A stretch of DNA of 64,000 nucleotides from Lachnospiraceae bacterium (GTDB lineage Bacteria; Bacillota; Clostridia; Lachnospirales; Lachnospiraceae): the NCBI GenBank assembly GCA_024696005.1, contig JAILHF010000051.1, forward strand, positions 496,001-560,000, written 5' to 3'. Below the pieces are notes generated by a model. It made no database searches, was not told where the DNA came from, and worked only from the letters and a program-made list of their open reading frames with translations. Below, one piece after another: positions 1 to 64,000 of the stretch; the stretch's first letter is position 1, and each line of letters opens with the position of its first letter. The translations under genes and the position numbers were made by a program.

Positions 1-1341
1 CACCAGACTCAAAAGGAGCAGAACCGTGACCGCCCTGTCGATCTTAGCCAGTCGGTCCGAAAGGACCAGGAGCAGGATGACTGCCGCAAGAAAGATCGCG
101 ATCCCGGGCAGAACGATCTGATACCCGTAGAGCGGCGTCTGTTCGTAGCGCGAATTTGCCATCAGTATCCCGTGATCGTTGGACCAGAAGAAATGATCCG
201 CCAGGGCCAGGATGGTCCCGATCCCCAGGAGCCTTCCAAAGATCCCCCGGCCCTTCTTATCCAGCAGGATATAGATCAGGTTACCCCAGACAAACCAGGT
301 CCCCGCTGCAGAAAGGAGCGGGATGCGCATCAGCGGCAGCAGGTCTCCCACGTGCCGGATCGGAAACTCCGTTGGAGAATCCTCCACGATCCCTGTGATG
401 ATGAAGACCGCCGACAGAAGAAAGAGCACCGCCTCCTTTATAAGCATGGTCCCCCAGCCGGGGTCCTCCGCTTCCCTCCGCCAGAGCCTGATCTTTTTAT
501 CCTTCAGGAAAAGGACCACAAGAGCCGGGATCATGTAGGACATCACGATGCAGACCGAAACGAAAGAAGCCAGGGTATCATCGCGGTCCATCTCCGGAAC
601 ATAGCAGCCCGCAAACGTCGTCACCGAATACATGTACATGCCGGCCAGAAAACCGCCTCCGATGCAGATCTTCTTCACGATCCGCTGCCAGCCGAGACGG
701 GTAACGATGTTCCTGACCAGAGAGAAGGCATTGTTGAAGGTCCAGTAGAGGACCATGGCCTGGGGACAGGGATACAGGACCACCAGGAAAAGCAGCGGGA
801 GCAGAGCCATCTGCAGCTTCTCCTTCAGCCCCAATCCTTTCCCCTTCACATAGATAAATGCCGAGAGCAGATTGATCACCGTCATCAGGATGGGAAGGCA
901 ATTGATCCGCAGTTCTCCGAGCCGGATCAGACCGTCCGATTCGGTAAAGAGCTTTCCCGGGATCCCCTCCACTGCTCCGAGCATGTTATATGCCGCGAGA
1001 AAAAAAGGGATCTGCAAAAGCAGCGGAAAGAGCGTCCTGAGAGCAAAAGCCGGCTTATAGCCGCAGATGCGGTAATAATGCTGCAGCATGTAACTGCGTT
1101 CCTCTCCGCGGAAGACCTTCCGGATCTTTCCCTCCCATTCCTTCATGGAATCGCGCTTTCTGCGCTCCTCCTCCTGCATCGCCTCCGCCTGCCGGTAAAA
1201 GGGCATGGTCAAGAAGCCCACCGCGAGACTCAGGGCCAGAAGCGAGATATGGGTATTCAGTGTCACATGATAAAATGCGAAAAAAAGAACACGCAGAAGA
1301 TATTCGATTGGTCCGATCAGCAGCTTATACATAAGAAACAT
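1..1341 (-). CDS. YidC-like/sulfatase fusion membrane protein, N-terminal part (cut by window edge)
   Basis: This open frame runs off the left edge, so only the first 447 codons are present. The start is an ATG at 1341 with AAGAGG four bases before it; an in-frame ATG at 1332 is the alternative. The translation begins with a YidC/Oxa1-like domain: an amphipathic start (LLIGPIEYLL), TM1 ending in AVGFLTMPFY, a basic cytoplasmic loop, LFPLLLQIPFF, and a later MVLYWTFNNAFS. It continues into further hydrophobic segments, as in the six complete paralogs of this window. The sulfatase domain expected beyond residue 470 lies outside the window and is inferred only from that similarity. The position of the usual YidC groove arginine is Gly. 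The gene is divergent from two YfhO genes, which suggests a shared role in the envelope. Confidence 0.8.
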   Translation of the reverse strand, partial: MFLMYKLLIGPIEYLLRVLFFAFYHVTLNTHISLLALSLAVGFLTMPFYRQAEAMQEEERRKRDSMKEWEGKIRKVFRGEERSYMLQHYYRICGYKPAFALRTLFPLLLQIPFFLAAYNMLGAVEGIPGKLFTESDGLIRLGELRINCLPILMTVINLLSAFIYVKGKGLGLKEKLQMALLPLLFLVVLYPCPQAMVLYWTFNNAFSLVRNIVTRLGWQRIVKKICIGGGFLAGMYMYSVTTFAGCYVPEMDRDDTLASFVSVCIVMSYMIPALVVLFLKDKKIRLWRREAEDPGWGTMLIKEAVLFLLSAVFIITGIVEDSPTEFPIRHVGDLLPLMRIPLLSAAGTWFVWGNLIYILLDKKGRGIFGRLLGIGTILALADHFFWSNDHGILMANSRYEQTPLYGYQIVLPGIAIFLAAVILLLVLSDRLAKIDRAVTVLLLLSLV

Positions 1342-1373
1342 TTTACCTCTTTGACACCCATAAATCAATACGA

Positions 1374-1402
1374 TTGCACAGCTCTCGCTTTTCGTTTATA
1401 AT
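1374..1402 (+). promoter_or_regulatory. sigma-A type promoter of the YfhO pair
   Basis: TTGCAC at 1374-1379 and TATAAT at 1397-1402 are separated by 17 bases, and the first gene starts 29 bases further on. No equally good promoter was seen for the divergent gene on the minus strand. Confidence 0.7.
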
Positions 1403-1431
1403 CATAAGAAAAAAGATCCGAGGTAGTGACG

Positions 1432-4086
1432 ATGTCTGACGAAAACAAAAAGCTTCTTCAGAACAATAACCTGTATCCTGTTTTTGCCGCCGTTCTGACC
1501 GCGGTGCTCTTTCTCACCATCCTGGCGTTTTCTTCCATACTCGGTTACGGGAACAGGACCATCTTAAGCGGCGACCTGTATGCGCAGTATACCGCCTTTA
1601 TCCGTCACTTCCTGGAAGTCCTGAAGGGAAAGGGAAATCTGTATTACAGCTTCTCCATCTATCTCGGAAATCCCGCGGCTTCCACCTTTGCCTATTATTG
1701 CCTGAGTCCCTTCAATCTTCTTTATCTGATCCCCGGGATCTCCATGTCCGCCATGACCATCCTTGTCGTGACACTCAAACTTTCCCTGGCAGCCGCTTCT
1801 TTTCAGCTCTTTCAGGGCGGCTTTCTGAAGAACAGGACTCTCTTCTCCGTCATGTTCTCCGTCTGCTACGCCCTTTCCTCTTTTTCCGTCATGATGTCCA
1901 TGCACATCATGTGGCTGGATGCACTCTATATCCTGCCGGTGCTGATCCTTCTGATCGCACGCTTTGTGAATGGTTCTTCCTTTCTTCCCCTTATCCCGGC
2001 CTATGCACTCCTTTTTCTGACCAATTTCTACATGGGCTACATCGCCGGGATCTTCAGCGCTCTTTGCTTTATGGCGCTGCTGGTCCGGGAATGCCCGTCC
2101 TTCGGAAAAAAAGAGCTGCAAAAAGCCTTGAAAAAGGGATCGCTCTTTGCACTTTCCGTTCTGCTGGCTGCAGCCTGCTGCGCGGCGATCCTGCTCCCTG
2201 CCGCTTACGAGCTCTTAAACGGTCGCTCCGAGGGCGCTTCGGACTTTGCCTTCGTACAGACCACGATCCCCGATGTGATCAATAACCTGTTCCTCGGCGG
2301 GATCCAGGGGCTCGGCAGCCCCATCCCCCTGATCTATTGCGGCCTGCCTGCTCTTCTGCTCCTTCCCCTCTTCTTTTCCTCGAAAAGGATCAGCCGCAGG
2401 GACAAAGCCCTGGGAGCCGCTCTGCTGCTCTTTTATCTGGCCGCCTCGCAGTTCCTGCCGGTATACCGCTTCCTGCACGCTTTTGAAGCGCCCAACTGGT
2501 ATGCGCACCGCTACGCGTTCTGCGCGGTCTTCCTGCTCCTTACGCTTGCTTCCGCGGCCTTCCCGGAGATCGATCACTTTTCCCTCCGGAAAGCCCTGGC
2601 TTATGTTGCTGCACTCCTGCTGCTCTATGCGGTCATGATCCCCTTGCAGCATGCATTTTACAGCAGCTATCCCACGAACAGCTACGGCTTGTTTCTGCTA
2701 AACGGCTGTTTCCTTGGCCTTTATCTGCTGCTGGCCGTCCAAAACAGCAGCCGTTCCCGCAGCATCGCCTGCCTGCTCCTTTGTGCGGAACTGGTGATCA
2801 ACGGTGCCACTGCCGTTTCCCGCAATGATTTCGGATATCACAGCGAGGAAGACATCGCTTCCTGGGAGCGTAATGAAAGCACCCTCATCCCCGCCCTGCT
2901 CGAGGGCGATCCGGGCTTTTACCGAATCCGTGTGCTCGATGAGCATTGCCTGAATGCGCCGTCACGCTTCCATTATCCGGGACTCAACAGCTTTGCGACC
3001 GTTGACAATGCAAAACTGCGCTCCACGCTGTCCGCACTGGGCATCGGCACCTCCTTCATGACCATTTACGATCACGGCTACACGGATCTGACCGACATGC
3101 TGCTGGGCGTGAAGTACACGATACTCCCCGACGGACAGATAAGCGGCTCCCCACTGGCCCTGCCGGTAGGCTTTATGAGCAGCACGAGCGTGATCTCCTG
3201 GCGTCCGACTGCGAATGTTTTCGAGAACCAGGAGACCCTCGTCAACAGCATCACAGACGGGGATTATGATTTTTACACGCCCCTGGAGACAAAAGCCGAA
3301 AACATCCTCACCAAGAACATGGATGTCCTTCCTTTTTCGGACTCCGTCATCTTCCAGCATGTCAGCGATCTTTCCGCAAATGGGACCGTAAGCTTCACCT
3401 TCCCTGACGCGAGCGGACTTGAAGTGCTCGGACACATCACCCCGGCTGAGGAACCGGTCCTGCTCGGCAGTGCACCCGAGATCGCCGACGTCTCCGTAGT
3501 GGGCTTTTCCAACAGAGTAAAGCTTTCGGACGGCTCGATCTTTGCCGTCCCCAAAGATGAGAAAGGGGTACCCACCGCAAACCTTCTGTTTTCCTCCGGG
3601 AGCAGCTTTGACTATTCGGTCCGCGGCATGGATTTCGTCTCCTACGACCGCAGCCGCCTGTCGGAGCTTTACCGCGACATTTCCGCAAATGCCCTCACCG
3701 TCACTTCCCGGAGCGACGGCGAGCTGACAGGCGTGGTCACCTCTACCGAGGATCGTCCCATACTCCTCATCACCATCCCTTATGCCAAGGGCTGGGAGAT
3801 CTATGTCGACAACAATTCCGCATATGTGGGCGTTTCGGTGAACGCGAGCTTCATGAGCCTCTATCTCAGCCCCGGAGCCCACGAGATCCGCCTGCATTAC
3901 GAGAATCCGTTTGCTTTCGCCGGAAAGATGATCAGCGGCGGCGCTCTGATCCTTTGCCTGATCATGCTCCTGATCGCAAGGCGCGCCGCAGAGAATGCCG
4001 CCAAGCGGAAAGCAAGCGCAGAGGAAGATCCGGCTGCAGATAAATCCGAACAGCCGAAGAAGAAAGACACGGAGGACGCCGAATGA
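1432..4086 (+). CDS. YfhO family polytopic membrane protein
   Basis: An 884-aa protein of the YfhO family, GT-C-like membrane proteins. In Bacillus subtilis YfhO is linked to moving a sugar from a lipid carrier onto lipoteichoic acid outside the cell. The signs are an N-terminal TM followed by ILSGDLYAQY (Asp about residue 48, where GT-C enzymes carry an acidic residue in the first outer loop), about a dozen TMs up to residue 460, a soluble extracytoplasmic region, and the family's C-terminal IPYAKGWEIYVD plus SPGAHEIRLHY before a last TM. The tail is charged and Lys/Glu rich. The ATG at 1432 is chosen because GAGG lies 8 bases upstream; the GTG at 1426 is too close. It overlaps the next gene by an ATGA. 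The sugar and acceptor are unknown; no CsbB-type glycosyltransferase is in the window. Confidence 0.85.
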   Translation: MSDENKKLLQNNNLYPVFAAVLTAVLFLTILAFSSILGYGNRTILSGDLYAQYTAFIRHFLEVLKGKGNLYYSFSIYLGNPAASTFAYYCLSPFNLLYLIPGISMSAMTILVVTLKLSLAAASFQLFQGGFLKNRTLFSVMFSVCYALSSFSVMMSMHIMWLDALYILPVLILLIARFVNGSSFLPLIPAYALLFLTNFYMGYIAGIFSALCFMALLVRECPSFGKKELQKALKKGSLFALSVLLAAACCAAILLPAAYELLNGRSEGASDFAFVQTTIPDVINNLFLGGIQGLGSPIPLIYCGLPALLLLPLFFSSKRISRRDKALGAALLLFYLAASQFLPVYRFLHAFEAPNWYAHRYAFCAVFLLLTLASAAFPEIDHFSLRKALAYVAALLLLYAVMIPLQHAFYSSYPTNSYGLFLLNGCFLGLYLLLAVQNSSRSRSIACLLLCAELVINGATAVSRNDFGYHSEEDIASWERNESTLIPALLEGDPGFYRIRVLDEHCLNAPSRFHYPGLNSFATVDNAKLRSTLSALGIGTSFMTIYDHGYTDLTDMLLGVKYTILPDGQISGSPLALPVGFMSSTSVISWRPTANVFENQETLVNSITDGDYDFYTPLETKAENILTKNMDVLPFSDSVIFQHVSDLSANGTVSFTFPDASGLEVLGHITPAEEPVLLGSAPEIADVSVVGFSNRVKLSDGSIFAVPKDEKGVPTANLLFSSGSSFDYSVRGMDFVSYDRSRLSELYRDISANALTVTSRSDGELTGVVTSTEDRPILLITIPYAKGWEIYVDNNSAYVGVSVNASFMSLYLSPGAHEIRLHYENPFAFAGKMISGGALILCLIMLLIARRAAENAAKRKASAEEDPAADKSEQPKKKDTEDAE

Positions 4087-6704
4087 AAGCCTTGAAAAAA
4101 GTCCGCGTCCCCCTGCTGGCCTTTCTCCTCCCCGCGCTCTGCTTTATCATCTTTCTCGCGCTGTATGGCGTGCTCGGCTACGGCAACTACACCATACTCC
4201 GCGGCGATCTGTATGTGCAGTATGTCGATTTCATACAGCTCTTTCTCCGCGCCCTGAAGGGAAAGGAAGACTTCTGGTACACCTTCTCGCAATACTTCGG
4301 ACAGCCCTCCGTGCTGACCTATGCCTATTATTGCTTCAGTCCCTTTAACCTCCTCTATCTGCTCGATTTCATTTCGGTCCCCGCCATGACGGCCGCCATC
4401 ATCACGATGAAGATCGGCCTGTGCGGAACCGCATTTTCCGTATTCGCGAAGAAGGCCCTGAAGTGCAGCGATGCCGCAGCCGTGTTCTTCGCACTTTGTT
4501 ATGCCCTTAACAATTTCAACGTCGTTTTCCATTTCGACATGATCTGGCTGGAATCCGCCTATCTGCTTCCGATCATCATCCTTCTGATCGTAAAGCTCGT
4601 CCGCGAAGGGCGCAGCCCGCTTCTGATCCCGGCCTGGATCCTGCTCTTTCTGTCCAATTTCTACATGGCCTATATCGTCGGGGTCTTTTCCGCACTTGTG
4701 TTCCTGGCCCTGCTCTTTTTGAAAGCACGAAAAAACGCCGCCGAATGGAAGGAAGCTTTTTTCCTCTGTCTGCGCTTTACCTCCTCGGTCGTCCTGGCCG
4801 CCGGCTGCTGCGCCGCCATCCTGCTTCCGAGTGCCAAATACCTGCTCTCGCACATAGCTGCGGATAATTTCGACTTCATCCCGCTGGAAAACAACATCTT
4901 CGACACGGCAAACGCCCTCATGATGGGTGTCATGCCAGATGTTGACAACCGCACGCCGCTGATCTACTGCGGGCTTCCGGTCCTGCTCTTTCTTCCCTTT
5001 TATTTTTTCCGAAAGAGCATCCCCCTGCGCGAACGCGTCCTTTCCGGCCTGCTTTTGCTCTTTTCCTTCCTGAGTCTGGTCTGGCTGCCGGTCTTCATCT
5101 TCATGCACGCCTTTGACTACCCGAATTTCTATTTCTTCCGCAACAGCGCCAGCGTCTGCTTCCTGCTCTGTGTTCTGGCCTGCCGCGTCTTCACGGAAAG
5201 CCGCGGGACACTTAGCACCAAAAAACTCTGGCCCTATATCGCCGGCCTGATCTGCCTGTATTCCTTCATGATCAACTTCTGGCCCATGCACCGCTCCTAT
5301 TCGGATGTCACCAATTCGGCCGGTGAAATGGCCGTAAACATCGTATTTCTCGTCATCTGGGGCTTCCTGCTCACGCCTTCGGCAAAACCTCTGCCCGACT
5401 GTCCGAAACGGCGGCGCATCCTGACCGCATGCCTCTTTTTGCTGCTCTGTACCGAACTTACCCTTCAGGCACATCTGGCCGCCAGCCACATGGACCTTAC
5501 GCCCATCAGCGAAGCGGAATACAACAGCTGGTATAACGCGCAAAAAAGCATCCTTTCCTCGATCCCCGAAGATGACAATGACCTGTACCGCATCGCGATG
5601 TACGGAGACAACAACTACAACTCCTCGGCCTTTTACGGTTATAACAGCTTCAACACCTTTTCTTCTTCCGACGATTACGAACTGCGCTACGCCCTCTTTA
5701 ACCTGGGGATCGCCGCCGTCAACCGCAGCATCACGGAAAACGGCTATACGGATCTGACCTATATGCTCTTTGACGCAGCCTATACCGGGAACATCACGGC
5801 CGTAAACGACGACGACTCCAACAGGGTCTCCGAGCTGACACCCTTCCCTTACCGGCTTTCCATCGGCTACATGGTATCCGACGGGATCCTTTCATACGAG
5901 GCCGGTCCCGATCCCTTCGAGAACCAGGAACGCTTTGCCAACGCCATCAGCGGCCACTCTTATCACTTTTTTGACCGTCTTGCCATGGAAGACGTGGATG
6001 CCAGCAGCTACAATGCCGATATGCGCACGATCGGAAACTATACCTTCTATTATAAGAAGACATCCATGCTCCCCACCTCCGGCGTGTATTATACCGTAAA
6101 ACAGGAACCTGACCGGCCTTTCATGGTCTGTTTCCGGCAGAATGATCCTTCTGCGACCCTGAACTCCGCCTATCTGATCGGCAGCCGGGACTGCTTTGCC
6201 GTCAGCCTTCCTTTTTCTTCGGGCTGCATCGTCAAGGCCGGCGCCATGCCGGACGATTTCGGCCCGGACACGGAAACAGCCATCATATATTTCTCATCTG
6301 ACAGCGATTCGGATGTCTATTGCAGCGATATCTTTTTTGCCCGCTACAACCCGGACGACCTGCCGAAGCTCCACGCCGATCTGCTCCCTGGGACCCTGAA
6401 AGTCCATGAGCACAGTACCTCACGGATCGTCGGAAGTGTAACGGCCACGGAAGACCGCCCCATCCTCTTCACCTCCATCCCCTGGGATGAAGGCTGGTGC
6501 GCATGGGTTGACGGACAGGAAGCTGCCGTGGAAAACGTGATGGGCAGCGCCTTCCTTTCGCTGCGTCTTACTCCCGGCGAGCATGAGGTCGAACTTCGCT
6601 ATATCGCCCCCGGCAGCAAGGCCGGGATGATCGTCAGTCTGGTCTCACTTCTTCTTGCCATCGTCTATATGGTGATTTCCGGCCGCCCCAAAAAAACAGC
6701 ATAA
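4083..6704 (+). CDS. YfhO family polytopic membrane protein (second copy)
   Basis: An 873-aa paralog of the preceding gene, starting in its stop codon (ATGA), so the two are very likely translationally coupled. It carries the same landmarks: GDLYVQY after TM1 (Asp about residue 42), FAYYC/YAYYCFSPFNLLYLL-type text in the second outer loop, about a dozen TMs to residue 450, an extracytoplasmic domain, and a C-terminal IPWDEGWCAWVDG and TPGEHEVELRY followed by a final TM. YfhO proteins are thought to act as undecaprenyl-phosphosugar-dependent glycosyltransferases at the outer membrane face. Two different copies in tandem suggest two sugars, two acceptors, or a heteromeric enzyme; the sequence does not decide. 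No clear terminator follows, though a weak hairpin (ACGGA/TCCGT) and a T-run lie within 50 bases. Confidence 0.85.
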   Translation: MKALKKVRVPLLAFLLPALCFIIFLALYGVLGYGNYTILRGDLYVQYVDFIQLFLRALKGKEDFWYTFSQYFGQPSVLTYAYYCFSPFNLLYLLDFISVPAMTAAIITMKIGLCGTAFSVFAKKALKCSDAAAVFFALCYALNNFNVVFHFDMIWLESAYLLPIIILLIVKLVREGRSPLLIPAWILLFLSNFYMAYIVGVFSALVFLALLFLKARKNAAEWKEAFFLCLRFTSSVVLAAGCCAAILLPSAKYLLSHIAADNFDFIPLENNIFDTANALMMGVMPDVDNRTPLIYCGLPVLLFLPFYFFRKSIPLRERVLSGLLLLFSFLSLVWLPVFIFMHAFDYPNFYFFRNSASVCFLLCVLACRVFTESRGTLSTKKLWPYIAGLICLYSFMINFWPMHRSYSDVTNSAGEMAVNIVFLVIWGFLLTPSAKPLPDCPKRRRILTACLFLLLCTELTLQAHLAASHMDLTPISEAEYNSWYNAQKSILSSIPEDDNDLYRIAMYGDNNYNSSAFYGYNSFNTFSSSDDYELRYALFNLGIAAVNRSITENGYTDLTYMLFDAAYTGNITAVNDDDSNRVSELTPFPYRLSIGYMVSDGILSYEAGPDPFENQERFANAISGHSYHFFDRLAMEDVDASSYNADMRTIGNYTFYYKKTSMLPTSGVYYTVKQEPDRPFMVCFRQNDPSATLNSAYLIGSRDCFAVSLPFSSGCIVKAGAMPDDFGPDTETAIIYFSSDSDSDVYCSDIFFARYNPDDLPKLHADLLPGTLKVHEHSTSRIVGSVTATEDRPILFTSIPWDEGWCAWVDGQEAAVENVMGSAFLSLRLTPGEHEVELRYIAPGSKAGMIVSLVSLLLAIVYMVISGRPKKTA

Positions 6705-6760
6705 AAACGGACGGGTTCCGTTCGCAGGACGTTTCCGGGGGATGATCGTTTTTTGTTATG

Positions 6761-6851
6761 CAGAAGACATAAGCCCCGGGAACCACTTCGGAGCCACGCA
6801 GCTCTGGGAAGCTGCGGTCATTCCTAGAACAGCCCGGGAACGCTCGAGCGG
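6761..6851 (+). repeat. Repeat unit A, forward copy
   Basis: Starts CAGAAGACATAAG and includes CGGAG, GCAGCTC, GAAGCTGCGG and AGCCCGGGAACGCTCGAG. Its inverted partner is at 7508-7602, with most blocks conserved in the same order. Confidence 0.7.
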
Positions 6852-6926
6852 AAACGCCCCCTCCCTACGGTCGGCGGCACATCGGTCGGCGCATTTGAGA
6901 TTACGCTTCGCGTAATGGCGCCTCCC
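6847..6926 (+). repeat. Direct repeat unit C, first copy
   Basis: AGCGGAAACGCCCC-CTCCCTACG, GGCGCAT and ATTACGCTTCGCGTAAT recur in the same order and orientation at 7256-7318. The last block is a 7-bp stem with a TTC loop. Confidence 0.65.
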
Positions 6927-6995
6927 TAACGTCGCCTCCGTGCGACGGCTCTCGCTCGATCCGCAATCCATTGCGGCTCGTCCCTTTTTTTTCGT

Positions 6996-7103
6996 GCAGC
7001 TTCAAGAGCTGACGGGCTCCTCCGCGATCGTTCCCGGTTCTTATGCCTTCTGCTCTGCCACTGGCACCGACTTTCATCCCACGAAAACGCATGCTCACTA
7101 CAC
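6996..7103 (-). repeat. Repeat unit B, reversed copy
   Basis: Reads GCAGCTTCAAGAGCTGACGG, then CTTATGCCTTCTGCTCTGCC, then GCATGCTCACTACAC. Its reverse complement matches 7331-7440 over the whole length with interspersed mismatches. The CTTATG-CTTCTGCTCT block is shared with unit A. Confidence 0.75.
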
Positions 7104-7255
7104 TGTCATAAAGGGGAAAGACAGAGAAAAAACGAATCTTCCACAGTCAATCTTTTCCTTCGATCGGAATCACACGGCAATCAACAATCTATTTGGGAAT
7201 CCGATAACGAAATCCGTAGACTCTTTTCGCAGTTCTCCCTAACGGCTCTCTCTTT

Positions 7256-7318
7256 AGCGGTAACGCCCCTCCCTACGCTCGGCGCATCCCAGATTACGCT
7301 TCACGTAATACGCCTCCC
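7256..7318 (+). repeat. Direct repeat unit C, second copy
   Basis: AGCGGTAACGCCCCTCCCTACG followed by GGCGCAT and ATTACGCTTCACGTAAT, matching the unit at 6847-6926. Confidence 0.65.
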
Positions 7319-7330
7319 CACCCATATGTC

Positions 7331-7440
7331 GTGTAGTGAGCATGCGGATTTGCCGGATGAGCGAAACGGTAGACGGGGCAGAGCAGAAGACATAAGGGAC
7401 GGGCACAGTCGCGGAGGAGCCCGTCAGCTCTTGAAGCTGC
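7331..7440 (+). repeat. Repeat unit B, forward copy
   Basis: Begins GTGTAGTGAGCATGCGG and ends CAGCTCTTGAAGCTGC, the inverse of 6996-7103. The longest uninterrupted match is in GCGGAGGAGCCCGTCAGCTC. Confidence 0.75.
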
Positions 7441-7507
7441 CTGAAGGGAAATAGGGATGAGCATCCATGGAGGGATGCTCAAGCGAGAGCCACAGCAGGG
7501 ATGCTGT

Positions 7508-7602
7508 GTCTCGAGCGGTCCCGGGCTGTTCCCAGAATATCCGCAGCTTCTTAGAGCTGAGTGACTCCGGAGTGGGTGCCCGGAACTTATGTCCTTCTGC
7601 TC
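7508..7602 (-). repeat. Repeat unit A, reversed copy
   Basis: Contains CTCGAGCGGTCCCGGGCTGT, CCGCAGCTTCTTAGAGCTGA and CTTATGTCCTTCTGCTCT. It is the inverse of 6761-6851 and partly matches unit B. Confidence 0.7.
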
Positions 7603-7686
7603 TTCCCCCACCCCTTCCCTCATCCCGCAAAACCGTGATGCGAACGAGTCTTTTTCCCCGGCCCATCCGCAATAAGCATAAAAAAA

Positions 7687-7710
7687 GGAGTCGTGATCTC
7701 TCACGACTCC
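7687..7710 (-). terminator. Intrinsic terminator after the pilin gene
   Basis: A 9-bp perfect stem GGAGTCGTG/CACGACTCC with a 6-base loop. On the minus strand it is followed by seven T residues; a T-run on the other side would let it work in both directions. Confidence 0.9.
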
Positions 7711-7735
7711 CTCTTTTTAGTCTACTCGATCGTAA

Positions 7736-8185
7736 TTACTCTACTACGATGTTAGGAGAACCGGACTTGGAACCTCTGGAGTCAGAACCCAGAACCCAAA
7801 CGGAAACCTTGTTGTTACCAACGATAGCAAACTTGATTGCGCTTGCGCCAGTGCTCTTCAGACGGCTGTCAACTGCTCCACCACTGGACTCGCCCAGGAT
7901 CTCAAGTGCTGCGGAAGCAACTACATCACTCTTGCTCAGGCCAGCTACGGTAGAAACGGTACCAGTGATAACGCCGCTGCTGTTGTAGGTGCTGTTGTTA
8001 ACAACTTCGGGATCCATCATAGCGGTCAGGATTGCGGTGTGAACTGCATCTGCTGCCTGGGTATCTGCGGATACCTTGCTCTTCTCAATGTACTTGATCA
8101 GCTGGGGTGCCATAACACCTACCAGGATCGCCATGATAGCGATAACGATGATCAGCTCGACCAGAGAGAAACCTTTGTTCTTCAT
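7736..8185 (-). CDS. Type IV pilin / pseudopilin
   Basis: A 149-aa prepilin. It begins MKNKGFSLVELIIVIAIMAI, a class III signal: basic leader, G/F cleavage site, Glu at mature position 5 and a hydrophobic alpha-helix that anchors and polymerises the pilin. The short leader and the size suit a type IVa-like major pilin. The C-terminal part is Ser/Gly/Val rich with no cysteine, so there is no disulfide D-loop of the Gram-negative kind. A prepilin peptidase (PilD) should cleave it but is not in the window. The ribosome binding site AAAGGAGGAAG is strong and the gene has its own promoter and terminator, fitting high expression. The assembly genes pilT, pilB and pilC lie upstream at 13.7-17.9 kb, separated by a fusion gene and a YfhO gene. 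Confidence 0.92.
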   Translation of the reverse strand: MKNKGFSLVELIIVIAIMAILVGVMAPQLIKYIEKSKVSADTQAADAVHTAILTAMMDPEVVNNSTYNSSGVITGTVSTVAGLSKSDVVASAALEILGESSGGAVDSRLKSTGASAIKFAIVGNNKVSVWVLGSDSRGSKSGSPNIVVE

Positions 8186-8264
8186 TTTTTCTTCCTCCTT
8201 TTGGAAAATTGATTTGTTTGTTCAGGGCTTTTATTTTTTCGCCCTCTCTTTTGTTTATGAGCTT

Positions 8265-8292
8265 ATTATAACAGTTTTCTTTCTCCGTTCAA
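8265..8292 (-). promoter_or_regulatory. Promoter of the pilin gene
   Basis: Minus-strand TTGAAC (8287-8292) and TATAAT (8265-8270) with a 16-base spacer. The roughly 75-base leader includes a short AGGGC/GCCCT hairpin around an A-rich loop at about 8225-8244. Confidence 0.7.
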
Positions 8293-8294
8293 GT

Positions 8295-10925
8295 TTACTG
8301 ATGTTCAATTTTTCTTCTTTCGTGCATCATTTTATGATTTTCCGATAAGATCAGGAGCAAAAACAGGATCAGACCACCCAGGGCCAAAAGGCGTCCTTCC
8401 GCTTCGCCCGATGCTGTAAAACGCAGTTCCAGAGCGTGTTCCCCGGGTGTCAGCACCACTGCGCAGAAGCTGTTTTTCACCACGGGATACAACGGCTGCG
8501 CCTGTCCGTCTACCGTCACGCTCCAGCCTTTATCGTAGGGGATCGTGAACAGAAGCAGGGGCTGCTCGGCCGTGGAGGTGACTTTCCCCGTAAAATGGCC
8601 GTTTCGGGCGCTTTCCGCACGGAAGGGACTGCGGGATAAATGGGCATAAGCCCTGTCAAGCGCTTCCTCATCCTGATAGCAGAAATACTGATCCGCATAG
8701 CGAAAACACTTATCCGGGCCGTCAAAATCGGCCAGACGCGCCACAAAGGCGTTTCCGTCCGCCGTCATCTCCAGGATCGCGTTTTCCGCCGCAATGCCGT
8801 AACGCGCGCCACTGCCTTTCCGGTCCGCAGGGGAGAACAGCGCCGTATTCATCGCCATGTCCGGATCCGGCAGCTTTTCCTTCGTTTCTCCGGTATAGGC
8901 GGAAAGCTGAAGATACATATAAGCGTGTTCATAAGCCTCCCGGGGGATCCCAAAGAGTACATCCCCGTAGTTTTCAGCAGAAAGCGTGCGGATCTCGTAT
9001 CCCGCATCCGTTTCTCGAAGATCCGCATTGTCCGTCTCATAAGCGAAAGCTTCCGCAGGCACGTACGCCCTGATCCGCTCCCCGCAGAGAGCGGACAGAA
9101 GCCTGTTCTGGTTCTCAAAGGGATTGCCGTCAAACTCCTCCATTTCCAGTACCGACGGGGATACCATGTATCCCAGCGGCAGCGCGCGTTCATACAGTAC
9201 GGGGGCTTCCCCGGCCGTGCCCGCTTCTTCTCCCTTTCCGGACATGCGCATGCGGATGCGGATGCCAAAGAGCATGTCACTTGCATCCGTGGCTCCGGCC
9301 TGGGTATAACGCATGGAGCTCACTTCATCCCCAAGCCTTACCAGCAGGCTCTGCAGGGCGGAATAATTGGATGAAGCAAACTGCCCGATCCCGCGGTAGC
9401 CGTACAGCGCGCTGTGGTTCATGACCGGCGTGTTGCCGGGAAAAGCCCGGTACAGGAGGCCGTCCCCGTTTCCGTATTGCTGCGTCTGAGACAGAAGTTC
9501 CCTGCTCTCCTCCTCCCAGACAAGAGCCTGCTTTGCATCCACAAGCCCCTGCTCCCTGCTGTTGATCAAAAACTGCGCTCCCAGCTCGCTTATCACAAGA
9601 ACGAAGGCTGCCGCGCGGAAGAAGTCCCCGGACTTTGCTTTGCAAAGCAGAACGATCATCCAGCAAAGATAAAAGACCGCGCTGCCCGCGAGCGCAAAGA
9701 CGAAGTCTTTTCTTCCTTCGCTTCCCGAAAGGAAGCCGTGCATAACGATCACAAGCTCATAAAGCGCCAGCTGGATCCCAAAATACAGAACGGTCCTGCC
9801 CTTCGTCGCGCTCTCCCCTGCCCCTTTATACAGGGCCCTTGCCGCAAGGAGCAGAAAGAAGAACACATACAAAAAGGCATAACGCACGGTAAAGCCGTCG
9901 GGCCGGTTAAAGGCATGCAGCAGGGAATACAGAGGATCCACATACAAGCTTAAGGGCAGGCTGAGTGCCGCAGCGGCACAGAGCAGCCTTTCACGCTTCG
10001 GGATCTCCTTGTTCGCAAAGTAGAGCGGAACAAGCAAAAGCATGGGGATCCCTGCATACAGAAACGGCACCTCCGTCTCAATGCTGAGCGCCCTGCCGAA
10101 CAGGAAAGCATAGAGCAGATCCCAGAACGGGATCCTCTCATGCAGGGCAACGGAGCTTATGCCGGTCCCGCTTAAAAAGAATGCGATCGCCGGCGCCAGA
10201 AACACCATGCTGATCAGCACGGCGCAGACCACCGCATAAAGCCAGCGCAGCAGAAAGCGGATATTCTTGCGGAGGAAGCCGGAGCCGTCCCGCAAAAACA
10301 GGATCGCGAGCAGGGACGCCGCCGAAAACAGTCCGATCAGATAGCCGCTGTAAAACTGTATCATAAAAGCCGCTGCATAGGCCGGCACCAGGGCCGCCAC
10401 ACGCTTTGTCCTTACGGCGTAAAACAGAGCCCACATCACCAGCGGCAAAAGATAAAGCCCGTCCAGGAGATTCACGCTCAGAAGATATTCCGCGGAAAAT
10501 CCGCACAGGCCGTAGCAGAGCGCAAAAAGGATATTCTCCCTCCGCTCCCATCCCAGGCCGAAACGGAGGAACAGATGGAAACACAAAGCCGCCAGCGCAA
10601 GCCGCAGGATCATCCCCGCGATCATCGCGGCATAGGCATCCGGGATCAGAAGAAAGAGCAGGGTAGTAGGGCTGTAGGCACAAAAGGCATACAGAAGCGC
10701 CGTATTCTGTCCCAGGGACGTGTCCATGCTGTAAAAGAGCGGGCCGCCCTCCCGGATCCGGCGCGCCAGCATCATCTGCATGGATGTCATCTGGTCATAG
10801 CTGTCCGTGTCCATGGCGCGGAAAGCCCCGCCCGGCATGATCCCCGCCAGGAAAAAAGCCGCACTCACGATCCCGGCAGCCAGAAAAAACGTGACGATCA
10901 GTTCCCATGCATCCCTGCGCTTCAT
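8295..10925 (-). CDS. YfhO family polytopic membrane protein (third copy)
   Basis: An 876-aa YfhO-type protein. TM1 is followed by FRAMDTDSYDQM (acidic residues about 39-41 in the first outer loop), then about a dozen TMs to residue 460, an extracytoplasmic region, and the family's ending IPYDKGWSVTVDG and TPGEHALELRF plus a last TM. Its start codon overlaps the stop of the upstream YidC-like/sulfatase gene (ATGA), so the two are almost certainly translated together. It ends 110 bases before the pilin gene. YfhO proteins are linked to sugar decoration of lipoteichoic acid; here the neighbours also allow a role in decorating pili. The acceptor cannot be read from the sequence. Confidence 0.85.
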   Translation of the reverse strand: MKRRDAWELIVTFFLAAGIVSAAFFLAGIMPGGAFRAMDTDSYDQMTSMQMMLARRIREGGPLFYSMDTSLGQNTALLYAFCAYSPTTLLFLLIPDAYAAMIAGMILRLALAALCFHLFLRFGLGWERRENILFALCYGLCGFSAEYLLSVNLLDGLYLLPLVMWALFYAVRTKRVAALVPAYAAAFMIQFYSGYLIGLFSAASLLAILFLRDGSGFLRKNIRFLLRWLYAVVCAVLISMVFLAPAIAFFLSGTGISSVALHERIPFWDLLYAFLFGRALSIETEVPFLYAGIPMLLLVPLYFANKEIPKRERLLCAAAALSLPLSLYVDPLYSLLHAFNRPDGFTVRYAFLYVFFFLLLAARALYKGAGESATKGRTVLYFGIQLALYELVIVMHGFLSGSEGRKDFVFALAGSAVFYLCWMIVLLCKAKSGDFFRAAAFVLVISELGAQFLINSREQGLVDAKQALVWEEESRELLSQTQQYGNGDGLLYRAFPGNTPVMNHSALYGYRGIGQFASSNYSALQSLLVRLGDEVSSMRYTQAGATDASDMLFGIRIRMRMSGKGEEAGTAGEAPVLYERALPLGYMVSPSVLEMEEFDGNPFENQNRLLSALCGERIRAYVPAEAFAYETDNADLRETDAGYEIRTLSAENYGDVLFGIPREAYEHAYMYLQLSAYTGETKEKLPDPDMAMNTALFSPADRKGSGARYGIAAENAILEMTADGNAFVARLADFDGPDKCFRYADQYFCYQDEEALDRAYAHLSRSPFRAESARNGHFTGKVTSTAEQPLLLFTIPYDKGWSVTVDGQAQPLYPVVKNSFCAVVLTPGEHALELRFTASGEAEGRLLALGGLILFLLLILSENHKMMHERRKIEHQ

Positions 10926-13672
10926 CTTCCGCTCTCTCCCTGTTCCTTCCAGACGCTCCAGTTTGCCTCATCAAAAATGCCGTCATGCACCGCAAACCAG
11001 GGACCGTCCGAGGTATCAAAGCAATGACGGTCCACCGGAAGATTGATGCCCTCGTGATCCCAGCTGGCCGTCACATGAAGCTCCCCTTCTTTTTCCTGCG
11101 TTCCGATCGCGTTCCCGGTAAAGGGATTGACCGGATCTTTGATCAGGCCCTCCATTGCGATCGACGGCACATCCGCATTCGTCATGAAGCTGTCGGACAC
11201 CGCAAACCCGTGGCTGTCAAAATCCTTGACCAAAAGAAGCGGGTTGAACATCGTGACATCCAGCTTTCCGTCCAGCATGACGAACTCGTCAAACTGCGCC
11301 AGGTCGTGGCCGTGATCCGAAACCAGGATGATGCGTGTATTGTCATAAACACCTTCTTCGCGAAGATAGTCAAAATACTTTCCGAGCGTGAGCAGGGCCG
11401 CCATGTCGATCTTGTAATGCTGATCCTGCTTGACGGTACGCAGATACAGAGTCCGTCCGTTCTCATCCGTCTTCCGGCTGGTGTCATAGGCGCTGTTATC
11501 CACCCGTGCGGCCGGTTCATAGTCGGGGAGCTGCAGGTCGCTCAGCTCGTGGGTCGTATTGTTTGTCATGATCATCACATGGTTTTCGCCGCTGCTCTCC
11601 ACTTCCGTGATGTCCGACATGTGTTTGAGCACCAGATAGGATTGCATGAAGGAGGTCTGCAGATCGTGCTCCTTTCCGAAAACGGACTGGTAATTCCCGC
11701 CGTCATAGAGCTGGTCAAAAAAGCAGAGCGGCGCAAGACGCAGCAGGCTGTAGAAGACAAAGCTGCGTCCGCGCAGCAGCGTGCCCGTCTGCGCATCCGT
11801 ATCCCCGCCGCCGAAATAGCCCATCAGGTAGGAGGCCTTCACATTCGGATCTTCGTCAAAGATCGTAAGGTCCGGGGTTAGACTGTAGCCCGCATAGGGC
11901 GGATCGGTCACCGAAACCTTCCAGCCCTCTTCCCCGAAAAGTACGGGAAGAAGGCGCAGGGCTTCATTCTGCTTGTCTCCGAGAAGCTCTTCCTCTCTTT
12001 TGTTCATGTTCTCGGGCGTATATTCGTATCCTCCGTAGATCGATGCCGCGGCGAAGACGGTCTTGCAGCCGAAGGAAAGCGTATCCGGATAATAGACAAA
12101 GCCGTCCAGCATCTCCTTCAGCTCGGGTTTTTCAGCAAGCATGAAGGGGATATAGCTCGAAATGGCCCGATCCAGCATGATGATCATCACATTCCTGCCA
12201 TTGCGGTCCAGGGTAAAGAAGGTCTCGCTCTCCTCCCCGCTCTCCGTATCCGCAACCTCCATGCTCTCCGCTCTCGTCTTCGCCTCCGAAAGAGCCGAAG
12301 AAGCGGAAACATAGCTTTTCCCGGAAAAGAGTAGCATTGCGATCAGCGCTGCCTGACCGAAGAAGGACAGCCAGGCAGGTTTGCACTTTCCCAGGACAGA
12401 AACCACTACGACGATGAGCGTCAGAAGAAGCAGATTCCCAAAGATGCGTCCCCCGCCGATCTGCGGTTCCAGATCAAATTCCAGCGAGATGTTAAGGCTT
12501 CCGAAGCCCCTTCCGTTCAGGAAGAAGTCGGCGAGAAAGCAACCCAGGAGGGCCGAGGAAAGCAGCTTCACGCCTTTTTTGTACTTCCCGGCCAGAAGCC
12601 AGATCAGGCTGCCCCAGCCGATGAAGATCCCGGCATAGACCAGGGAGGAATGTGCACAATAGCGGAAAGGATCCTCATAGTGGAAAAGGTCCACGAAATC
12701 CTCCGGCGCTGCCGAGATCACACCCAAAGGGATCACACAACCTGCCAGCAGGGTCAGGGCCAGGAGCACGATGAACGTTTCGCCGTAGGACGCCTTCCCC
12801 TTCAAAAGTCCCGCAAGTTTTTCAGGGAGTAACGGAAAGCGCTGCCCCAGAAGGTATAGGAGATAACACAAAAGAGGCAGAAGGATCAGCAGCAGGTAAT
12901 GGTTGTGCGCCGAATACCAGTCCGGCGATCCCATCCCGAGGGCTTCGTGATAAACGTACAGAAGCGGCAGCACCGAAAGACAGCCGAAGATAAACAGGCG
13001 CTTGTTCTGTATCCATCTGCGGTATACGTTTTTGCCCAGCGAAAAAATGTTGTTGAAGATCCAGTAAAGCACCAGGCCGGAAGGACTCCGGTACAAAAGC
13101 AGCAAAAATACAAGCGCGATGGCAGCCATCTGCACGAGCTTCTTTTTATCCTTTTTGTCAACATAGCTCAGGGCCGATGCCAGATTGATGGCGGTCATGA
13201 TAAAGGGCAGCAGGTTAAAGCGCATCCCGAAAAGACGGATCAGCCCGTCTTCCCTTGCCAGATCGGCGATCCCGCAGAATTCCACCTTCTGCAGGATACG
13301 AAGCTCGGAGATGTAGCGGTATGCCGCAAGAAAAAAGGGGATCTGCAGGAAAAGGGAAAGACTGCCCTTCAAAGCCATGAGCGGATGATAATGATGCACA
13401 CGGTACAGGCGGTTGGTCATCATCATCCGTTCATCTCCCTGAAAGGAAGAACGGATATGCTTCAGCCAGACACTCATGCTCTCCTGCCGCTTTTTCTCCT
13501 CTGCCTCCATGCGTTCCGCCTCGCGGTACAGAGGCAGCGTGATCACGTTTACAAACGCACTCAACACGACCAAAGTGATCACCGTCTCGTTAAACACCTG
13601 GTAGGTACGGTAGGTGACCATATCAAAGAGATATTCCAATGGCGTGAGAAAAAGCGTGTTCAAAAGTGACAT
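10922..13672 (-). CDS. YidC-like/sulfatase fusion membrane protein (pilus locus copy)
   Basis: A 916-aa protein. Residues 1-215 form a YidC/Oxa1-like domain (TM1 to FVNVITLPLY, then LSLFLQIPFF about 105-114 and SGLVLYWIFNN about 198-208). More TMs fill 225-450. From about 490 there is a sulfatase/LtaS-fold domain outside the membrane: MLDRA (Asp 501), Thr 538 in GCKTVF before GGYEY, His 708 in TTHE, Asp-His-Gly 786-788. Such domains move phospho-alcohol groups onto polymers or proteins, or hydrolyse esters. The YidC groove arginine is Asn 42. The longer frame from 13714 would begin inside the pilC terminator, so the ATG at 13672 with GGAAGG upstream is chosen. It is coupled to the following YfhO gene. 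Substrate unknown. Confidence 0.85.
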   Translation of the reverse strand: MSLLNTLFLTPLEYLFDMVTYRTYQVFNETVITLVVLSAFVNVITLPLYREAERMEAEEKKRQESMSVWLKHIRSSFQGDERMMMTNRLYRVHHYHPLMALKGSLSLFLQIPFFLAAYRYISELRILQKVEFCGIADLAREDGLIRLFGMRFNLLPFIMTAINLASALSYVDKKDKKKLVQMAAIALVFLLLLYRSPSGLVLYWIFNNIFSLGKNVYRRWIQNKRLFIFGCLSVLPLLYVYHEALGMGSPDWYSAHNHYLLLILLPLLCYLLYLLGQRFPLLPEKLAGLLKGKASYGETFIVLLALTLLAGCVIPLGVISAAPEDFVDLFHYEDPFRYCAHSSLVYAGIFIGWGSLIWLLAGKYKKGVKLLSSALLGCFLADFFLNGRGFGSLNISLEFDLEPQIGGGRIFGNLLLLTLIVVVVSVLGKCKPAWLSFFGQAALIAMLLFSGKSYVSASSALSEAKTRAESMEVADTESGEESETFFTLDRNGRNVMIIMLDRAISSYIPFMLAEKPELKEMLDGFVYYPDTLSFGCKTVFAAASIYGGYEYTPENMNKREEELLGDKQNEALRLLPVLFGEEGWKVSVTDPPYAGYSLTPDLTIFDEDPNVKASYLMGYFGGGDTDAQTGTLLRGRSFVFYSLLRLAPLCFFDQLYDGGNYQSVFGKEHDLQTSFMQSYLVLKHMSDITEVESSGENHVMIMTNNTTHELSDLQLPDYEPAARVDNSAYDTSRKTDENGRTLYLRTVKQDQHYKIDMAALLTLGKYFDYLREEGVYDNTRIILVSDHGHDLAQFDEFVMLDGKLDVTMFNPLLLVKDFDSHGFAVSDSFMTNADVPSIAMEGLIKDPVNPFTGNAIGTQEKEGELHVTASWDHEGINLPVDRHCFDTSDGPWFAVHDGIFDEANWSVWKEQGESGR

Positions 13673-13695
13673 TCCGAAAAACCTTCCGTCTGATG

Positions 13696-13727
13696 AAAAA
13701 CGGAGCCGAAGCATTGCTCCGGCTCCG
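13696..13727 (-). terminator. Intrinsic terminator after pilC
   Basis: On the minus strand CGGAGCCGGAGCA pairs with TGCTTCGGCTCCG around a two-base loop and is followed by TTTTT. It closes the pilT-pilB-pilC unit and argues that the downstream fusion gene begins at 13672. Confidence 0.85.
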
Positions 13728-13753
13728 TATATGACATCCTTTTTCTATCCTGC

Positions 13754-14965
13754 TTAGGACAGTGCGTCGTACAGAGTGAACATGGGCGACAGGATCGCGA
13801 TGACCAGGAAACCTACGACAACAGCCATCACAACGATGATCGCGGGCTCGAGGATGGTCATCATCTGCTCGGTAGCCGTCTGCACGTCTTCCTCGTAGTA
13901 GTTTGCCACATTCTCAAGCATGGATTCGATATTACCGGTCTCCTCACCGATGGCTACCATGTGGACAACCATGGGAGGGAACAGACCGCAGGTCTGAAGC
14001 GGCTTCGACAGAGGCACGCCACGGAGCACCTGTTCCTTCGCTTCCTTCATAGCCCGCTTGTACAGCAGGTTTTCCATGGAACGGCCGGTGATCTCGATCG
14101 CATCGACCATATTAACACCGGCACCGAGAAGGGTGCAGAGGGTACGTCCGAGACGCGCGCAGGCACTCTTTGTCTTTACAGGTCCGAGTACCGGAACCTT
14201 AAGCGCCAGACTGGACGTGATCTCTTTACCGGAATCCGTAGATGCATAGGCCTTCCAGCCGAAGATAATCGCTATGACCAGAATGATCATCAGCCACCAC
14301 CAGGCGACGAAGAAGTCGGAAATATGGATGACGGCCATCGTGATGGCAGGCATTTCAACATCCAGATCGGCGAACATGTTCATGAAGGTCGGGATAACGA
14401 AGGTCAGCACCACGAAGATAACACCGACCATGACAATGATCAGGATGATCGGGTAGGTGATGGCCTTTTTCACGGCCTGCTGCAGTGCCGCATCCTTTTC
14501 GAACTGGATCGCCATACGTTCAAAGGACTTGTCCAGGGAACCGGAAGCTTCACCGGCTTCCACCATATTGTTCAGCATCTCGGGGAAAACACCGCCCTGC
14601 TTACGCATGGAGTTCGCCAGCGTTTCACCCTTTGAGATATCGGTGTGGACCGACTTGATCGCCGCGCGGAGCGCTTCGTTCTCGGTCTGGTCCGCCAGCA
14701 TCTCCATACAGTCCACAACGCTGACACCGGCGGCGTTGATGGAATGGAACTGATGGCAGAACAGAGCAAAGTCCCGGGGCGTGATCTTTTTACCTTTGCT
14801 GAGGAAATCAACCGGTGCTTTCATTCCGGTGGCTTCCTCACAGCTCACGACCACATTCTTGTCCTGCTTGAGCATGGTCATAGCGGCATCCCTGGTCTTT
14901 GCTTCCAGGACACCTTTTTTCTCTTTTCCTGCCGGGGTTATCACCCGGTACGCAAACTGTGCCAT
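13754..14965 (-). CDS. pilC: Type IV pilus inner membrane platform protein PilC/GspF
   Basis: A 403-aa GspF/PilC family protein, the membrane platform that couples the pilus motor ATPases to pilin extraction and assembly. It shows the two repeated GspF domains: one around residues 60-190 (FALFCHQFHSINAAGVSV, GVFPEMLNNMVEAGEASG) and one around 265-395 (ARLGRTLCTLLGAGVNMVDA, FPPMVVHMVAIGEETG), with TMs near 170-195, 220-240 and 370-395. Length matches the family. It is the last gene of a pilT-pilB-pilC set, 75 bases after pilB, and ends at a clear terminator. Confidence 0.96.
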   Translation of the reverse strand: MAQFAYRVITPAGKEKKGVLEAKTRDAAMTMLKQDKNVVVSCEEATGMKAPVDFLSKGKKITPRDFALFCHQFHSINAAGVSVVDCMEMLADQTENEALRAAIKSVHTDISKGETLANSMRKQGGVFPEMLNNMVEAGEASGSLDKSFERMAIQFEKDAALQQAVKKAITYPIILIIVMVGVIFVVLTFVIPTFMNMFADLDVEMPAITMAVIHISDFFVAWWWLMIILVIAIIFGWKAYASTDSGKEITSSLALKVPVLGPVKTKSACARLGRTLCTLLGAGVNMVDAIEITGRSMENLLYKRAMKEAKEQVLRGVPLSKPLQTCGLFPPMVVHMVAIGEETGNIESMLENVANYYEEDVQTATEQMMTILEPAIIVVMAVVVGFLVIAILSPMFTLYDALS

Positions 14966-15040
14966 ACGCTTTTCCCTCTCTTGTTTTTATGGTTCTTTTG
15001 CCGCACAAGGACGGCCATTTCACATTTGGAAACGCTGCAA

Positions 15041-16798
15041 TCAGCCGGCCTCTTCTTCGGATGTCTCATCCAGCACACTGGTATTTGCCGCGGTCTGGGC
15101 ATCCATATCGTATGCCACACGGACCATCTCGGCGATGGAGGTGATGCCTTCCACCACGTTTCTTGCACCTGCCATGCGCAGGGTGTTCATGCCCTCGCTC
15201 ACGGCGGCTTCCTCGATCTTTTCCGCCGTTACCGTCTCGTGAAGGATGCGGCGGATCGCTGCGCTGATGGGCATGATCTCGTAGATAGCCTTTCGGCCTT
15301 TATAACCGTTACCGCAGATCTCGCATCCGCCCGGCTCGTAAACCGTAAGGGGCTGCTCATCCGGCCAAGCGAGCAGGATCTTTTCCTGTCTGGTAGCCTC
15401 ATGCCCCACCTTGCAGTTCTGGCACAGACGACGCACAAGACGCTGTGCGATGATGCCCACGACGGCGTCACCGATCATGTACGGTTCCACACCCATATCG
15501 ATCAGACGGGTCACGGATGCGGCCGTGGAGTTCGTATGCAGGGTACTGATAACAAGGTGACCGGTAATTGACGCCTGCACGGCGATCTGCGCGGTCTCAC
15601 CGTCTCGGATCTCACCGATCATGATGATGTCCGGGTCCTGACGGAGAATGGAACGAAGGGCGGAAGCAAAGGTAAGTCCGGCCTTGACGTTCACCTGTAC
15701 CTGATTGATGCCTGCGATATTTGCTTCGACAGGGTCCTCAACGGTGATGATGTTCACATCGGGCTTGTTCAGCTCGTTCAGAACGGTATAACAGGTTGTG
15801 GACTTACCGGAACCGGTAGGCCCCGTTACCAGGATGATACCGTGGGGGTTATTCATAATACCGTCCAGACGCGCCTCATCATCGGGATAAAGACCCAGGA
15901 ATTTCTTTTCCTGTGTCAGTCCCTGTTTCTTGGTAAGTCGCATGACGGTCTTTTCGCCGTAAACGGTAGGCAGGATAGATACACGGACATCGTATTCGAC
16001 GTTATCGACGATATAGGTAAGTCGTCCGTCCTGCGGTTTTCTTTTCTCCGAGATATCCAGACCGGAAATGATCTTGATACGTGCTGTCATAGCCGGCAGC
16101 ATGGTAAGGGAATACTCCGCATCCTGCTGCAGCATGCCGTCGACACGGCTGCGGATCCGAAGGCCTTTTTCCATCGGCTCGATATGGATATCGGAAGCGC
16201 CTTCACGCACACTCTGCTGGATCATGCTTCGCACGATCTTAACGATGGGTGCCTCGCCGACGGTATCCTCTTCCTCTTTCTCTTCCTCGACACCGTATTC
16301 CGCCTCGTGCTCCAAAAGAAACTGGTCAGCTGCTTCTTGACGGGACTTGTCACCGTAGAGCTTGTCCAGCATAACAGCCAGTTCGGTCTGCGGTGCGTAA
16401 TGCGGTATCACTTCCATGCCGGAAGCCATCTCGATATCATCGATGATGCCCAGATTGTTAGGCTCCGCCATGGCCACATGGATCGCATTGATGTTATCCA
16501 TGTCAAACGCGTAGGGAAAGATCTGATGCTTACGAACCAGATCATCGCCTACCACTTCGATCGTCTTCGGGTCAAAATTCTTCAGATCTTCTGTCGTCGC
16601 CGTGGGGATCCCCATGGTGGTACTGAAGAAGTTACTGAAGTCTGCGGCTTTCATCAGCCCCATGCTGATCAGCGTTTCACCGAGCTTGGCTTTGGTATTC
16701 TTCTGTTCAACAAGTGCGAGCTCCAGCTGTTCCTGCTTGATCATGCCGGCATCTACCAGCTGTTCACCGAGCCTTTTCTTTGCTCCGAATAATGCCAT
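15041..16798 (-). CDS. pilB: Type IV pilus assembly ATPase PilB/GspE
   Basis: A 585-aa hexameric ATPase that drives pilus extension from the cytoplasmic face. In order: an N-terminal MshEN-like domain (LGEQLVDAGMIKQEQLELAL), a GspE N2 domain (ASDIHIEP), Walker A GPTGSGKST at about 326-334, an Asp box (TVEDPVE), Walker B DIIMIGEIRD about 390-399, a His box (STLHTN), and the CxxC pairs CQNC (about 459-462) and CEIC (about 488-491) of the zinc-binding element typical of extension ATPases. The four cysteines separate it from the neighbouring PilT. It begins 24 bases after pilT. Confidence 0.97.
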   Translation of the reverse strand: MALFGAKKRLGEQLVDAGMIKQEQLELALVEQKNTKAKLGETLISMGLMKAADFSNFFSTTMGIPTATTEDLKNFDPKTIEVVGDDLVRKHQIFPYAFDMDNINAIHVAMAEPNNLGIIDDIEMASGMEVIPHYAPQTELAVMLDKLYGDKSRQEAADQFLLEHEAEYGVEEEKEEEDTVGEAPIVKIVRSMIQQSVREGASDIHIEPMEKGLRIRSRVDGMLQQDAEYSLTMLPAMTARIKIISGLDISEKRKPQDGRLTYIVDNVEYDVRVSILPTVYGEKTVMRLTKKQGLTQEKKFLGLYPDDEARLDGIMNNPHGIILVTGPTGSGKSTTCYTVLNELNKPDVNIITVEDPVEANIAGINQVQVNVKAGLTFASALRSILRQDPDIIMIGEIRDGETAQIAVQASITGHLVISTLHTNSTAASVTRLIDMGVEPYMIGDAVVGIIAQRLVRRLCQNCKVGHEATRQEKILLAWPDEQPLTVYEPGGCEICGNGYKGRKAIYEIMPISAAIRRILHETVTAEKIEEAAVSEGMNTLRMAGARNVVEGITSIAEMVRVAYDMDAQTAANTSVLDETSEEEAG

Positions 16799-16822
16799 TC
16801 CCCCAACACCTCCCGAATATGA

Positions 16823-17884
16823 TTATCTCAGTTTCTGCGCCATGGCATCCGGATCGACTGCGAACTGTACCGCCATGTCCCTGGTGATCTTGCCTTCCTG
16901 ATACAGCTGCGTGATGGAAGCATCCATGCTGATCATGCCCAGCTTCGCATTGGTCTGCATGACGGAAAGCAGCTGATGGGACTTGCCTTCACGGATAAGC
17001 GCACGGACTGCGGAATTTGCTATCATGACTTCAAATGCGGCGCAACGTCCCGAACCGTCTGCGGTAGGGATCAGCTGCTGGGAAATAACCGCCTCCAGAA
17101 CGTTTGCCAGCTGCACACGGATCTGCTGCTGCTGGTGAGGCGGGAATACGTCGATGATACGGTCGACGGTAGAAGCCGCGCCGATCGTATGCAGGGTGGA
17201 AAGCACCAGGTGACCGGTTTCGGCTGCGGTCACGGCAACGGAGATCGTCTCAAAGTCACGCATCTCTCCGACGAGGATAACATCCGGGTCTTCACGGAGG
17301 GCTGCACGAAGTGCGTTTGCGTAAGTCATGGAGTCGAAACCGATCTCACGCTGGTTAACCATCGAGGTCTTATGAAGATGCAGGTACTCGATCGGGTCCT
17401 CCAGGGTGATGATATGCGCATCTCTGTGCTCGTTGACCATATTGATGATGGACGCCAGGGAGGTAGACTTACCGGAACCGGTAGGTCCTGTCACCAGGAT
17501 CAGTCCACGTTTTCTCATATAAAGCTCGACGAATGCTTCCGGCAGACCCAGCTGTTCGGGATTCGGCACAACGGTGTTGACGGTTCGGAGCGCCATGGCC
17601 ACGGAACCGCGCTGACGGAATGCATTCACTCGGTAACGTCCGATCGGATCCACCGCAAAGGACATATCCAATTCACCTTTACTGTTGAAGATCTCTCGCT
17701 GATGATCCGTCGTAATGGAAAGCATGATCTCAAGCGTGTCATCCGCTGTCAGGATCGGGAACTGCTCCATCCTTACCAGATGGCCGTTCACTCGCATCAT
17801 CGGCGGAAGCGAAACCGTCAGATGAATATCGGAAGCCTTTGCCTGCTGTGCCACGAGTAGCACGTCGTTGATTCTGATCGACAT
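16823..17884 (-). CDS. pilT: Type IV pilus retraction ATPase PilT
   Basis: A 353-aa PilT family ATPase, which powers pilus retraction (twitching, DNA uptake). It has the short PAS-like N-terminal domain with ASDIHL, Walker A GPTGSGKSTS near residue 135, the Asp box TLEDPIEYLH, Walker B DVILVGEMRD, the His box STLHT, and a C-terminal VRALIREGK resembling the AIRNLIRE retraction motif. It lacks the zinc-binding cysteines of PilB. A good promoter lies about 75 bases upstream, so this gene heads the pilT-pilB-pilC operon. Confidence 0.96.
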   Translation of the reverse strand: MSIRINDVLLVAQQAKASDIHLTVSLPPMMRVNGHLVRMEQFPILTADDTLEIMLSITTDHQREIFNSKGELDMSFAVDPIGRYRVNAFRQRGSVAMALRTVNTVVPNPEQLGLPEAFVELYMRKRGLILVTGPTGSGKSTSLASIINMVNEHRDAHIITLEDPIEYLHLHKTSMVNQREIGFDSMTYANALRAALREDPDVILVGEMRDFETISVAVTAAETGHLVLSTLHTIGAASTVDRIIDVFPPHQQQQIRVQLANVLEAVISQQLIPTADGSGRCAAFEVMIANSAVRALIREGKSHQLLSVMQTNAKLGMISMDASITQLYQEGKITRDMAVQFAVDPDAMAQKLR

Positions 17885-17960
17885 CTTTTTTACCCTCTCT
17901 TTATCGGTTTTTGATCACTATTCCCCACATGCCGGCAGCCCGCCGACACTTAACAGGAAT

Positions 17961-17990
17961 ATTATACCAAACTATGCGTCCGTATGTAAA
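17961..17990 (-). promoter_or_regulatory. Promoter of the pilT-pilB-pilC operon
   Basis: Minus-strand TTTACA (17985-17990), 18-base spacer, TATAAT (17961-17966) in GGTATAATATT. It sits between the end of the nucleotidyltransferase gene and pilT. Confidence 0.8.
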
Positions 17991-18009
17991 GGAAAAAATC
18001 ACGCGCCTA

Positions 18010-18720
18010 TTACTTTTCCTTCAGATGGATCTGTTTGGCCGTAAGGAGGTCATTTACCGAATCGACCTCCGTCCATTCGTAATTCGAGATATCCGTGTAA
18101 TACAGGCGGAAATCGTTCTTGAAGATCAGCTGAACCAGCGCATTCTCGTACCACTGGTCATAAAAGCCCTGCTCGATCATGCTCTCCAGCTCCCCGCGCA
18201 TCAGAAGCGCGCTTTCACGGTCAAGCTTGGATACACCGGCATACTCGCCGTAATAGCTGGTCAGGTCCTTGCTCATGACCAGGACCTGATCTCCGGAGAC
18301 CTCCACATTGTAATCCCCGTCCGTCTTGATGGAGCTGTCCACGAGCACATAAGCCTTCTCCACCGGCCGGCACATGACCTTTTCGACCAGTTCGTCCGAC
18401 ATCACGATATCCCCGTCGATGAGCACCACATTGTCCGCATCCAGATGCTCGCGGGCAAACCACAGAGACGCGATGGAATTGGTCACCTCGTAAAACGGGT
18501 TGTAGATGAAGGTCACGCCGGTAACCTGCTCCTCCACCGCTCTGTGCATGTGTCCGGTAACGATGACGATATCCGCCTCGGCATCATGCTTCTTGATCAG
18601 GGCGACCATCCTCTGAAGCAGGGTCGTCTCCTCGTCAAGCTTGTATAAAGACTTCGGATGCTTCAGTGTCAGAGGCTGCAGGCGGGTTCCCTTCCCCGCC
18701 ACCATAAATATGTATTTCAT
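18010..18720 (-). CDS. LicC/PntC-like nucleotidyltransferase
   Basis: A 236-aa sugar-phosphate or alcohol-phosphate nucleotidyltransferase of the LicC type. The N-terminal MVAGKGTRLQPLT followed by HPKSLYKL is the NTP-binding signature (GxGTRLxPLT plus Pro-Lys), VLIDGDIV supplies the metal-binding Asp, and the protein ends YEWTEVDSVNDL, the same kind of ending as LicC (EIDSVQDY). LicC makes CDP-choline; the related PntC makes CMP-2-aminoethylphosphonate. The neighbouring PhnW-like transaminase and TagF-like transferase make a CDP/CMP-activated amino-alcohol or aminophosphonate plausible as product, but the substrate cannot be read from sequence. Last gene of a four-gene operon, 27 bases after the DUF2284 gene. 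Confidence 0.8.
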   Translation of the reverse strand: MKYIFMVAGKGTRLQPLTLKHPKSLYKLDEETTLLQRMVALIKKHDAEADIVIVTGHMHRAVEEQVTGVTFIYNPFYEVTNSIASLWFAREHLDADNVVLIDGDIVMSDELVEKVMCRPVEKAYVLVDSSIKTDGDYNVEVSGDQVLVMSKDLTSYYGEYAGVSKLDRESALLMRGELESMIEQGFYDQWYENALVQLIFKNDFRLYYTDISNYEWTEVDSVNDLLTAKQIHLKEK

Positions 18721-18747
18721 GCAAGATCCCTCCTGTCTGTTATTCCG

Positions 18748-19299
18748 TCAATATTCCTGCCAGAGCACAAGCCCGACCCTCATCAGCTTCTCGTTCGTCG
18801 GGAACGTGATCTCGATGCCGGCCTTCTTCGCCGTTTTGATCACATTCAGTCCCGTCGCCTCCAGAGGGCTTCTGGACATATACGGGTTGTTGCAGCGGTC
18901 CTTTCCGCAGCCGTTCTTGCACAGCTTGCAGGAGCCGGCACCAAAAGAGATGGCCGTCGGAGCGTTATGTTCATAAAGCCATTTTTCCAGCTGCAGCAGG
19001 GTTTTATGCAGGATGACGCTCGACTCCGAGCGGATATTCTCAAAGATCCCCCGGTCCGTCACGTCAAAGGTATACGCCACAAACATCCCCCTGTCAAATT
19101 CCGAGAACATCCTGGGGTAATCGATATCCGGAAGGTTCGGCGGGCATCTCCAGTTCTGCCCGTATTTCCCGCAGTAGAAGCAGTTCATTTTGACACACTC
19201 TTCAAAGACAGCGTCACTCGGGGTCATAAACACCCCTTCCGCGGTGGGCGCGATCTCCTTCAGATATGCCAGCAAAGCTTCGTTGTGATCGTTTGTCAT
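18748..19299 (-). CDS. DUF2284 cysteine-rich metal-binding protein
   Basis: A 183-aa protein of the DUF2284 family, predicted metal-binding proteins of unknown function common in anaerobes. Cysteines cluster in CFYCGKYGQNWRCPP (about 40-54) and in CKLCKNGCGKDRCNNP (about 122-137), spacing that suggests an iron-sulfur cluster or zinc site. The ATG overlaps the stop of the PhnW-like gene by 4 bp, so it belongs to that operon. Its role there is unclear; it could be a passenger or help an enzyme step. No signal peptide or TM is seen. Confidence 0.8.
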   Translation of the reverse strand: MTNDHNEALLAYLKEIAPTAEGVFMTPSDAVFEECVKMNCFYCGKYGQNWRCPPNLPDIDYPRMFSEFDRGMFVAYTFDVTDRGIFENIRSESSVILHKTLLQLEKWLYEHNAPTAISFGAGSCKLCKNGCGKDRCNNPYMSRSPLEATGLNVIKTAKKAGIEITFPTNEKLMRVGLVLWQEY

Positions 19300-20375
19300 A
19301 TCTTAAAGAACCCCTTTATCTCCGCAATCAGTTCATCATAATCTTCGTTTTTCAGATCTCCGACATGCGAAACACGGATGCTTCTTTTTCCGAGCTCGCC
19401 GCCCACCGGATTGACCATGATATCCCTGTTGTCTTTCAGATAGGCAAAGAATTCCATGGCAATGTCTTTTTCAAATCGGATCGGGGAAATGGCGTTCGAC
19501 AGCGGATAATCGGGAAGGAAGACCGGCATTCCGGCGATCCTGCTCCTGAAGTATTCCGCCCGTTCCCTTACCTCTCTCACGCGCTCATCCACACCACCCT
19601 GCTCCTTTATCTTACGGAGCATATCATTGAGCTCAAAGCAAACGCCGACCGCCGGCGTAAACGGCGTCTGTCCGCGTTTCATGTTCAGGATGTAATCCTT
19701 GAAATCAAAATAAAGTGACTGCACTTCGGTCTTCAGGACTTTTTCCGTCATCCTGGGGCTCAGGGTCACAAAGGAAAGGCCGGGTGCAAGACACAGGCCC
19801 TTCTGTGAACTGACGATCGTCGCATCGACCGCATATTTCCCGGCGTCGTACGGATCGCAGAGGAAGCTACTGATCGCATCCACAACGAGATAAGCCCCGT
19901 TGCGTTCGCAATAGTCGTGAAGGATGGCGATATCGTATAACTGTCCCGTGTAAGTCTCATCGATATTGACCAGGACACCCGTGATCCCCGCATCATCGTA
20001 CTTCGCGAAATGCTCTGCCACGAGTACTTCATCCTGCCCGAGGCGGATCACTTCGTGCGGTATCCCGTGGATCTCGCAGATCTTTACAAATCGTTCTCCG
20101 AAGGTACCTCCGCAGACGATGAGCAGACGGTCGTTCTTGTCAAAGCAGTTGATCACGGTCGCTTCCATGGCGCCGCTGCCGGACGCCGTCAGCACGATGA
20201 ACTCCGAATCCGGATCCGCCTTCTCCAGCTCGATCATGAGCTGCTTGTTATCCAGCATGAGTTCCGAAAATTCAGGGGTTCGGAAATACGGGACCACATG
20301 TCCGCGGACTTCCAATGTGCTCGGGTACATCTGTGCGGGACCGATCGTAAAAAGCTTGTAATCCTTAATCTGCAT
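19296..20375 (-). CDS. Class V aminotransferase, PhnW-like
   Basis: A 359-aa PLP enzyme of fold type I class V, the group with 2-aminoethylphosphonate:pyruvate transaminase (PhnW) and serine-glyoxylate transaminase. It opens with LFTIGPAQMYP and YFRTPEFSELM, has TASGSGAMEA for phosphate binding, VVDAISSF with the PLP-contacting Asp, and the Schiff-base lysine in SSQKGLCLAPG. In aminophosphonate pathways PhnW-type enzymes can make 2-aminoethylphosphonate from phosphonoacetaldehyde. The LicC/PntC-like nucleotidyltransferase in the same operon fits this, but PEP mutase and phosphonopyruvate decarboxylase are not in the window. Another amino-alcohol or amino-acid substrate is possible. Confidence 0.8.
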   Translation of the reverse strand: MQIKDYKLFTIGPAQMYPSTLEVRGHVVPYFRTPEFSELMLDNKQLMIELEKADPDSEFIVLTASGSGAMEATVINCFDKNDRLLIVCGGTFGERFVKICEIHGIPHEVIRLGQDEVLVAEHFAKYDDAGITGVLVNIDETYTGQLYDIAILHDYCERNGAYLVVDAISSFLCDPYDAGKYAVDATIVSSQKGLCLAPGLSFVTLSPRMTEKVLKTEVQSLYFDFKDYILNMKRGQTPFTPAVGVCFELNDMLRKIKEQGGVDERVREVRERAEYFRSRIAGMPVFLPDYPLSNAISPIRFEKDIAMEFFAYLKDNRDIMVNPVGGELGKRSIRVSHVGDLKNEDYDELIAEIKGFFKI

Positions 20376-20401
20376 CTTTTTTCACCCCATCCGTTGCTTG
20401 T

Positions 20402-21721
20402 TCATTCTTTGGCTTCAGCCGGCTCTTCGGCTTCTTTCTTTTTTTCCGCTTTCTTCTTATCTGCCTTCTTGTCGGATTTTTCCGCCTCTTCTTCCGGCTG
20501 TTCTTCCTCCTTCAGGCTCTCCAGATAATCCACGACAGCCTTTGCGGCTCCGCCAATGTTCTGCCATGCCGTGTCTCTGGCCTTTCTTCTGCCCGCGGCA
20601 TATTTATCATCCTTGACGATGTCATCGATCACCTTCTTCATGTTGTCGAACTCGTCTTCCCGCAGCTCCACGCCCAGATCGGAGATGACCGTGATGTGCC
20701 AGATCTCGTCGTCCTCAAACCATGCGGAATCGTAAGGGGATTTATCGAAATCCTTGTTCGCATAGATGATGGGCTTGTCAAACACAAAGGAATAATCAAA
20801 CATCACGCTGGAAAAGTCCGTGATCATGACATCCGCGCGGTTGAGGGAATCGAAATTGTCGTGGCTTCTGTCCCATTCCAGCTGCTCATTGCCGGGATAC
20901 TTTTCCATGATCGGTTCGATGATCTTTGCTTCACTCTTGAAGGTCTGGGGATGCGGCCTCACGATGATGTGATAGCCGGTCTTTAACAGGGCCTCGATGA
21001 TCTTGTCCCCGAAACGCGAAAAGATGGCGCTCTGCCCCCAGGAGGGTGCCAGAAGCACCGTCAGCTTGTCGTTTTTCTTTACGGAGCCCTCTTTCTCCTT
21101 CCGGGCAAGAAGGGTATCCAGATAGGTGCAGCCCACCAGTACCAGTTCCTTGGGATCTTCCTCTCTCATCTCTTCCAGCCTGCGGATATATCCCTCCTGG
21201 AAGCTGCCGTTCATCAGTACCGCATCGTAATCGTCCAGTCCGAACATACGGTAGCCGGTGCCTTCCGACGCATCGTGATAGATATGTACATATTTGTCCA
21301 CGCCCCTGGAACGCTTCCACTGGTACACACCCAGTCCGGGCGTTGTGGCAAGGCACACGTGGGCCTTCATCAGGTTCAGCTTTGCAAAAGCCCTGTTGTC
21401 CGAGCCGATGAACTGAACCTTGATATGCTTGTAGTCCGCCGATAGGGCGCCGTCCTTTTCATCCATCGTGTAGTATTCGCAGGACATGCCGCGCTTTTCC
21501 AGCTCGTCACAGATCGGCTTGAAGACCTTCCAGTACTGTCCGCCTTCCCCAAAGATCACCAGTTCCTTTTTATCGGCATCCACAGCAACCTTTCCGCCTC
21601 TGTACTTGATCTTGAGCCACAATTGCTGCAAAAGGAAATATACGGTCGATACGATGCCCAGCATGGCCGCAAACAGCATGCTCCCCGTTCCGGGATCGAT
21701 ATAAAGCAACAAACGATTCAT
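20402..21721 (-). CDS. CDP-glycerol glycerophosphotransferase (TagF/TagB) family protein
   Basis: A 439-aa protein. An N-terminal hydrophobic segment (about 10-30) anchors it in the membrane. The rest is the glycerophosphotransferase fold: VFKPICDELEKRG, TPGLGVYQWKRS, YIHI/YVHIYHD region, LLAPSWGQSAIFSRFG, IVRPHPQTF (the catalytic-type His-Pro-His) and ADVMITDFSSVMFDYSF, the family's nucleotide-phosphate-binding block. Such enzymes add glycerol-phosphate or a related CDP-activated alcohol to teichoic acid-type acceptors. The C-terminus is an unusual Glu/Lys-rich tail of about 50 residues, probably disordered. The ATG at 21721 has AAAGGTGGGG upstream. It heads the operon leading to the PhnW-like and nucleotidyltransferase genes, which may supply its activated substrate. 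Confidence 0.85.
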   Translation of the reverse strand: MNRLLLYIDPGTGSMLFAAMLGIVSTVYFLLQQLWLKIKYRGGKVAVDADKKELVIFGEGGQYWKVFKPICDELEKRGMSCEYYTMDEKDGALSADYKHIKVQFIGSDNRAFAKLNLMKAHVCLATTPGLGVYQWKRSRGVDKYVHIYHDASEGTGYRMFGLDDYDAVLMNGSFQEGYIRRLEEMREEDPKELVLVGCTYLDTLLARKEKEGSVKKNDKLTVLLAPSWGQSAIFSRFGDKIIEALLKTGYHIIVRPHPQTFKSEAKIIEPIMEKYPGNEQLEWDRSHDNFDSLNRADVMITDFSSVMFDYSFVFDKPIIYANKDFDKSPYDSAWFEDDEIWHITVISDLGVELREDEFDNMKKVIDDIVKDDKYAAGRRKARDTAWQNIGGAAKAVVDYLESLKEEEQPEEEAEKSDKKADKKKAEKKKEAEEPAEAKE

Positions 21722-21746
21722 CTTAAGCCCCACCTTTCATCCGCTC

Positions 21747-21775
21747 ATTATATATGATTTGTCACAAAAGAACAA
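21747..21775 (-). promoter_or_regulatory. Promoter of the TagF-like operon
   Basis: Minus-strand TTGTTC (21770-21775) and TATAAT (21747-21752), 17-base spacer, directly after the stop of the upstream gene. It makes the four genes down to 18010 a separate transcription unit, although read-through from upstream is possible since no terminator was found. Confidence 0.65.
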
Positions 21776-21776
21776 G

Positions 21777-23885
21777 TCATCTCCAAAACTCGATCGCGCG
21801 GGAGATCGCGATGTAACATTCCGGATTCACGTCATCCAGGACATTCAGTCCCTCCGTCGCATACGAAAGCCCGCTGACGATCACCGCGGCAAGCACAAAC
21901 ACAAGCAGGATCGCCCGTGCCGCGTTTCTCCCCTTTTCCGGGATCCGCTCCCGCAAAAGAAGGATGCCGCAGACCATCGCAAAAGCGCAGAAGACCGTGA
22001 TGTCCATGCGGTACCTGTCCATCAGGCCTCCCATGACAGCCGTGACCGCCGCGATCACCGGGATCAGCACAAAGCAGATGCGTCCCACCCATGCCAGTTC
22101 CCGCTTCTCTTTGTTCTCCTTCGCCACCGGCACGAAACAGCCAAGCCCCGCCAGCAGGATCGGATACAGGAACAGCAGTCCGCCGGTGGAAGGATGGGAA
22201 GCCAGAAGGCTCGGATTGCTCCATTCGTAGGTCGTCCTTTCCAGATAGGGATAAAACGCCTTCAGCTTCAGGGGGCGCAGCAGATAATACACGACCCCCG
22301 CTCCCACGGCCTGCCAGGTAAAATGCACCTGCGTCAGGAACGCAAAGGTCAGGTTGTACATCGCGCCGAAATCGAAGGGCGAGCCGAAGCGCGCATGATT
22401 GTAGACCATCAGTCCGGCCGCGACGCAAAGATAAGGCAGTGCGAAAACAGCCATTGCCTTAAGATCGGGACGCCGGCGCTCTTCCTTTTTCGGAAACAGG
22501 GCCGGAAGCAGGATGGGTATGCTGCAGGCCGCGCCCAGGACCAGCTGCGGACGGCAGCCGGCGATCAGGGCAAAGAGCAGACTGCTCACTCCCGTCAGCA
22601 CCAGGCCCTTTTTCCGCTTATCTTCCTCCAGGGCTCTTTTGGCCGCAAGCACGGTGCTCATGCCGGTGAGGAAAAAGATCACGGCGGGCAGCATGGGCGT
22701 GTAATAGTTATTGGAATCCCCCATGACGGCAGGCAGCGTCAGGACCGCCGTCCCTCCCAGCCAGAGAAGGAGCGCCAGCGCCGCCGGCATGCGCCGCTCG
22801 TAGCGTCCCGCCAGTTCTTTTATGAGGAAAAAGAAAGCTGCGTAAACCCCTGCCAGCATCAGGAAAAGGGCGATCCAGCCCGGCAGATCCCCGCCCGTGA
22901 TCAGATGATACGGCAGGTACAGCAGCAGACAGGGCACCACCCCGAAGTAGATATAATATTTCCCGTCGCGGAAGGCATAATCCAGGCAGAAGGGCGCCTT
23001 GATCTCTTCCCGCGCCATCGGATCATAGGGATCTTCCAGGCTCAGAAGCTCCTCCGAAGGTTCGATGTCCAGATAGAGCTGTCCTTTGGCCAATGCCCTT
23101 GCCAGATCCGTATAGGGCTTAAACCCGCTCTCGTTCTGCAGGTAGACGGGATTCTGCAAAAGCATCACGCCCACCACGGCCATCCACGCCGGAAAGAGCA
23201 GCAGTGCTCCCGTTCCGATGTTTTTGTTCAGCCTGCCTTCTTCGTTCACAAAGGGCAGCTTCCAAAGCGCCTTTCCGGGCCAGAGGAGCAGGATCGTCAG
23301 CAGAAACAGAAAGACCCCAAGGGCCCTGAGCGGCAAAACGCGCAGCGGGAAAGGCACATTCAGACTGATGCTTTTCAGGCTGACCTGCTCCCCCTTTACT
23401 CCCGCAAGCTGCAGCGAGATGCTCTTGACGCCTTTGGTCTTCGGCAGGGCAAACACCTCTCTCTCCCCGCTCCTTCCATACAGATAGCGCTGCCGGAGTA
23501 TGGTGTTCTTCTTCCCGTCTTCCAGAAGGATCGTCATGCGCACGGAGGGCGAATACAGATCCGCATAGGGAGTGCGCATGTAGCCCCACCAGCTTTCGTC
23601 CCCGTCCAGCGTGCAGGCTTCCACCGCAATGCTTCCCGGCACCAGCCCGCTGCCCTCCAGGGAAAACGAGAGGATGTTCACTCCATCCCCGTTCGTCATG
23701 AGCAGGCTTCCGTCCTCCAAAAGCTCCGCGTCCGCGCCGCAGCTTACGGCAGAAAGCGGCACGAGCACCTCCGTATTCCCGGCCGTAGTCCAGAAACGGA
23801 AATTGAACAGAAAAAGCTCCGCCAGCAAAGCAGCCGCCATGCAGATCAGGAATATGCATATGTACCGTCCCGCTTTTTTCTTCAC
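21777..23885 (-). CDS. GT-C-like polytopic membrane protein
   Basis: A 702-aa membrane protein, not assigned to a named family. It has one TM (about 8-27), an extracytoplasmic beta-rich domain (about 30-180), then about a dozen TMs. Between the first TMs lies the loop LARALAKGQLYLDIEP and DGKYYIYFGVVPCLLLYLP, shared almost motif for motif with the upstream paralog; such an acidic-plus-aromatic first outer loop recalls GT-C (PMT/ArnT-like) lipid-phosphosugar glycosyltransferases. RFGSPFDFGAMYNL and YRMDITVFCAF are also shared with the paralog. It begins 12 bases after that gene. A role in adding a sugar to a surface polymer is an inference from fold and context. Confidence 0.7.
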   Translation of the reverse strand: MKKKAGRYICIFLICMAAALLAELFLFNFRFWTTAGNTEVLVPLSAVSCGADAELLEDGSLLMTNGDGVNILSFSLEGSGLVPGSIAVEACTLDGDESWWGYMRTPYADLYSPSVRMTILLEDGKKNTILRQRYLYGRSGEREVFALPKTKGVKSISLQLAGVKGEQVSLKSISLNVPFPLRVLPLRALGVFLFLLTILLLWPGKALWKLPFVNEEGRLNKNIGTGALLLFPAWMAVVGVMLLQNPVYLQNESGFKPYTDLARALAKGQLYLDIEPSEELLSLEDPYDPMAREEIKAPFCLDYAFRDGKYYIYFGVVPCLLLYLPYHLITGGDLPGWIALFLMLAGVYAAFFFLIKELAGRYERRMPAALALLLWLGGTAVLTLPAVMGDSNNYYTPMLPAVIFFLTGMSTVLAAKRALEEDKRKKGLVLTGVSSLLFALIAGCRPQLVLGAACSIPILLPALFPKKEERRRPDLKAMAVFALPYLCVAAGLMVYNHARFGSPFDFGAMYNLTFAFLTQVHFTWQAVGAGVVYYLLRPLKLKAFYPYLERTTYEWSNPSLLASHPSTGGLLFLYPILLAGLGCFVPVAKENKEKRELAWVGRICFVLIPVIAAVTAVMGGLMDRYRMDITVFCAFAMVCGILLLRERIPEKGRNAARAILLVFVLAAVIVSGLSYATEGLNVLDDVNPECYIAISRAIEFWR

Positions 23886-23897
23886 TCTGCTTTTCTC

Positions 23898-25967
23898 CTA
23901 TCGGAACATGGTATACAGACGATAGTATAATTCCGTATTGCCTTCCCGGAGCGATCCCGACCAGTAGAAGGAGCCGTGGAAGATGAAACTCAGACACAGT
24001 CCCAGCAAAAGAAAGCCCCGGAAATAGCGTTCGCCCTCCGAGCCCTCCAGCCTGTCCCGGATGGCCGCCGCAGCACAGCCCGCCGCCAGCAGAAGGAATA
24101 CCGCAAAATCCAGGCGGTAATGGTAGGCCACGCCTCCCATGCAAAGATTTACCGCAAGATTGAGCACGGCCGGGATCAGAAGATACAGCCCCGAGCGCTC
24201 CTTCTTCCGTTCCACCCATGCCCCGGGCAGGCACCACAGCAGCAGATTGGTCGCGAAAAGTCCGCCGTAATTCCAGGTATAGTAAAAGCTGCTGTGCCCC
24301 AGCGGATTCCGAAGCGCAGGGCTCTCCTCCACGATGAACGGGAAAACGCAGTCCCACTGTGCCGGCCGGAACAGGTATTCGTAGATCCCCATCACCAGCA
24401 GATCGCCCGAGCTTACCACATTCGTGCTGTCGAGCACGGTCAGATTGTACTGGAAGCCGAAATTCACCGGGCTCCCGAAGCGCACCGCGTTGTATGCCAT
24501 CAGCCCGGCCGCCACCGGGACATAAGGAAGCAGCAGCGCGGCAAGGGCAAACGCTCTCTTTTTCGGACCAAATGCCTCGTCCGTTTTCCGGAAACGCCAG
24601 AACAGGGGAAGGGCCAGGAACGAATACAGCAGAAGATTGGGCCTGCATCCCACCGCCAGCGCCATCAGCAGACTGCCCGCGGCAAGCAAGCCGTTATGTA
24701 TGCCCTTTTCCTCCCTTTTGACCGATCTCATCCACAAAAACAGGCCCCAGAGCACGAAAGCAAGCCCCGTCACTCTCGGAATGTCATGCGGGTCCGGGTT
24801 CCCGAGGACCGACATCAGTCCGCTGCCCAGGAAGGCCATCGCGCTGATGATCAGAAGATAGCCTTCCGGCAGCTGCGGGCGTTTCCGCTTCGCCCATTCC
24901 CTGCAGCACAGGTAGATCGCCGAATAGATCAGCATGAGCAGTACCACCATAAGGAAGGCGTCGTTTAGGTGCCGTCCCAGGAAATGCCAGACCGGCAGAT
25001 AGAACAGCACGCAGGGAACCGCCCCGAAATAGCAATAGTAGTGCCCGTCATAATACACGGTATCCCAGAGATAATCCTTGTCCACCTCCAGACCTGCCGC
25101 TTCCCTTGCCGTATAGTCATAGGGATTCTCCAGATCCATCAGTGCCTGCGGTACCTCGGCTTTCAGCCACACCTGCCCGTCATCCAATGCCTCGGCCAGC
25201 ATCTGGTACGGCCGGAAATTCCGTTCCGACTTCAGATAGTCGTTCGAAGCATCCAGAAGGATCCCGGGCAAAAGGACACAGGCTCCCAGCCCCACTCCGC
25301 AGACAAGGCTCCTGAGCTTCGGCATTCCCACCGTATCCTGCCACAGAAACGAAGCAGGTCTTAAGAGGTAAAATACGCCCAGGATCACAAACAGGACCAA
25401 AAAACGAAGCAGCGAGATCTGCAGCGGCCGTTTCGCATTGATCGTGATCGAACGGAGCCGGAGCACGCTTCCTTCGGAAAGCTCCAGGGACAGCGTGATG
25501 GTCTTTACCGGATCCGAGGGATGGAGCCAGAGGAAGTGGGAATCCTCGATCTGCGGATGAAAGACATGCTCCGCATAGGGATCGTACTGATCATGCCCCG
25601 CATCCCGAATATAGGGCGAGATCGTAAGGATCCCGCCTGCCTCATCGGGCCGGTCGGCAACCTCCGGCAGTTCCGCTTCCAGTCTCACGTTCCGGATCCG
25701 TTCGGTCCCCGGAAGCTCGGGCAGTCCTGTGAGATAGATCACACCCTGCCCCTCCGCAAGATAAAGATCCCCCGCCTCGTCCGCGGTCATGTCCTGAAAC
25801 TTCAGATGGTCTGCCGGAACGACCGTCTCGTTGAAAAACAGGGATTGAAACGTGCGGAAATTGAACACGAACAATTCCAGCAGAAACGCTGCCAGCAATA
25901 AACAGCCGATCAGACGCAACTGCTTCTCCCTTCCCCGATCCGTTTTTGAAACTTCTTTCTCACTCAA
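23898..25967 (-). CDS. GT-C-like polytopic membrane protein (paralog)
   Basis: A 689-aa paralog of the next gene: N-terminal TM (about 18-36), extracytoplasmic beta-rich domain to about residue 185, then a dozen TMs. Common blocks are LAEALDDGQVWLKAEVP, DGHYYCYFGAVPCVLFYLP, RFGSPVNFGFQYNLTV and YRLDFAVFLLLAAG. The architecture resembles GT-C glycosyltransferases, but I cannot name the family or the substrate. The start codon overlaps the stop of the third fusion gene upstream (ATGA), linking the two protein types translationally. Together the pair may glycosylate a product of the upstream fusion proteins. Confidence 0.7.
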   Translation of the reverse strand: MSEKEVSKTDRGREKQLRLIGCLLLAAFLLELFVFNFRTFQSLFFNETVVPADHLKFQDMTADEAGDLYLAEGQGVIYLTGLPELPGTERIRNVRLEAELPEVADRPDEAGGILTISPYIRDAGHDQYDPYAEHVFHPQIEDSHFLWLHPSDPVKTITLSLELSEGSVLRLRSITINAKRPLQISLLRFLVLFVILGVFYLLRPASFLWQDTVGMPKLRSLVCGVGLGACVLLPGILLDASNDYLKSERNFRPYQMLAEALDDGQVWLKAEVPQALMDLENPYDYTAREAAGLEVDKDYLWDTVYYDGHYYCYFGAVPCVLFYLPVWHFLGRHLNDAFLMVVLLMLIYSAIYLCCREWAKRKRPQLPEGYLLIISAMAFLGSGLMSVLGNPDPHDIPRVTGLAFVLWGLFLWMRSVKREEKGIHNGLLAAGSLLMALAVGCRPNLLLYSFLALPLFWRFRKTDEAFGPKKRAFALAALLLPYVPVAAGLMAYNAVRFGSPVNFGFQYNLTVLDSTNVVSSGDLLVMGIYEYLFRPAQWDCVFPFIVEESPALRNPLGHSSFYYTWNYGGLFATNLLLWCLPGAWVERKKERSGLYLLIPAVLNLAVNLCMGGVAYHYRLDFAVFLLLAAGCAAAAIRDRLEGSEGERYFRGFLLLGLCLSFIFHGSFYWSGSLREGNTELYYRLYTMFR

Positions 25968-28684
25968 CGCCAGCTCTCTCCCTCTTCTTTCCAGATGCTC
26001 CAGTTCTCTTCTTTGAAAATGCTGTCATGCACGGCATACCAGGGGGCATTGGAGGTATTCACATAGACCGTGCTGCCATCCCGGGGCAGGGAGATGGGGC
26101 ATGCATCCGGCGAAGCGGTCACATGAAGCTCTCCCTTCTTATCCTCATCCGTAAGCCGCTTTCCGGTAAACGGATTGACCGGATCTTCGATGATCCCCTC
26201 CATGGCAAGCAGCGGCACATCCGCATTGGTCATGAAACGATCCGAGACCGTAAAGCCCCTCGCGTCAAAATCCTTTACCAGAAGCAGCGGATTGAACTTC
26301 ATGACATCCAGTTCACCGTCCATGAAGATCATGTCCTTCAGCTGTCCCTGGTCGTAGCCGTGGTCCGCCACAACGATGATCCTGGTATTGTCATACACCC
26401 CCATTTCCCTAAGCCAGTCGAAATACCGTCCCAGCGCCAGCATGGATGCCATGTTCACACAGTAGCATTCGCGGTTGAAGCGGCTGTCGAGGGGCAGGAT
26501 GCTGCCGTCCGCCGCCTCTCTCTTATCCATGTTCCAGGCCAGATTGTCCGTCACATCGACCGGCTCGTAATCCGGCATCTGCAAAAGACAGGGCTCGTGG
26601 GGCGCGATATTGTAGATCATCGTCATTCCCGGCGCTCCCCCCTCGGTGATCTCCGTCAGGTCCGGAAGATGCTCCAGTTCCCGGTACGCGTCAAGGAAAT
26701 AGATATCCAGGTCCTTGTTCGCCGCCGAGTAGGTCAGATAGTTCCCCTCATCATAGAGCGTTTCCGTCAGAAACAGCGGGCAGGAACGCATCAGGCTGTA
26801 AGCCGCCAGATTACGGTCCCTGAGGGACGCCGATGCGGCCTCGTACTCCTCTCCCTCCAGAAACTCGAAGGATAGATTCGCCGCGCGGACGTTCGGAAGC
26901 CCTTCAAAGATCGAAAGGTCCGATACCACCTCATACCCCGCATAGGGCGGATCAAAGGTGTTCACCGCATAGCCCTTCTCTCCGAAAAGGACAGGCATCA
27001 GGGACAGGGCCTCGTCATGCTTGTCCATGAGGCTCGCATCCGACCGGTCATTGATGCGGTCCGGCATGTATTCGTAGCCGCCGTATGCCGGCCCCGAAGC
27101 AAATACCGTTCTCCAGCCGAAGGAGAGTGTATCCGGATACCAGCAGAAGCCGTCGAAACTCGCCTCCAGTTCCGGGCGTTCGTTCATGATGTAGGGGATA
27201 TACGGCGCCAGTGCACGGTCCAGCATGATGAAGATCACGTTCTTCCCGTTCCGGTCCAGCACAAATTCCGTCCCGGTCTCTTCCCTTTTTTCCTCTCCCA
27301 TCCCGCGGTACTCCGCCACGGTCTTCTGCACCTTCACACCCCAGTAGACGCCGCACAGAAGGGATACCGCACAGACCGCCTTTGCCATATGTCCCAAAAG
27401 GCGCCTCCTGTACTTTCCGATCAGCAGCACGATCCCCGCCAGGACCAGGAGTATCCCGAGGTTCAGAAGCTTATCCGGCATTGCCGGCGCGATGGGATGG
27501 TCATACCTGATTTCGGCGTTCATGCTCCCGTACGCCTTTCCGAAGAAAAGGAAATCGACGCAGGAAGCCGCAAGGATCACCCCCAGCACCGATGCGATGC
27601 TCCTGTATTTCCCGGCGTCGGCCATCCGGACAAACAGGCCTCCCCAGACCAGGATCGCTCCCCCGTAGATCAGCATGCAGCGCCCCACATAAAGGAGAGG
27701 GCTTGTGATCTGATAACGGTTGATAAAGTCCTCCGGCGTGGCGGAAATGACATTCAGCGGGATCGTCAGGCCGTAAAGCAAAAACAGGGCCGCCAGTTCC
27801 GCCGCAACGATCCTTCCGTCCCCGGCGCCTGCCGTTTCGGTCCGCTTCCCTTTTCCCCGAAGGAGCCCGCAGAAGAAAAGCACCAGCGGCAGGCACAGCA
27901 GTGCAAAAAACAGGCCGTGTTTTTCCAGCCATCCCGCTTCCTCCAATGCCACCATCCGGTGAAAGGCAAAGTGCAAAGGCGGCACCAGCAGGAGGACCGT
28001 CAGGAAAAACTTCTTGTTCTGTATCACTTTGACATACAGATTCTTGACCAGCGAATAAATGTTGTTGCAGAGCCAGTAAAACACCAGCCCGGAAGGGCAG
28101 TTGTATAACAGGAGCAGAAACACCATGGCCAGCGCCAGGCTCTGCAGCCTGTCCTTCAGGCCGGACTCCTTCAGATACAATGCTCCCGAAAGGAGATTCA
28201 CCACGGTCATCAGGATGGGCAAAAGGTTGAACTCCATTCCGGCAAAACGGATCAGCCGGTCCCTCTCCCCCAGATCGGCGATCGGGCCGAGCTCCTGTCC
28301 CGCCAGCAGGTCACAGTTCGAGAGATAATGGTACGCCGCTATGAAGAAGGGGATCTGCAGCAGCAGGGGAAGGATCCCACGCAATGCATAAGCCGGTTTG
28401 TAGGCCTTTGCGCGGTAATACCTGGCCAGCATCATGCTTCTTTCGTCGCCGGAAAACGTCCTGCGGATGTGCTTAACCCAGCCCTCCATCTCTTTCTGCT
28501 TGGCCCGCTCTCCTGCCTGGAGCGCATCCGCCCGGCTGTAGAGGGGAAGCGTAAGAGTGCTCACCACGATGCTCAAGCCGATCAGGACCACGGAAACGAT
28601 GCCGTATTCCCGATTCAGAGTATAAACCACCGTATCCAGCAGATATTCCAAAGGTTGTATCAGCAGTGAAAACAGGACCTGCAT
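25964..28684 (-). CDS. YidC-like/sulfatase fusion membrane protein
   Basis: A 906-aa member of the family. The YidC-like part has LLIQPLEYLLDTV, TM1 ending VVSTLTLPLY (Ser 42 in place of the groove Arg), GILPLLLQIPFF about 103-114 and SGLVFYWLCNN about 198-208. Further TMs run to about 450. The extracytoplasmic domain shows IMLDRA (Asp 489), Thr 526 in GWRTVF before GGYEY, APHEP (His 696), ADHG (Asp 774-Gly 776), FMTNADVP and DPVNPFTG, and the conserved tail NWSIWKE. These are the metal and nucleophile positions of the sulfatase/LtaS superfamily. It starts 13 bases after another fusion gene, with AAAGGGTGGATGA before the ATG, and overlaps the next gene by 4 bp. Confidence 0.87.
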   Translation of the reverse strand: MQVLFSLLIQPLEYLLDTVVYTLNREYGIVSVVLIGLSIVVSTLTLPLYSRADALQAGERAKQKEMEGWVKHIRRTFSGDERSMMLARYYRAKAYKPAYALRGILPLLLQIPFFIAAYHYLSNCDLLAGQELGPIADLGERDRLIRFAGMEFNLLPILMTVVNLLSGALYLKESGLKDRLQSLALAMVFLLLLYNCPSGLVFYWLCNNIYSLVKNLYVKVIQNKKFFLTVLLLVPPLHFAFHRMVALEEAGWLEKHGLFFALLCLPLVLFFCGLLRGKGKRTETAGAGDGRIVAAELAALFLLYGLTIPLNVISATPEDFINRYQITSPLLYVGRCMLIYGGAILVWGGLFVRMADAGKYRSIASVLGVILAASCVDFLFFGKAYGSMNAEIRYDHPIAPAMPDKLLNLGILLVLAGIVLLIGKYRRRLLGHMAKAVCAVSLLCGVYWGVKVQKTVAEYRGMGEEKREETGTEFVLDRNGKNVIFIMLDRALAPYIPYIMNERPELEASFDGFCWYPDTLSFGWRTVFASGPAYGGYEYMPDRINDRSDASLMDKHDEALSLMPVLFGEKGYAVNTFDPPYAGYEVVSDLSIFEGLPNVRAANLSFEFLEGEEYEAASASLRDRNLAAYSLMRSCPLFLTETLYDEGNYLTYSAANKDLDIYFLDAYRELEHLPDLTEITEGGAPGMTMIYNIAPHEPCLLQMPDYEPVDVTDNLAWNMDKREAADGSILPLDSRFNRECYCVNMASMLALGRYFDWLREMGVYDNTRIIVVADHGYDQGQLKDMIFMDGELDVMKFNPLLLVKDFDARGFTVSDRFMTNADVPLLAMEGIIEDPVNPFTGKRLTDEDKKGELHVTASPDACPISLPRDGSTVYVNTSNAPWYAVHDSIFKEENWSIWKEEGESWR

Positions 28685-28697
28685 TCATCCACCCTTT

Positions 28698-31241
28698 CTA
28701 GCGGGAAAAGACCGTGTACTCGTTCGGGTCAAAGATATTGTTGTTCACCTTAAGCCAGGGGCAGTTTTCCGGCAAAAACGTATTCCCGTTATTGACCCGG
28801 ATGATGTCGGTGATCTGGCCGAGGATGATCTCCACTCCCTGCTCCTTCGGGCTGCTGTCGATAGGATTGCCCGTATACGGATTCACCGGGGAATCGATCA
28901 GCCCGGCTGTCGCCAGCGTCGGCGTATCCGCATTTGACATGAAGGTGTAATCTGTGCCCACCTCCCTGCTGCCGAAATCCTTCACCATCAGCAGGGGGTT
29001 GATCGCTTCGATATCGAACTTCTCCTCTCCATAGTAAAAGAGCATGTCCTCGAACTGGTAAAGGTTCCAGCCATGGTCCGCCACCAGTATGATCCTTGTG
29101 TTGTCATAAACCCCTTCCCTGCGCATGTAGTCAAACAGCTTGCCCAGGGTTTTAAAGGCCAGCATGTTCACGTGATAATGCCCTGTACAGTAGATCCGGC
29201 TGAAGGCATTGCCGAAATTGCATTCCAGACCGCCGCAGCTGATCGACTCGGGCAGGGAATCGATGGACGCCCCGGCCGCCCCCAGGGTATAATCCGGCGG
29301 ATTCAGGACCATGGGCTCATGCGTCGTGCAGTTGCTCATCATCAGGAAGGTATTGCAGTCCTCATCCGTGATCCTTGCGATATCGTCAAGAGCCTCCAGC
29401 GCATCGTAATTGTTCATCAGGGAGGGATTGAGATACTGCACCTGCCCTTCGGCACTCAGATAGGCACCTTCATCATAGATATAGTCCTTCAGGAATTCCG
29501 GCGCGATGCGGTACAGCGAAAAATAGAACAGGTTCCGTTCGATCGCCTCCACGACCTTCGGGCCGTAGGTCTCATTCGGAAGGAAATAGGACAGATTGAA
29601 GGCGTTCACCCCTTCCATCCCGTCATAGATCGACATGTCGCCGAGCGCATGGTAATTCCCGTAAGGGATATCCGTTGCCGTCACACGCCAGCCTGCCGAG
29701 GAAAAAACGGAGGGCAGGACTTTCATCGCCTCGTTGTGCTTGTCCACCAGCTTTTCGTCCTTCCGTGCGTTGATCGCTGCCGGCGAATAATCGTAGCCCC
29801 CGAAAAGGGCGGGCGCGGCGTAATTGGTCAGCAGCCCCAGGGAGGCCGTGTTGGGATACCAGGTAAAGCCGTCAAACTGCTCCAGGATCCGGGGATCCTC
29901 GGCAAAGATATAAGGCACGTAGCGGCTCACGGCCCTATCCAGCATGATGACCATCACGTTCTTTCCCGTGCGGCTTAAGGTATAGCTCCGCTCCTGCTCG
30001 TTCACCCGCTCAAGCTGCGCTTCCGTTTCGGCCATCCCCTTCCGGATCGCGGCGATGTCCCGCGCCGAGAAAAGAAGGAGCGTGAGCAGGGAGATGACCA
30101 AAACGCTCTTTGTGAACGCCGGGAAGCGGATGGCAAGCGCGATCACGAGTGCGAAAAACGCCAAAAGCAGAAACAGATTGAAGAACATGCGCAGGGGAGG
30201 GATCGTCTCTGCCGGGCTTATGAAGTTCAGCACCGGTGAAAGGCTTCCGCCCTCGTACAGAAAAAGGAAATAGTCGACCCAGCACATGACCGCGATCGAC
30301 AGCTCCAGATAACGGAAGATGCGGCGCGCCCTGTCAGAGGCGGTATAATACAACACCGCTCCCCACAGAAGGAATCCGAGGCAGATGGCGAAGGTCACCC
30401 AGACGTAATGCTCGGGCTGATACTCGCTGATCCCCAGGGTGAAGGAGGAGGGTTCCGACGAAAGCAGCCCAACCGGGATCACAAGCCCCAGAAAGACCGC
30501 CGTGTTCAGGCCGGCCAGCAGAAAAACGCCCCACTCCGCTTTTGCCCTCTTTTTGCGCTCTCCGCCTTCGGCCGTCGCCGGCTTTTTCCGAAACAGCGCG
30601 ATCAGATTCCGTCCCAGGGAAAAGAGATTGTTGATGGTCCAGTAGATCACCAGCCCGGAGGGGGAAGCATACAGAAGGATCAGAAACACCACTGCCAGAA
30701 GGTAAACCTGAACCTTCTGCCAGAGCTGTGTCCCTCTGGTATAGAGAGCCCCGGCCACGATATTGATGACCGTCATGAGGATCGGAAGGATGTTGATCTT
30801 TTGGCCCGCAACGGAAAGCAGGCCGTCCGGGGCCGTCAGACCGTGAAAGCATAAAAAGGAAGCATCCTCCAAGATGTGAAGATTGGAAAAGAATACATAA
30901 GCCGCGATAAAAAAGGGAACCTGGAGCATGAGAGGAAGCAGGGTCTTCAGCGAAGACAGCGGATGATACCCCGCCAGTTTATAATAGTAATTCTGCATCA
31001 TCAGGCGTTCATCGCCCCTGAAGCCCCGGTCGATCATCTTCCGGTAGCGCTCGGTCTTTTTCTGCTTTTCCTGCTCCCGCGAACTGAGGCGTTCCGCACT
31101 GGCATAAAGAGGAAGCAGAAGGATATTCAGAAGGATGCTGACGATGACAAGCGTAAGACCGGGATCATGAACCAGCTTATCGATGCTGCAGAACAGGGTT
31201 TCCAATATGATTTCCAATGGTCTGATGATAATATAACGCAT
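28698..31241 (-). CDS. YidC-like/sulfatase fusion membrane protein
   Basis: An 847-aa member, the shortest. YidC-like part: IIIRPLEIILETLF, SILLNILLLPLY (Asn 39 for the groove Arg), LLPLMLQVPFF about 101-111, SGLVIYWTINN about 195-205. The middle membrane region is shorter than in the paralogs. Sulfatase part: IMLDRA (Asp 435), Thr 472 in GLLTNY before GGYDY, TTHEP (His 641), ADHG (Asp 722-Gly 724), FMSNAD. The C-terminal tail is divergent (ends EYTVFSR instead of NWSIWKE). The ATG at 31241 is preceded by GGGGAG at 8 bases; the longer frame from 31268 has no ribosome binding site. It has its own promoter, unlike its two neighbours. Confidence 0.87.
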   Translation of the reverse strand: MRYIIIRPLEIILETLFCSIDKLVHDPGLTLVIVSILLNILLLPLYASAERLSSREQEKQKKTERYRKMIDRGFRGDERLMMQNYYYKLAGYHPLSSLKTLLPLMLQVPFFIAAYVFFSNLHILEDASFLCFHGLTAPDGLLSVAGQKINILPILMTVINIVAGALYTRGTQLWQKVQVYLLAVVFLILLYASPSGLVIYWTINNLFSLGRNLIALFRKKPATAEGGERKKRAKAEWGVFLLAGLNTAVFLGLVIPVGLLSSEPSSFTLGISEYQPEHYVWVTFAICLGFLLWGAVLYYTASDRARRIFRYLELSIAVMCWVDYFLFLYEGGSLSPVLNFISPAETIPPLRMFFNLFLLLAFFALVIALAIRFPAFTKSVLVISLLTLLLFSARDIAAIRKGMAETEAQLERVNEQERSYTLSRTGKNVMVIMLDRAVSRYVPYIFAEDPRILEQFDGFTWYPNTASLGLLTNYAAPALFGGYDYSPAAINARKDEKLVDKHNEAMKVLPSVFSSAGWRVTATDIPYGNYHALGDMSIYDGMEGVNAFNLSYFLPNETYGPKVVEAIERNLFYFSLYRIAPEFLKDYIYDEGAYLSAEGQVQYLNPSLMNNYDALEALDDIARITDEDCNTFLMMSNCTTHEPMVLNPPDYTLGAAGASIDSLPESISCGGLECNFGNAFSRIYCTGHYHVNMLAFKTLGKLFDYMRREGVYDNTRIILVADHGWNLYQFEDMLFYYGEEKFDIEAINPLLMVKDFGSREVGTDYTFMSNADTPTLATAGLIDSPVNPYTGNPIDSSPKEQGVEIILGQITDIIRVNNGNTFLPENCPWLKVNNNIFDPNEYTVFSR

Positions 31242-31281
31242 CCCGGCTTCTCCCCACACGATGATCAAAACAACCGTTTTT

Positions 31282-31310
31282 ATGATATCACATACAGACT
31301 ATATCCGCAA
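31282..31310 (-). promoter_or_regulatory. Promoter before the 28698-31241 gene
   Basis: Minus-strand TTGCGG (31305-31310), 17 bases, TATCAT (31282-31287) with TGTGA before the -10. It lies in the gap between two fusion genes, just after the hairpin element. Confidence 0.6.
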
Positions 31311-31326
31311 ACCCGCCCGGCCGTAT

Positions 31327-31360
31327 CCCGGCCCGCAGCGGAATGCGTGGCCGGGGCCGG
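31327..31360 (+). repeat. Dispersed GC-rich hairpin element (REP-like), copy 1
   Basis: CCGGCCCGCAGCGGAATGCG followed by TGGCCGGGGCCGG folds into a GC stem. The same CGGCCCGCAG, GCAGCGGA and TGCGTGGC blocks recur at 55281-55317 and 58279-58320. It may also act as an attenuator between the two fusion genes. Confidence 0.6.
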
Positions 31361-31375
31361 ACAGCTGCTTAAGGC

Positions 31376-34036
31376 TCAGCGTCCGCCGGCGTGGAAGATC
31401 CAGCTTTCGTCCTCAAAGATCCCCTTGTCCGGATCCACCTCGTACCAGTCCTCTCCGCTGTTTTCCAGTCCGCCGTCCACCGACAGGACACCCCGGATCG
31501 TTGTCACCTTAAGCGGCCTCACGTTCTTTTGCTCCGCGGAAATGGCAGCCCCCGTGAAGGGATTGACCGGATCCGTGATCAGGCCCTCGCAGGCGATCCA
31601 AGGCGTATCGGCATTGGTCATGAATTCCTCCGATACCGTAAAGCCCTCCGCGTCAAAATCCTTCACCATCAAAAGGGCATTGTAGCGTTCCAGGTCAAGG
31701 GTGCCTTCTTTTCCGACCGGCGATATGATCATTTCCGGGAATTCCGCGAAATCGCAGCCGTGATCCGCCACGATGATGATCCTGGTATTGTCATAGACGC
31801 CCTCGTTCTTCATCCAATCCAGCCATTCCCCGATCCGAAGGATCGCTGCCATGTTCACCTGATAGTTCAGGTTATCCAGAAAGGGCGTTCCCGCAAAGGC
31901 ACTGTTATCCGGCTCCTCAAGGGAAGGCGTGTAATCGGGCATCCGAAGTTTCGTGGGTTCATGGGTCGTCATGTTGTACAGGAAGGTAAAGCTTCCCTGT
32001 CCTTCCGTGACACCCGTGATCTCGTCAAGCTTGTCCAGAACGGCGTAGGCCGCCATGAAGGTCACGTTCTGCGGCCGCTCAAAACCCAGATAATTGCCCC
32101 AGTCGTATACCGAAGGAGCCAGAAGCTCCGGCATCATCCGAAAGAAGCTGTACATGAAGAAGTTGCGTTCCACAATGCGCAGGCTCTTCCCGGCCATGGT
32201 CTTGTCCGTATACTTTCCGATCAGGTCATAGGCCTCGATGCCGGGATGATCCCGAAAGATATAGGACCTGCTGTTTTCGAATTCCCCGGTGGAAACCGTA
32301 TCCAGCATGGTTGTCCGGTATCCGGCTTCGCTGAAGAGCACCGGGAGCACCTTCTGCGCCTCGCTGCGCAGTTCGGGCCCCGTCATCCCCTCCCGTCTGC
32401 CGAAGGCATCCGGCGCATATTCGTACCCGCCATAGGTGGCATAGATCCCGGAGTTGGTGACCGGTCCGAACGAGATCGTATTCGGATAAAAGATAAAACC
32501 GCTGTAGGTCTCTTTCAACTCCGGCTTTTCTTCCAGCATATAGGGGATATAGGCTCCGATCGCCCGGTCGAGCAGTACGATCACCACATTCTTCCCGTCC
32601 GACGACAGGCTGATCTTCTCCTCCCCGCTGCCCGCATCCAGATCTGCCCTTCCGTTCATGAGCGTGCAGGTCTTCACAAAATCCCGTCCTGCCATCACGC
32701 TCACGCAGATGCAGGCCACAACAAGGAATATGGACAGATCACGTTTCTTTTCATAGAAGAGATACAGGATCAGCGGAAGCATCAGCATCAAAACGAGATT
32801 CCATACCAGGCTGTTGCCGTAAAAATCCGGCACCAGAGCATACACCAGATTGGAGCCTATGGTCGTAAGCCCTTTCCCGAAAAACACAAAGTTAAAGAGT
32901 GCCCCCAGGCTGACGCAGGACAAAAGAAAGGCTGCTTTCTCCGCCGCCTTCTTCGTCATCAGCACATAGAGCACCGCCCCCATCACGCCGAAGAAGCCCA
33001 GCCCGATCATAGCGGTACGGAAACAGTAGACCAGCGGCTGGTCCACCTGTCCTTCCACGATGAACTCCAGCGGGGACGCCGCCAGGAGATTTAACGGGAT
33101 CCAGACACCCGCCAGCAGGAACAGAAGCAGAAGGCTCAGCCCCCACATTCTCGCTCCGGCCTTTTTGTCATCCGCCGCAGGCTCCTCCCCCTTCTGCTTT
33201 GCATAGCGGGACAGCAGCAGGAAGATCACAGCCATGAGCAGACAGAAACCTGCAACGATCAGGATCTGGGTCTTTAAGTCCGCATCCTCCGATCCCGTAA
33301 GGAAACCCACGGCAAAATAGAGCAGAAATGCAAGGCCTGCCCCCACTCCCCAGCGGCGCGGATGCTTAGCGTATTTCATGACCAGGTTCTTCCCAAGGGA
33401 AAAGAGATTGTTGCAGGTCCAGTAGATCACCAGGCCCGAGGGGCTGCCATAGAGAAGCAGAAGAAAGATCAGCGGAAAAAGGAAAAGCTTCCATTTCTCC
33501 TTCCCGCGCAGATCCTTCCCGTAGATCATGCCCGATACGATGTTGATCAATGTCATCAGGATGGGCAGCAGGTTGATCTGCCATCCGCCGAAAGATAAAA
33601 GCGCGTCCGGCAATCCCAGATCCGCCACCGGCCCGAAGCTCTTTCCTTCCAGCTGGCGGCAGTTCGAAAGCAGGTGATACGCCGCGGCAAAAAAGGGGAT
33701 CTGCAGCAAAAGCGAGATCGTCCCCATAAAGCTCATGGTGGGATTGTAATGCCGTATCGCATAGAACTTCTGCAGGATAAAAAAGCGTTCGTCTCCGCTG
33801 AACGCTTTTCCGATATGCCGCTTCCACTTATCCAGAGACTCTTTTTTTCTCCGTTCTTCCTCTTCAACCTTCTCTGCCCTCAGGTAGAGGGGCAGCGTTA
33901 AGAGGCTGACCATCATGCTAAGGCCGGCCAGGGCGTAGGCCGCCGGATGGCCGAAGCGGCTGATGATGCAGAAAAAGATCTCCAGGATGTATTCCACAGG
34001 CCTGACAAAGACCAGATACAGCACTTCCATCGTCAA
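31376..34036 (-). CDS. YidC-like/sulfatase fusion membrane protein (next to lepA)
   Basis: An 886-aa member. YidC-like part: VRPVEYILEIFF, MMVSLLTLPLY (Ser 44 for the groove Arg), ISLLLQIPFF about 107-116, SGLVIYWTCNN about 200-210. Middle TMs to about 450. Sulfatase part: VLLDRA (Asp 490), Thr 527 in GPVTNS before GGYEY, TTHEP (His 692), ADHG (Asp 768-Gly 770), FMTNAD, DPVNPFTG. The residues around the nucleophile differ most from the paralogs and the tail lacks the NWSIWKE ending, hinting at a different substrate. The start is either TTG at 34036 (GAGGA 7 bases upstream, inside the lepA end) or ATG at 34030. It follows lepA by three bases. Confidence 0.85.
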   Translation of the reverse strand: MTMEVLYLVFVRPVEYILEIFFCIISRFGHPAAYALAGLSMMVSLLTLPLYLRAEKVEEEERRKKESLDKWKRHIGKAFSGDERFFILQKFYAIRHYNPTMSFMGTISLLLQIPFFAAAYHLLSNCRQLEGKSFGPVADLGLPDALLSFGGWQINLLPILMTLINIVSGMIYGKDLRGKEKWKLFLFPLIFLLLLYGSPSGLVIYWTCNNLFSLGKNLVMKYAKHPRRWGVGAGLAFLLYFAVGFLTGSEDADLKTQILIVAGFCLLMAVIFLLLSRYAKQKGEEPAADDKKAGARMWGLSLLLLFLLAGVWIPLNLLAASPLEFIVEGQVDQPLVYCFRTAMIGLGFFGVMGAVLYVLMTKKAAEKAAFLLSCVSLGALFNFVFFGKGLTTIGSNLVYALVPDFYGNSLVWNLVLMLMLPLILYLFYEKKRDLSIFLVVACICVSVMAGRDFVKTCTLMNGRADLDAGSGEEKISLSSDGKNVVIVLLDRAIGAYIPYMLEEKPELKETYSGFIFYPNTISFGPVTNSGIYATYGGYEYAPDAFGRREGMTGPELRSEAQKVLPVLFSEAGYRTTMLDTVSTGEFENSRSYIFRDHPGIEAYDLIGKYTDKTMAGKSLRIVERNFFMYSFFRMMPELLAPSVYDWGNYLGFERPQNVTFMAAYAVLDKLDEITGVTEGQGSFTFLYNMTTHEPTKLRMPDYTPSLEEPDNSAFAGTPFLDNLNYQVNMAAILRIGEWLDWMKNEGVYDNTRIIIVADHGCDFAEFPEMIISPVGKEGTLDLERYNALLMVKDFDAEGFTVSEEFMTNADTPWIACEGLITDPVNPFTGAAISAEQKNVRPLKVTTIRGVLSVDGGLENSGEDWYEVDPDKGIFEDESWIFHAGGR

Positions 34037-34039
34037 ATA

Positions 34040-35848
34040 TCATTCCTCATCCAGCTTCAGCACGCTCATGAACGCGCTCTGCGGGATCTCCACGTTTCCT
34101 ACCTGGCGCATGCGCTTTTTGCCTTCCTTCTGCTTTTCCAGCAGCTTTTTCTTTCGCGTGATGTCGCCGCCGTAGCACTTTGCCAGCACATCCTTTCGCA
34201 TGGCCTTGACGGTCTCCCTGGCGATCACCTTGCCGCCTACGGCTGCCTGGATCGGGATCTCAAAGAGATGCCTGGGGATCTCGTCCTTCAGACGCTCGCA
34301 CATGCGGCGGCCGCGTTCATAGGCACTGTCCGCGTGCACGATGAACGAAAGGGCATCCACTTCCTCCTTATTGATAAGGATATCCAGCTTGACCAGCTTT
34401 GACGTCTCGTAACCCTTCATGTCATAGTCGAAGGATGCATAGCCCTTGGAACGGGATTTGAGCGCGTCAAAGAAGTCGTAGATGATCTCGTTTAAGGGCA
34501 GTTCATATTTGAGCAGGGCACGGTTCGCCTCGATGTATTCCATCGAAAGGTAACGTCCCCTTCTTTCCTGGCAGAGCTCCATGATGGGACCGATGTAGTC
34601 CTTGGTCACCATGATCTCGGCCGACACGATGGGTTCCTCCATGTGGTCGATCTCGGAAGGATCCGGCAGATTGGAGGGATTTGTCAGCTCGATGAGCTCC
34701 CCGTTCGTCTTATATACCTTGTAGACGACACCGGGGGCCGTGGTCACCAGATCCAGATCGTATTCCCGTTCCAGACGCTCCTGTATCACCTCCAGATGCA
34801 GCAGTCCCAGGAAGCCGCAGCGGAAGCCGAAGCCCAGCGCCACGGAAGTCTCCGGCTCATAATAGAGCGAAGCGTCATTGAGCGTGAGCTTTTCCAGCGC
34901 ATCCTTCAGATCGGGATACTTGGCGCCGTCCGCGGGATAGAGCCCGCAATAGACCATGCTCAGCACCTTCTTATAGCCGGGAAGCGCCTCGGCACAAGGC
35001 CGGTCCGCTTCCGTCACCGTGTCACCCACGGCCGTGTCTTTCACATTTTTGATGGAAGCCGTAAGGTAACCGACCATGCCGGCCGAAAGCTCCTCGCAGG
35101 GAATGAACTGTCCCGCTCCGAACCAGCCCACTTCCACCACTTCCGCCACCGCGCCGGTGGCCATCATGCGCACACGCGTACCCTTCTTTACCCTGCCGTC
35201 AACGATGCGCATGAAAACGATCACGCCCTTGTAGGGGTCGTAGAGCGAATCAAAGATCAGCGCCTTGAGCGGTGCATCCGCATCCCCTTTCGGTGCGGGC
35301 ACCTTTTCCACGATCGCTTCGAGTACCTCCTCGATGCCGGTCCCCTGTTTTGCGGAGATCAGCGGTGCATCCTGGGCCTCGATCCCGATCACATCCTCGA
35401 TCTCTTCCTTTACCCGCTCCGGCTCCGCGCTGGGCAGATCGATCTTGTTGATGACCGGAAAGACTTCCAGATCATGATCCAGTGCCAGATACACATTGGC
35501 CAGTGTCTGGGCCTCGATGCCCTGCGCCGCATCCACGACCAGGACCGCGCCGTCGCAGGCAGCCAGCGCCCGGCTCACCTCGTAATTAAAGTCCACATGT
35601 CCCGGGGTATCGATCAGGTTCAGGACATACTCCTTCCCGTCACGCGCCTTGTAGATCGTGCGGACGGCCTGGGCCTTGATCGTGATCCCGCGTTCCCGTT
35701 CCAGGTCCATATTATCCAGGACCTGCTCCTGCATCTCCCGTTCCGTCAAAAGGCCTGTCTTTTCTATGATACGATCGGCCAGTGTGGATTTCCCGTGGTC
35801 GATATGCGCTACAATGCAGAAATTTCTGATGTTTTCCTGTCCGTTCAT
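34040..35848 (-). CDS. lepA: Elongation factor 4 (LepA)
   Basis: A 602-aa translational GTPase that binds ribosomes and remodels stalled or misplaced complexes. G1 is [13 protein letters not shown] near the N-terminus, followed by [10 protein letters not shown] (G2), DTPGHVDF (G3) and NKIDLPSA (G4), then EF-G-like domains II, III and V and the LepA-specific C-terminal domain ([37 protein letters not shown]). Length and motifs match the family. A good promoter lies upstream. Its stop is three bases from the start of a fusion gene, so the envelope genes are probably co-transcribed with it. Confidence 0.98.
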
Positions 35849-35909
35849 GCTTTCCGTGTTTCCCTCTTTACCGTAACAATTTCCCGTTTTCGGGTACAGA
35901 TACCGATAA

Positions 35910-35938
35910 ATGGTATCATATCCCCCTTCTTATTTCAA
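35910..35938 (-). promoter_or_regulatory. Promoter of lepA and the following genes
   Basis: Minus-strand TTGAAA (35933-35938), 17-base spacer, TACCAT (35910-35915) with TGA before it. Divergent from the promoter at 36023-36031. Confidence 0.6.
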
Positions 35939-36022
35939 GCGTGTTACGATCCGCCCCTTCGTGCAGGATAGAACATCGTAAAGCAGGCCCGACAAAAATC
36001 TCTACTCATTCTCCGCATGATG

Positions 36023-36031
36023 TGGTATAAT
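36023..36031 (+). promoter_or_regulatory. Extended -10 promoter
   Basis: TGGTATAAT gives an extended -10; no good -35 is present. The next gene starts 90 bases downstream. An ATG at 36040 opens a 36-codon frame ending at 36150, only nine bases after the -10. Confidence 0.55.
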
Positions 36032-36120
36032 AAACCCTATGTCAAAATCCGTTGCTGTTTTGCGGCCGAACGGTCGCCGGACGCAACAGGAAATCCATGC
36101 TTTGTTACGGGAGATCACAC

Positions 36121-36957
36121 GTGGCGAAAAACAGGAGAAAAAACAATAAGGCGAAAAAAGCCGGAAGCGGCGCGGATAAGCCCGAACGCCGGCAGGAAAC
36201 GACAGGATCATCCGCTCCCGCGGAAAAGCCTGCGGAAAAGAGTGCAGGCAAGACCTCTGCCGTCCTGCCGAAGGGAGAAGGCGCACATCATGTTCCCGAG
36301 CACCATCCCGGGGCCTTCCGTCTGCCGGCAGCCACCTGGAGCAGCATCCTGATCCTTTTCGTGATCCTGCTGATCCTCCTTGTCCTGCTTTTGAGCCTAC
36401 GCTCACAGCTGTCCCAGAAGCAGCAGCTCGTCAAGCAGCTCGAAGCCTACAAGACCGAAGCCGACCAGCAGCTGACGCTTCTCGCCTCCGAGAACGCCGA
36501 GCTCAAAAAACAGGTGGAAGCCCTGAGCATCGCCCTGAACACCCGTGCCGAAAACGAAATGGCACAGAAAGAGGAATCGGCCGAGCTGGCACTTCCGACC
36601 CTCTATCCGCTAAAAAGCGCCAATGCGATCATGAAACAGCCTTCCGACACGGATGACGGGAAGGAACCGACTCTCAATTTCAGCACCGAAGAGGGCAGTC
36701 TCGTCCTGGCAAGCGGAAATGCCGTTGTCAAAAGCATCGAGGAAAACCTCGGGACCTATACCATCACGCTGGATCACCAAAACGGCTACACCAGCATCTA
36801 CAGCGGCAAGGGAAAGCCCCTGGTGAACGAGGGCGATGATGTTGCCCGCGGCGGCACGCTCATGATCTTTACCGAAGATGACAGCTATTTTGTATATCAG
36901 ATAAAGAAAGACGGAAAAGCGCTCGATCCCATGACGGTCATGGACATCGACGGCTGA
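36121..36957 (+). CDS. Membrane-anchored protein with degenerate M23 (LytM-like) domain
   Basis: A 278-aa protein, starting at GTG 36121 (MAKNRRKNNK) with GGGAG seven bases upstream. The order is a basic, Pro/Ala-rich cytoplasmic tail (1-70), one TM (about 74-92), a coiled coil (about 95-145, QLVKQLEAY, LKKQVEAL), and an M23-like domain (about 188-270). The fold's text is present (LDHQNGYTSIYSG, VNEGDDVARGGTL, VYQIKKDGKALDP), but the catalytic His of YxH and HxH are lost (YSG and YFVYQ), so it should not be a peptidase. Such inactive LytM proteins act as activators or structural partners in division or sporulation (SpoIIQ is one example). Followed 74 bases later by DUF1836. Confidence 0.78.
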   Translation: MAKNRRKNNKAKKAGSGADKPERRQETTGSSAPAEKPAEKSAGKTSAVLPKGEGAHHVPEHHPGAFRLPAATWSSILILFVILLILLVLLLSLRSQLSQKQQLVKQLEAYKTEADQQLTLLASENAELKKQVEALSIALNTRAENEMAQKEESAELALPTLYPLKSANAIMKQPSDTDDGKEPTLNFSTEEGSLVLASGNAVVKSIEENLGTYTITLDHQNGYTSIYSGKGKPLVNEGDDVARGGTLMIFTEDDSYFVYQIKKDGKALDPMTVMDIDG

Positions 36958-37031
36958 GCAGGATACCGGCCCGCAGCCCTTAAGCTGAGGCCGAAACAGC
37001 AAGGGGCCGATACACCCCGGGAGAAAAGAAA

Positions 37032-37622
37032 ATGACACTGGATACGGAAGATCTGATCAATTCCATCATGCAGAGCCTCGGACGCATACGTTTCATCAAA
37101 CCCGAGGATATCCCCTCCATCGATCTTTACATGGATCAGGTCACCTCTTTCATCGACAGCCGGCTGCGCAACACCGCCCGCTACCAGGAAAAAGAACGGA
37201 TCCTGACCAAGACCATGATCAACAACTATGCAAAGAACGATCTGCTCCCGCCTCCGACCAAGAAAAAATACAACAAGGAGCATGTGATGCTCCTTATCTT
37301 CATCTACTATTTCAAGAATATCCTTTCCATCAGCGACATACAGCAGCTTCTGAAGCCGATCACGGAACGCTATTACGGAAAGGAAGGCGAAGTCGACATC
37401 GCCGCGATCTACGAGGAAGCCCTGAACATGGGCGAAGACCAGCTGGATGCGCTCAAGTCGGACGTGATGCAGAAATACCGGAGCTCAAAGGAAAGCTTCC
37501 CCGACGTGAGTGACGAAGAAGAGAAGGAATTCCTCCAGCTCTTTTCCTTTCTCTGCATGCTGATCCTGGATGTCTACGTAAAGAAACTTCTGATCGAAAA
37601 GATCATTGACGGATTTGTTTGA
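37032..37622 (+). CDS. DUF1836 family protein
   Basis: A 196-aa protein of the DUF1836 family, common in clostridia and bacilli and of unknown function. The N-terminal part has PSIDLYMDQVTSFID and YNKEHVMLLIFIYYFKNILS, which in this family resemble a MerR-like winged helix; the C-terminal helix is hydrophobic. GGGAG lies upstream of the ATG. The end overlaps the convergent membrane-protein gene by 20 bp. No enzyme motif is visible. Confidence 0.78.
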   Translation: MTLDTEDLINSIMQSLGRIRFIKPEDIPSIDLYMDQVTSFIDSRLRNTARYQEKERILTKTMINNYAKNDLLPPPTKKKYNKEHVMLLIFIYYFKNILSISDIQQLLKPITERYYGKEGEVDIAAIYEEALNMGEDQLDALKSDVMQKYRSSKESFPDVSDEEEKEFLQLFSFLCMLILDVYVKKLLIEKIIDGFV

Positions 37623-38028
37623 GCAGTTCGTCATACTGGCGGTACATTTTCTGCACGCCGTTCTCCAACAGATAATAGTGCATGATATAGGGCACGAGCA
37701 ATACCAGCAGGAGCAAAAAGAGGATCAGCAATGCCGTCGGGAACTCCTGCGCGCTCATTGCCGTCACAAAGGTGAGCATGAACGTCGCAAAGCTCAGCAC
37801 GGCAAAAAGCACGGTCACGATCAGATGGATCAGCCGCTCGTGCTGAAAGAACGCGATCTGGGACAGATGCGTTTCCAGGAGCTTTTCAAAATCCTTCCGC
37901 GTCGGGATCTGGTCCTTCGCGGCTTTCTGCACATACTCCCCGCTATAGTCAAAGGATGAGGTCACGGGCAGCTCATGGGCCAGGATCAGATCGATATACT
38001 TCAGATAAGCCAGCATTCGTTTGCGCAT
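37603..38028 (-). CDS. Small membrane protein of unknown function
   Basis: A 141-aa protein beginning MRKRMLAYLKYIDLIL, chosen because GGAG lies 8 bases before the ATG at 38028; the longer frame to 38133 runs through the rpsT terminator. The first 65 residues look cytoplasmic and helical; two TMs follow at about 66-88 and 95-115 and a charged C-terminus ends the protein. I do not recognise the family. It is convergent with the DUF1836 gene. Confidence 0.65.
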   Translation of the reverse strand: MRKRMLAYLKYIDLILAHELPVTSSFDYSGEYVQKAAKDQIPTRKDFEKLLETHLSQIAFFQHERLIHLIVTVLFAVLSFATFMLTFVTAMSAQEFPTALLILFLLLLVLLVPYIMHYYLLENGVQKMYRQYDELLKQIRQ

Positions 38029-38050
38029 GTCATTCACTCCAAAAAGGAAA

Positions 38051-38088
38051 AATAAAACAGACCCGGGCATGACGGTACCCGGGCCTGT
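38051..38088 (-). terminator. Intrinsic terminator after rpsT
   Basis: ACAGGCCCGGG/CCCGGGTCTGT stem with a 10-base loop, followed on the minus strand by TTTTATTTTT. Confidence 0.88.
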
Positions 38089-38110
38089 TGTTATCTGTTC
38101 ATATTTTCGT

Positions 38111-38374
38111 TTAAGCAAGCTTGTTGACGGCAAGATTCAGACGGGAAACCTTGCGGGAAGCATAATTCTTGTGATAAACACCCTTGCCGGTAGCCTTGTC
38201 GATGGTGCTCGTGGCATTCAGCAGCGCTTCCTTAGCGGCGGCCTTGTCCCCTGCCTCGATCGCGGCATAAACCTTCTTTACCGCAGTCTTGACGCCGGAA
38301 CGGATCGCCTTGTTTCTCTCGGCTCTGGTCCTGCTGACAAGTATCCGTTTCTTTGCAGATTTGATATTTGCCAA
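38111..38374 (-). CDS. rpsT: 30S ribosomal protein S20
   Basis: An 87-aa protein of the small ribosomal subunit that binds the 16S rRNA 5' domain. MANIKSAKKRILVSRTRAERNKAIRSG is split here only for length; the family's ANIKSAKKR opening and Lys/Ala-rich helices are clear. The start is TTG at 38374, with AGGAGG nine bases upstream; no in-frame ATG fits. Single-gene unit with its own promoter and terminator, divergent from the cold-shock gene. Confidence 0.96.
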   Translation of the reverse strand: MANIKSAKKRILVSRTRAERNKAIRSGVKTAVKKVYAAIEAGDKAAAKEALLNATSTIDKATGKGVYHKNYASRKVSRLNLAVNKLA

Positions 38375-38463
38375 GTCCCTGTACCTCCTGACTGTATTGA
38401 ATAAAACTACTCCTCTATATCTGCCAGCGCCGGACACGGACAGTCTGTACAGACACAACAAGC

Positions 38464-38492
38464 ATTGTAAGGGAAAGAATCCCATCTGTCAA
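38464..38492 (-). promoter_or_regulatory. Promoter of rpsT
   Basis: Minus-strand TTGACA (38487-38492), 17 bases, TACAAT (38464-38469). The leader is about 80 bases. Confidence 0.85.
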
Positions 38493-38509
38493 GAGTGTAA
38501 AATTATTTC

Positions 38510-38538
38510 TTTACATTTTTCCTTCTCTGTGCTATATT
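38510..38538 (+). promoter_or_regulatory. Promoter of the cold-shock gene
   Basis: TTTACA (38510-38515), 17 bases, TATATT (38533-38538); the gene begins 48 bases further on. Confidence 0.75.
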
Positions 38539-38586
38539 TACAATGTCATTTTTGACGTAGCATATTTATTTTTGGAGGTACTGGAC

Positions 38587-38790
38587 ATGCAAGGTAAAGT
38601 AAAGTGGTTCAACGCACAGAAGGGTTACGGATTCCTTTCTACGGAAGAGGGCAAGGATGTATTCGTACATTTCACGGCCATCCAGGGAGAGGGCTATAAG
38701 ACCCTTGAAGAAGGAGCCACCGTTGAGTTTGATGTCGTTCCCGGCGAAAAGGGCGAGCAGGCTGCCAACGTGAAAAGGGTTGAGGGCTAA
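38587..38790 (+). CDS. Cold-shock protein, CspA family
   Basis: A 67-aa single cold-shock domain protein that binds single-stranded RNA and DNA and can act as an RNA chaperone. RNP1-like KGYGFLS and RNP2-like DVFVHFTAI are present, along with GKVKWFN at the start. The ATG at 38587 has GGAGG 8 bases upstream; the frame's earlier start at 38572 has none. Monocistronic. Confidence 0.96.
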
Positions 38791-38902
38791 AAAGCCGATT
38801 TTAATCTGTACCTTACCGATGTGCATTTTCTATAGATGAAGTTCTAGTTATAGGATCAATTTACGGAATACGCAATACTGTATGGAACGATTAAAAAACG
38901 GG

Positions 38903-38924
38903 GAGCAGTGCAGCTGCACTGCTC
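38903..38924. terminator. Bidirectional terminator between convergent genes
   Basis: A perfect 22-bp palindrome made of GAGCAGTGCAG and its complement. T-runs follow on both strands (TTCTTTTTTG on plus, CGTTTTTTAA on minus), serving the cold-shock gene and the fusion gene ending at 38943. Confidence 0.85.
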
Positions 38925-38942
38925 TTCTTTTTTGTCCTTCTT

Positions 38943-41624
38943 TTACTCCTCCGCTTCCTTCCAAAGCTTCCAGTTCTTCTTTTGAAAGATGTTATCCCGC
39001 ACGCTGTACCAGGCCGTCCCGCCGGTATTCAGCAGGTTCCCCCCGTTTTCCCCCAGCCCCAGTCGCGTGGACAGGGTCACCCGGATCTCTTCGGGTTTTT
39101 CCGAAAAGTCCAGCTTCCTCCCGGTAAAGGGATCACGGGCATCCTCCAACAGCCCCTCCACTGCCAGGGCCGGCACATCCGCATTGCTCATGAAGCCGTC
39201 ATCGACCGTAAAGCCCTTCGCACCGAAATCCTTGACCATCAGCAGCGGGTTATACGCCTCCGCGTCCAGTTCCTCATTGATCCGCAGCTCCTCAAACTGC
39301 CCGAGGGCATAACCGTGATCCGCCACGATGATGATGCGGCTGTTATCGTACACGCCCCTGTTTCGCATTTCGTCAAACCAGTCGGCCAGCAGCAGAAAGG
39401 CTGCCATGTTCACATCATAATGTTCCTCCCCCAGATACATGGAAGTATCAAGCTCCATCTCACCGGCCTTGTGCCTGTCCGGCCTCCCCTCTTCCGATCC
39501 CATCGGCTTCCGGTAATCCGGCTTTTCCAGCAGCGCGGGACTGTGGGTCAGGTTGCTGCACAGGATCAGCAGATTGTCCCCCTCCTCCTCATACCGGCAG
39601 AGCTCCGGATAGGCATCCATGGCGCGGTAATTGTCGCGAAATGCGGGATCGCTGACAAAATGATCCTCGGAGGAAAGATACGAGCCGCCGTCGTAGACCG
39701 CAGCACGGAAAAGCTGCGGCAGCGCCTCCATGAGGCCGTAGAAGAAGAAGTTGCGCTCGGTCATGCTGTTCTCGTCTCCGTCCTCCGTCATTCCCCCTTC
39801 AAAGCGTCCCCACAGTCGATGCGCCTCCACATAGGGCATGTCATCGTATATGGAAAGATCCGGCAGTTCCGAAAAGCCGGCGTAGGGCGGATCGCAGACA
39901 CTCACCCGGTAGCCTTCCTCCCCGAAAACCCGCGGGAGCACCCGCAGCGCATCGTTCACCTTTTCCGCAACGCTCAGTTCATCCCTTTCGTTGATCCTCT
40001 CCGCCGTATAATCATAGCCGCCGAAGAGCGCCGGCATCCCGAAGATCGTAAAGCCGCCGCTCGATACGGTATTCGGATACCAGGTAAAGCCGTCGAAATG
40101 CTCCTTGAGCTCCGGCTTCTCGGCAAAGAGATACGGCACATAAGCACCGATCGCCCGGTCAAGCATCAGAACGATCACATTCCGGCCGTTTTCGGACAGG
40201 GGGAGGATGCGTACCGTCCCCTCATCCCCACTCTCTGCCGGCAGCTCACTAAGGGAGCGGGATACCTTCAGTGCATCCGCCGCCGTGATGAGCACACAGC
40301 TGAGACAGAGCAGTGCAAGCACCGCAAGGTGACGGCGTGGCCATTTTTGAAGCAATGCAAACAGCAGCGCACAGAGCCCCGCGCAAAGCAGGTTCAAAAG
40401 CACCGTTTTTCCATCGTAGGAAGGCTCCTGCGAAAACACAAGGGACGACGAGATCACCCCCTCCCCCGCTCCGAAGAGAAAGTAATCGGCAAGACACGCT
40501 GCCGCCAGGATGTTTGCCGCCATCCCGAGCCTGTTTTTGCCCTCCGCATCGGAGAGCCCCCGGAATATGCCTCCCCAGACCAGAAAGCAACCTGCGCTCA
40601 CCAGGAATGCGTGCAGCACGTACAGGAACGGAGAACGGTAATCAAAGATGTTCACGAATTCCTGCGGGGAAGCCGCGATGAGTTTCATCGGGATCAGGCC
40701 GCCGGTCAGAAGCACCATGAGCAGGGAAGGGAGAAGCCACGCGGCCACCGGCTGCGCCTGCAGCTCTTTTTTCTTCTTTCGTTCCGAAAGCAGCGGGAAG
40801 GGCAGGATCACGAAAGCCAGGCACAAAAGCAGAAGGCACACCCCCTCTGCCGTCTTTCCCGCGAGGAAATCTCCCAGGAGCCTGCCCGAGAAAAAGCTGC
40901 CTGCCAGCACCGCCAGGCCGAAAGCCGCAGAGAGGAGCCGCACGGCCGCTTTTTTGCGTTCGCCGAGGCGGTCCAGGATGTTCCTGAGAAGGGAGAACAG
41001 ATTGTTCAGCGTCCAGTACAGGACCAGCCCCGCCGGGCTCGGATACAGAAGGATCAGAAACAGCAGCGCCGGAAGGATCATCCCGGCCTTTTCCTTCCGG
41101 GTCCTTCCTTTGGAATACACAAAGACCGAAAGCAGGTTCACCGCCGTCATGACAAAGGGCAGAAGGGAGACGCGGGTGCCGAAAAGCGTGAGCATCCCGT
41201 CGGGCTCGCCCAGGCTTCCGATGAAGGGCAGTTCACATTCGCGAAGGCGCTCCAGCCCCGAAAGGAAACGGTAGGCCGCAAGAAAAAAAGGGATCTGCAG
41301 CAAAAGCGGCAGAATGCCCCCGATACTTTGCAGCTGGGAATAGGAACAGCAGCGGTAATATCTGGCGATCATCATGGTCCTCTCATCCCCGCGAAAGCTC
41401 CTGCGAATGAGTGCAAGCCGGGGACGCATCTCTTCCTGCTTCTTTCGTTCCTCATCCGAAAGAAGCTCTGCCCTGCGGTAGAGCGGCATGGTCAGAATAT
41501 TCACCGCCAGGCTCAAAAAAAGCAGCGTGGCAGGCACACTCCCGAAGATGCGGAAGAGTATCGTAAAGATGACCTCGAGCAGATACTCGAGGGGACTGAT
41601 CAGCAGATGATACAGAAACATCAT
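38943..41624 (-). CDS. YidC-like/sulfatase fusion membrane protein (carrier-protein operon copy)
   Basis: An 893-aa member. YidC-like part: LLISPLEYLLEVIF, AVNILTMPLY (Asn 42 for the groove Arg), GILPLLLQIPFF 103-114, AGLVLYWTLNN 198-208. TMs run to about 455. Sulfatase part: LMLDRA (Asp 489), Thr 526 in GGFTIF before GGYDY (535-539), LTHSP (His 694), ADHG (Asp 769-Gly 771), FMSNAD 811-816, DPFTG 831-835, tail NWKLWKE. It is the last gene of an operon with a DUF4910 peptidase, AAC(3)-like enzyme, adenylation enzyme and carrier protein, and its ATG overlaps the carrier-protein stop (ATGA). That coupling suggests it uses or follows the acyl or aminoacyl product of the carrier system. The reaction is unknown. 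Confidence 0.87.
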   Translation of the reverse strand: MMFLYHLLISPLEYLLEVIFTILFRIFGSVPATLLFLSLAVNILTMPLYRRAELLSDEERKKQEEMRPRLALIRRSFRGDERTMMIARYYRCCSYSQLQSIGGILPLLLQIPFFLAAYRFLSGLERLRECELPFIGSLGEPDGMLTLFGTRVSLLPFVMTAVNLLSVFVYSKGRTRKEKAGMILPALLFLILLYPSPAGLVLYWTLNNLFSLLRNILDRLGERKKAAVRLLSAAFGLAVLAGSFFSGRLLGDFLAGKTAEGVCLLLLCLAFVILPFPLLSERKKKKELQAQPVAAWLLPSLLMVLLTGGLIPMKLIAASPQEFVNIFDYRSPFLYVLHAFLVSAGCFLVWGGIFRGLSDAEGKNRLGMAANILAAACLADYFLFGAGEGVISSSLVFSQEPSYDGKTVLLNLLCAGLCALLFALLQKWPRRHLAVLALLCLSCVLITAADALKVSRSLSELPAESGDEGTVRILPLSENGRNVIVLMLDRAIGAYVPYLFAEKPELKEHFDGFTWYPNTVSSGGFTIFGMPALFGGYDYTAERINERDELSVAEKVNDALRVLPRVFGEEGYRVSVCDPPYAGFSELPDLSIYDDMPYVEAHRLWGRFEGGMTEDGDENSMTERNFFFYGLMEALPQLFRAAVYDGGSYLSSEDHFVSDPAFRDNYRAMDAYPELCRYEEEGDNLLILCSNLTHSPALLEKPDYRKPMGSEEGRPDRHKAGEMELDTSMYLGEEHYDVNMAAFLLLADWFDEMRNRGVYDNSRIIIVADHGYALGQFEELRINEELDAEAYNPLLMVKDFGAKGFTVDDGFMSNADVPALAVEGLLEDARDPFTGRKLDFSEKPEEIRVTLSTRLGLGENGGNLLNTGGTAWYSVRDNIFQKKNWKLWKEAEE

Positions 41625-41845
41625 TTCTTCTTCGACGCGATCAGCTCACAGATCTTTTCGGCTGTGGCAAAATTGTCGGGATCGATCTCGTCGGGGTCGA
41701 TCTCGACCTGAAACACCACGGCGATCCGGTCCACCAGTTCGATGATGTCCAGAGAATCCAGGATCCCGTCATCCACCAGGGCCGTATCCGGCCTGATATC
41801 CGTCTCCGGCTTCAGATCCCGCAGGATCTCCATCAGCTCATCCAT
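41621..41845 (-). CDS. Acyl/peptidyl carrier protein
   Basis: A 74-aa four-helix carrier protein. The phosphopantetheine attachment site is Ser 31 in DGILDSLDII, and the protein is acidic as usual. The ATG at 41845 has GGAGG 8 bases upstream; the GTG at 41854 lies within that site. It overlaps the preceding adenylation gene and the following fusion gene, so the three are translationally coupled. It likely carries the amino or acyl group activated by the adenylation enzyme, similar in logic to DltC, though DltB and DltD are absent here. Confidence 0.9.
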   Translation of the reverse strand: MDELMEILRDLKPETDIRPDTALVDDGILDSLDIIELVDRIAVVFQVEIDPDEIDPDNFATAEKICELIASKKK

Positions 41846-43355
41846 TCTGTCCACCTCCGTATTCTTTCTTCAGTAACGCACGGTCGATCTTGCCGTTGAT
41901 GTTCATCGGAAGCCCCATCATCCTGACAAAGCGGGTCGGAAGCATGTAGGCCGGCAGCTTTTCGCCCAGTTTCCCCTTCAGCTCCTCCTCACTCAGGCTG
42001 CCGCTGTAGATGGCGATGATATCGCTCTTTTCACTGTCATATACGCAGCAGGCGTTTGAGATGCCTTCGTCCGCAAGGATCGCGTGCTCGATCTCTCCCA
42101 GCTCGATCCTGTGGCCCAGGCGCTTGATCTGGGAATCCTTGCGCCCGACAAACATCATCTCGCCGTTTTCGGCAACATAGGCCAGGTCACCGGTGCGGTA
42201 CATCATTTCCCTGTACTGCGGATTCAGCGGATTCTGCACAAAGGCCTCCCCCGTCCGTTCCGGGGAATTGTAATAGCCGTAGGAAAGGCATTCTCCCAGT
42301 ATGCAGAGCTCTCCGGTCTCGCCCGGTGCGCAGAGCCTGTCCCCGTCCAGGATCAGGGCCGTGGAATTCTCGCAGGCCTTCCCCAGAGGGAGCACCCCGT
42401 CATCCGCGAAATCCTTCACCACGTCATAGTAGGTGCAGGCATAGCAGGCCTCGGTGGGCCCGTACATGTTCACGTACAGAGCTTCCGGAATGCGCCTTCT
42501 CCATTCGTTCAAAAAGCGGCAGGGCATCACCTCGCCGCAGAAGATGACGAGCTTCACACTCTCGGGCACGCAGGTCTCAAACGCCCTGGCACGCACCACA
42601 TTACACAGGGCGGACGGCACCCAGATCAAAGTATCGATCGCCTTCTCGCTGATAAACTGCAGGATCTTTTTGGGAAAGGTATAGTACGACTTGGGCGGGA
42701 TATAACAGCTGGCTCCCAGCTTCAGCGGCAGATAGATATCCGGGACCGAAGCGTCGAAATAAAAGGGTGCCTGGTTGCAGAAGCTGTTCGTTTCGCTCAG
42801 AGCGTACTTTTCGCACATCCACTCGGTCATGTCGATCATGGCGGCATGCGGGATCGTCACACCCTTCGGCGTTCCCGTGGATCCGCTGGTAAACAGGACA
42901 TACAGCAGATCCGTGCTCTTGATGTTTTCGCGGCGCTTGCGCAACAGCTCCTCATCCGGAGGCGTTGCCACGGCATCCGCATACAGCAGGATCCGGTAGT
43001 CTCCGCCCGCGTTTCGGATGCTCTCCGCACCGGGTTCATCGCAGATCACCGCTTCCGGCTTCAGCACCTCAAGGATCAAAGAAATGCGCTCCGGCGGCAT
43101 CTGCACATCGATGGGCACGTAAAAACAGCCCGCCGACACCGCCCCCAGAAAGGCTGCGATATTATTCGCCCCCTTCTTCATGCATACCGCTACCGGCTTT
43201 TTTTCGGGGATCGCGGCTGCCAGACGGCTTCCCGTGGCTTTCGCACATTCCGCCAGTCTCCGGAAGCTGAAGCTCTCCTCCGTATCCGCAAAGGCGGTCT
43301 TATCCGGGAAACGCCCTGCCGCTTCCTCCAGATAATCCAGAACACTTATGATCAT
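41838..43355 (-). CDS. Stand-alone adenylation enzyme (DltA/AMP-ligase type)
   Basis: A 505-aa AMP-forming ligase that should activate a carboxylic or amino acid and load it on the adjacent carrier protein. Core motifs: LFTSGSTGTPKG (A3, 154-165), NMYGPTEAC (A5), YRTGDLA and GRKDSQIKRLGHRIELGEIE (A7-A8), and the C-terminal catalytic Lys in NINGKIDRALL (A10). It resembles DltA and the adenylation domains of peptide synthetases; no condensation domain is attached. The substrate cannot be read reliably. It overlaps the AAC(3)-like gene upstream and the carrier gene downstream. Confidence 0.9.
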   Translation of the reverse strand: MIISVLDYLEEAAGRFPDKTAFADTEESFSFRRLAECAKATGSRLAAAIPEKKPVAVCMKKGANNIAAFLGAVSAGCFYVPIDVQMPPERISLILEVLKPEAVICDEPGAESIRNAGGDYRILLYADAVATPPDEELLRKRRENIKSTDLLYVLFTSGSTGTPKGVTIPHAAMIDMTEWMCEKYALSETNSFCNQAPFYFDASVPDIYLPLKLGASCYIPPKSYYTFPKKILQFISEKAIDTLIWVPSALCNVVRARAFETCVPESVKLVIFCGEVMPCRFLNEWRRRIPEALYVNMYGPTEACYACTYYDVVKDFADDGVLPLGKACENSTALILDGDRLCAPGETGELCILGECLSYGYYNSPERTGEAFVQNPLNPQYREMMYRTGDLAYVAENGEMMFVGRKDSQIKRLGHRIELGEIEHAILADEGISNACCVYDSEKSDIIAIYSGSLSEEELKGKLGEKLPAYMLPTRFVRMMGLPMNINGKIDRALLKKEYGGGQNG

Positions 43356-44152
43356 GATCCTTCTCCGTATCCCTTAAACAATTCTTCGCGCGAAACCTCA
43401 AAATCGTAAAGGTTCCTGCACATGTTATGAAGGATGTCGTCACACATCGGCTCATGGCTGCTGCCGAGCAGCACGCTGTGGTTTTCGATCCCTCTTATCT
43501 CTTTCGCATAACCGATCCCCGCCTGCTCCAGGATGTCTCCCATGCGGTTAAAGCACTCCTTCGTCCCCACGTCCAGCCGCCGCGCCGCATAAAGGTATTC
43601 GCGCTCCTCCTCTTTCCCGTCCTCCGTTACATAGATGCCGCGGAAGGTCTTGGCAAAGCGGTAGGGCACCCTGCAGACCGTCTCAACGTAATGCACATAG
43701 GTCATCGCGTGTTTGTGGTCCGTTCCCAGCATGAGCTGGCGCACATTCTCCGTCCGGCAGTATCCGAAAGGCGAGTCCTCCCCGAAGGAATGCAGGTTTT
43801 CCATGGCACAGAGCAGGTCCCGGTCACGCCCCCAGACCGCAAAGCTGTGCATGGGATGGCTTGTGCGCCGGAAGCCTTCGGTGGAAAGGGCCAGATTCCC
43901 GAGATGCCCGCTGGTCCCCTTCGTGTTTTTGTAATCGTAACGGCCGTGGTTGGAAAATTCAAAAGAAAACACCGGAAAGAGCAGTGTCCCTTCACTCCCG
44001 ACGCTCTCCCGGAGCACCTCGATCAGGCGCGCCGGCGAAAACTCCTCCTTGTTCTTTCTGCTCCACAGCACATATTTCGTGATATCCGAAGAGATCCAGA
44101 GCTTTTCCCCGCTCCTGATCCCCAGCTGTCCGACGATCTCGTCATAGATCAC
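43352..44152 (-). CDS. AAC(3)-family N-acetyltransferase-like protein
   Basis: A 266-aa protein of the aminoglycoside 3-N-acetyltransferase (Antibiotic_NAT) fold. The family's LLFPVFSFEF, SHPMHSFAVWG, SPFGYC and LLGTDHKHAMTYVHYVE (acetyl-CoA pocket and the conserved His) are seen. In envelope gene clusters such proteins are thought to acylate amino-sugars or related amines rather than give drug resistance. Its place between a DUF4910 peptidase and an adenylation/carrier pair supports that. The stop overlaps the start of the adenylation gene. Confidence 0.8.
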   Translation of the reverse strand: MIYDEIVGQLGIRSGEKLWISSDITKYVLWSRKNKEEFSPARLIEVLRESVGSEGTLLFPVFSFEFSNHGRYDYKNTKGTSGHLGNLALSTEGFRRTSHPMHSFAVWGRDRDLLCAMENLHSFGEDSPFGYCRTENVRQLMLGTDHKHAMTYVHYVETVCRVPYRFAKTFRGIYVTEDGKEEEREYLYAARRLDVGTKECFNRMGDILEQAGIGYAKEIRGIENHSVLLGSSHEPMCDDILHNMCRNLYDFEVSREELFKGYGEGS

Positions 44153-44164
44153 GCTCTCATCCTC

Positions 44165-45451
44165 CTAGATAAGTTCGCAGGCCTTGAGTTCTTCCACGAT
44201 GGGAAGCAGGTCGTAAACCGATTCCCCGATCCGTTCCGCGATCCGGAGCAGGTCGTTCTTCCCGTCCGCATAGGCGATGAAATTCCGAAGACGCATCACC
44301 TGCGCGTAATTTCCCTTCTGGCTGATGGAGCTCTGCAGCTTTCTCTTGCTGAGCATGGGCTCACAGAACACGCTGATCTGATACTTATCGTTATGCTCGA
44401 GCACCTCGATGCAGCGGCACATCACCTCCAGGCTTCCGCGGAAGCCGGCAGGCGAGACCAGGTTCAGATCATCCGCCGAGGTATGATATTCCGGATACTC
44501 CCCGTATTTGGAACGGCAGAAGGTGCACACCGGAAGGTCGATGCCCGGCGCATTGTACTGCCTCTCGTCCGATCCTCTGTCCAGGAAGGTATAATGACAA
44601 TAGCCCGGGGAAACATAATGCAGCACATTCCGGAGCAGTCTGTCCGTAATGGTGTCCCCGTAACGGGTCTCCACCATGGAATAGGTACGGTCGTCCCCCA
44701 CGCAGGAAAGCAGAAAGCCCGCCAGCATGTGATCCTGCAGATAGCGGTAATTCTTACTCAGATAGGTGATGCTTCCGATGGTCTCGGGTATGAAGACAAA
44801 GCGGTAGGTATAGCGCCTGTGCATCGTCTTGACCAGATTCGCGAGATATACGCTGAGGGCCGGCCCCGAGCATTCGTTATTCGCCATGGAAGGATGGCAG
44901 ACATAGGTGGATACAAAGATCTCCTGTTCGCTCTCCCCGGGGATCACACATTCCCCGTAGGTAAGGCTGCCCGCCGTCAGGCTGCTTTTGATCACGGCAT
45001 GGTAGCGGCCGCCCTTCTCATCCAGCTGACGTTTCTGCTTTTCGGACATGCAGAAACCGCTCCGCCCTTCATAATAGGAAGTAACATAGGGGATCACTTC
45101 CTCCTGGTCGGGCTGGGTATAGACGATCTTTTTCAGCTCCTCCCAGTCCATCCATTCATCCATAGGCAGCGAATATCCCAGGACATGCAGATTGCATTCC
45201 TTAAAATCGATGATGCGCTCACCGGCTTCGTTCTCGATATAAGCTTCCTCACAGTTCCACTCCTGCGGCACCGTCCAGTCAAACACCTCCGTGCCGCTGG
45301 GGACCTCGTGGATCGTGAGCTCGGGCAGATATTCCTTAAGGATGCGAAGCGTCTTGCGCACTCCGTTTCCCGTGATGCTCCGGTTGATCGGAAAGATACG
45401 CTCCGCGATCTCGTAGATCCTTCTTCCGCATTCCTTGTCCAGTTCCGGCAT
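44165..45451 (-). CDS. DUF4910 family putative zinc aminopeptidase
   Basis: A 428-aa protein resembling the DUF4910/DUF2172 group, with an M28-like peptidase core. Candidate metal ligands are in STYVCHPSMANNECSGP, the PETIGSI glutamate, and EYHTSADDLNL near residue 330, and a winged-helix-like end (QKGNYAQVMRLRNFI) follows. Members occur in surface-polysaccharide clusters with unclear roles. The ATG at 45451 is preceded by GGAGG 8 bases upstream; the longer frame enters the promoter. First gene of a five-gene operon that ends in a fusion gene. Confidence 0.78.
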   Translation of the reverse strand: MPELDKECGRRIYEIAERIFPINRSITGNGVRKTLRILKEYLPELTIHEVPSGTEVFDWTVPQEWNCEEAYIENEAGERIIDFKECNLHVLGYSLPMDEWMDWEELKKIVYTQPDQEEVIPYVTSYYEGRSGFCMSEKQKRQLDEKGGRYHAVIKSSLTAGSLTYGECVIPGESEQEIFVSTYVCHPSMANNECSGPALSVYLANLVKTMHRRYTYRFVFIPETIGSITYLSKNYRYLQDHMLAGFLLSCVGDDRTYSMVETRYGDTITDRLLRNVLHYVSPGYCHYTFLDRGSDERQYNAPGIDLPVCTFCRSKYGEYPEYHTSADDLNLVSPAGFRGSLEVMCRCIEVLEHNDKYQISVFCEPMLSKRKLQSSISQKGNYAQVMRLRNFIAYADGKNDLLRIAERIGESVYDLLPIVEELKACELI

Positions 45452-45488
45452 AACTCTTTCCTCCGCTTTTTCCGTAATAAACACACTG

Positions 45489-45517
45489 ATTATAATGATA
45501 TTCCCGGGGATTGTCAA
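45489..45517 (-). promoter_or_regulatory. Consensus promoter of the DUF4910-to-fusion operon
   Basis: Minus-strand TTGACA (45512-45517), 17 bases, TATAAT (45489-45494): a perfect sigma-A consensus. It lies right after the hemW stop. Confidence 0.92.
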
Positions 45518-45533
45518 AAGCACTATCCCGCGC

Positions 45534-46697
45534 TCAAACAAAGCCTCCCATGACCACATTGGCAAGGTCCTGGCCCTGCATGCTGAGCTTCAGCCTGCCG
45601 CTCTCCCGCACAAGCAGCCCTTCGGCGAGCATCTTCCCGATCCACTCCCCGTACAGCTCTTCGGGCTTCTTCCCGTAGCGTTTCTCATAAAGCAGCGGAT
45701 CGACTCCCTCGCACAGACGAAGCCCGAGGAACATGGCTTCGGCGCGCGCATCCTCCAAAGTCAGATGCTCCTCTTCCCCGCAGAGCTCCTCCACCTTCTC
45801 GGCTTCCAGATAGCGTTTCAGGTCTTCCGTGTTTTTCCGCCGCACCTCTCCCATGCAGCCCACCGCCCCCAGTCCGAAGCCGGCGTAATCCCCTCTTTTC
45901 CAATAGCAGAGATTGTGCCTGCACACGTGGCCGTCCCGCGCATAATTCGAGATCTCGTACTGCACAAAGCCGGCCTCCGTAAGGATGCGGCGTCCCTCAT
46001 AGAGCATTTCCCGCTCTTCCTCCTCCGTGGGCAGGAGCTTTTGTTCCTTTCCCCGACGGCGCAGCTCATCCGCCCTTCCGTATGCTTCGTAAAAGGGCGT
46101 TCCTTCTTCCACGATCAGGCTGTAGGCCGACAGATGTTCCGGCCCCAGGTGCAGGACCTCCCGCAGGGAATCCAGGCAGGACGCCACACTCTGCCCGGGC
46201 AGCGCGCTCATCAGATCCACATTGATATTGGAAAATCCTGCGGCACGTGCAGTCTCGAAGGAGCGGAAAGAGTCCTCCGCCTGGTGGATCCGTCCGAGCA
46301 GTGCCAGTTCTTCGTCCTTCAGGGACTGGCATCCCATGCTCAGTCGGTTGATCCCTGCTTCCTTCCAGGCTTCGGCCTTTTCCCGCGTTACCGTTCCGGG
46401 ATTCGCCTCGATGCTGATCTCGGACTCCGGAAGGAAAGCCAGGTTCTCCCGCAACGCAGCAAGAAGCCTTCCGGGCGCATCCGCCGGAAGGACAGAGGGC
46501 GTACCCCCGCCGAAGAACACACTGGATACGCGGTAGCCGGACAAGGCTTCCGCCCGCATTTTGATCTCCCACTCCAGCTTATTCAGGTATTCCCCGCGCA
46601 CTTCCTCGGACGCAGGAAAAGAAAGGAAATCACAATAGGCGCACTTCCTGACACAAAACGGTATATGGATGTATACGGCAAGCTCATTGCAACTCAT
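45534..46697 (-). CDS. hemW: Radical SAM heme chaperone HemW
   Basis: A 387-aa radical SAM protein of the HemW group, formerly annotated as oxygen-independent coproporphyrinogen III oxidase; HemW binds heme and hands it to membrane proteins. The cluster motif is CVRKCAYC (Cys 15, 19, 22), followed by FFGGGTPS, SIEANPGT and RLSMGCQS. A C-terminal HemN-type domain is present. GGAGG lies five bases before the ATG. It overlaps the dprA end by 14 bp, in a comM-dprA-hemW string. Confidence 0.92.
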   Translation of the reverse strand: MSCNELAVYIHIPFCVRKCAYCDFLSFPASEEVRGEYLNKLEWEIKMRAEALSGYRVSSVFFGGGTPSVLPADAPGRLLAALRENLAFLPESEISIEANPGTVTREKAEAWKEAGINRLSMGCQSLKDEELALLGRIHQAEDSFRSFETARAAGFSNINVDLMSALPGQSVASCLDSLREVLHLGPEHLSAYSLIVEEGTPFYEAYGRADELRRRGKEQKLLPTEEEEREMLYEGRRILTEAGFVQYEISNYARDGHVCRHNLCYWKRGDYAGFGLGAVGCMGEVRRKNTEDLKRYLEAEKVEELCGEEEHLTLEDARAEAMFLGLRLCEGVDPLLYEKRYGKKPEELYGEWIGKMLAEGLLVRESGRLKLSMQGQDLANVVMGGFV

Positions 46698-47874
46698 ATC
46701 TTCCTCCGCGGCAGAGCAGCAAGCCTTCGATCTGCAGCTGCATCAGTTCGCTCAGCAATTCCTGTATCGCCAGTTTCGGCTTTCCCAGTCTCGCATAGAT
46801 CTCCTGTGCCGTCCCGGGCGCATCCAGAAGCAGTTTCCGGATCGCGTGCCGCAGTTCTCCCTGCCAGCATGCATCCTCTGCCGCCCCGGCCGGGCAGGAG
46901 ACCTTCCGGGGCAAGACTTTCGCGGCTGCTTCAGGCGGCTGCCCGTCCTCTTCTTCTTCCCCCGTTGCCGGACGCAGGCTGCCACGGCTGCTCTCTCCCT
47001 TCAGTGCGAGCAGGATCTCCTCCACACAATACGCCGCTCCCGCCCCCTGGGCGATCAAACGGTTGCAGCCGAAGCTCAGTTTGTCTTCAACACGCCCCGG
47101 AACGGCATAAACCTCCCGGCCCTGTTCCAGAGCGTAATCCACGGTGATGAACGTGCCGCTTTTTTCCCTGGCTTCCACCACGAGCAGAAGGTCGCTTAAG
47201 GCACTGATCAGACGGTTCCGCAACGGAAAACGAAACGGCAGTGCCCCGCTTCCGGGAAGAAACTCGCTGATCACGCAGCCGTGTTCCGTAAGCTCACGGT
47301 ACAGCTGTCTGTTGGAGGGCGGATAGACCACATCCACGCCGCAGCCCAGCACACCGTAGCTTTTTTCCCCCGCCTGCAAGCAGGCTGCCTGTGCCAGCCC
47401 GTCGATTCCCATTGCCATGCCGCTGACCACGGGCACGCCGACCGAAGCCAGCTCCCTGCCGAAGAACTCGGCTGCCCGGCGTCCGTAATCGCTGCAATGT
47501 CTGGCTCCCACCACAGCCACAACAGGCCGGTCCTCCTCCGGGAGTTCCCCTTTGTAAAACAGCATGAACGGCGCATCCCGTATCATGCGAAGCCTTTGCG
47601 GATAAGCTTCTTCCTCGATGCAGACCGTGCGTATCCTTCCCTTTTCGATCTGTTCTCCGAGGGAGAGCGGCAGTCCCCTCTTCCTGGCAAGACACAGCTC
47701 GTTTTTCTGCTCCTCCGTAAGGCAATCAAGCACGTCCGTCCGCTCCGGGATCCCGTCCCAGAGCCTTTCCGAATCTCCGAACACTGCCAGCAGCTGCCGG
47801 AGAGCCGCCGGCATCACTTCCGCCAGCTGCGCCGCAAACAGGCGCTTCAGCTGCTGCTCCATATTATATTCCAT
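46684..47874 (-). CDS. dprA: DNA processing protein DprA
   Basis: A 396-aa protein that loads RecA on incoming single-stranded DNA during transformation. The Rossmann-like core shows VVGARHCSDYGRRA and VSGMAMGIDGLAQ, then GCGVDVVYP, SGTFITVDYALEQGREVYAVPG; the C-terminal winged helix (PGTAQEIYARLG to the end) is also present. Found with comM and, further upstream in the window, a type IV pilus system, which together could support competence. Ribosome binding site GAAAGGAG. Confidence 0.95.
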   Translation of the reverse strand: MEYNMEQQLKRLFAAQLAEVMPAALRQLLAVFGDSERLWDGIPERTDVLDCLTEEQKNELCLARKRGLPLSLGEQIEKGRIRTVCIEEEAYPQRLRMIRDAPFMLFYKGELPEEDRPVVAVVGARHCSDYGRRAAEFFGRELASVGVPVVSGMAMGIDGLAQAACLQAGEKSYGVLGCGVDVVYPPSNRQLYRELTEHGCVISEFLPGSGALPFRFPLRNRLISALSDLLLVVEAREKSGTFITVDYALEQGREVYAVPGRVEDKLSFGCNRLIAQGAGAAYCVEEILLALKGESSRGSLRPATGEEEEDGQPPEAAAKVLPRKVSCPAGAAEDACWQGELRHAIRKLLLDAPGTAQEIYARLGKPKLAIQELLSELMQLQIEGLLLCRGGRYELQ

Positions 47875-47910
47875 CCTTTTTCTCCTTTCAATCGGCTTCG
47901 GTGTGAAACA

Positions 47911-49443
47911 CTACCCCCAATAGCGGTCTTCCACGCTCCGGTAGCAGAGTGCCTCCTGCAGCTGGCTTCTCCCCACTTCCTCGATCCCGTCCAGATCCGC
48001 TATGGTCCTGGCCAGCTTCAATACCCGGTGATAGGAACGCAGGCTCAGGTGCAGGCTCTCGTATACCGTGTCCATGTAGGACTGCTCCCGTTCTCCCAGC
48101 ATCACAAAGCGCCCGATCTCCTTTACGCCCATCTGCGCGTTGAACCGGATCTCCTCTCCGGCAAAGCGCTCCTCCTGCCTTGCCCTCGCTTTCAGCACAC
48201 GCTCCCGCATGGCGGCGCTCCCGTACTCCGCCTTTTTGCTCTGCCCGCGCCTGCGGTATTCCTGCAGGGATATGCGCCCCATTTCCACGCACATGTCGAT
48301 GCGGTCCAGCAGAGGGCCGGAGAGCCGGCCCAGATAGCGGCGCACCTGCTCCTGGCTGCAGCGGCAGCGCTGCGGATCCGGATAATTCCCGCAGGGACAG
48401 GGATTCAGGGCTGCCACCAGCATGAACTCGGCCGGAAACTCGTAGCTCGCGCTTGCCCTGGCGATCATGACCTTCTTATCCTCCAGGGGCTGGCGCAGCA
48501 CCTCCAGGGCCGCCGAGGAAAAATGCACCACCTCATCCAAAAACAGCACCCCCTTATGGGCCCGGCTGATCAGTCCGGGATGCGGGCTTTTTCCGCCGCC
48601 CGCAAGGGCCTGAACCGTGGCGGAATGGTGCGGCGCAACAAAAGGCCTCTCCCGTATCAGTCCCCCGCCTTCCAGCAGGCCTGCCACGCTGTAGATCTTG
48701 GATACCTCCAGCGCCTCTTCCTCCGTGATGGGCGGCAATATCCCCGGAAGCCTCCTGGCCGCCATGGTTTTTCCGGCCCCCGGCGGCGCGATCATCAGCA
48801 GATTGTGAAAGCCGGCAGCCGCGATCTCCATGGCTCTCTTCACGCCTTCCTGCCCGTACAGATCGGCAAAATCCTCCGAAGCACCTTCTTCCCCCTTACG
48901 TTCTTCCTCTTCCGGCTCCACGCTCCCGCTGCTTTCTCCGCGCAGATAGGCCAGCATCTCGTCCAGGCTTCCGCTTCCCACGATATCGATCCCGCTCACC
49001 ACGCGCCCCTCACGGGCATTCGCCTTTGGAAGTATGCATTCCTTAAGCCCCATCCTTCTTGCTTCGAGCACCATGGGCAGCACGCCGCAGACAGGCTTCA
49101 CCTCCCCGTCAAGCCCCAGTTCCCCGGCAATAAAAACACCCTCGAGTCTTTCCTTCGGGAAATAACCCAGTGCCGCCAGAAGCGCCGCGGCGATGGGCAG
49201 ATCATACTGCGTCCCCTCCTTGTGGAGCGAAGCCGGCGCTAGATTGACCGTGATTCTCTGGGGCGGTATGCTGACTCCCGCATTCTTGAGTGCCACGCGC
49301 ACGCGGAGCTGCGCCTCCCGTACCTCACCGGACAGGCTCCCCACCATTTCCATCTGCGGCAGCCCGCTGGAAACATCCACCTCCACCGTGACCGTCCTGC
49401 TCTCGATCCCGCACAATACACCCGTAGATACACTGATAACCAT
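47911..49443 (-). CDS. comM: ComM/YifB family AAA+ ATPase
   Basis: A 510-aa Mg-chelatase-like AAA+ protein. ComM is a branch-migration helicase helping integration of transforming DNA; many clostridial copies are annotated YifB. An N-terminal Lon-protease-like domain (TVNLAPASLHKEG, YDLPIAAALLAAL) precedes Walker A APPGAGKTMAARRLPGILPP, Walker B GVLFLDEV, and the CPCGNYPDP cysteine motif. CGGAGG lies before the ATG. First gene of comM-dprA-hemW. Confidence 0.95.
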   Translation of the reverse strand: MVISVSTGVLCGIESRTVTVEVDVSSGLPQMEMVGSLSGEVREAQLRVRVALKNAGVSIPPQRITVNLAPASLHKEGTQYDLPIAAALLAALGYFPKERLEGVFIAGELGLDGEVKPVCGVLPMVLEARRMGLKECILPKANAREGRVVSGIDIVGSGSLDEMLAYLRGESSGSVEPEEEERKGEEGASEDFADLYGQEGVKRAMEIAAAGFHNLLMIAPPGAGKTMAARRLPGILPPITEEEALEVSKIYSVAGLLEGGGLIRERPFVAPHHSATVQALAGGGKSPHPGLISRAHKGVLFLDEVVHFSSAALEVLRQPLEDKKVMIARASASYEFPAEFMLVAALNPCPCGNYPDPQRCRCSQEQVRRYLGRLSGPLLDRIDMCVEMGRISLQEYRRRGQSKKAEYGSAAMRERVLKARARQEERFAGEEIRFNAQMGVKEIGRFVMLGEREQSYMDTVYESLHLSLRSYHRVLKLARTIADLDGIEEVGRSQLQEALCYRSVEDRYWG

Positions 49444-49626
49444 GGTTTTTCCTCCGTTTCAAACCGGACCCGGGTAAGAGAGCCCGTAACCGGGGCGGTC
49501 CTTTGCCGTCCCAAAAAGGCATCCCCTGCCCCTGCCCAAAAACAAGCAGCCGCACGCATGAGGCGCATTCCGTTGTCATCACGTGAATTTCTGCCGGTCC
49601 TGCCGGCATCACCGCGAGAGCGGTGA

Positions 49627-49647
49627 AACATCAATGATATTGATGTT
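49627..49647. promoter_or_regulatory. Perfect dyad, possible operator upstream of comM
   Basis: Half-sites AACATCAAT and ATTGATGTT around GAT. It lies about 180 bases before comM, just after the fbp terminator, next to a weak candidate promoter (TTGTAT-17-TAACAT on the minus strand). The rest of the 276-base gap holds GC hairpins (CTGCCGG/CCGGCA) and no gene. Confidence 0.4.
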
Positions 49648-49671
49648 ATATCGATACTACTACAGATACAA

Positions 49672-49701
49672 TAAAAAAGCAAGCCCCATTTTGGGGCCTG
49701 C
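49672..49701 (-). terminator. Intrinsic terminator after fbp
   Basis: GCAGGCCCC/GGGGCTTGC stem with a short AAAAT loop, then TTTTTTATT on the minus strand. Confidence 0.88.
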
Positions 49702-49719
49702 CGTGCAAAACCTTACCGT

Positions 49720-51678
49720 TCAGCTTCCCTTCTCGGTCAGCACGCCGTCGCGGTATGCCTCCAGAAGCTCCTCCAGATCCAGGATGCTTTCCTTCAGCAC
49801 CTCGCCGATGTCCGTATCGGCAACCAGATGGCGCCGCCGGTACTGCTCCACCATCAACGAATCCGAGACGATGTCCGTCCCTTTCAGGATGGAGGCTTCC
49901 TTGGACTCGAAGGGCTCGTGTGCCATCAGCCACATCCCGTGGGAATTGGCGATCAGCGTATAGCCTGCGATCCCCGTCTTGGACTGGTATGCTCTCGAGA
50001 AGCCGCCATCGATCACGAGCAGTTTTCCGCCGCACTTCAGGGGCGTATCCCCTTTCTTCACCTCTACGGGCACATGTCCGTTGATGATATGCGCACCGGG
50101 ATCCGTCAGGCCGAATTCCGCAAGGATGCGGTCGAGGATCTCCTCCTTTTCGTAAAGCGCGTAATAGGGATTCTTTTTTTCCTTTGAGGCTTCGGGATCC
50201 TCAATGAAATACGACTCAAAGGTCGCCATCTTGTCTTTTCCGAAAACAGGCGAGCCGCCTCCGGCCCAGATATACCACATGATGTCCTGGCCCTTCCGGC
50301 GCTCCTCCCTGTCATCCCCGGCATAATAGCCTTTGCGGGCATAGGACTCCAGCGCATCGTAGAGCTTGCGTCCCGAATACTCCTTCCCGAAGAGGTTCAC
50401 CTTCCGGAAGCTCCCGTCTTCGTTCAGCGGAACGCAGCCGTGATAGAGCAGGTTCCCGTTATGGACCTTGTAGAGGCTGCCCTTGGTGAACAGGAAACGT
50501 ACATGCTTCTGCAGCTTCTCACTGTGCAGAAAAGCCTGCTTGAGTTTTCCGACCACCACATATTCTCCGGGGGAGAGCTCGTAAGGGTCCTTAGGATCCA
50601 CGGTAGGCAGATTGCAGTCCTTCAGGCTGTACTCCCTGCCGTCCACACAGACCGTCCCCTTTTCGCGGTCGATCTTGTCCAGCAGCAGACGGGACTGCAT
50701 GCCAAACTCGGGGTTGCGTTTGATCAGCTGGCCTTCCAGCTTCAGCTGGATCACGGTAATGGCCTTGTGCATCTTCATGTCAAGCGCCAGGTCCCGGCTG
50801 TCGTATCCCGCGCCGCTGCGGATCGAAAACGCCTTGCAGTCGTCCCCGGCGTAAGTATCCAGCGCAAAAGTCGCCAGCGGGACCAGATTGATCCCGTATC
50901 CCTCCTCCAGGATGTCCAGATTGCCGTAACGCACACATACACGCAGAACGGTGGCGATGCAGGCCGCGGAACCGGCTGCCGCTCCCATCCAGCTGATATC
51001 ATGGTTACCCCACTGGATGTCCACGGAATGGTGCTGCATCAGCGTATCCATGATGATGTGCGGCCCCGGGCCGCGGTCAAAGATATCTCCGACGATATGC
51101 AGATGATCGACCACCAGACGCTGGATCAGCCTCGAGAGCGCTATGATGAACTCCTTGGCCCTTCCGATCCGGATGATCGTCCGTATGATCTCGTTATAAT
51201 AGCCTTCCTTGTCCTCGATCTCTTCCTTCTCGGTGATCAGTTCCTCGATGACATAGGCGAAGTCCTTCGGAAGTGCCTTTCGCACCTTGGAACGGGTATA
51301 CTTCGAGGCCGCACGCTTGGTCACCTGGACCAGCCTGTGGAGCATGACCTTGTACCAGTCGTCATCCAGCCCGCCCTCTTCCTCGCTCATGAAGGAGAGC
51401 CGTTCCTCGGGATAATAGATCAGGGCCGCCAGGTCCCTCTTGTCCTTCTGGGTCAGCGTATCCCCGAAGCCTTCGTCGATCTTGCGCCGTATGGCCCCCG
51501 AGCCGTTTTTCAGCACGTGGTTGAACTGCTCGTATTCCCCGTGGACGTCGGAGATGAAATGCTCCGTTCCCGCAGGAAGGTTCAGGATGGACTGGAGATT
51601 CACGATCTCCGTTGCAGCCGCCGCGATGGTCGGGTACTGTCTCGAAAGCTGTCTGATGAATTTAAGCTCTGATGCCAC
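49720..51678 (-). CDS. fbp: Fructose-1,6-bisphosphatase class III
   Basis: A 652-aa class III FBPase of gluconeogenesis, the firmicute type unrelated to class I enzymes. Metallophosphoesterase motifs: FISDVHGEYE, DIFDRGPGPH, WGNHDISWMGAAAG and the later INGHVPVE. Start is GTG at 51678 with GGAGAG upstream. Length agrees with the family. It follows hisA by 60 bases, without a clear terminator between, and has a strong terminator after it. Confidence 0.97.
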   Translation of the reverse strand: MASELKFIRQLSRQYPTIAAAATEIVNLQSILNLPAGTEHFISDVHGEYEQFNHVLKNGSGAIRRKIDEGFGDTLTQKDKRDLAALIYYPEERLSFMSEEEGGLDDDWYKVMLHRLVQVTKRAASKYTRSKVRKALPKDFAYVIEELITEKEEIEDKEGYYNEIIRTIIRIGRAKEFIIALSRLIQRLVVDHLHIVGDIFDRGPGPHIIMDTLMQHHSVDIQWGNHDISWMGAAAGSAACIATVLRVCVRYGNLDILEEGYGINLVPLATFALDTYAGDDCKAFSIRSGAGYDSRDLALDMKMHKAITVIQLKLEGQLIKRNPEFGMQSRLLLDKIDREKGTVCVDGREYSLKDCNLPTVDPKDPYELSPGEYVVVGKLKQAFLHSEKLQKHVRFLFTKGSLYKVHNGNLLYHGCVPLNEDGSFRKVNLFGKEYSGRKLYDALESYARKGYYAGDDREERRKGQDIMWYIWAGGGSPVFGKDKMATFESYFIEDPEASKEKKNPYYALYEKEEILDRILAEFGLTDPGAHIINGHVPVEVKKGDTPLKCGGKLLVIDGGFSRAYQSKTGIAGYTLIANSHGMWLMAHEPFESKEASILKGTDIVSDSLMVEQYRRRHLVADTDIGEVLKESILDLEELLEAYRDGVLTEKGS

Positions 51679-51738
51679 GATGCTCTCCTTATCCGTATGC
51701 CCTCTCTTTTCCCGGGAGGGCGCAACTCACCCGCAGGA

Positions 51739-52512
51739 CTAACGTCCCACGCGTTTCAACACTTCTTCGATCTTCAGATATCCGCCGAACAGATCCAGTG
51801 CGGACCCGATCGTCACGTTCACCCTTCCGCCCCCCAGACTGCGGAGCGTATCGATGTCTTCCAGGCTGTGGACGCCACCCGCATAGGTCACGGGAAGCCC
51901 CCGGTAGCTGCCCAGAAGCTTTGCCACTTCCGCCTCGATGCCGGACTGCTTTCCCTCCACATCCACCGCGTGGATCAGATACTCCGCCGCATAGGTCTCC
52001 AGTTCGCCAAGCAGCGACAGGTCCAGCTTCTGCTCCGTGTACTTCTGCCAGCGGTCGGTAACGATATAATAGGCGCCGTCCGACTTGCGCCTGCAGGACA
52101 GGTCCAGGACCAGCCTGTCTTTCCCCACGGCAGAGCGCATCTCATGCAGGCGTTCCATGTCGATGCGCCCTTCCCGGAACACATAGGAGGTCACGATCAC
52201 CGCGGATGCCCCGGCATCCAGGAACTCCCCGGCGTTATCCGGCGCGATGCCGCCGCCCACCTGCAGCCCCTGCGGATAAGCCGAAAGGGCCGACAGCGCC
52301 TCCGCCTTCGTTGCATCGTACTCCGGCGTGCCCCGTCCGTTCAGAAGGATCACGTGGCCGCCGCGTATCCCAAGCTCCCTGTAAAAGGATGCAAAGTGGG
52401 CGGCGTCCTGCGAGGCGACAAAGTTTTCCTCTGCCACCGCCTCGTTCAGACTGCCGCCCACGATCTGCTTTACTTTTCCGTTGTGTATGTCGATACAGGG
52501 TCTGAATTCCAT
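51739..52512 (-). CDS. hisA: HisA-like phosphoribosylformimino-AICAR-P isomerase, eukaryotic (HIS6) type
   Basis: A 257-aa TIM-barrel isomerase of histidine synthesis. It opens FRPCIDIHNGKVKQIVGG, typical of the HIS6 subtype of plants and fungi found also in some clostridia, with Asp in CIDIH as the catalytic base. LQVGGGI and YAGGVHSLEDI are the two phosphate-binding loops. It stands alone between dapB (four bases away) and fbp with no other his gene nearby. The start ATG overlaps the dapB region closely enough for coupling. Confidence 0.88.
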   Translation of the reverse strand: MEFRPCIDIHNGKVKQIVGGSLNEAVAEENFVASQDAAHFASFYRELGIRGGHVILLNGRGTPEYDATKAEALSALSAYPQGLQVGGGIAPDNAGEFLDAGASAVIVTSYVFREGRIDMERLHEMRSAVGKDRLVLDLSCRRKSDGAYYIVTDRWQKYTEQKLDLSLLGELETYAAEYLIHAVDVEGKQSGIEAEVAKLLGSYRGLPVTYAGGVHSLEDIDTLRSLGGGRVNVTIGSALDLFGGYLKIEEVLKRVGR

Positions 52513-52516
52513 TCCG

Positions 52517-53275
52517 TCAGCCTATCACATCGCTCATGTCGTAAAGCCCCGCAGGCTTCCCGGCCAGGAACTTTGCCGCCTGTACCGCTCCCTTGGCAAA
52601 TACGGCCTTGGAGTACGCACGGTGTGAAAAGGTGATCACTTCATCGGTACCCGCAAAGATCACGTCGTGATCGCCCACGATGGTGCCTCCGCGTACCGCA
52701 CTGATCCCCAGCTCCTTCTTATCCCGTCTCTGCCTTCTCTGGCTGCGGTCATAGACATATTCGTACGCTCCGCCCATCTCCTCGTTGATGGAATCGGCCA
52801 GAGCCAGGGCCGTTCCGGAGGGAGCATCCAGTTTCAGGTTGTGATGCTTCTCCACGATCTCGATGTCAAAACCGGCCGGTGCAAGCTGTGCGGCCGCTTC
52901 CTTCAAAAGCTTCAAAAGCACGTTGACACCGAGGGACATGTTCGCGGATTTCAGCACCGCGATCTTTTCCGTGCTCTTCTTCGTTGCCCGCTCGATCTGT
53001 TCCTCGGAAAGCCCCGTGGAGCAGAGCACCACCGGAAGCTTCTTCTCCTCGCAATAGTCCAGAAGCGCATCCACCGCGGGTGCAGCGGAAAAATCGATGA
53101 CCACATCCGCTTCCACACTGCATTCCGCTATGGTCTTAAACACCGGATAGCTGTTTGTGATGTGATCCGACAGGTCCACGCCTGCCACGATCTCGCAATC
53201 CGCATCCTCTTTTACGATACCGGTAATGGTCTGCCCCATCTTTCCGTTGCAGCCATGCATGATGATCCTGACCAT
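52517..53275 (-). CDS. dapB: 4-hydroxy-tetrahydrodipicolinate reductase
   Basis: A 252-aa NAD(P)H-dependent reductase of the diaminopimelate/lysine pathway. The nucleotide-binding HGCNGKMGQTI is at the N-terminus, and the signature EKHHNLKLDAPSGTA carries the catalytic His and Lys. AAGGAGGAACAG before the ATG. It follows dapA by 67 bases and is likely under the same lysine riboswitch. Confidence 0.97.
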   Translation of the reverse strand: MVRIIMHGCNGKMGQTITGIVKEDADCEIVAGVDLSDHITNSYPVFKTIAECSVEADVVIDFSAAPAVDALLDYCEEKKLPVVLCSTGLSEEQIERATKKSTEKIAVLKSANMSLGVNVLLKLLKEAAAQLAPAGFDIEIVEKHHNLKLDAPSGTALALADSINEEMGGAYEYVYDRSQRRQRRDKKELGISAVRGGTIVGDHDVIFAGTDEVITFSHRAYSKAVFAKGAVQAAKFLAGKPAGLYDMSDVIG

Positions 53276-53342
53276 ACTGTTCCTCCTTTTATCATTCCCC
53301 TGCCGTTTTCCGTCTCCGGCCGGCAGGACAGATTCCTCCTTC

Positions 53343-54230
53343 TTACAGGATGCCGAAATTCTTCATCTCCGCTTCCAGGACCTTTGCATGCTCCGGCTCC
53401 ATCTCGGTGAGGGGTCTGCGCAGCACGCCGCTGCAGTGGCCCATCAGCTCCTCGGCCTTCTTCACCGGGATCGGGTTCACCTCGCAGAAGAGCGCGTTGA
53501 TCAGCGGAAGGGCCTTCAGCTGGATCTCGCGGCTTCCCGCCACATCCCCGTCAAAGAATTTCTGGCACATGTCGTGGGTCTGCTTCGGCGCCACATTGGA
53601 GAGCACGCTGATCACGCCCTTTCCTCCCAGGGAAAGCAGAGGCACTACCTGATCGTCGTTTCCGGAATACAGATCCACATCGTCTCCCGCCAGGCTCATC
53701 AGCTTTGCCACCTGGGAGATGTTGCCGGTCGCGTCTTTTACGCCGACGATGTTCTTCACCTCGCGGCAAAGGCTCACCACGGTCTCGGGCAGGATGTTCA
53801 CGCCGCCGGTGCGTCCCGGGATGTTATAGAGGATGATCGGAAGCTTCACGCTCTCCGCCACCATCGTAAAATGCTCCTTCAGTCCTTTCTGCGTGGCCTT
53901 GTTGTAATAGGGCGTCACTACCAGGAGCGCATCCGCCCCGCGCTTTTCCGCTTCCTGCGACAGATAGATCGCCGTCTCGGTGCAGTTGGAGCCGGTCCCC
54001 GCGATCACAGGGATGCGTCCCTTTACATACTTCACGCAGGCCTCGATCACATCCAGATGCTCCTCGTGCGTGAGCGTGGCTGCTTCGCCTGTCGTCCCGC
54101 ATACGATGATCGCATCGGTCCCGTTTGCGATCTGGAATTCAATGTTCTTCTCGAACTGTTCGTAATCCACCGAACGATCCGCTTTGAAAGGTGTGGTGAT
54201 AGCCACTCCCACTCCCTGAAATACAGCCAT
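53343..54230 (-). CDS. dapA: 4-hydroxy-tetrahydrodipicolinate synthase
   Basis: A 295-aa class I aldolase condensing pyruvate and aspartate semialdehyde, the first committed step to diaminopimelate and lysine. Motifs: CGTTGEAATLTHEEH, TPYYNKATQ, the catalytic Tyr in YNIPGRTG and Schiff-base Lys in VGVKDATGN. The ATG at 54230 has GGAGG upstream; the longer frame translates through the riboswitch terminator. Preceded by a full lysine riboswitch. Confidence 0.97.
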   Translation of the reverse strand: MAVFQGVGVAITTPFKADRSVDYEQFEKNIEFQIANGTDAIIVCGTTGEAATLTHEEHLDVIEACVKYVKGRIPVIAGTGSNCTETAIYLSQEAEKRGADALLVVTPYYNKATQKGLKEHFTMVAESVKLPIILYNIPGRTGGVNILPETVVSLCREVKNIVGVKDATGNISQVAKLMSLAGDDVDLYSGNDDQVVPLLSLGGKGVISVLSNVAPKQTHDMCQKFFDGDVAGSREIQLKALPLINALFCEVNPIPVKKAEELMGHCSGVLRRPLTEMEPEHAKVLEAEMKNFGIL

Positions 54231-54320
54231 TTCTTTCTCCTCCTTCTTTTTCCCGGCCCGCTTCGGGCCTTTGCTCCGCGGCGTCTTTCGCGGTCCGTCC
54301 TCATCGGGCGGCCGTTCAAT

Positions 54321-54348
54321 AAGAAAAGCCGACATCGAAAATGCCGGC
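54321..54348 (-). terminator. Riboswitch expression-platform terminator
   Basis: GCCGGCAT/ATGTCGGC stem with a TTTCG loop followed by TTTTCTT on the minus strand, between the aptamer and dapA. A second hairpin (GGCCCG-AAG-CGGGCC type) lies closer to the gene near 54262-54277. Confidence 0.88.
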
Positions 54349-54364
54349 GTGTTTCTCTTACTGT

Positions 54365-54531
54365 GATAGCGCCCCATCTTCGTTCCAAAGATGACAGTGA
54401 TACCGGTATTTCCGGCACCCCCAAGGCAGTCGGTATGGCCCCTTCCCCTTTCGGCGGTTTTGCCTTTCCCTTGCCTTCCCCTGCGCCCATCGCATCCGGC
54501 AGACTACTGATCAAACCCGCAACCTCTATCT
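54365..54531 (-). promoter_or_regulatory. Lysine riboswitch (L box)
   Basis: About 167 bases. The conserved blocks of the L box occur in order on the minus strand: GATAGAGGTTGCG, GATCAGTAG, AAGGCAAAACCGCCGAAAGG, GCCTTGGGGGTGCCG, CACTGTCATC and GATGGGGCGCTATC, the last pairing with the first to close the aptamer. Lysine binding should favour the downstream terminator and shut off dapA, dapB and possibly hisA. Confidence 0.95.
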
Positions 54532-54551
54532 CCTATTCAATTATACGCATC

Positions 54552-54580
54552 AATATACCACCAACGATATCTGCTGTCAA
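54552..54580 (-). promoter_or_regulatory. Promoter of the dapA riboswitch operon
   Basis: Minus-strand TTGACA (54575-54580), 17 bases, TATATT (54552-54557). Transcription would begin about 15 bases before the aptamer. Confidence 0.88.
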
Positions 54581-54612
54581 TCCCGCAAAACCAAAAACAG
54601 CGGAGCCGGCTC

Positions 54613-55236
54613 TTATCGGGTGATCTTCTCAAAATCAGCCTTGGGATGCTTGCAGATCGGGCAGATGAAATCATCCGGCAGCTCCTCACCCACGTATTCA
54701 TAGCCGCAGATCGTGCAGCGCCAGATCGTCTCTCCCTTGGCGGTCTGTCCGACGGCTTCGGGCTTCGGCTTGATGTTGGACTGGTAATAGCCGTAGGTGG
54801 CGGAAGGCGCGTTGCCGAGCACATCCATGTCCGTCACTTCGGCGATGAAGAGCGTGTGGCTCCCCAGCTCCACCTGCTTTGTGATCTTTGCCGACAGGAA
54901 GGCGTTGGTACCCTTCGTCACATAGGTCAGGCCGTTTGCGCTGCGTGCCACATCCGCAAAGCCCGCATACTTGTCCACGTCCCGTCCCGACTGGAAACCG
55001 AAACGCTTAAAGAGTTCAAAATCCGCCTCTTCGCTGATCACGGAAACGTTAAAGATCCCTGCCTGCTTCATCAGCTCATTCGTGTAGTTTGCGCAGTTGA
55101 CGGCAAGTGCGATCTGATTGGGTTCGGACGTCACCTGGATCGCCGTGTTCGTGATGCAGCCGTTGTCCTTCTCCCCGACACGGGTGGAAACAACGAACAA
55201 TCCGTACGACAGTGCATACATTGCTTTTTTATCCAT
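54613..55236 (-). CDS. Flavin reductase-rubredoxin (flavoredoxin/high-molecular-weight rubredoxin)
   Basis: A 207-aa protein. Residues 1-155 are a flavin reductase domain (ALSYGLFVVSTRVG, GCITNTAIQVTSEPN, FNVSVISEEADFELFKRFGFQSGRDVDK). A rubredoxin domain follows, with CTICGYEY and CPICKHP binding one iron. Such proteins move electrons from NAD(P)H through FMN to iron, usually to reduce oxygen or peroxides with a partner flavoprotein. The ATG at 55236 has GGAGGG upstream. Single gene with its own promoter, which carries an imperfect dyad across the -10. Confidence 0.92.
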   Translation of the reverse strand: MDKKAMYALSYGLFVVSTRVGEKDNGCITNTAIQVTSEPNQIALAVNCANYTNELMKQAGIFNVSVISEEADFELFKRFGFQSGRDVDKYAGFADVARSANGLTYVTKGTNAFLSAKITKQVELGSHTLFIAEVTDMDVLGNAPSATYGYYQSNIKPKPEAVGQTAKGETIWRCTICGYEYVGEELPDDFICPICKHPKADFEKITR

Positions 55237-55280
55237 GGCTTTACCCTCCTGCTTTACCGGATAGACTCTTGTACTGTTTT

Positions 55281-55317
55281 GTCCCGGCACACTCCGCTGC
55301 GTGCCTGCGGGCCGATA
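55281..55317 (-). repeat. Dispersed GC-rich hairpin element, copy 2
   Basis: The reverse complement reads ATCGGCCCGCAGGCACGCAG then CGGAGTGTGCCGGGAC, matching the element at 58279-58320. It lies in the 5' leader of the flavin reductase-rubredoxin gene. Confidence 0.65.
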
Positions 55318-55344
55318 CTCTGTCTGACAACACTTCCTCATGTT

Positions 55345-55373
55345 ATCATAATCTGCAGGCCCCCATCTGTCAA
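55345..55373 (-). promoter_or_regulatory. Promoter of the flavin reductase-rubredoxin gene, with dyad
   Basis: Minus-strand TTGACA (55368-55373), 17 bases, TATGAT (55345-55350). GATAACA and TGTTGTC eight bases apart (55325-55346) form an imperfect inverted repeat at the -10, a possible operator. Confidence 0.8.
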
Positions 55374-55381
55374 GGAACTTC

Positions 55382-58075
55382 TCACTCTCCCGCCTGCTTC
55401 CAGATGCTCCAGTTTTTTTCATCCAGCATGCTGTCATGAACGGCGTACCAGGGGCGGTCCGACGTGTCATACTGCGTGCGGTCCTCCTTCTCGTTCATTC
55501 CGTGCCTGTCCTCCGTTCCCGCCACATGAAGGACGCCCCGTTTGGGCTCATCCGTCATCCGCTTTCCCGTAAAGGGATTGACCGGCTCCACAAGCCCCGA
55601 TATTGCCAGCAGCGGAGCATCCGCATTTGTCATGAAGGCATCCGACACCGTAAATCCCCTGCTGTCAAAATCCTTGTACAGAAGGAGCGGGTTGAAGGAC
55701 ATGGCATCCACTTCTCCCCCGTTCATCAGCATGCTCTCCATCTGTCCCAGGGGATGTCCGTGGTCCGCCGCGATCACGATGCGGGTATTGTCATAGACTC
55801 CCTGCTCGCGCATCCAGTCAAAATAATTCCCCAGCAGCTGCAATGCCGCCATATTGGCCGCATAATGCGATTCGTAGATGGTGTAACCCAGTTCCAGATC
55901 CGGCCCATCCGCCCTCCGGCGTTTCGTCATGTCATAGCCGGTGTTGTCGACCACGGCGGCCGGCACGTAATCCGGCATCTGCAGGACGCTGGGCTCATGG
56001 GTGATGCTGTTCTGCAGCATCACGAAACCGCCGGTCCCGCTGTCCGTGATCTTCGTAAGCTGCGGCATGAGCTGCAGTTCCCTGTAATAATGCATGAAGC
56101 TTACCGAAAGATCCCGCACCTCGGAGGAAAGGACCATGTAATTTCCCCCGTCATAGAGTTCCTCCGTCAGAAGAAGCGGCGCCGAGCGCATGACCGAATA
56201 CCTGACAAAATAACGTTTTCTCTGTTCCAGGAGTCCCGCCATGTTTTCCGGGCTGTCATTGAATTTCCCCTCCATCTGATGCGCACCGATGTAGGGATAG
56301 GGATCGTAGATGGAAAGATCCGGGATGTTGTGATAGTTGGCCATCGGAGGGTCGTAAACATTCACCGCATAACCGGCCTTTCCGAAAAGGACCGGCAGCA
56401 CCGACAATGCCTCGTTATGCTTGATCCTGAGCAGCTCATCGCTTCTTTGGTTCATCGCCTCCGGCATATACTCATAGCCGCCGAAAAGCGACGGGCTCCC
56501 GATGGCCGTCTTCCAGCCAAAGGAAAGTGTATCGGGATAAAAAGTAAAACCGTCCAGTTTTTCCGCAAGCTCCGGCTTTTCATAAAGGATATAGGGGACG
56601 TAGGCACCGATTGCTCTATCCAGCATGATAAAGAGCACATTTTTCCCCTGCCGGTCCAGGACCGCCGTCTCCTTCAGATCCTCCCAGGCATATTTCTGCT
56701 CCGCTTTCTCCGTAGCCTCCGCGATGCCGGAAACCCGCACCACGCCCCAGACTGCGATGCCGATGCAGACAGCACAGACCAGCCGCGAGGCGCTGACGAT
56801 GAGCCGCTGCCTCTTCTTCCAGATCCGGGTGACCGCCGCAAAGACGCCCGCGGCCAGGGCAAGGTTCAAAAGGACGAGCCATAGCGGCGATCTTACCAGA
56901 CCGTCGTAGCGGAGATTGGAATTCAGGCTACCGTAGGACTGTCCGAAGAAGGATACGTTCAGGATCCCGTTCGCCAGAAGCCAGGCAAAAACAGGCCCCA
57001 GAATGGCAAGGCCTTTTTCATCCGCCACCAGTACGGCTATGCCGCCCCACAAAAGAAAGAGACCCGAAAAGACCAGCAAGGAATAGCCCGTATATACCCA
57101 GGGGTTCTGGCCGAAGTAGGGATCGATGAAATCCGCGGGGGAAGAGGCCGTCACGATCACCGGAAGGGTCACCCCGAAGAACAGGCTGAGGGCCAGAAGG
57201 ATCGGGATAAAGCTCCTCTTTTTCGTCCCGGCGGCCGTTCGCAGCGGCAGCAGATCCCCGAACGAGACCAGCAAAAACAAAAAGATCAGAAGCCAGAAGA
57301 ATCCGTGGTCGTGCACATACCAGTCCGCATATCCCAGTGCAATGACCTTCAGGAAGATATAATGCAGGGGAAGCAGGGCCATGAAAAAAGCCACCATCAA
57401 ACGTCGCCGTTTCGGAAAGACGCCCGCCAGGCTTCTCCCCAGCGAGATCAGATTGTTGCAGGTCCAGTAGATCAAAAGGCCCGCCGCCGAATCATACAGA
57501 AGGACCAGAAAGATCAGGGGCAGAAGAAAAGCCTGCAGCTTCTCTCTCCTGCTCTTGTCCTTTGAAAAAAAGAAAGCCGACAGGAGGTTTATGCCCGTCA
57601 TCACGAAAGGGAGCAGATTAAAGTGCCTGCCTCCCAGCACCAACAGAGCGTCCGGGTAAGCCAGATCCCGGATCTCACCGTAGGGAACCGCTTTCAGGAT
57701 GTTCAGGTCCGAGAGATAATGATAGGCCGCAATAAAAAAAGGGATCTGCAGAAGCAGCGGAAGACTACCCAAAAGCTGCCGCAGGGGAAGATACCCGCGA
57801 AGACGGTAATAGCGGTCCGTCATCATCTGCTTTTCATCCCCGGAAAACGTCTTTTTGATATGGGAAAGCCATCTCTCCATGGCCTTCTGTTCTTCCCGTT
57901 CCTTTTTCTGCAGTTGCTCCGCCCGTCTGTACAGGGGGGCCGTCAGAAGGTTCACGATGATGCTTAGGCCGATCAGGGCCGGCACCGGCGCAAGATAGAC
58001 ATTGTACAGCTTATACACCAGAACATCCATCAGATATTCCAGCGGCTGTATGAAGAACAGATATAAAAGTCTCAC
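55382..58075 (-). CDS. YidC-like/sulfatase fusion membrane protein (stand-alone copy)
   Basis: An 897-aa member. YidC-like part: FFIQPLEYLMDVLV, IVNLLTAPLY (Asn 42 for the groove Arg), GSLPLLLQIPFF 103-114, AGLLIYWTCNN 198-208. Middle TMs to about 450. Sulfatase part: IMLDRA (Asp 486), Thr 523 in GWKTAI before GGYEY, ITHEP (His 693), ADHG (Asp 771-Gly 773), FMTNAD, PVNPFTG, tail NWSIWKQ. Start is GTG at 58075, GGAG ten bases upstream. It is not coupled to another envelope gene; the next gene downstream has its own promoter seven bases after the stop. Closest in sequence to the 25964 and 10922 copies by eye. Confidence 0.87.
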   Translation of the reverse strand: MRLLYLFFIQPLEYLMDVLVYKLYNVYLAPVPALIGLSIIVNLLTAPLYRRAEQLQKKEREEQKAMERWLSHIKKTFSGDEKQMMTDRYYRLRGYLPLRQLLGSLPLLLQIPFFIAAYHYLSDLNILKAVPYGEIRDLAYPDALLVLGGRHFNLLPFVMTGINLLSAFFFSKDKSRREKLQAFLLPLIFLVLLYDSAAGLLIYWTCNNLISLGRSLAGVFPKRRRLMVAFFMALLPLHYIFLKVIALGYADWYVHDHGFFWLLIFLFLLVSFGDLLPLRTAAGTKKRSFIPILLALSLFFGVTLPVIVTASSPADFIDPYFGQNPWVYTGYSLLVFSGLFLLWGGIAVLVADEKGLAILGPVFAWLLANGILNVSFFGQSYGSLNSNLRYDGLVRSPLWLVLLNLALAAGVFAAVTRIWKKRQRLIVSASRLVCAVCIGIAVWGVVRVSGIAEATEKAEQKYAWEDLKETAVLDRQGKNVLFIMLDRAIGAYVPYILYEKPELAEKLDGFTFYPDTLSFGWKTAIGSPSLFGGYEYMPEAMNQRSDELLRIKHNEALSVLPVLFGKAGYAVNVYDPPMANYHNIPDLSIYDPYPYIGAHQMEGKFNDSPENMAGLLEQRKRYFVRYSVMRSAPLLLTEELYDGGNYMVLSSEVRDLSVSFMHYYRELQLMPQLTKITDSGTGGFVMLQNSITHEPSVLQMPDYVPAAVVDNTGYDMTKRRRADGPDLELGYTIYESHYAANMAALQLLGNYFDWMREQGVYDNTRIVIAADHGHPLGQMESMLMNGGEVDAMSFNPLLLYKDFDSRGFTVSDAFMTNADAPLLAISGLVEPVNPFTGKRMTDEPKRGVLHVAGTEDRHGMNEKEDRTQYDTSDRPWYAVHDSMLDEKNWSIWKQAGE

Positions 58076-58150
58076 TCCTGTTACACTCCGACAAGAATCC
58101 TCTCAAAGCCGATCCGGAGCATCGGATGATCCGCGCTCCGCCTTCCTATG

Positions 58151-58179
58151 AATCTACCACGCTTTAAGCACACGGTCAA
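58151..58179 (-). promoter_or_regulatory. Candidate promoter of the 55382-58075 gene
   Basis: Minus-strand TTGACC (58174-58179), 17 bases, TAGATT (58151-58156), about 75 bases before the GTG. Confidence 0.55.
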
Positions 58180-58189
58180 GCCTTGCTAC

Positions 58190-58213
58190 GGCTCTGCGGC
58201 CGGCCGCAGAGCC
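58190..58213. repeat. Perfect 24-bp palindrome
   Basis: GGCTCTGCGGCC followed by its exact complement, in the 338-base gap between the fusion gene and ilvE. It could form a cruciform or transcript hairpin; no T-run follows. Confidence 0.7.
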
Positions 58214-58221
58214 GCAGCACG

Positions 58222-58262
58222 CTTGCCGCCATGCATAAATCGGCTTCGCCGATTGCGGCAAG
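58222..58262. repeat. Nested hairpin
   Basis: Outer stem CTTGCCGC/GCGGCAAG, inner stem ATCGGC-TTC-GCCGAT. The inner TTC-loop hairpin has the same design as the one at about 6900-6916. Confidence 0.6.
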
Positions 58263-58278
58263 CCCGTCAGGCAGGAAA

Positions 58279-58320
58279 CCGGCCCGCAGCCACGCAGCGG
58301 AGTGCGTGGCTCGGGACCGG
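58279..58320 (+). repeat. Dispersed GC-rich hairpin element, copy 3
   Basis: CCGGCCCGCAGCCACGC, a short loop, then GTGCGTGGCTCGGGACCGG. The inner AGCCACGC pairs with GCGTGGCT and the ends CCGG/CCGG close it. Related copies are at 55281-55317 and 31327-31360. Confidence 0.7.
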
Positions 58321-58335
58321 AAGCGGTCCATACCC

Positions 58336-58364
58336 TTGACAGAGAAACAGCGCGGTTGTAAACT
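58336..58364 (+). promoter_or_regulatory. Promoter of ilvE
   Basis: TTGACA (58336-58341), 17 bases, TAAACT (58359-58364). The leader is only about 45 bases, so no T-box or attenuator is present. Confidence 0.8.
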
Positions 58365-58413
58365 GTTTTCTTAGTAAAAACTCATCCTATCACAGAAAGG
58401 AAGTTGATCAAAA

Positions 58414-59436
58414 ATGGAGAAGAAAGATCTGGACTGGTCGGCACTGGGCTTCGGTTATATCCAGACCGACAAGCGTTATGTTTCAAACTTCAAGGACGGT
58501 TCCTGGGACGAAGGCGCCCTCATCGATGACGCCAACATCGTTCTGAACGAATGTGCCTGCGTGCTGCAGTATGCGCAGACCTGCTTCGAGGGACTGAAAG
58601 CCTATACCACGGAAGACGGCCGTACCGTCTGCTTCCGCCCCGACCTGAATGCGGAAAGAATGTACAACACGGCTCTCCGTCTGGAGATGCCTCCCTTCCC
58701 GAAGGATCGCTTCATGGAAGCTGTCAAGCAGGTCGTGAAGGCCAACGAAGCCTGGGTTCCCCCCTACGGTTCCGGCGCGACCCTTTACCTGCGCCCTTAC
58801 ATGTTCGGTTCCAACGCGGTCATCGGTGTAAAGCCTGCGGATGAATACCAGTTCCGCATCCTGACCACGCCGGTGGGCCCTTATTTCAAAGGCGGCGTAA
58901 AGCCACTGACGCTCTGTGTCAGCGACTTTGACCGTGCGGCACCTCATGGCACCGGTCACATCAAAGCCGGGCTGAACTATGCCATGAGCCTGCATCCCAT
59001 TGTGGAAGCACACAAGGCCGGCTTTGCCGAGAACATGTATCTGGATGCGGCTACCCGCACCAAGGTTGAGGAGACCGGCGGTGCGAACTTCATCTTCGTG
59101 ACCAAGGACAACAAGGTCGTGACACCCAAGTCCGGTTCCATCCTGCCTTCCATCACGAGACGCTCCCTAATGCATGTTGCAAAGGAATATCTCGGTCTGG
59201 AAGCCGAGGAACGCGAGATCAGCTTCGAAGAAGTCAAGGATTTTGCTGAATGCGGACTTTGCGGGACCGCAGCCGTCATCTCTCCGGTAGGAAAGATCGT
59301 AAACCACGGCGAAGAGATCTGCTTCCCCAGCGGCATGGAAGAAATGGGGCCCACCACCAAAAAGCTTTACGAGACACTGACCGGCATCCAGATGGGCCGG
59401 CTCGATCCTCCCGAGGGCTGGATCGTAGAGATCTGA
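58414..59436 (+). CDS. ilvE: Branched-chain amino acid aminotransferase
   Basis: A 340-aa PLP enzyme of fold type IV, catalysing the last step in leucine, isoleucine and valine synthesis and the first in their breakdown. It is of the longer type close to mitochondrial BCAT: CFEGLKAYTTEDG, FRPDLNAERM, LYLRPYMFGS, the PLP lysine in GHIKAGLNYA, EETGGANFIFV and CGTAAVISPVG. AAAGGAAG lies upstream. Single gene with promoter and terminator. Confidence 0.97.
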   Translation: MEKKDLDWSALGFGYIQTDKRYVSNFKDGSWDEGALIDDANIVLNECACVLQYAQTCFEGLKAYTTEDGRTVCFRPDLNAERMYNTALRLEMPPFPKDRFMEAVKQVVKANEAWVPPYGSGATLYLRPYMFGSNAVIGVKPADEYQFRILTTPVGPYFKGGVKPLTLCVSDFDRAAPHGTGHIKAGLNYAMSLHPIVEAHKAGFAENMYLDAATRTKVEETGGANFIFVTKDNKVVTPKSGSILPSITRRSLMHVAKEYLGLEAEEREISFEEVKDFAECGLCGTAAVISPVGKIVNHGEEICFPSGMEEMGPTTKKLYETLTGIQMGRLDPPEGWIVEI

Positions 59437-59500
59437 TGTTACTGTCCTGTTGCCGCCGGCCTCTTAAACGGTAACGATCAGCCCCGTACGAATGACCATC

Positions 59501-59540
59501 AAAAAACGCCTGCATCCGAAAGGATCGCAAGCGTTTTTTA
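59501..59540 (+). terminator. Intrinsic terminator after ilvE
   Basis: AACGCCTGCATCC and GGATCGCAAGCGTT pair imperfectly around GAAA, followed by TTTTTT. Confidence 0.75.
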
Positions 59541-59602
59541 CTTCTGTTCCGTGGCCGGCCGCCGGACGCTGCACGTCTGCAGCCATGCGAAAACCGGACT
59601 CC

Positions 59603-61924
59603 CTACAGCCTCCAGAAATATTGAAGCCCGCTGGCACTGACCTCCGGCTCCTGTCCCAGATAGGCCGTGATCTGCTCGATCATCTCTCCGGACTGCAGGC
59701 TGTCCACCGAAGCCAGATACCAGATATCGCTGTCCAGAAAGATCCCTGCGTATCCGGCTGCCCGCAGGGCCTCCACCATGTCCGGCACTGCCTGGACCGA
59801 GATCAGCTTCTGCCAGTCCGCTTCTCCCCTGCCCTGCATGCAGCCGATGCTCCAGCGCGTATGAGCGGTCTCCACGGGCGCGAGCAGGACGTTCGTATTG
59901 CCGCTTTCCGGCCAGTTGATGTAGGGCAGCGTGTAAACGGCGCTGTTTGCCGGAAGAGCACTCTCGATCCTCCGGTACATGTCCCTGCTGGCATTAAACA
60001 CCTCATACTGGGAAGCCAGGTCATTTCGCTTATAATCCACGGTCTGGTCAAACACGCCCACCAGAAGCAGCACGGCGCAGCAGATGCCCAGCGCCATCCC
60101 CTTGCGGACGAGCTTTTCCAGGACCGTTGCAAGCACCAGGAGCGAAAAGAACATCAGAAACAGGACCAGACGGCAATAGCCGCGCAGCTGTGAAAAGCCG
60201 GCAAAGGCAAGCATACTTCCGAAGCCGCCCACCGTTCCGAACAGGAAGATCCAGAGATTCAGGGATGCCAGTTCTGCTTTCTCCGCCTTTTTTCTTCGCA
60301 GCAGCCAGACCAGGGAGATCAGAAAGCCGATGGAAGCCAGCAGGCCAAGGGAACAGTCCGCATTCTCATTGACGAACATGGTCTCCACCCAAACATCCTT
60401 GAAATGCTCCGCCACATAATGATAGCCCGAATTATAAGCTTCGTTGATCGCACGGAAAAGGGGGATACGGTGATCCGCCCGCGGAAGGATCATCTGCGTC
60501 ATCTTCGCCGCATAGCGTTCCGCATCCGAAAAGTAGCGGGAACTGAATTCCCCGCCGGCGCCTCCCACACGCATCCAGTACAGGAAATTCGGCACAAGCT
60601 GAAGGATGATGCCAAAAAGAACGCTGAGCGGGAAACAGAATTTCCATGAGGCCGAAAGCTTCTTTTCTTCTTTTTCCAGGATCGCGATCACCACGGCTCC
60701 GCCGAGAAGGATCCCGCTGAAAAAGGCATAATAAAGTCCGGTGGTGGCACAGAGCAGGGCCAGCGCCAGTCCCGACGCGATCCGTTCGGGATGTTCCTCA
60801 TAATAGCCCTTCACGATGCGCACCGCCAGCAGGCAGCAAAGCGGGATCATGAAATACGCACAGAGGAAAAGATGCTGGTAACGCTGCTGGATGAAGGGTG
60901 AAAACGCAAAGAGGCAGGATACCAGAATGCCGGTCGCTTTCCGGAAGCCCAGGCTCCTGCAGGCATAGTTTGCCGTCAGCGCGCACAGATGATAACAGGA
61001 AAAATAAAAGAGATTGCAGACAAAATAGGGATTGCTGCTCAGATTCCCCAGAAGCTTTACCAAAAGGAAGATCAGACTGTTGGCAAAGGGATAGTCATAC
61101 GCCACAAAGCCGCTCACTCCGCCGGCATAAGGGCTCTGAAGCTTCCAGCCGTAGCGGATCAGAAGATCCGTGTACAGGAAATGCTCCTTTTCATCTCCCA
61201 GCGGTCTCTTGAGAAGAAGCGGCTCAAACAGCTCGGCATTCCTGTAGATCACCAGCAGAACGGCCGTCACCAGAACCGGCAGGAGAAGATAATCCCAATA
61301 CTCCGCCAGCACTTTTTTTCCATCAAAGGAAACTTCTCCCAGTTTTTTCAGGGAGGGAAGCTTTTTGACAAGTGTAACGACAAGGGCCGTCAGGACGGCC
61401 AATGCCAGCACGCAAGTCACGGTCAGGGCGATCCACAAAGGCGTGCTCAGCCCGTAGCGGTATTGCATACGGTCCACATGAAAACGAAGGGAATCCGGCA
61501 GAAGATGCTCGCCGCGAAGGCATACCAGAAGGTTCCCCGCATCCTGATGAACACTGCGGTAAAAAGCGGCTTCTCCGCTGCTGTCTATCGCAGCATCTGT
61601 TTTGATCTCCCGGGAAAAACCTCCGAGGACCACTTTATCCGCAAGGATGACATCCAGCTGGACCTTATCCTGCTGCTTAACGGCCCCGGTAACCCGCACG
61701 GCAAAATGGGTGCCTTCCGTCAGGGAAAGAGGCGTCGAGAAAACGATGGTCGTCTCATCGATCCATTGACTCGACCATCCGTCTGCGATCGCTTCCTCGC
61801 GGATCAGCATCGCCTCCCCGGTATTGGCCACACCGAGAATGCCGTTGATCAGATAAACCAGCTCCAGGAACAGGAGCAGGAACAAAAACGCGGTCGCTCT
61901 CTGCGAACGGATGAATTTCCCCAT
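59603..61924 (-). CDS. Large GT-C-like polytopic membrane protein
   Basis: A 773-aa membrane protein, family not recognised. An N-terminal TM (about 12-30) is followed by an extracytoplasmic beta-rich domain (about 40-160) and then a dozen TMs up to about residue 625; the last 130 residues look extracytoplasmic. The outer loop DEKEHFLYTDLLIRYGWKLQ and YDYPFANSLIFLLVKLLG resembles the first loop of GT-C glycosyltransferases. It may add a sugar to a surface glycan, an inference from the fold alone. It lies 11 bases after typA and is probably co-transcribed with it. It differs from the GT-C-like pair at 21777-25967. Confidence 0.65.
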   Translation of the reverse strand: MGKFIRSQRATAFLFLLLFLELVYLINGILGVANTGEAMLIREEAIADGWSSQWIDETTIVFSTPLSLTEGTHFAVRVTGAVKQQDKVQLDVILADKVVLGGFSREIKTDAAIDSSGEAAFYRSVHQDAGNLLVCLRGEHLLPDSLRFHVDRMQYRYGLSTPLWIALTVTCVLALAVLTALVVTLVKKLPSLKKLGEVSFDGKKVLAEYWDYLLLPVLVTAVLLVIYRNAELFEPLLLKRPLGDEKEHFLYTDLLIRYGWKLQSPYAGGVSGFVAYDYPFANSLIFLLVKLLGNLSSNPYFVCNLFYFSCYHLCALTANYACRSLGFRKATGILVSCLFAFSPFIQQRYQHLFLCAYFMIPLCCLLAVRIVKGYYEEHPERIASGLALALLCATTGLYYAFFSGILLGGAVVIAILEKEEKKLSASWKFCFPLSVLFGIILQLVPNFLYWMRVGGAGGEFSSRYFSDAERYAAKMTQMILPRADHRIPLFRAINEAYNSGYHYVAEHFKDVWVETMFVNENADCSLGLLASIGFLISLVWLLRRKKAEKAELASLNLWIFLFGTVGGFGSMLAFAGFSQLRGYCRLVLFLMFFSLLVLATVLEKLVRKGMALGICCAVLLLVGVFDQTVDYKRNDLASQYEVFNASRDMYRRIESALPANSAVYTLPYINWPESGNTNVLLAPVETAHTRWSIGCMQGRGEADWQKLISVQAVPDMVEALRAAGYAGIFLDSDIWYLASVDSLQSGEMIEQITAYLGQEPEVSASGLQYFWRL

Positions 61925-61935
61925 CTATAACTCCC

Positions 61936-63783
61936 CTAATTGGCCGCCTTTGCCTGCGCCGAGATCGCAGCCCGCTTTCTTGCCGTGGAATCCAGGATCT
62001 TTTTGCGGATCCTCAGGCTCTTCGGCGTCACCTCCAAAAGCTCATCGGTGCCGATGAATTCCAGACACTGCTCCAGGCTCATCAGCTTGGGCGGGGTCAG
62101 CTTCAGTGCGTCATCCGAACCGGATGCACGGGTATTGGTCAGCTGTTTCTTCTTGCAGACATTCAGCTCGATATCCTCCTGCTTGGGATTCTCGCCGATC
62201 ACCATGCCGGCATATACTTTTTCGCCGGGCCCTATGAAAAGATTACCACGATCCTGGGCATTAAACAAGCCGTAGGTCACGGATTCCCCGGTCTCGAAGG
62301 AGATCAGGGAGCCCTGCTTGCGGTAGCTGATCTCCCCCTTGAAGGGAGCATATCCGTCAAAGATCGTGTTCAGGATCCCGTTTCCCTTGGTATCGGTCAT
62401 GAACTCGCCGCGGTAGCCGATCAGGCCTCTGGAAGGTATGCGGAATTCCAGCCTGGTGTAACCGCCGCTGGCCGCTCCCATGTTCAGAAGCTCGCCCTTC
62501 CTGGTGCTGAGTTTTTCGATCACGGAACCCGAAAACTCCTCCGGCACATCCACATAGGCCAGCTCCATGGGCTCGGTCTTTTTGCCGTCCTCCTCCTCAT
62601 GGTAGATCACTTCGGCCTTGCTCACCGCAAATTCATAGCCTTCACGGCGCATGTTCTCGATCAGCACCGACAGGTGCAGCTCACCGCGCCCGGAGACCTT
62701 AAAGGCTTCGGTTGTATCCATATCCTCGACCCTGAGGGATACATCGGTGTTCAGCTCCCTGTAAAGACGGTCACGCAGATGCCGGCTGGTCACATACTTT
62801 CCTTCCTGTCCGGCCAGGGGCGAATCGTTCACGATAAAGTTCATGGAAATGGTGGGCTCACTGATCTTCTGGAAGGGGATCGCTTCCACATGCTCCGGAT
62901 CGCAGAGCGTATCACCGATGTGAATGTCCGCGATGCCCGAGATGGCCACGATGGAGCCGATCTCGGCACTGTCGACCGCCACTTTCTCCAGTCCGTCAAA
63001 TTCGTAAAGCTTGCTGATCTTTACCTTCTTCACCTTGTCCGGATCGTGATGGTTGACGATCACCACTTCCTGGTTGACCTTCACCGAACCGTTATCCACC
63101 TTGCCGATACCGATCCGGCCCACATATTCGTTGTAATCGATGGTGCTGATCAGCACCTGGGTCCCGCCGTCCGGGTCTCCCTCAGGCGCGGGGATCGCAC
63201 TCAGGATTGTCTCAAAGAGCGGCGTCATGTCCTTCCCCTCTTCCTCGGCGGAAAGGGATGCCGTTCCGGCCTTTGCGGAAGCAAATACGAAGGGGCAGTC
63301 CAGCTGCTCGTCATCCGCTCCCAGATCAATCAGAAGCTCCAGCACCTCGTCGATCACCTCGGAAGGTCTGGCCTCCGGCCGGTCCACTTTATTGATGCAT
63401 ACGATCACCGGCAGCTTCAGCTCCATTGCCTTGCCCAGAACGAAACGCGTCTGCGGCATCGGTCCTTCAAAAGCGTCCACCACCAGGATCACGCCGTTCA
63501 CCATTTTGAGAACGCGTTCCACCTCTCCGCCGAAATCGGCATGTCCCGGTGTGTCGATGATATTGATCTTGGTATCCTTATACATGACAGCGGTGTTTTT
63601 CGACAGGATCGTGATCCCGCGCTCCCGCTCGATGTCATTGGAGTCCATGACGCGCTCCACCACTTCCTGATGGGCCGCAAACACTCCGCTCTGCTTCAGC
63701 AGTTCATCCACCAGCGTTGTCTTGCCGTGGTCAACGTGGGCAATGATCGCCACGTTACGGATATCGTCTCTTGTCTTGATCAT
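61936..63783 (-). CDS. typA: Ribosome-binding GTPase TypA/BipA
   Basis: A 615-aa translational GTPase involved in ribosome assembly and stress adaptation. G1 is AHVDHGKTTLVDELL, then RGITILSKNT, DTPGHADFGGEV, NKVDRPEARP, and the BipA C-terminal domain (GYRGEFMTDTKGNG, KKKQLTNTRASGSD). The ATG at 63783 is preceded by GGAGG; the longer frame crosses the promoter. Confidence 0.98.
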   Translation of the reverse strand: MIKTRDDIRNVAIIAHVDHGKTTLVDELLKQSGVFAAHQEVVERVMDSNDIERERGITILSKNTAVMYKDTKINIIDTPGHADFGGEVERVLKMVNGVILVVDAFEGPMPQTRFVLGKAMELKLPVIVCINKVDRPEARPSEVIDEVLELLIDLGADDEQLDCPFVFASAKAGTASLSAEEEGKDMTPLFETILSAIPAPEGDPDGGTQVLISTIDYNEYVGRIGIGKVDNGSVKVNQEVVIVNHHDPDKVKKVKISKLYEFDGLEKVAVDSAEIGSIVAISGIADIHIGDTLCDPEHVEAIPFQKISEPTISMNFIVNDSPLAGQEGKYVTSRHLRDRLYRELNTDVSLRVEDMDTTEAFKVSGRGELHLSVLIENMRREGYEFAVSKAEVIYHEEEDGKKTEPMELAYVDVPEEFSGSVIEKLSTRKGELLNMGAASGGYTRLEFRIPSRGLIGYRGEFMTDTKGNGILNTIFDGYAPFKGEISYRKQGSLISFETGESVTYGLFNAQDRGNLFIGPGEKVYAGMVIGENPKQEDIELNVCKKKQLTNTRASGSDDALKLTPPKLMSLEQCLEFIGTDELLEVTPKSLRIRKKILDSTARKRAAISAQAKAAN

Positions 63784-63814
63784 TTTCTTATCCTCCCAAA
63801 AATCAAACGCGGAA

Positions 63815-63843
63815 AGTATAGCATTTTTACGGGCACGGCGCAA
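63815..63843 (-). promoter_or_regulatory. Promoter of typA
   Basis: Minus-strand TTGCGC (63838-63843), 17 bases, TATACT (63815-63820) preceded by TGC. Confidence 0.75.
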
Positions 63844-63898
63844 GCAAAAAATGAGCTTGCCGTTCAGTTCCCGTCCGCCCGCAGAACAGGAACAAAAT

Positions 63899-63924
63899 GA
63901 GGCCGGGGAAAACTCCCCGGCCTC
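63899..63924 (-). terminator. Intrinsic terminator of the gene at the right edge
   Basis: A 10-bp perfect stem GAGGCCGGGG/CCCCGGCCTC with a six-base loop, then ATTTTGTT on the minus strand. Confidence 0.85.
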
Positions 63925-63947
63925 AGCCTTGCTTTCAGCTTGCTTTC

Positions 63948-64000
63948 TTATCTTACTTCCACATTTACCGTAACGGTCTTCCCGTCGAGCTTGACTGTGA
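63948..64000 (-). CDS. C-terminal end of an unidentified protein
   Basis: The last 16 codons read TVKLDGKTVTVNVEVR and stop (TAA), followed by a terminator. Too short to identify; the alternating hydrophobic pattern suggests a beta-strand ending. The rest lies beyond the window. Confidence 0.5.
   Translation of the reverse strand, partial: TVKLDGKTVTVNVEVR

Follow-up and report, generated by a model that had tools for sequence, protein, structure and literature searches.

A fused YidC-like/sulfatase-fold protein family and its TagF/TarL-like partner in gut Clostridia, candidates for head-group transfer to the cell surface

Fusion genes of the window and their fold

The window analysed here, a 64,000-nucleotide stretch of Lachnospiraceae DNA, carries seven minus-strand genes (F) in which a YidC-like domain is followed by extra transmembrane (TM) helices and then by a sulfatase/LtaS-fold domain. 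Six are complete and one is cut at the window edge and whole in the genome, in keeping with the seven copies counted in the first-pass annotation. The complete copies are F1 (55382..58075, 897 residues), F2 (38943..41624, 893 residues), F3 (31376..34036, 886 residues), F4 (28698..31268, 856 residues), F5 (25964..28684, 906 residues) and F6 (10922..13714, 930 residues). F1, the copy that was modelled, has 7 TM helices between its YidC-like residues 1-220 (57416-58075) and its catalytic residues 471-897 (55385-56665, both minus strand); F4 is missing the extra TM6-TM7 hairpin between the halves. F7 (1..1368) contributes only the YidC-like domain and TM helices to the window, and its entire gene encodes 906 residues (L013:7649-10369). 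The start of F3 lies 3 bases past a gene read by eye as lepA.

F6 overlaps by 4 bases the gene for a YfhO family (PF09586) membrane protein (8295..10925, minus strand), and two further members of that family are encoded on the plus strand (4083..6704 and 1426..4086). Overlaps of the same length join F5 to a polytopic membrane protein gene (23898..25967, minus strand) and F8, another copy, to the polytopic membrane protein gene L012:13415-14962. Between 23898..25967 and a gene designated G lies a second gene of this kind (21777..23885, minus strand); both products look glycosyltransferase-C-like by eye only, the first with no Pfam family above cut-off and the second with no Pfam family. G itself (20402..21733, minus strand) encodes an N-terminal hydrophobic anchor (YIDPGTGSMLF) and a CDP-glycerol glycerophosphotransferase-type domain (PF04464). 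In the same gene run are a class V aminotransferase (19296..20375, minus strand; nearest solved relative 3f0h, E 1.1e-90), which resembles 2-aminoethylphosphonate aminotransferases yet falls under that family's cut-off, and a DUF2284 metal-binding protein (18748..19299, minus strand). A LicC-like nucleotidyltransferase (18010..18720, minus strand) matches the CTP:phosphocholine cytidylyltransferase 1jyk with E 2.8e-9.

The architecture proposed at first pass is borne out by sequence and by fold searches. All seven F proteins match PF02096 with 60.5-77.4 bits (gathering score 35), so the Oxa1-superfamily match whose absence had been named beforehand as the point against that proposal is present. 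Recovery of both domains in one chain by Pfam was partial, PF00884 scoring above cut-off in only two of six (F3 at 38.2 bits). The structural check, run on F1, recovered both halves in a confident model: the N-terminal model is a five-TM YidC fold with its cytoplasmic hairpin, and the C-terminal part is a sulfatase fold. Whole-model search rows mostly span residues 476-897, so that the lack of YidC in those rows carries no meaning, and the N-terminal model was therefore searched separately. The TM order is five helices (YidC), two extra and five more before the catalytic domain. Loop charges are mostly positive-inside, with the short loop 246-256 as the exception, and together with the model and fold searches they place the sulfatase fold in an outward domain. 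Fold and TM layout resemble those of LtaS and PbgA/YejM.

Across 110 F proteins, D486, T523, H693 and H772 (F1 numbering) are invariant and D771 is present in 109; all nine copies of the window's genome have the full set of five. In the F1 model T523 opens a helix and D486 comes after a strand, as the superfamily predicts, and we infer from this that T523 is the counterpart of the LtaS threonine. When F was aligned by profile with an LtaS-like sequence, the match did not extend past the DHG block. F matched LtaS (4uoo) with E values of 0.063 and 0.007, and the F profile matched the LtaS-like protein of the same genome with a probability of 2.5%.

Conservation and distribution of the family

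Conservation within F is highest in the YidC-like domain. Mean pairwise identity is 55.9% there, as against 46.9% in the catalytic domain and 30.5% in the five TM helices, and YidC-like identity exceeds catalytic identity in 5630 of 5995 pairs. The underlying alignment of 110 F proteins comprises 102 of 117 listed proteins from elsewhere (15 were dropped by eye as likely near-copies) and eight from the window's genome; further domain alignments held 85 of 97 slices plus six (A5) and 32 of 97 plus six (A6). Many polar residues of this domain are invariant among the 110. In a divergent member (locus L104) it is still 44% identical over 226 residues, beside a catalytic domain diverged almost beyond recognition. 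A domain conserved to this extent is not vestigial.

At the groove position that we take to be E. coli R366, placed by alignment, none of the 110 F proteins has Lys or Arg (N 95, S 13, G 1, C 1). A second alignment gave 0 of 91 F, while 25 of the 28 stand-alone YidC proteins from the class carry such a residue. Both ordinary YidC proteins sampled from the same family, that of the window's genome included, have Tyr there, so loss of the charge in F is no proof of a new function, and the argument that it marks a non-insertase is weakened. None of the seven F proteins of the window reaches an NCBIfam YidC equivalog cut-off, and only F4 (28698-31268; 86.2) reaches that of the TIGR03592 domain model (84.3).

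The window's genome holds nine F genes within 66 kb and one G. Besides these it encodes an ordinary YidC and an LtaS-like protein (L094), both distinct from F. Its F copies are 32-47% identical to one another. A FastTree phylogeny of 111 rows was built from these nine and 102 of 209 others, of which two were picked deliberately and 100 sampled randomly; in it the nine fall inside an 18-row set with nine rows from elsewhere; the own/other label needs four changes on this tree, three of them forced by well-supported branches. Recent tandem duplication and assembly artefact are ruled out by this mixing and by the low identities. A plasmid-borne family was likewise rejected: F1 had no match among 72,556 plasmid records, a set from which records close to the window's genome may be excluded.

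F-type fusions are widespread in gut and rumen bacteria. The pairing of the two domains, which the first-pass annotation had expected to recur in related genomes, does so in 8 of 245 genomes of the class, 7 of 150 of the family (149 genera) and 27 of 35 of the genus. Among the minority of listed rows with a source name, F is mostly called 'YidC/Oxa1 family membrane protein insertase', and pieces of F are called 'sulfatase-like hydrolase/transferase' or 'hypothetical protein'; current database names thus hide a widespread fused family. Literature searches, in which subscription journals were largely outside coverage, found no paper on this fusion, and the published family with the same domain pair that would have spoken against novelty did not appear there.

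Searches with the separate halves returned 943 proteins for the N-terminal part and 661 for the C-terminal part. The best 120 of the former mostly look like contig-end fragments, and the best 120 of the latter mostly like fragments, to judge by the length of their contigs, except for two Coriobacterial proteins, P0345 (730 residues, 43 member sequences) and P0330, which appear to be without most of the YidC-like domain. Judged from these sequences, that domain does not appear to be required everywhere. P0298, in which a LicC start is joined to the catalytic domain on a single 2997-base contig, was set aside as a possible assembly or deletion product.

A partner gene and neighbouring head-group genes

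Gene context and sequence point to a partner for F that is new here: G, a membrane-anchored TagF/TarL-like (PF04464) protein with RPHPQ and SDFS-type motifs and, by eye, a single, N-terminal TM helix. G was present in 56 of 79 fetched loci (57 genes, 27 of which were aligned with the window's G as A4). At 55 of these 56 loci an F gene shares the strand of G and lies no more than 162 bases from it, and 14 of the 57 G genes overlap F by 4 bases. In the family survey G was found in the same seven genomes as F (Fisher 3e-12), and in the class survey (G at E < 1e-100) in seven, all among the eight with F (Fisher 8e-13); these surveys scored at most six and three F candidates per genome, respectively, and counted genomes as independent despite their relatedness. 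The genus survey found G in 24 genomes, all among the 27 with F. F occurred with no G match in G278 of the class survey and in G001, G014 and G439 of the genus survey.

Genes for activating head groups recur at the same loci. By profile, 32 of 77 loci (the 79 less L015 and L016, where a simple ORF caller found no F) contain at least one gene of the CDP-choline or CMP-aminoethylphosphonate kinds, L056 by a weaker aminotransferase match only; the profiles were built from members of these same loci, and the Pfam check covered representatives. LicC-type nucleotidyltransferases occur in 29 loci, choline kinase in 15, a LicB-like permease in nine and PEP mutase in four, a fifth PEP-mutase locus (L041) having been dropped as a lone cytidylyltransferase-like protein. 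The other 45 loci had no head-group gene within the stretch examined, many being short contigs. Nucleotidyltransferases make up 32 of 615 genes at most five genes from F and 4 of 267 farther away, a modest enrichment (p 0.006).

Nucleotidyl-activation operons with F were found at L100, L101, L102 and L106, and members of three operons were checked by Pfam. L106 has F, G, a nucleotidyltransferase, a class V aminotransferase, PEP mutase, a TPP decarboxylase and LicD. At L102 the order is choline kinase, G, F, nucleotidyltransferase, with no LicB gene between choline kinase and G, and at L104 a lone cytidylyltransferase-like protein stands between G and F. The candidates in the window's genome are only the LicC-like nucleotidyltransferase and the aminotransferase; PEP mutase above cut-off and PF01633 choline kinase were absent. 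Since F genes often lie beside phosphocholine- or phosphonate-activation genes, F likely passes such groups to the surface.

A candidate relay, its alternatives and known systems

Our main reading, to which we give a probability of roughly 0.45, is that F and G form a two-sided relay likely to carry a phosphate- or phosphonate-linked head group out of the cytoplasm and onto a surface polymer. The neighbouring enzymes, to judge by their families, would produce the head group in cytidylyl-activated form: CDP-choline where the locus is of the lic type, CMP-aminoethylphosphonate where it is a phosphonate locus. G, as a CDP-donor-type enzyme, would attach the group to a carrier lipid on the inner side of the membrane, and the YidC-like domain, with its polar, uncharged groove, would pass the loaded lipid to the outer leaflet, the weakest of these steps. 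The outward sulfatase-fold domain would then accept the group, using its invariant threonine and a metal site, and transfer it to a polymer of the wall or to a lipid polymer, acting in concert with the coupled glycosyltransferase-like membrane proteins. Several F paralogs in one genome would serve distinct acceptors or head groups. G could instead build a polymer inside. Of the two functions suggested at first pass, surface polymer synthase or phospho-alcohol transferase, the outward transferase is supported by the catalytic set, the topology, G and the head-group genes; a polymer synthase is possible and less favoured.

More tentatively, the relay may rest on an Oxa1/YidC fold that has given up protein insertion to serve as a conduit for head-group lipids, built into one chain with an outer transferase. 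G would load phosphocholine, aminoethylphosphonate or a related group onto a lipid inside, the YidC-like domain of F would move that lipid across, and the outer domain of F would hand the group to the surface polymer. The insertase fold would thereby take on a new role, a late step missing from the account of how gut Clostridia decorate their surface with choline and phosphonate would be supplied and, to our knowledge, F would be the first Oxa1-superfamily enzyme. Lipid scrambling in liposomes has been shown for E. coli YidC and yeast Oxa1 (PMC10491306); by analogy, the YidC part could plausibly deliver a lipid-linked substrate, and in vitro scrambling would then gain a dedicated biological role.

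F could alternatively act in the manner of LtaS and GacH, transferring or polymerising glycerol phosphate taken from ordinary phosphatidylglycerol of the outer leaflet, its YidC-like domain only shaping the membrane or docking partners while the choline and phosphonate genes serve other steps. We consider this unlikely. Fold and TM layout agree with it, as do the lone cytidylyltransferase-like protein at L104, placed as for CDP-glycerol, and the YfhO-type neighbours of F in the window, YfhO being linked to teichoic-acid glycosylation. However, a distinct LtaS-like protein is encoded in the same genome, genes for choline and phosphonate activation are found repeatedly in operons with F and G, no other part of F is as well conserved as the YidC-like one, and F largely co-occurs with G, whose CDP-donor family is one that an enzyme using only phosphatidylglycerol would not need.

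Less probable again is that the YidC-like domain is a true insertase for the adjacent glycosyltransferase-like proteins or other membrane partners, with the catalytic domain as a passenger that brings synthesis and assembly to a single site. The clear YidC fold, its very strong conservation and the overlaps of F5, F6 and F8 with polytopic membrane genes would fit. Yet the genome retains an ordinary YidC, the most constant partner seems to have one TM helix only, the groove position holds no Lys or Arg in any of the 110 F, P0345 keeps the catalytic part and appears without most of the YidC part, and the best 120 of the 943 N-terminal matches include only apparent fragments. An inert anchor acquired by chance fusion, for which the truncated Coriobacterial relatives might speak, is strongly disfavoured by the conservation of the domain, higher than in any other part of F, its invariant polar residues and its persistence at L104.

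The proposed F/G relay can be set against several known systems. LtaS and LtaP are barely similar to F in sequence (best E 0.007), and F adds the front YidC-like domain and extra TM helices and is found together with a transferase of CDP-donor type and with genes for activating head groups. The phosphoethanolamine transferases EptA, EptC and MCR-1, which use the ordinary lipid phosphatidylethanolamine as donor and lipid A or similar molecules as acceptors, have no YidC-like domain. Unlike the YidC/Oxa1/Alb3 insertases, F is fused to an outer enzyme domain, is without a groove Lys or Arg in 110 of 110 and scores under every NCBIfam YidC equivalog cut-off. G shares the PF04464 domain and HP and SDxS-type motifs with TagF, TarL and Cps3D (Cps3D 8qoy, E 6e-8; TarL 8va1, E 8e-4), and differs in being short (~420 residues), N-terminally anchored and tied to F. 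Activation genes of the kinds found in the Lic (phosphocholine) and Pnt (CMP-aminoethylphosphonate) pathways adjoin F and G; these two would provide late steps that are either an alternative to the known ones or an addition to them. The available text of Rice et al. 2019 (PMC6697681) describes the later phosphonyl tailoring steps as unknown, including how activated aminoethylphosphonate reaches surface glycans; it names LicD-like phosphotransferases and makes no mention of a sulfatase, YidC or glycerophosphotransferase. F and G provide two recurrent candidate genes for that transfer.

The fusion genes and their surroundings

The first-pass annotation had described seven genes, one of them cut and the others complete, that join, in the same order, a YidC-like membrane domain, extra transmembrane (TM) helices and a sulfatase/LtaS-fold domain. 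This fusion (F) was confirmed for all seven, every one on the minus strand. The complete genes lie at 55382-58075 (F1), 38943-41624 (F2), 31376-34036 (F3), 28698-31268 (F4), 25964-28684 (F5) and 10922-13714, and the seventh, at 1-1368, is cut by the window edge and complete in the genome. The proposed Pfam check placed PF02096, the YidC family, above cut-off in 7/7 copies, and bore out the sulfatase half in part: PF00884 was listed in all six complete proteins but exceeded the cut-off in just two. Two further copies lie just past the edge, giving nine in 66 kb of this 3.75-Mb genome, in which the window spans C73:496001-560000. Besides F, the genome encodes one ordinary YidC, on a different contig, and one separate LtaS-like protein with long low-complexity ends (L094:202-2910).

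Other features share the region. The F cluster also encloses genes of the type IV pilus type (PilC, PilB and PilT by eye; 13754-17884), and pilin-like and flagellar genes, also assigned by eye, lie upstream (L011, L012). A gap between YfhO genes inside the cluster carries a GA-cis RNA (RF02987, 62.4 bits; 6846-6930, minus strand) and a TwoAYGGAY RNA (RF01731, 89.5 bits; 7409-7575, plus strand), and a lysine riboswitch (RF00168, 97.9 bits; 54359-54536, minus strand) stands at the start of what by eye is a dapA-like gene (53343-54377). Four large polytopic membrane proteins (two in 21777-25967, one at 59603-61924 and one at L012:13415-14962) resemble glycosyltransferase-C enzymes by eye and match no Pfam family above cut-off; two of their genes overlap F genes by 4 bases. 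Adjoining F2, the interval 41838-45565 appears by eye to encode three proteins, one AMP-binding and similar to amino acid activating enzymes and another aminoglycoside-N-acetyltransferase-like, which are possibly further surface-decoration functions.

Spread and conservation of F

Recurrence of the domain pair across Clostridia, proposed at the outset as support, was found: at least 551 of at least 591 pattern matches were F relatives, which by record title occur in Lachnospiraceae and other Clostridia and also in Coriobacteriia and a few other groups, mostly from gut and rumen. The best 80 were kept, representing 79 loci. PF02096 was carried by the 120 best of 378 full-length protein matches. 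Among the matches listed, a coriobacterial form (P0345 from Olsenella profusa; P0330) has the F catalytic part seemingly without most of the YidC-like domain, so nature itself supplies a comparison for judging that domain's contribution. No paper on an F-type fusion was found in the literature searched, which was mostly open-access.

In an alignment of 110 F sequences, D486, T523, H693 and H772 (F1 numbering) were invariant and D771 was present in 109; all five residues occur in 9/9 copies from this genome. From its position in the model, we infer that T523 is the nucleophile. Conservation within F is highest in the YidC-like domain, with a mean pairwise identity of 55.9%, followed by the catalytic domain (46.9%) and the five TM helices (30.5%). 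An F-like protein with a strongly diverged catalytic domain (L104:9414-11777), encoded behind G, the PF04464 partner described below, and a cytidylyltransferase-like gene, is 44% identical to a window copy across 226 residues of the YidC-like domain, and its catalytic domain is barely alignable.

Among stand-alone YidC proteins of the class, 25 of 28 carry Lys or Arg at the groove position. F carried a charged residue there in 0/110 and 0/91 sequences; the position is taken by Asn or Ser and, in rare cases, by a different uncharged residue. However, Tyr occupies it in both ordinary YidC proteins sampled from the same family (n=2), which counts against reading much from the loss of charge in F.

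Partner G and head-group genes

G (20402-21733 in the window) is a PF04464-type, TagF/TarL-like protein with an N-terminal hydrophobic anchor; its nearest solved structures by sequence are Cps3D and TarL. It was present within 56 of the 79 loci fetched from the best 80 of at least 551 relatives, and in 55 of these a same-strand F lies no more than 162 bases away; 14 of 57 G genes overlap F by 4 bases. A family survey of 150 genomes from 149 genera placed F in seven genomes and G in the same seven. In a class survey of 245 genomes F occurred in eight, and G (E < 1e-100) in seven of these and in 0/237 others; weaker PF04464 matches (E ~1e-57 and ~1e-61), in longer frames, appeared in two F-less genomes. 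Among 35 genomes of the genus, 27 had F and 24 had G, all within those 27. These surveys share a few genomes, their counts take no account of kinship, and at most three (class) or six (family) F candidates were scored per genome. F and G are likely to act in a single pathway, with a probability of about 0.8.

Using profiles built from members of these same loci, with representatives checked against Pfam, we detected at least one activation gene in 32 of the 77 loci with a called F ORF: a LicC-type nucleotidyltransferase in 29, choline kinase in 15, a LicB-like permease in nine, PEP mutase in four, a phosphonopyruvate-decarboxylase-like gene in three and an AEP-transaminase-like gene in three (one weak). 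The nucleotidyltransferase was commoner within five genes of F (32/615) than further out (4/267; p 0.006). Gene orders include F-G-nucleotidyltransferase-class V aminotransferase-PEP mutase-TPP decarboxylase, followed by LicD after one membrane protein (L106); a nucleotidyltransferase/cytidylyltransferase/PEP mutase fusion, one other gene, TPP decarboxylase, F and G (L101); choline kinase-G-F-nucleotidyltransferase (L102); a nucleotidyltransferase/aminotransferase fusion-G-F (L103); G-cytidylyltransferase-F (L104); and TPP decarboxylase-nucleotidyltransferase-PEP mutase-G-aminotransferase, with F elsewhere (L100). The window run comprises F3, F4, F5, two polytopic proteins, G, an aminotransferase, a DUF2284 protein and a LicC-like nucleotidyltransferase; in its genome, no PEP mutase scored above cut-off and a PF01633 choline kinase is absent. 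The transferred group is rather likely to be of the choline or phosphonate kind in many loci. LicC-type nucleotidyltransferases fused to a class I/II aminotransferase adjoin G and F at L103:5269-7074 and L030:14061-15878, perhaps pointing to a third head-group kind. Adjoining another F-G pair, L107:11370-18784 encodes, by eye, a BCCT-type transporter, nucleotidyltransferase and kinase-type genes, and trimethylamine-methyltransferase-like proteins.

A possible two-sided transfer

F is very likely an active transferase facing outward, as predicted. In the relay favoured here, G would load a cytidylyl-activated head group onto a membrane carrier inside the cell; the YidC-like domain of F would pass the loaded lipid across; and the outer domain of F would transfer the head group by way of a threonine intermediate. 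In the part of its text available, Rice et al. 2019 (PMC6697681) describe the later phosphonyl tailoring steps as unknown, and that text is free of the terms sulfatase, YidC and glycerophosphotransferase. Lipid conduction by the YidC-like part is the most tentative element and somewhat less likely than not. Such passage is reasonable because, in a published study, both YidC and Oxa1 as stand-alone proteins had lipid-scrambling activity in liposomes (PMC10491306).
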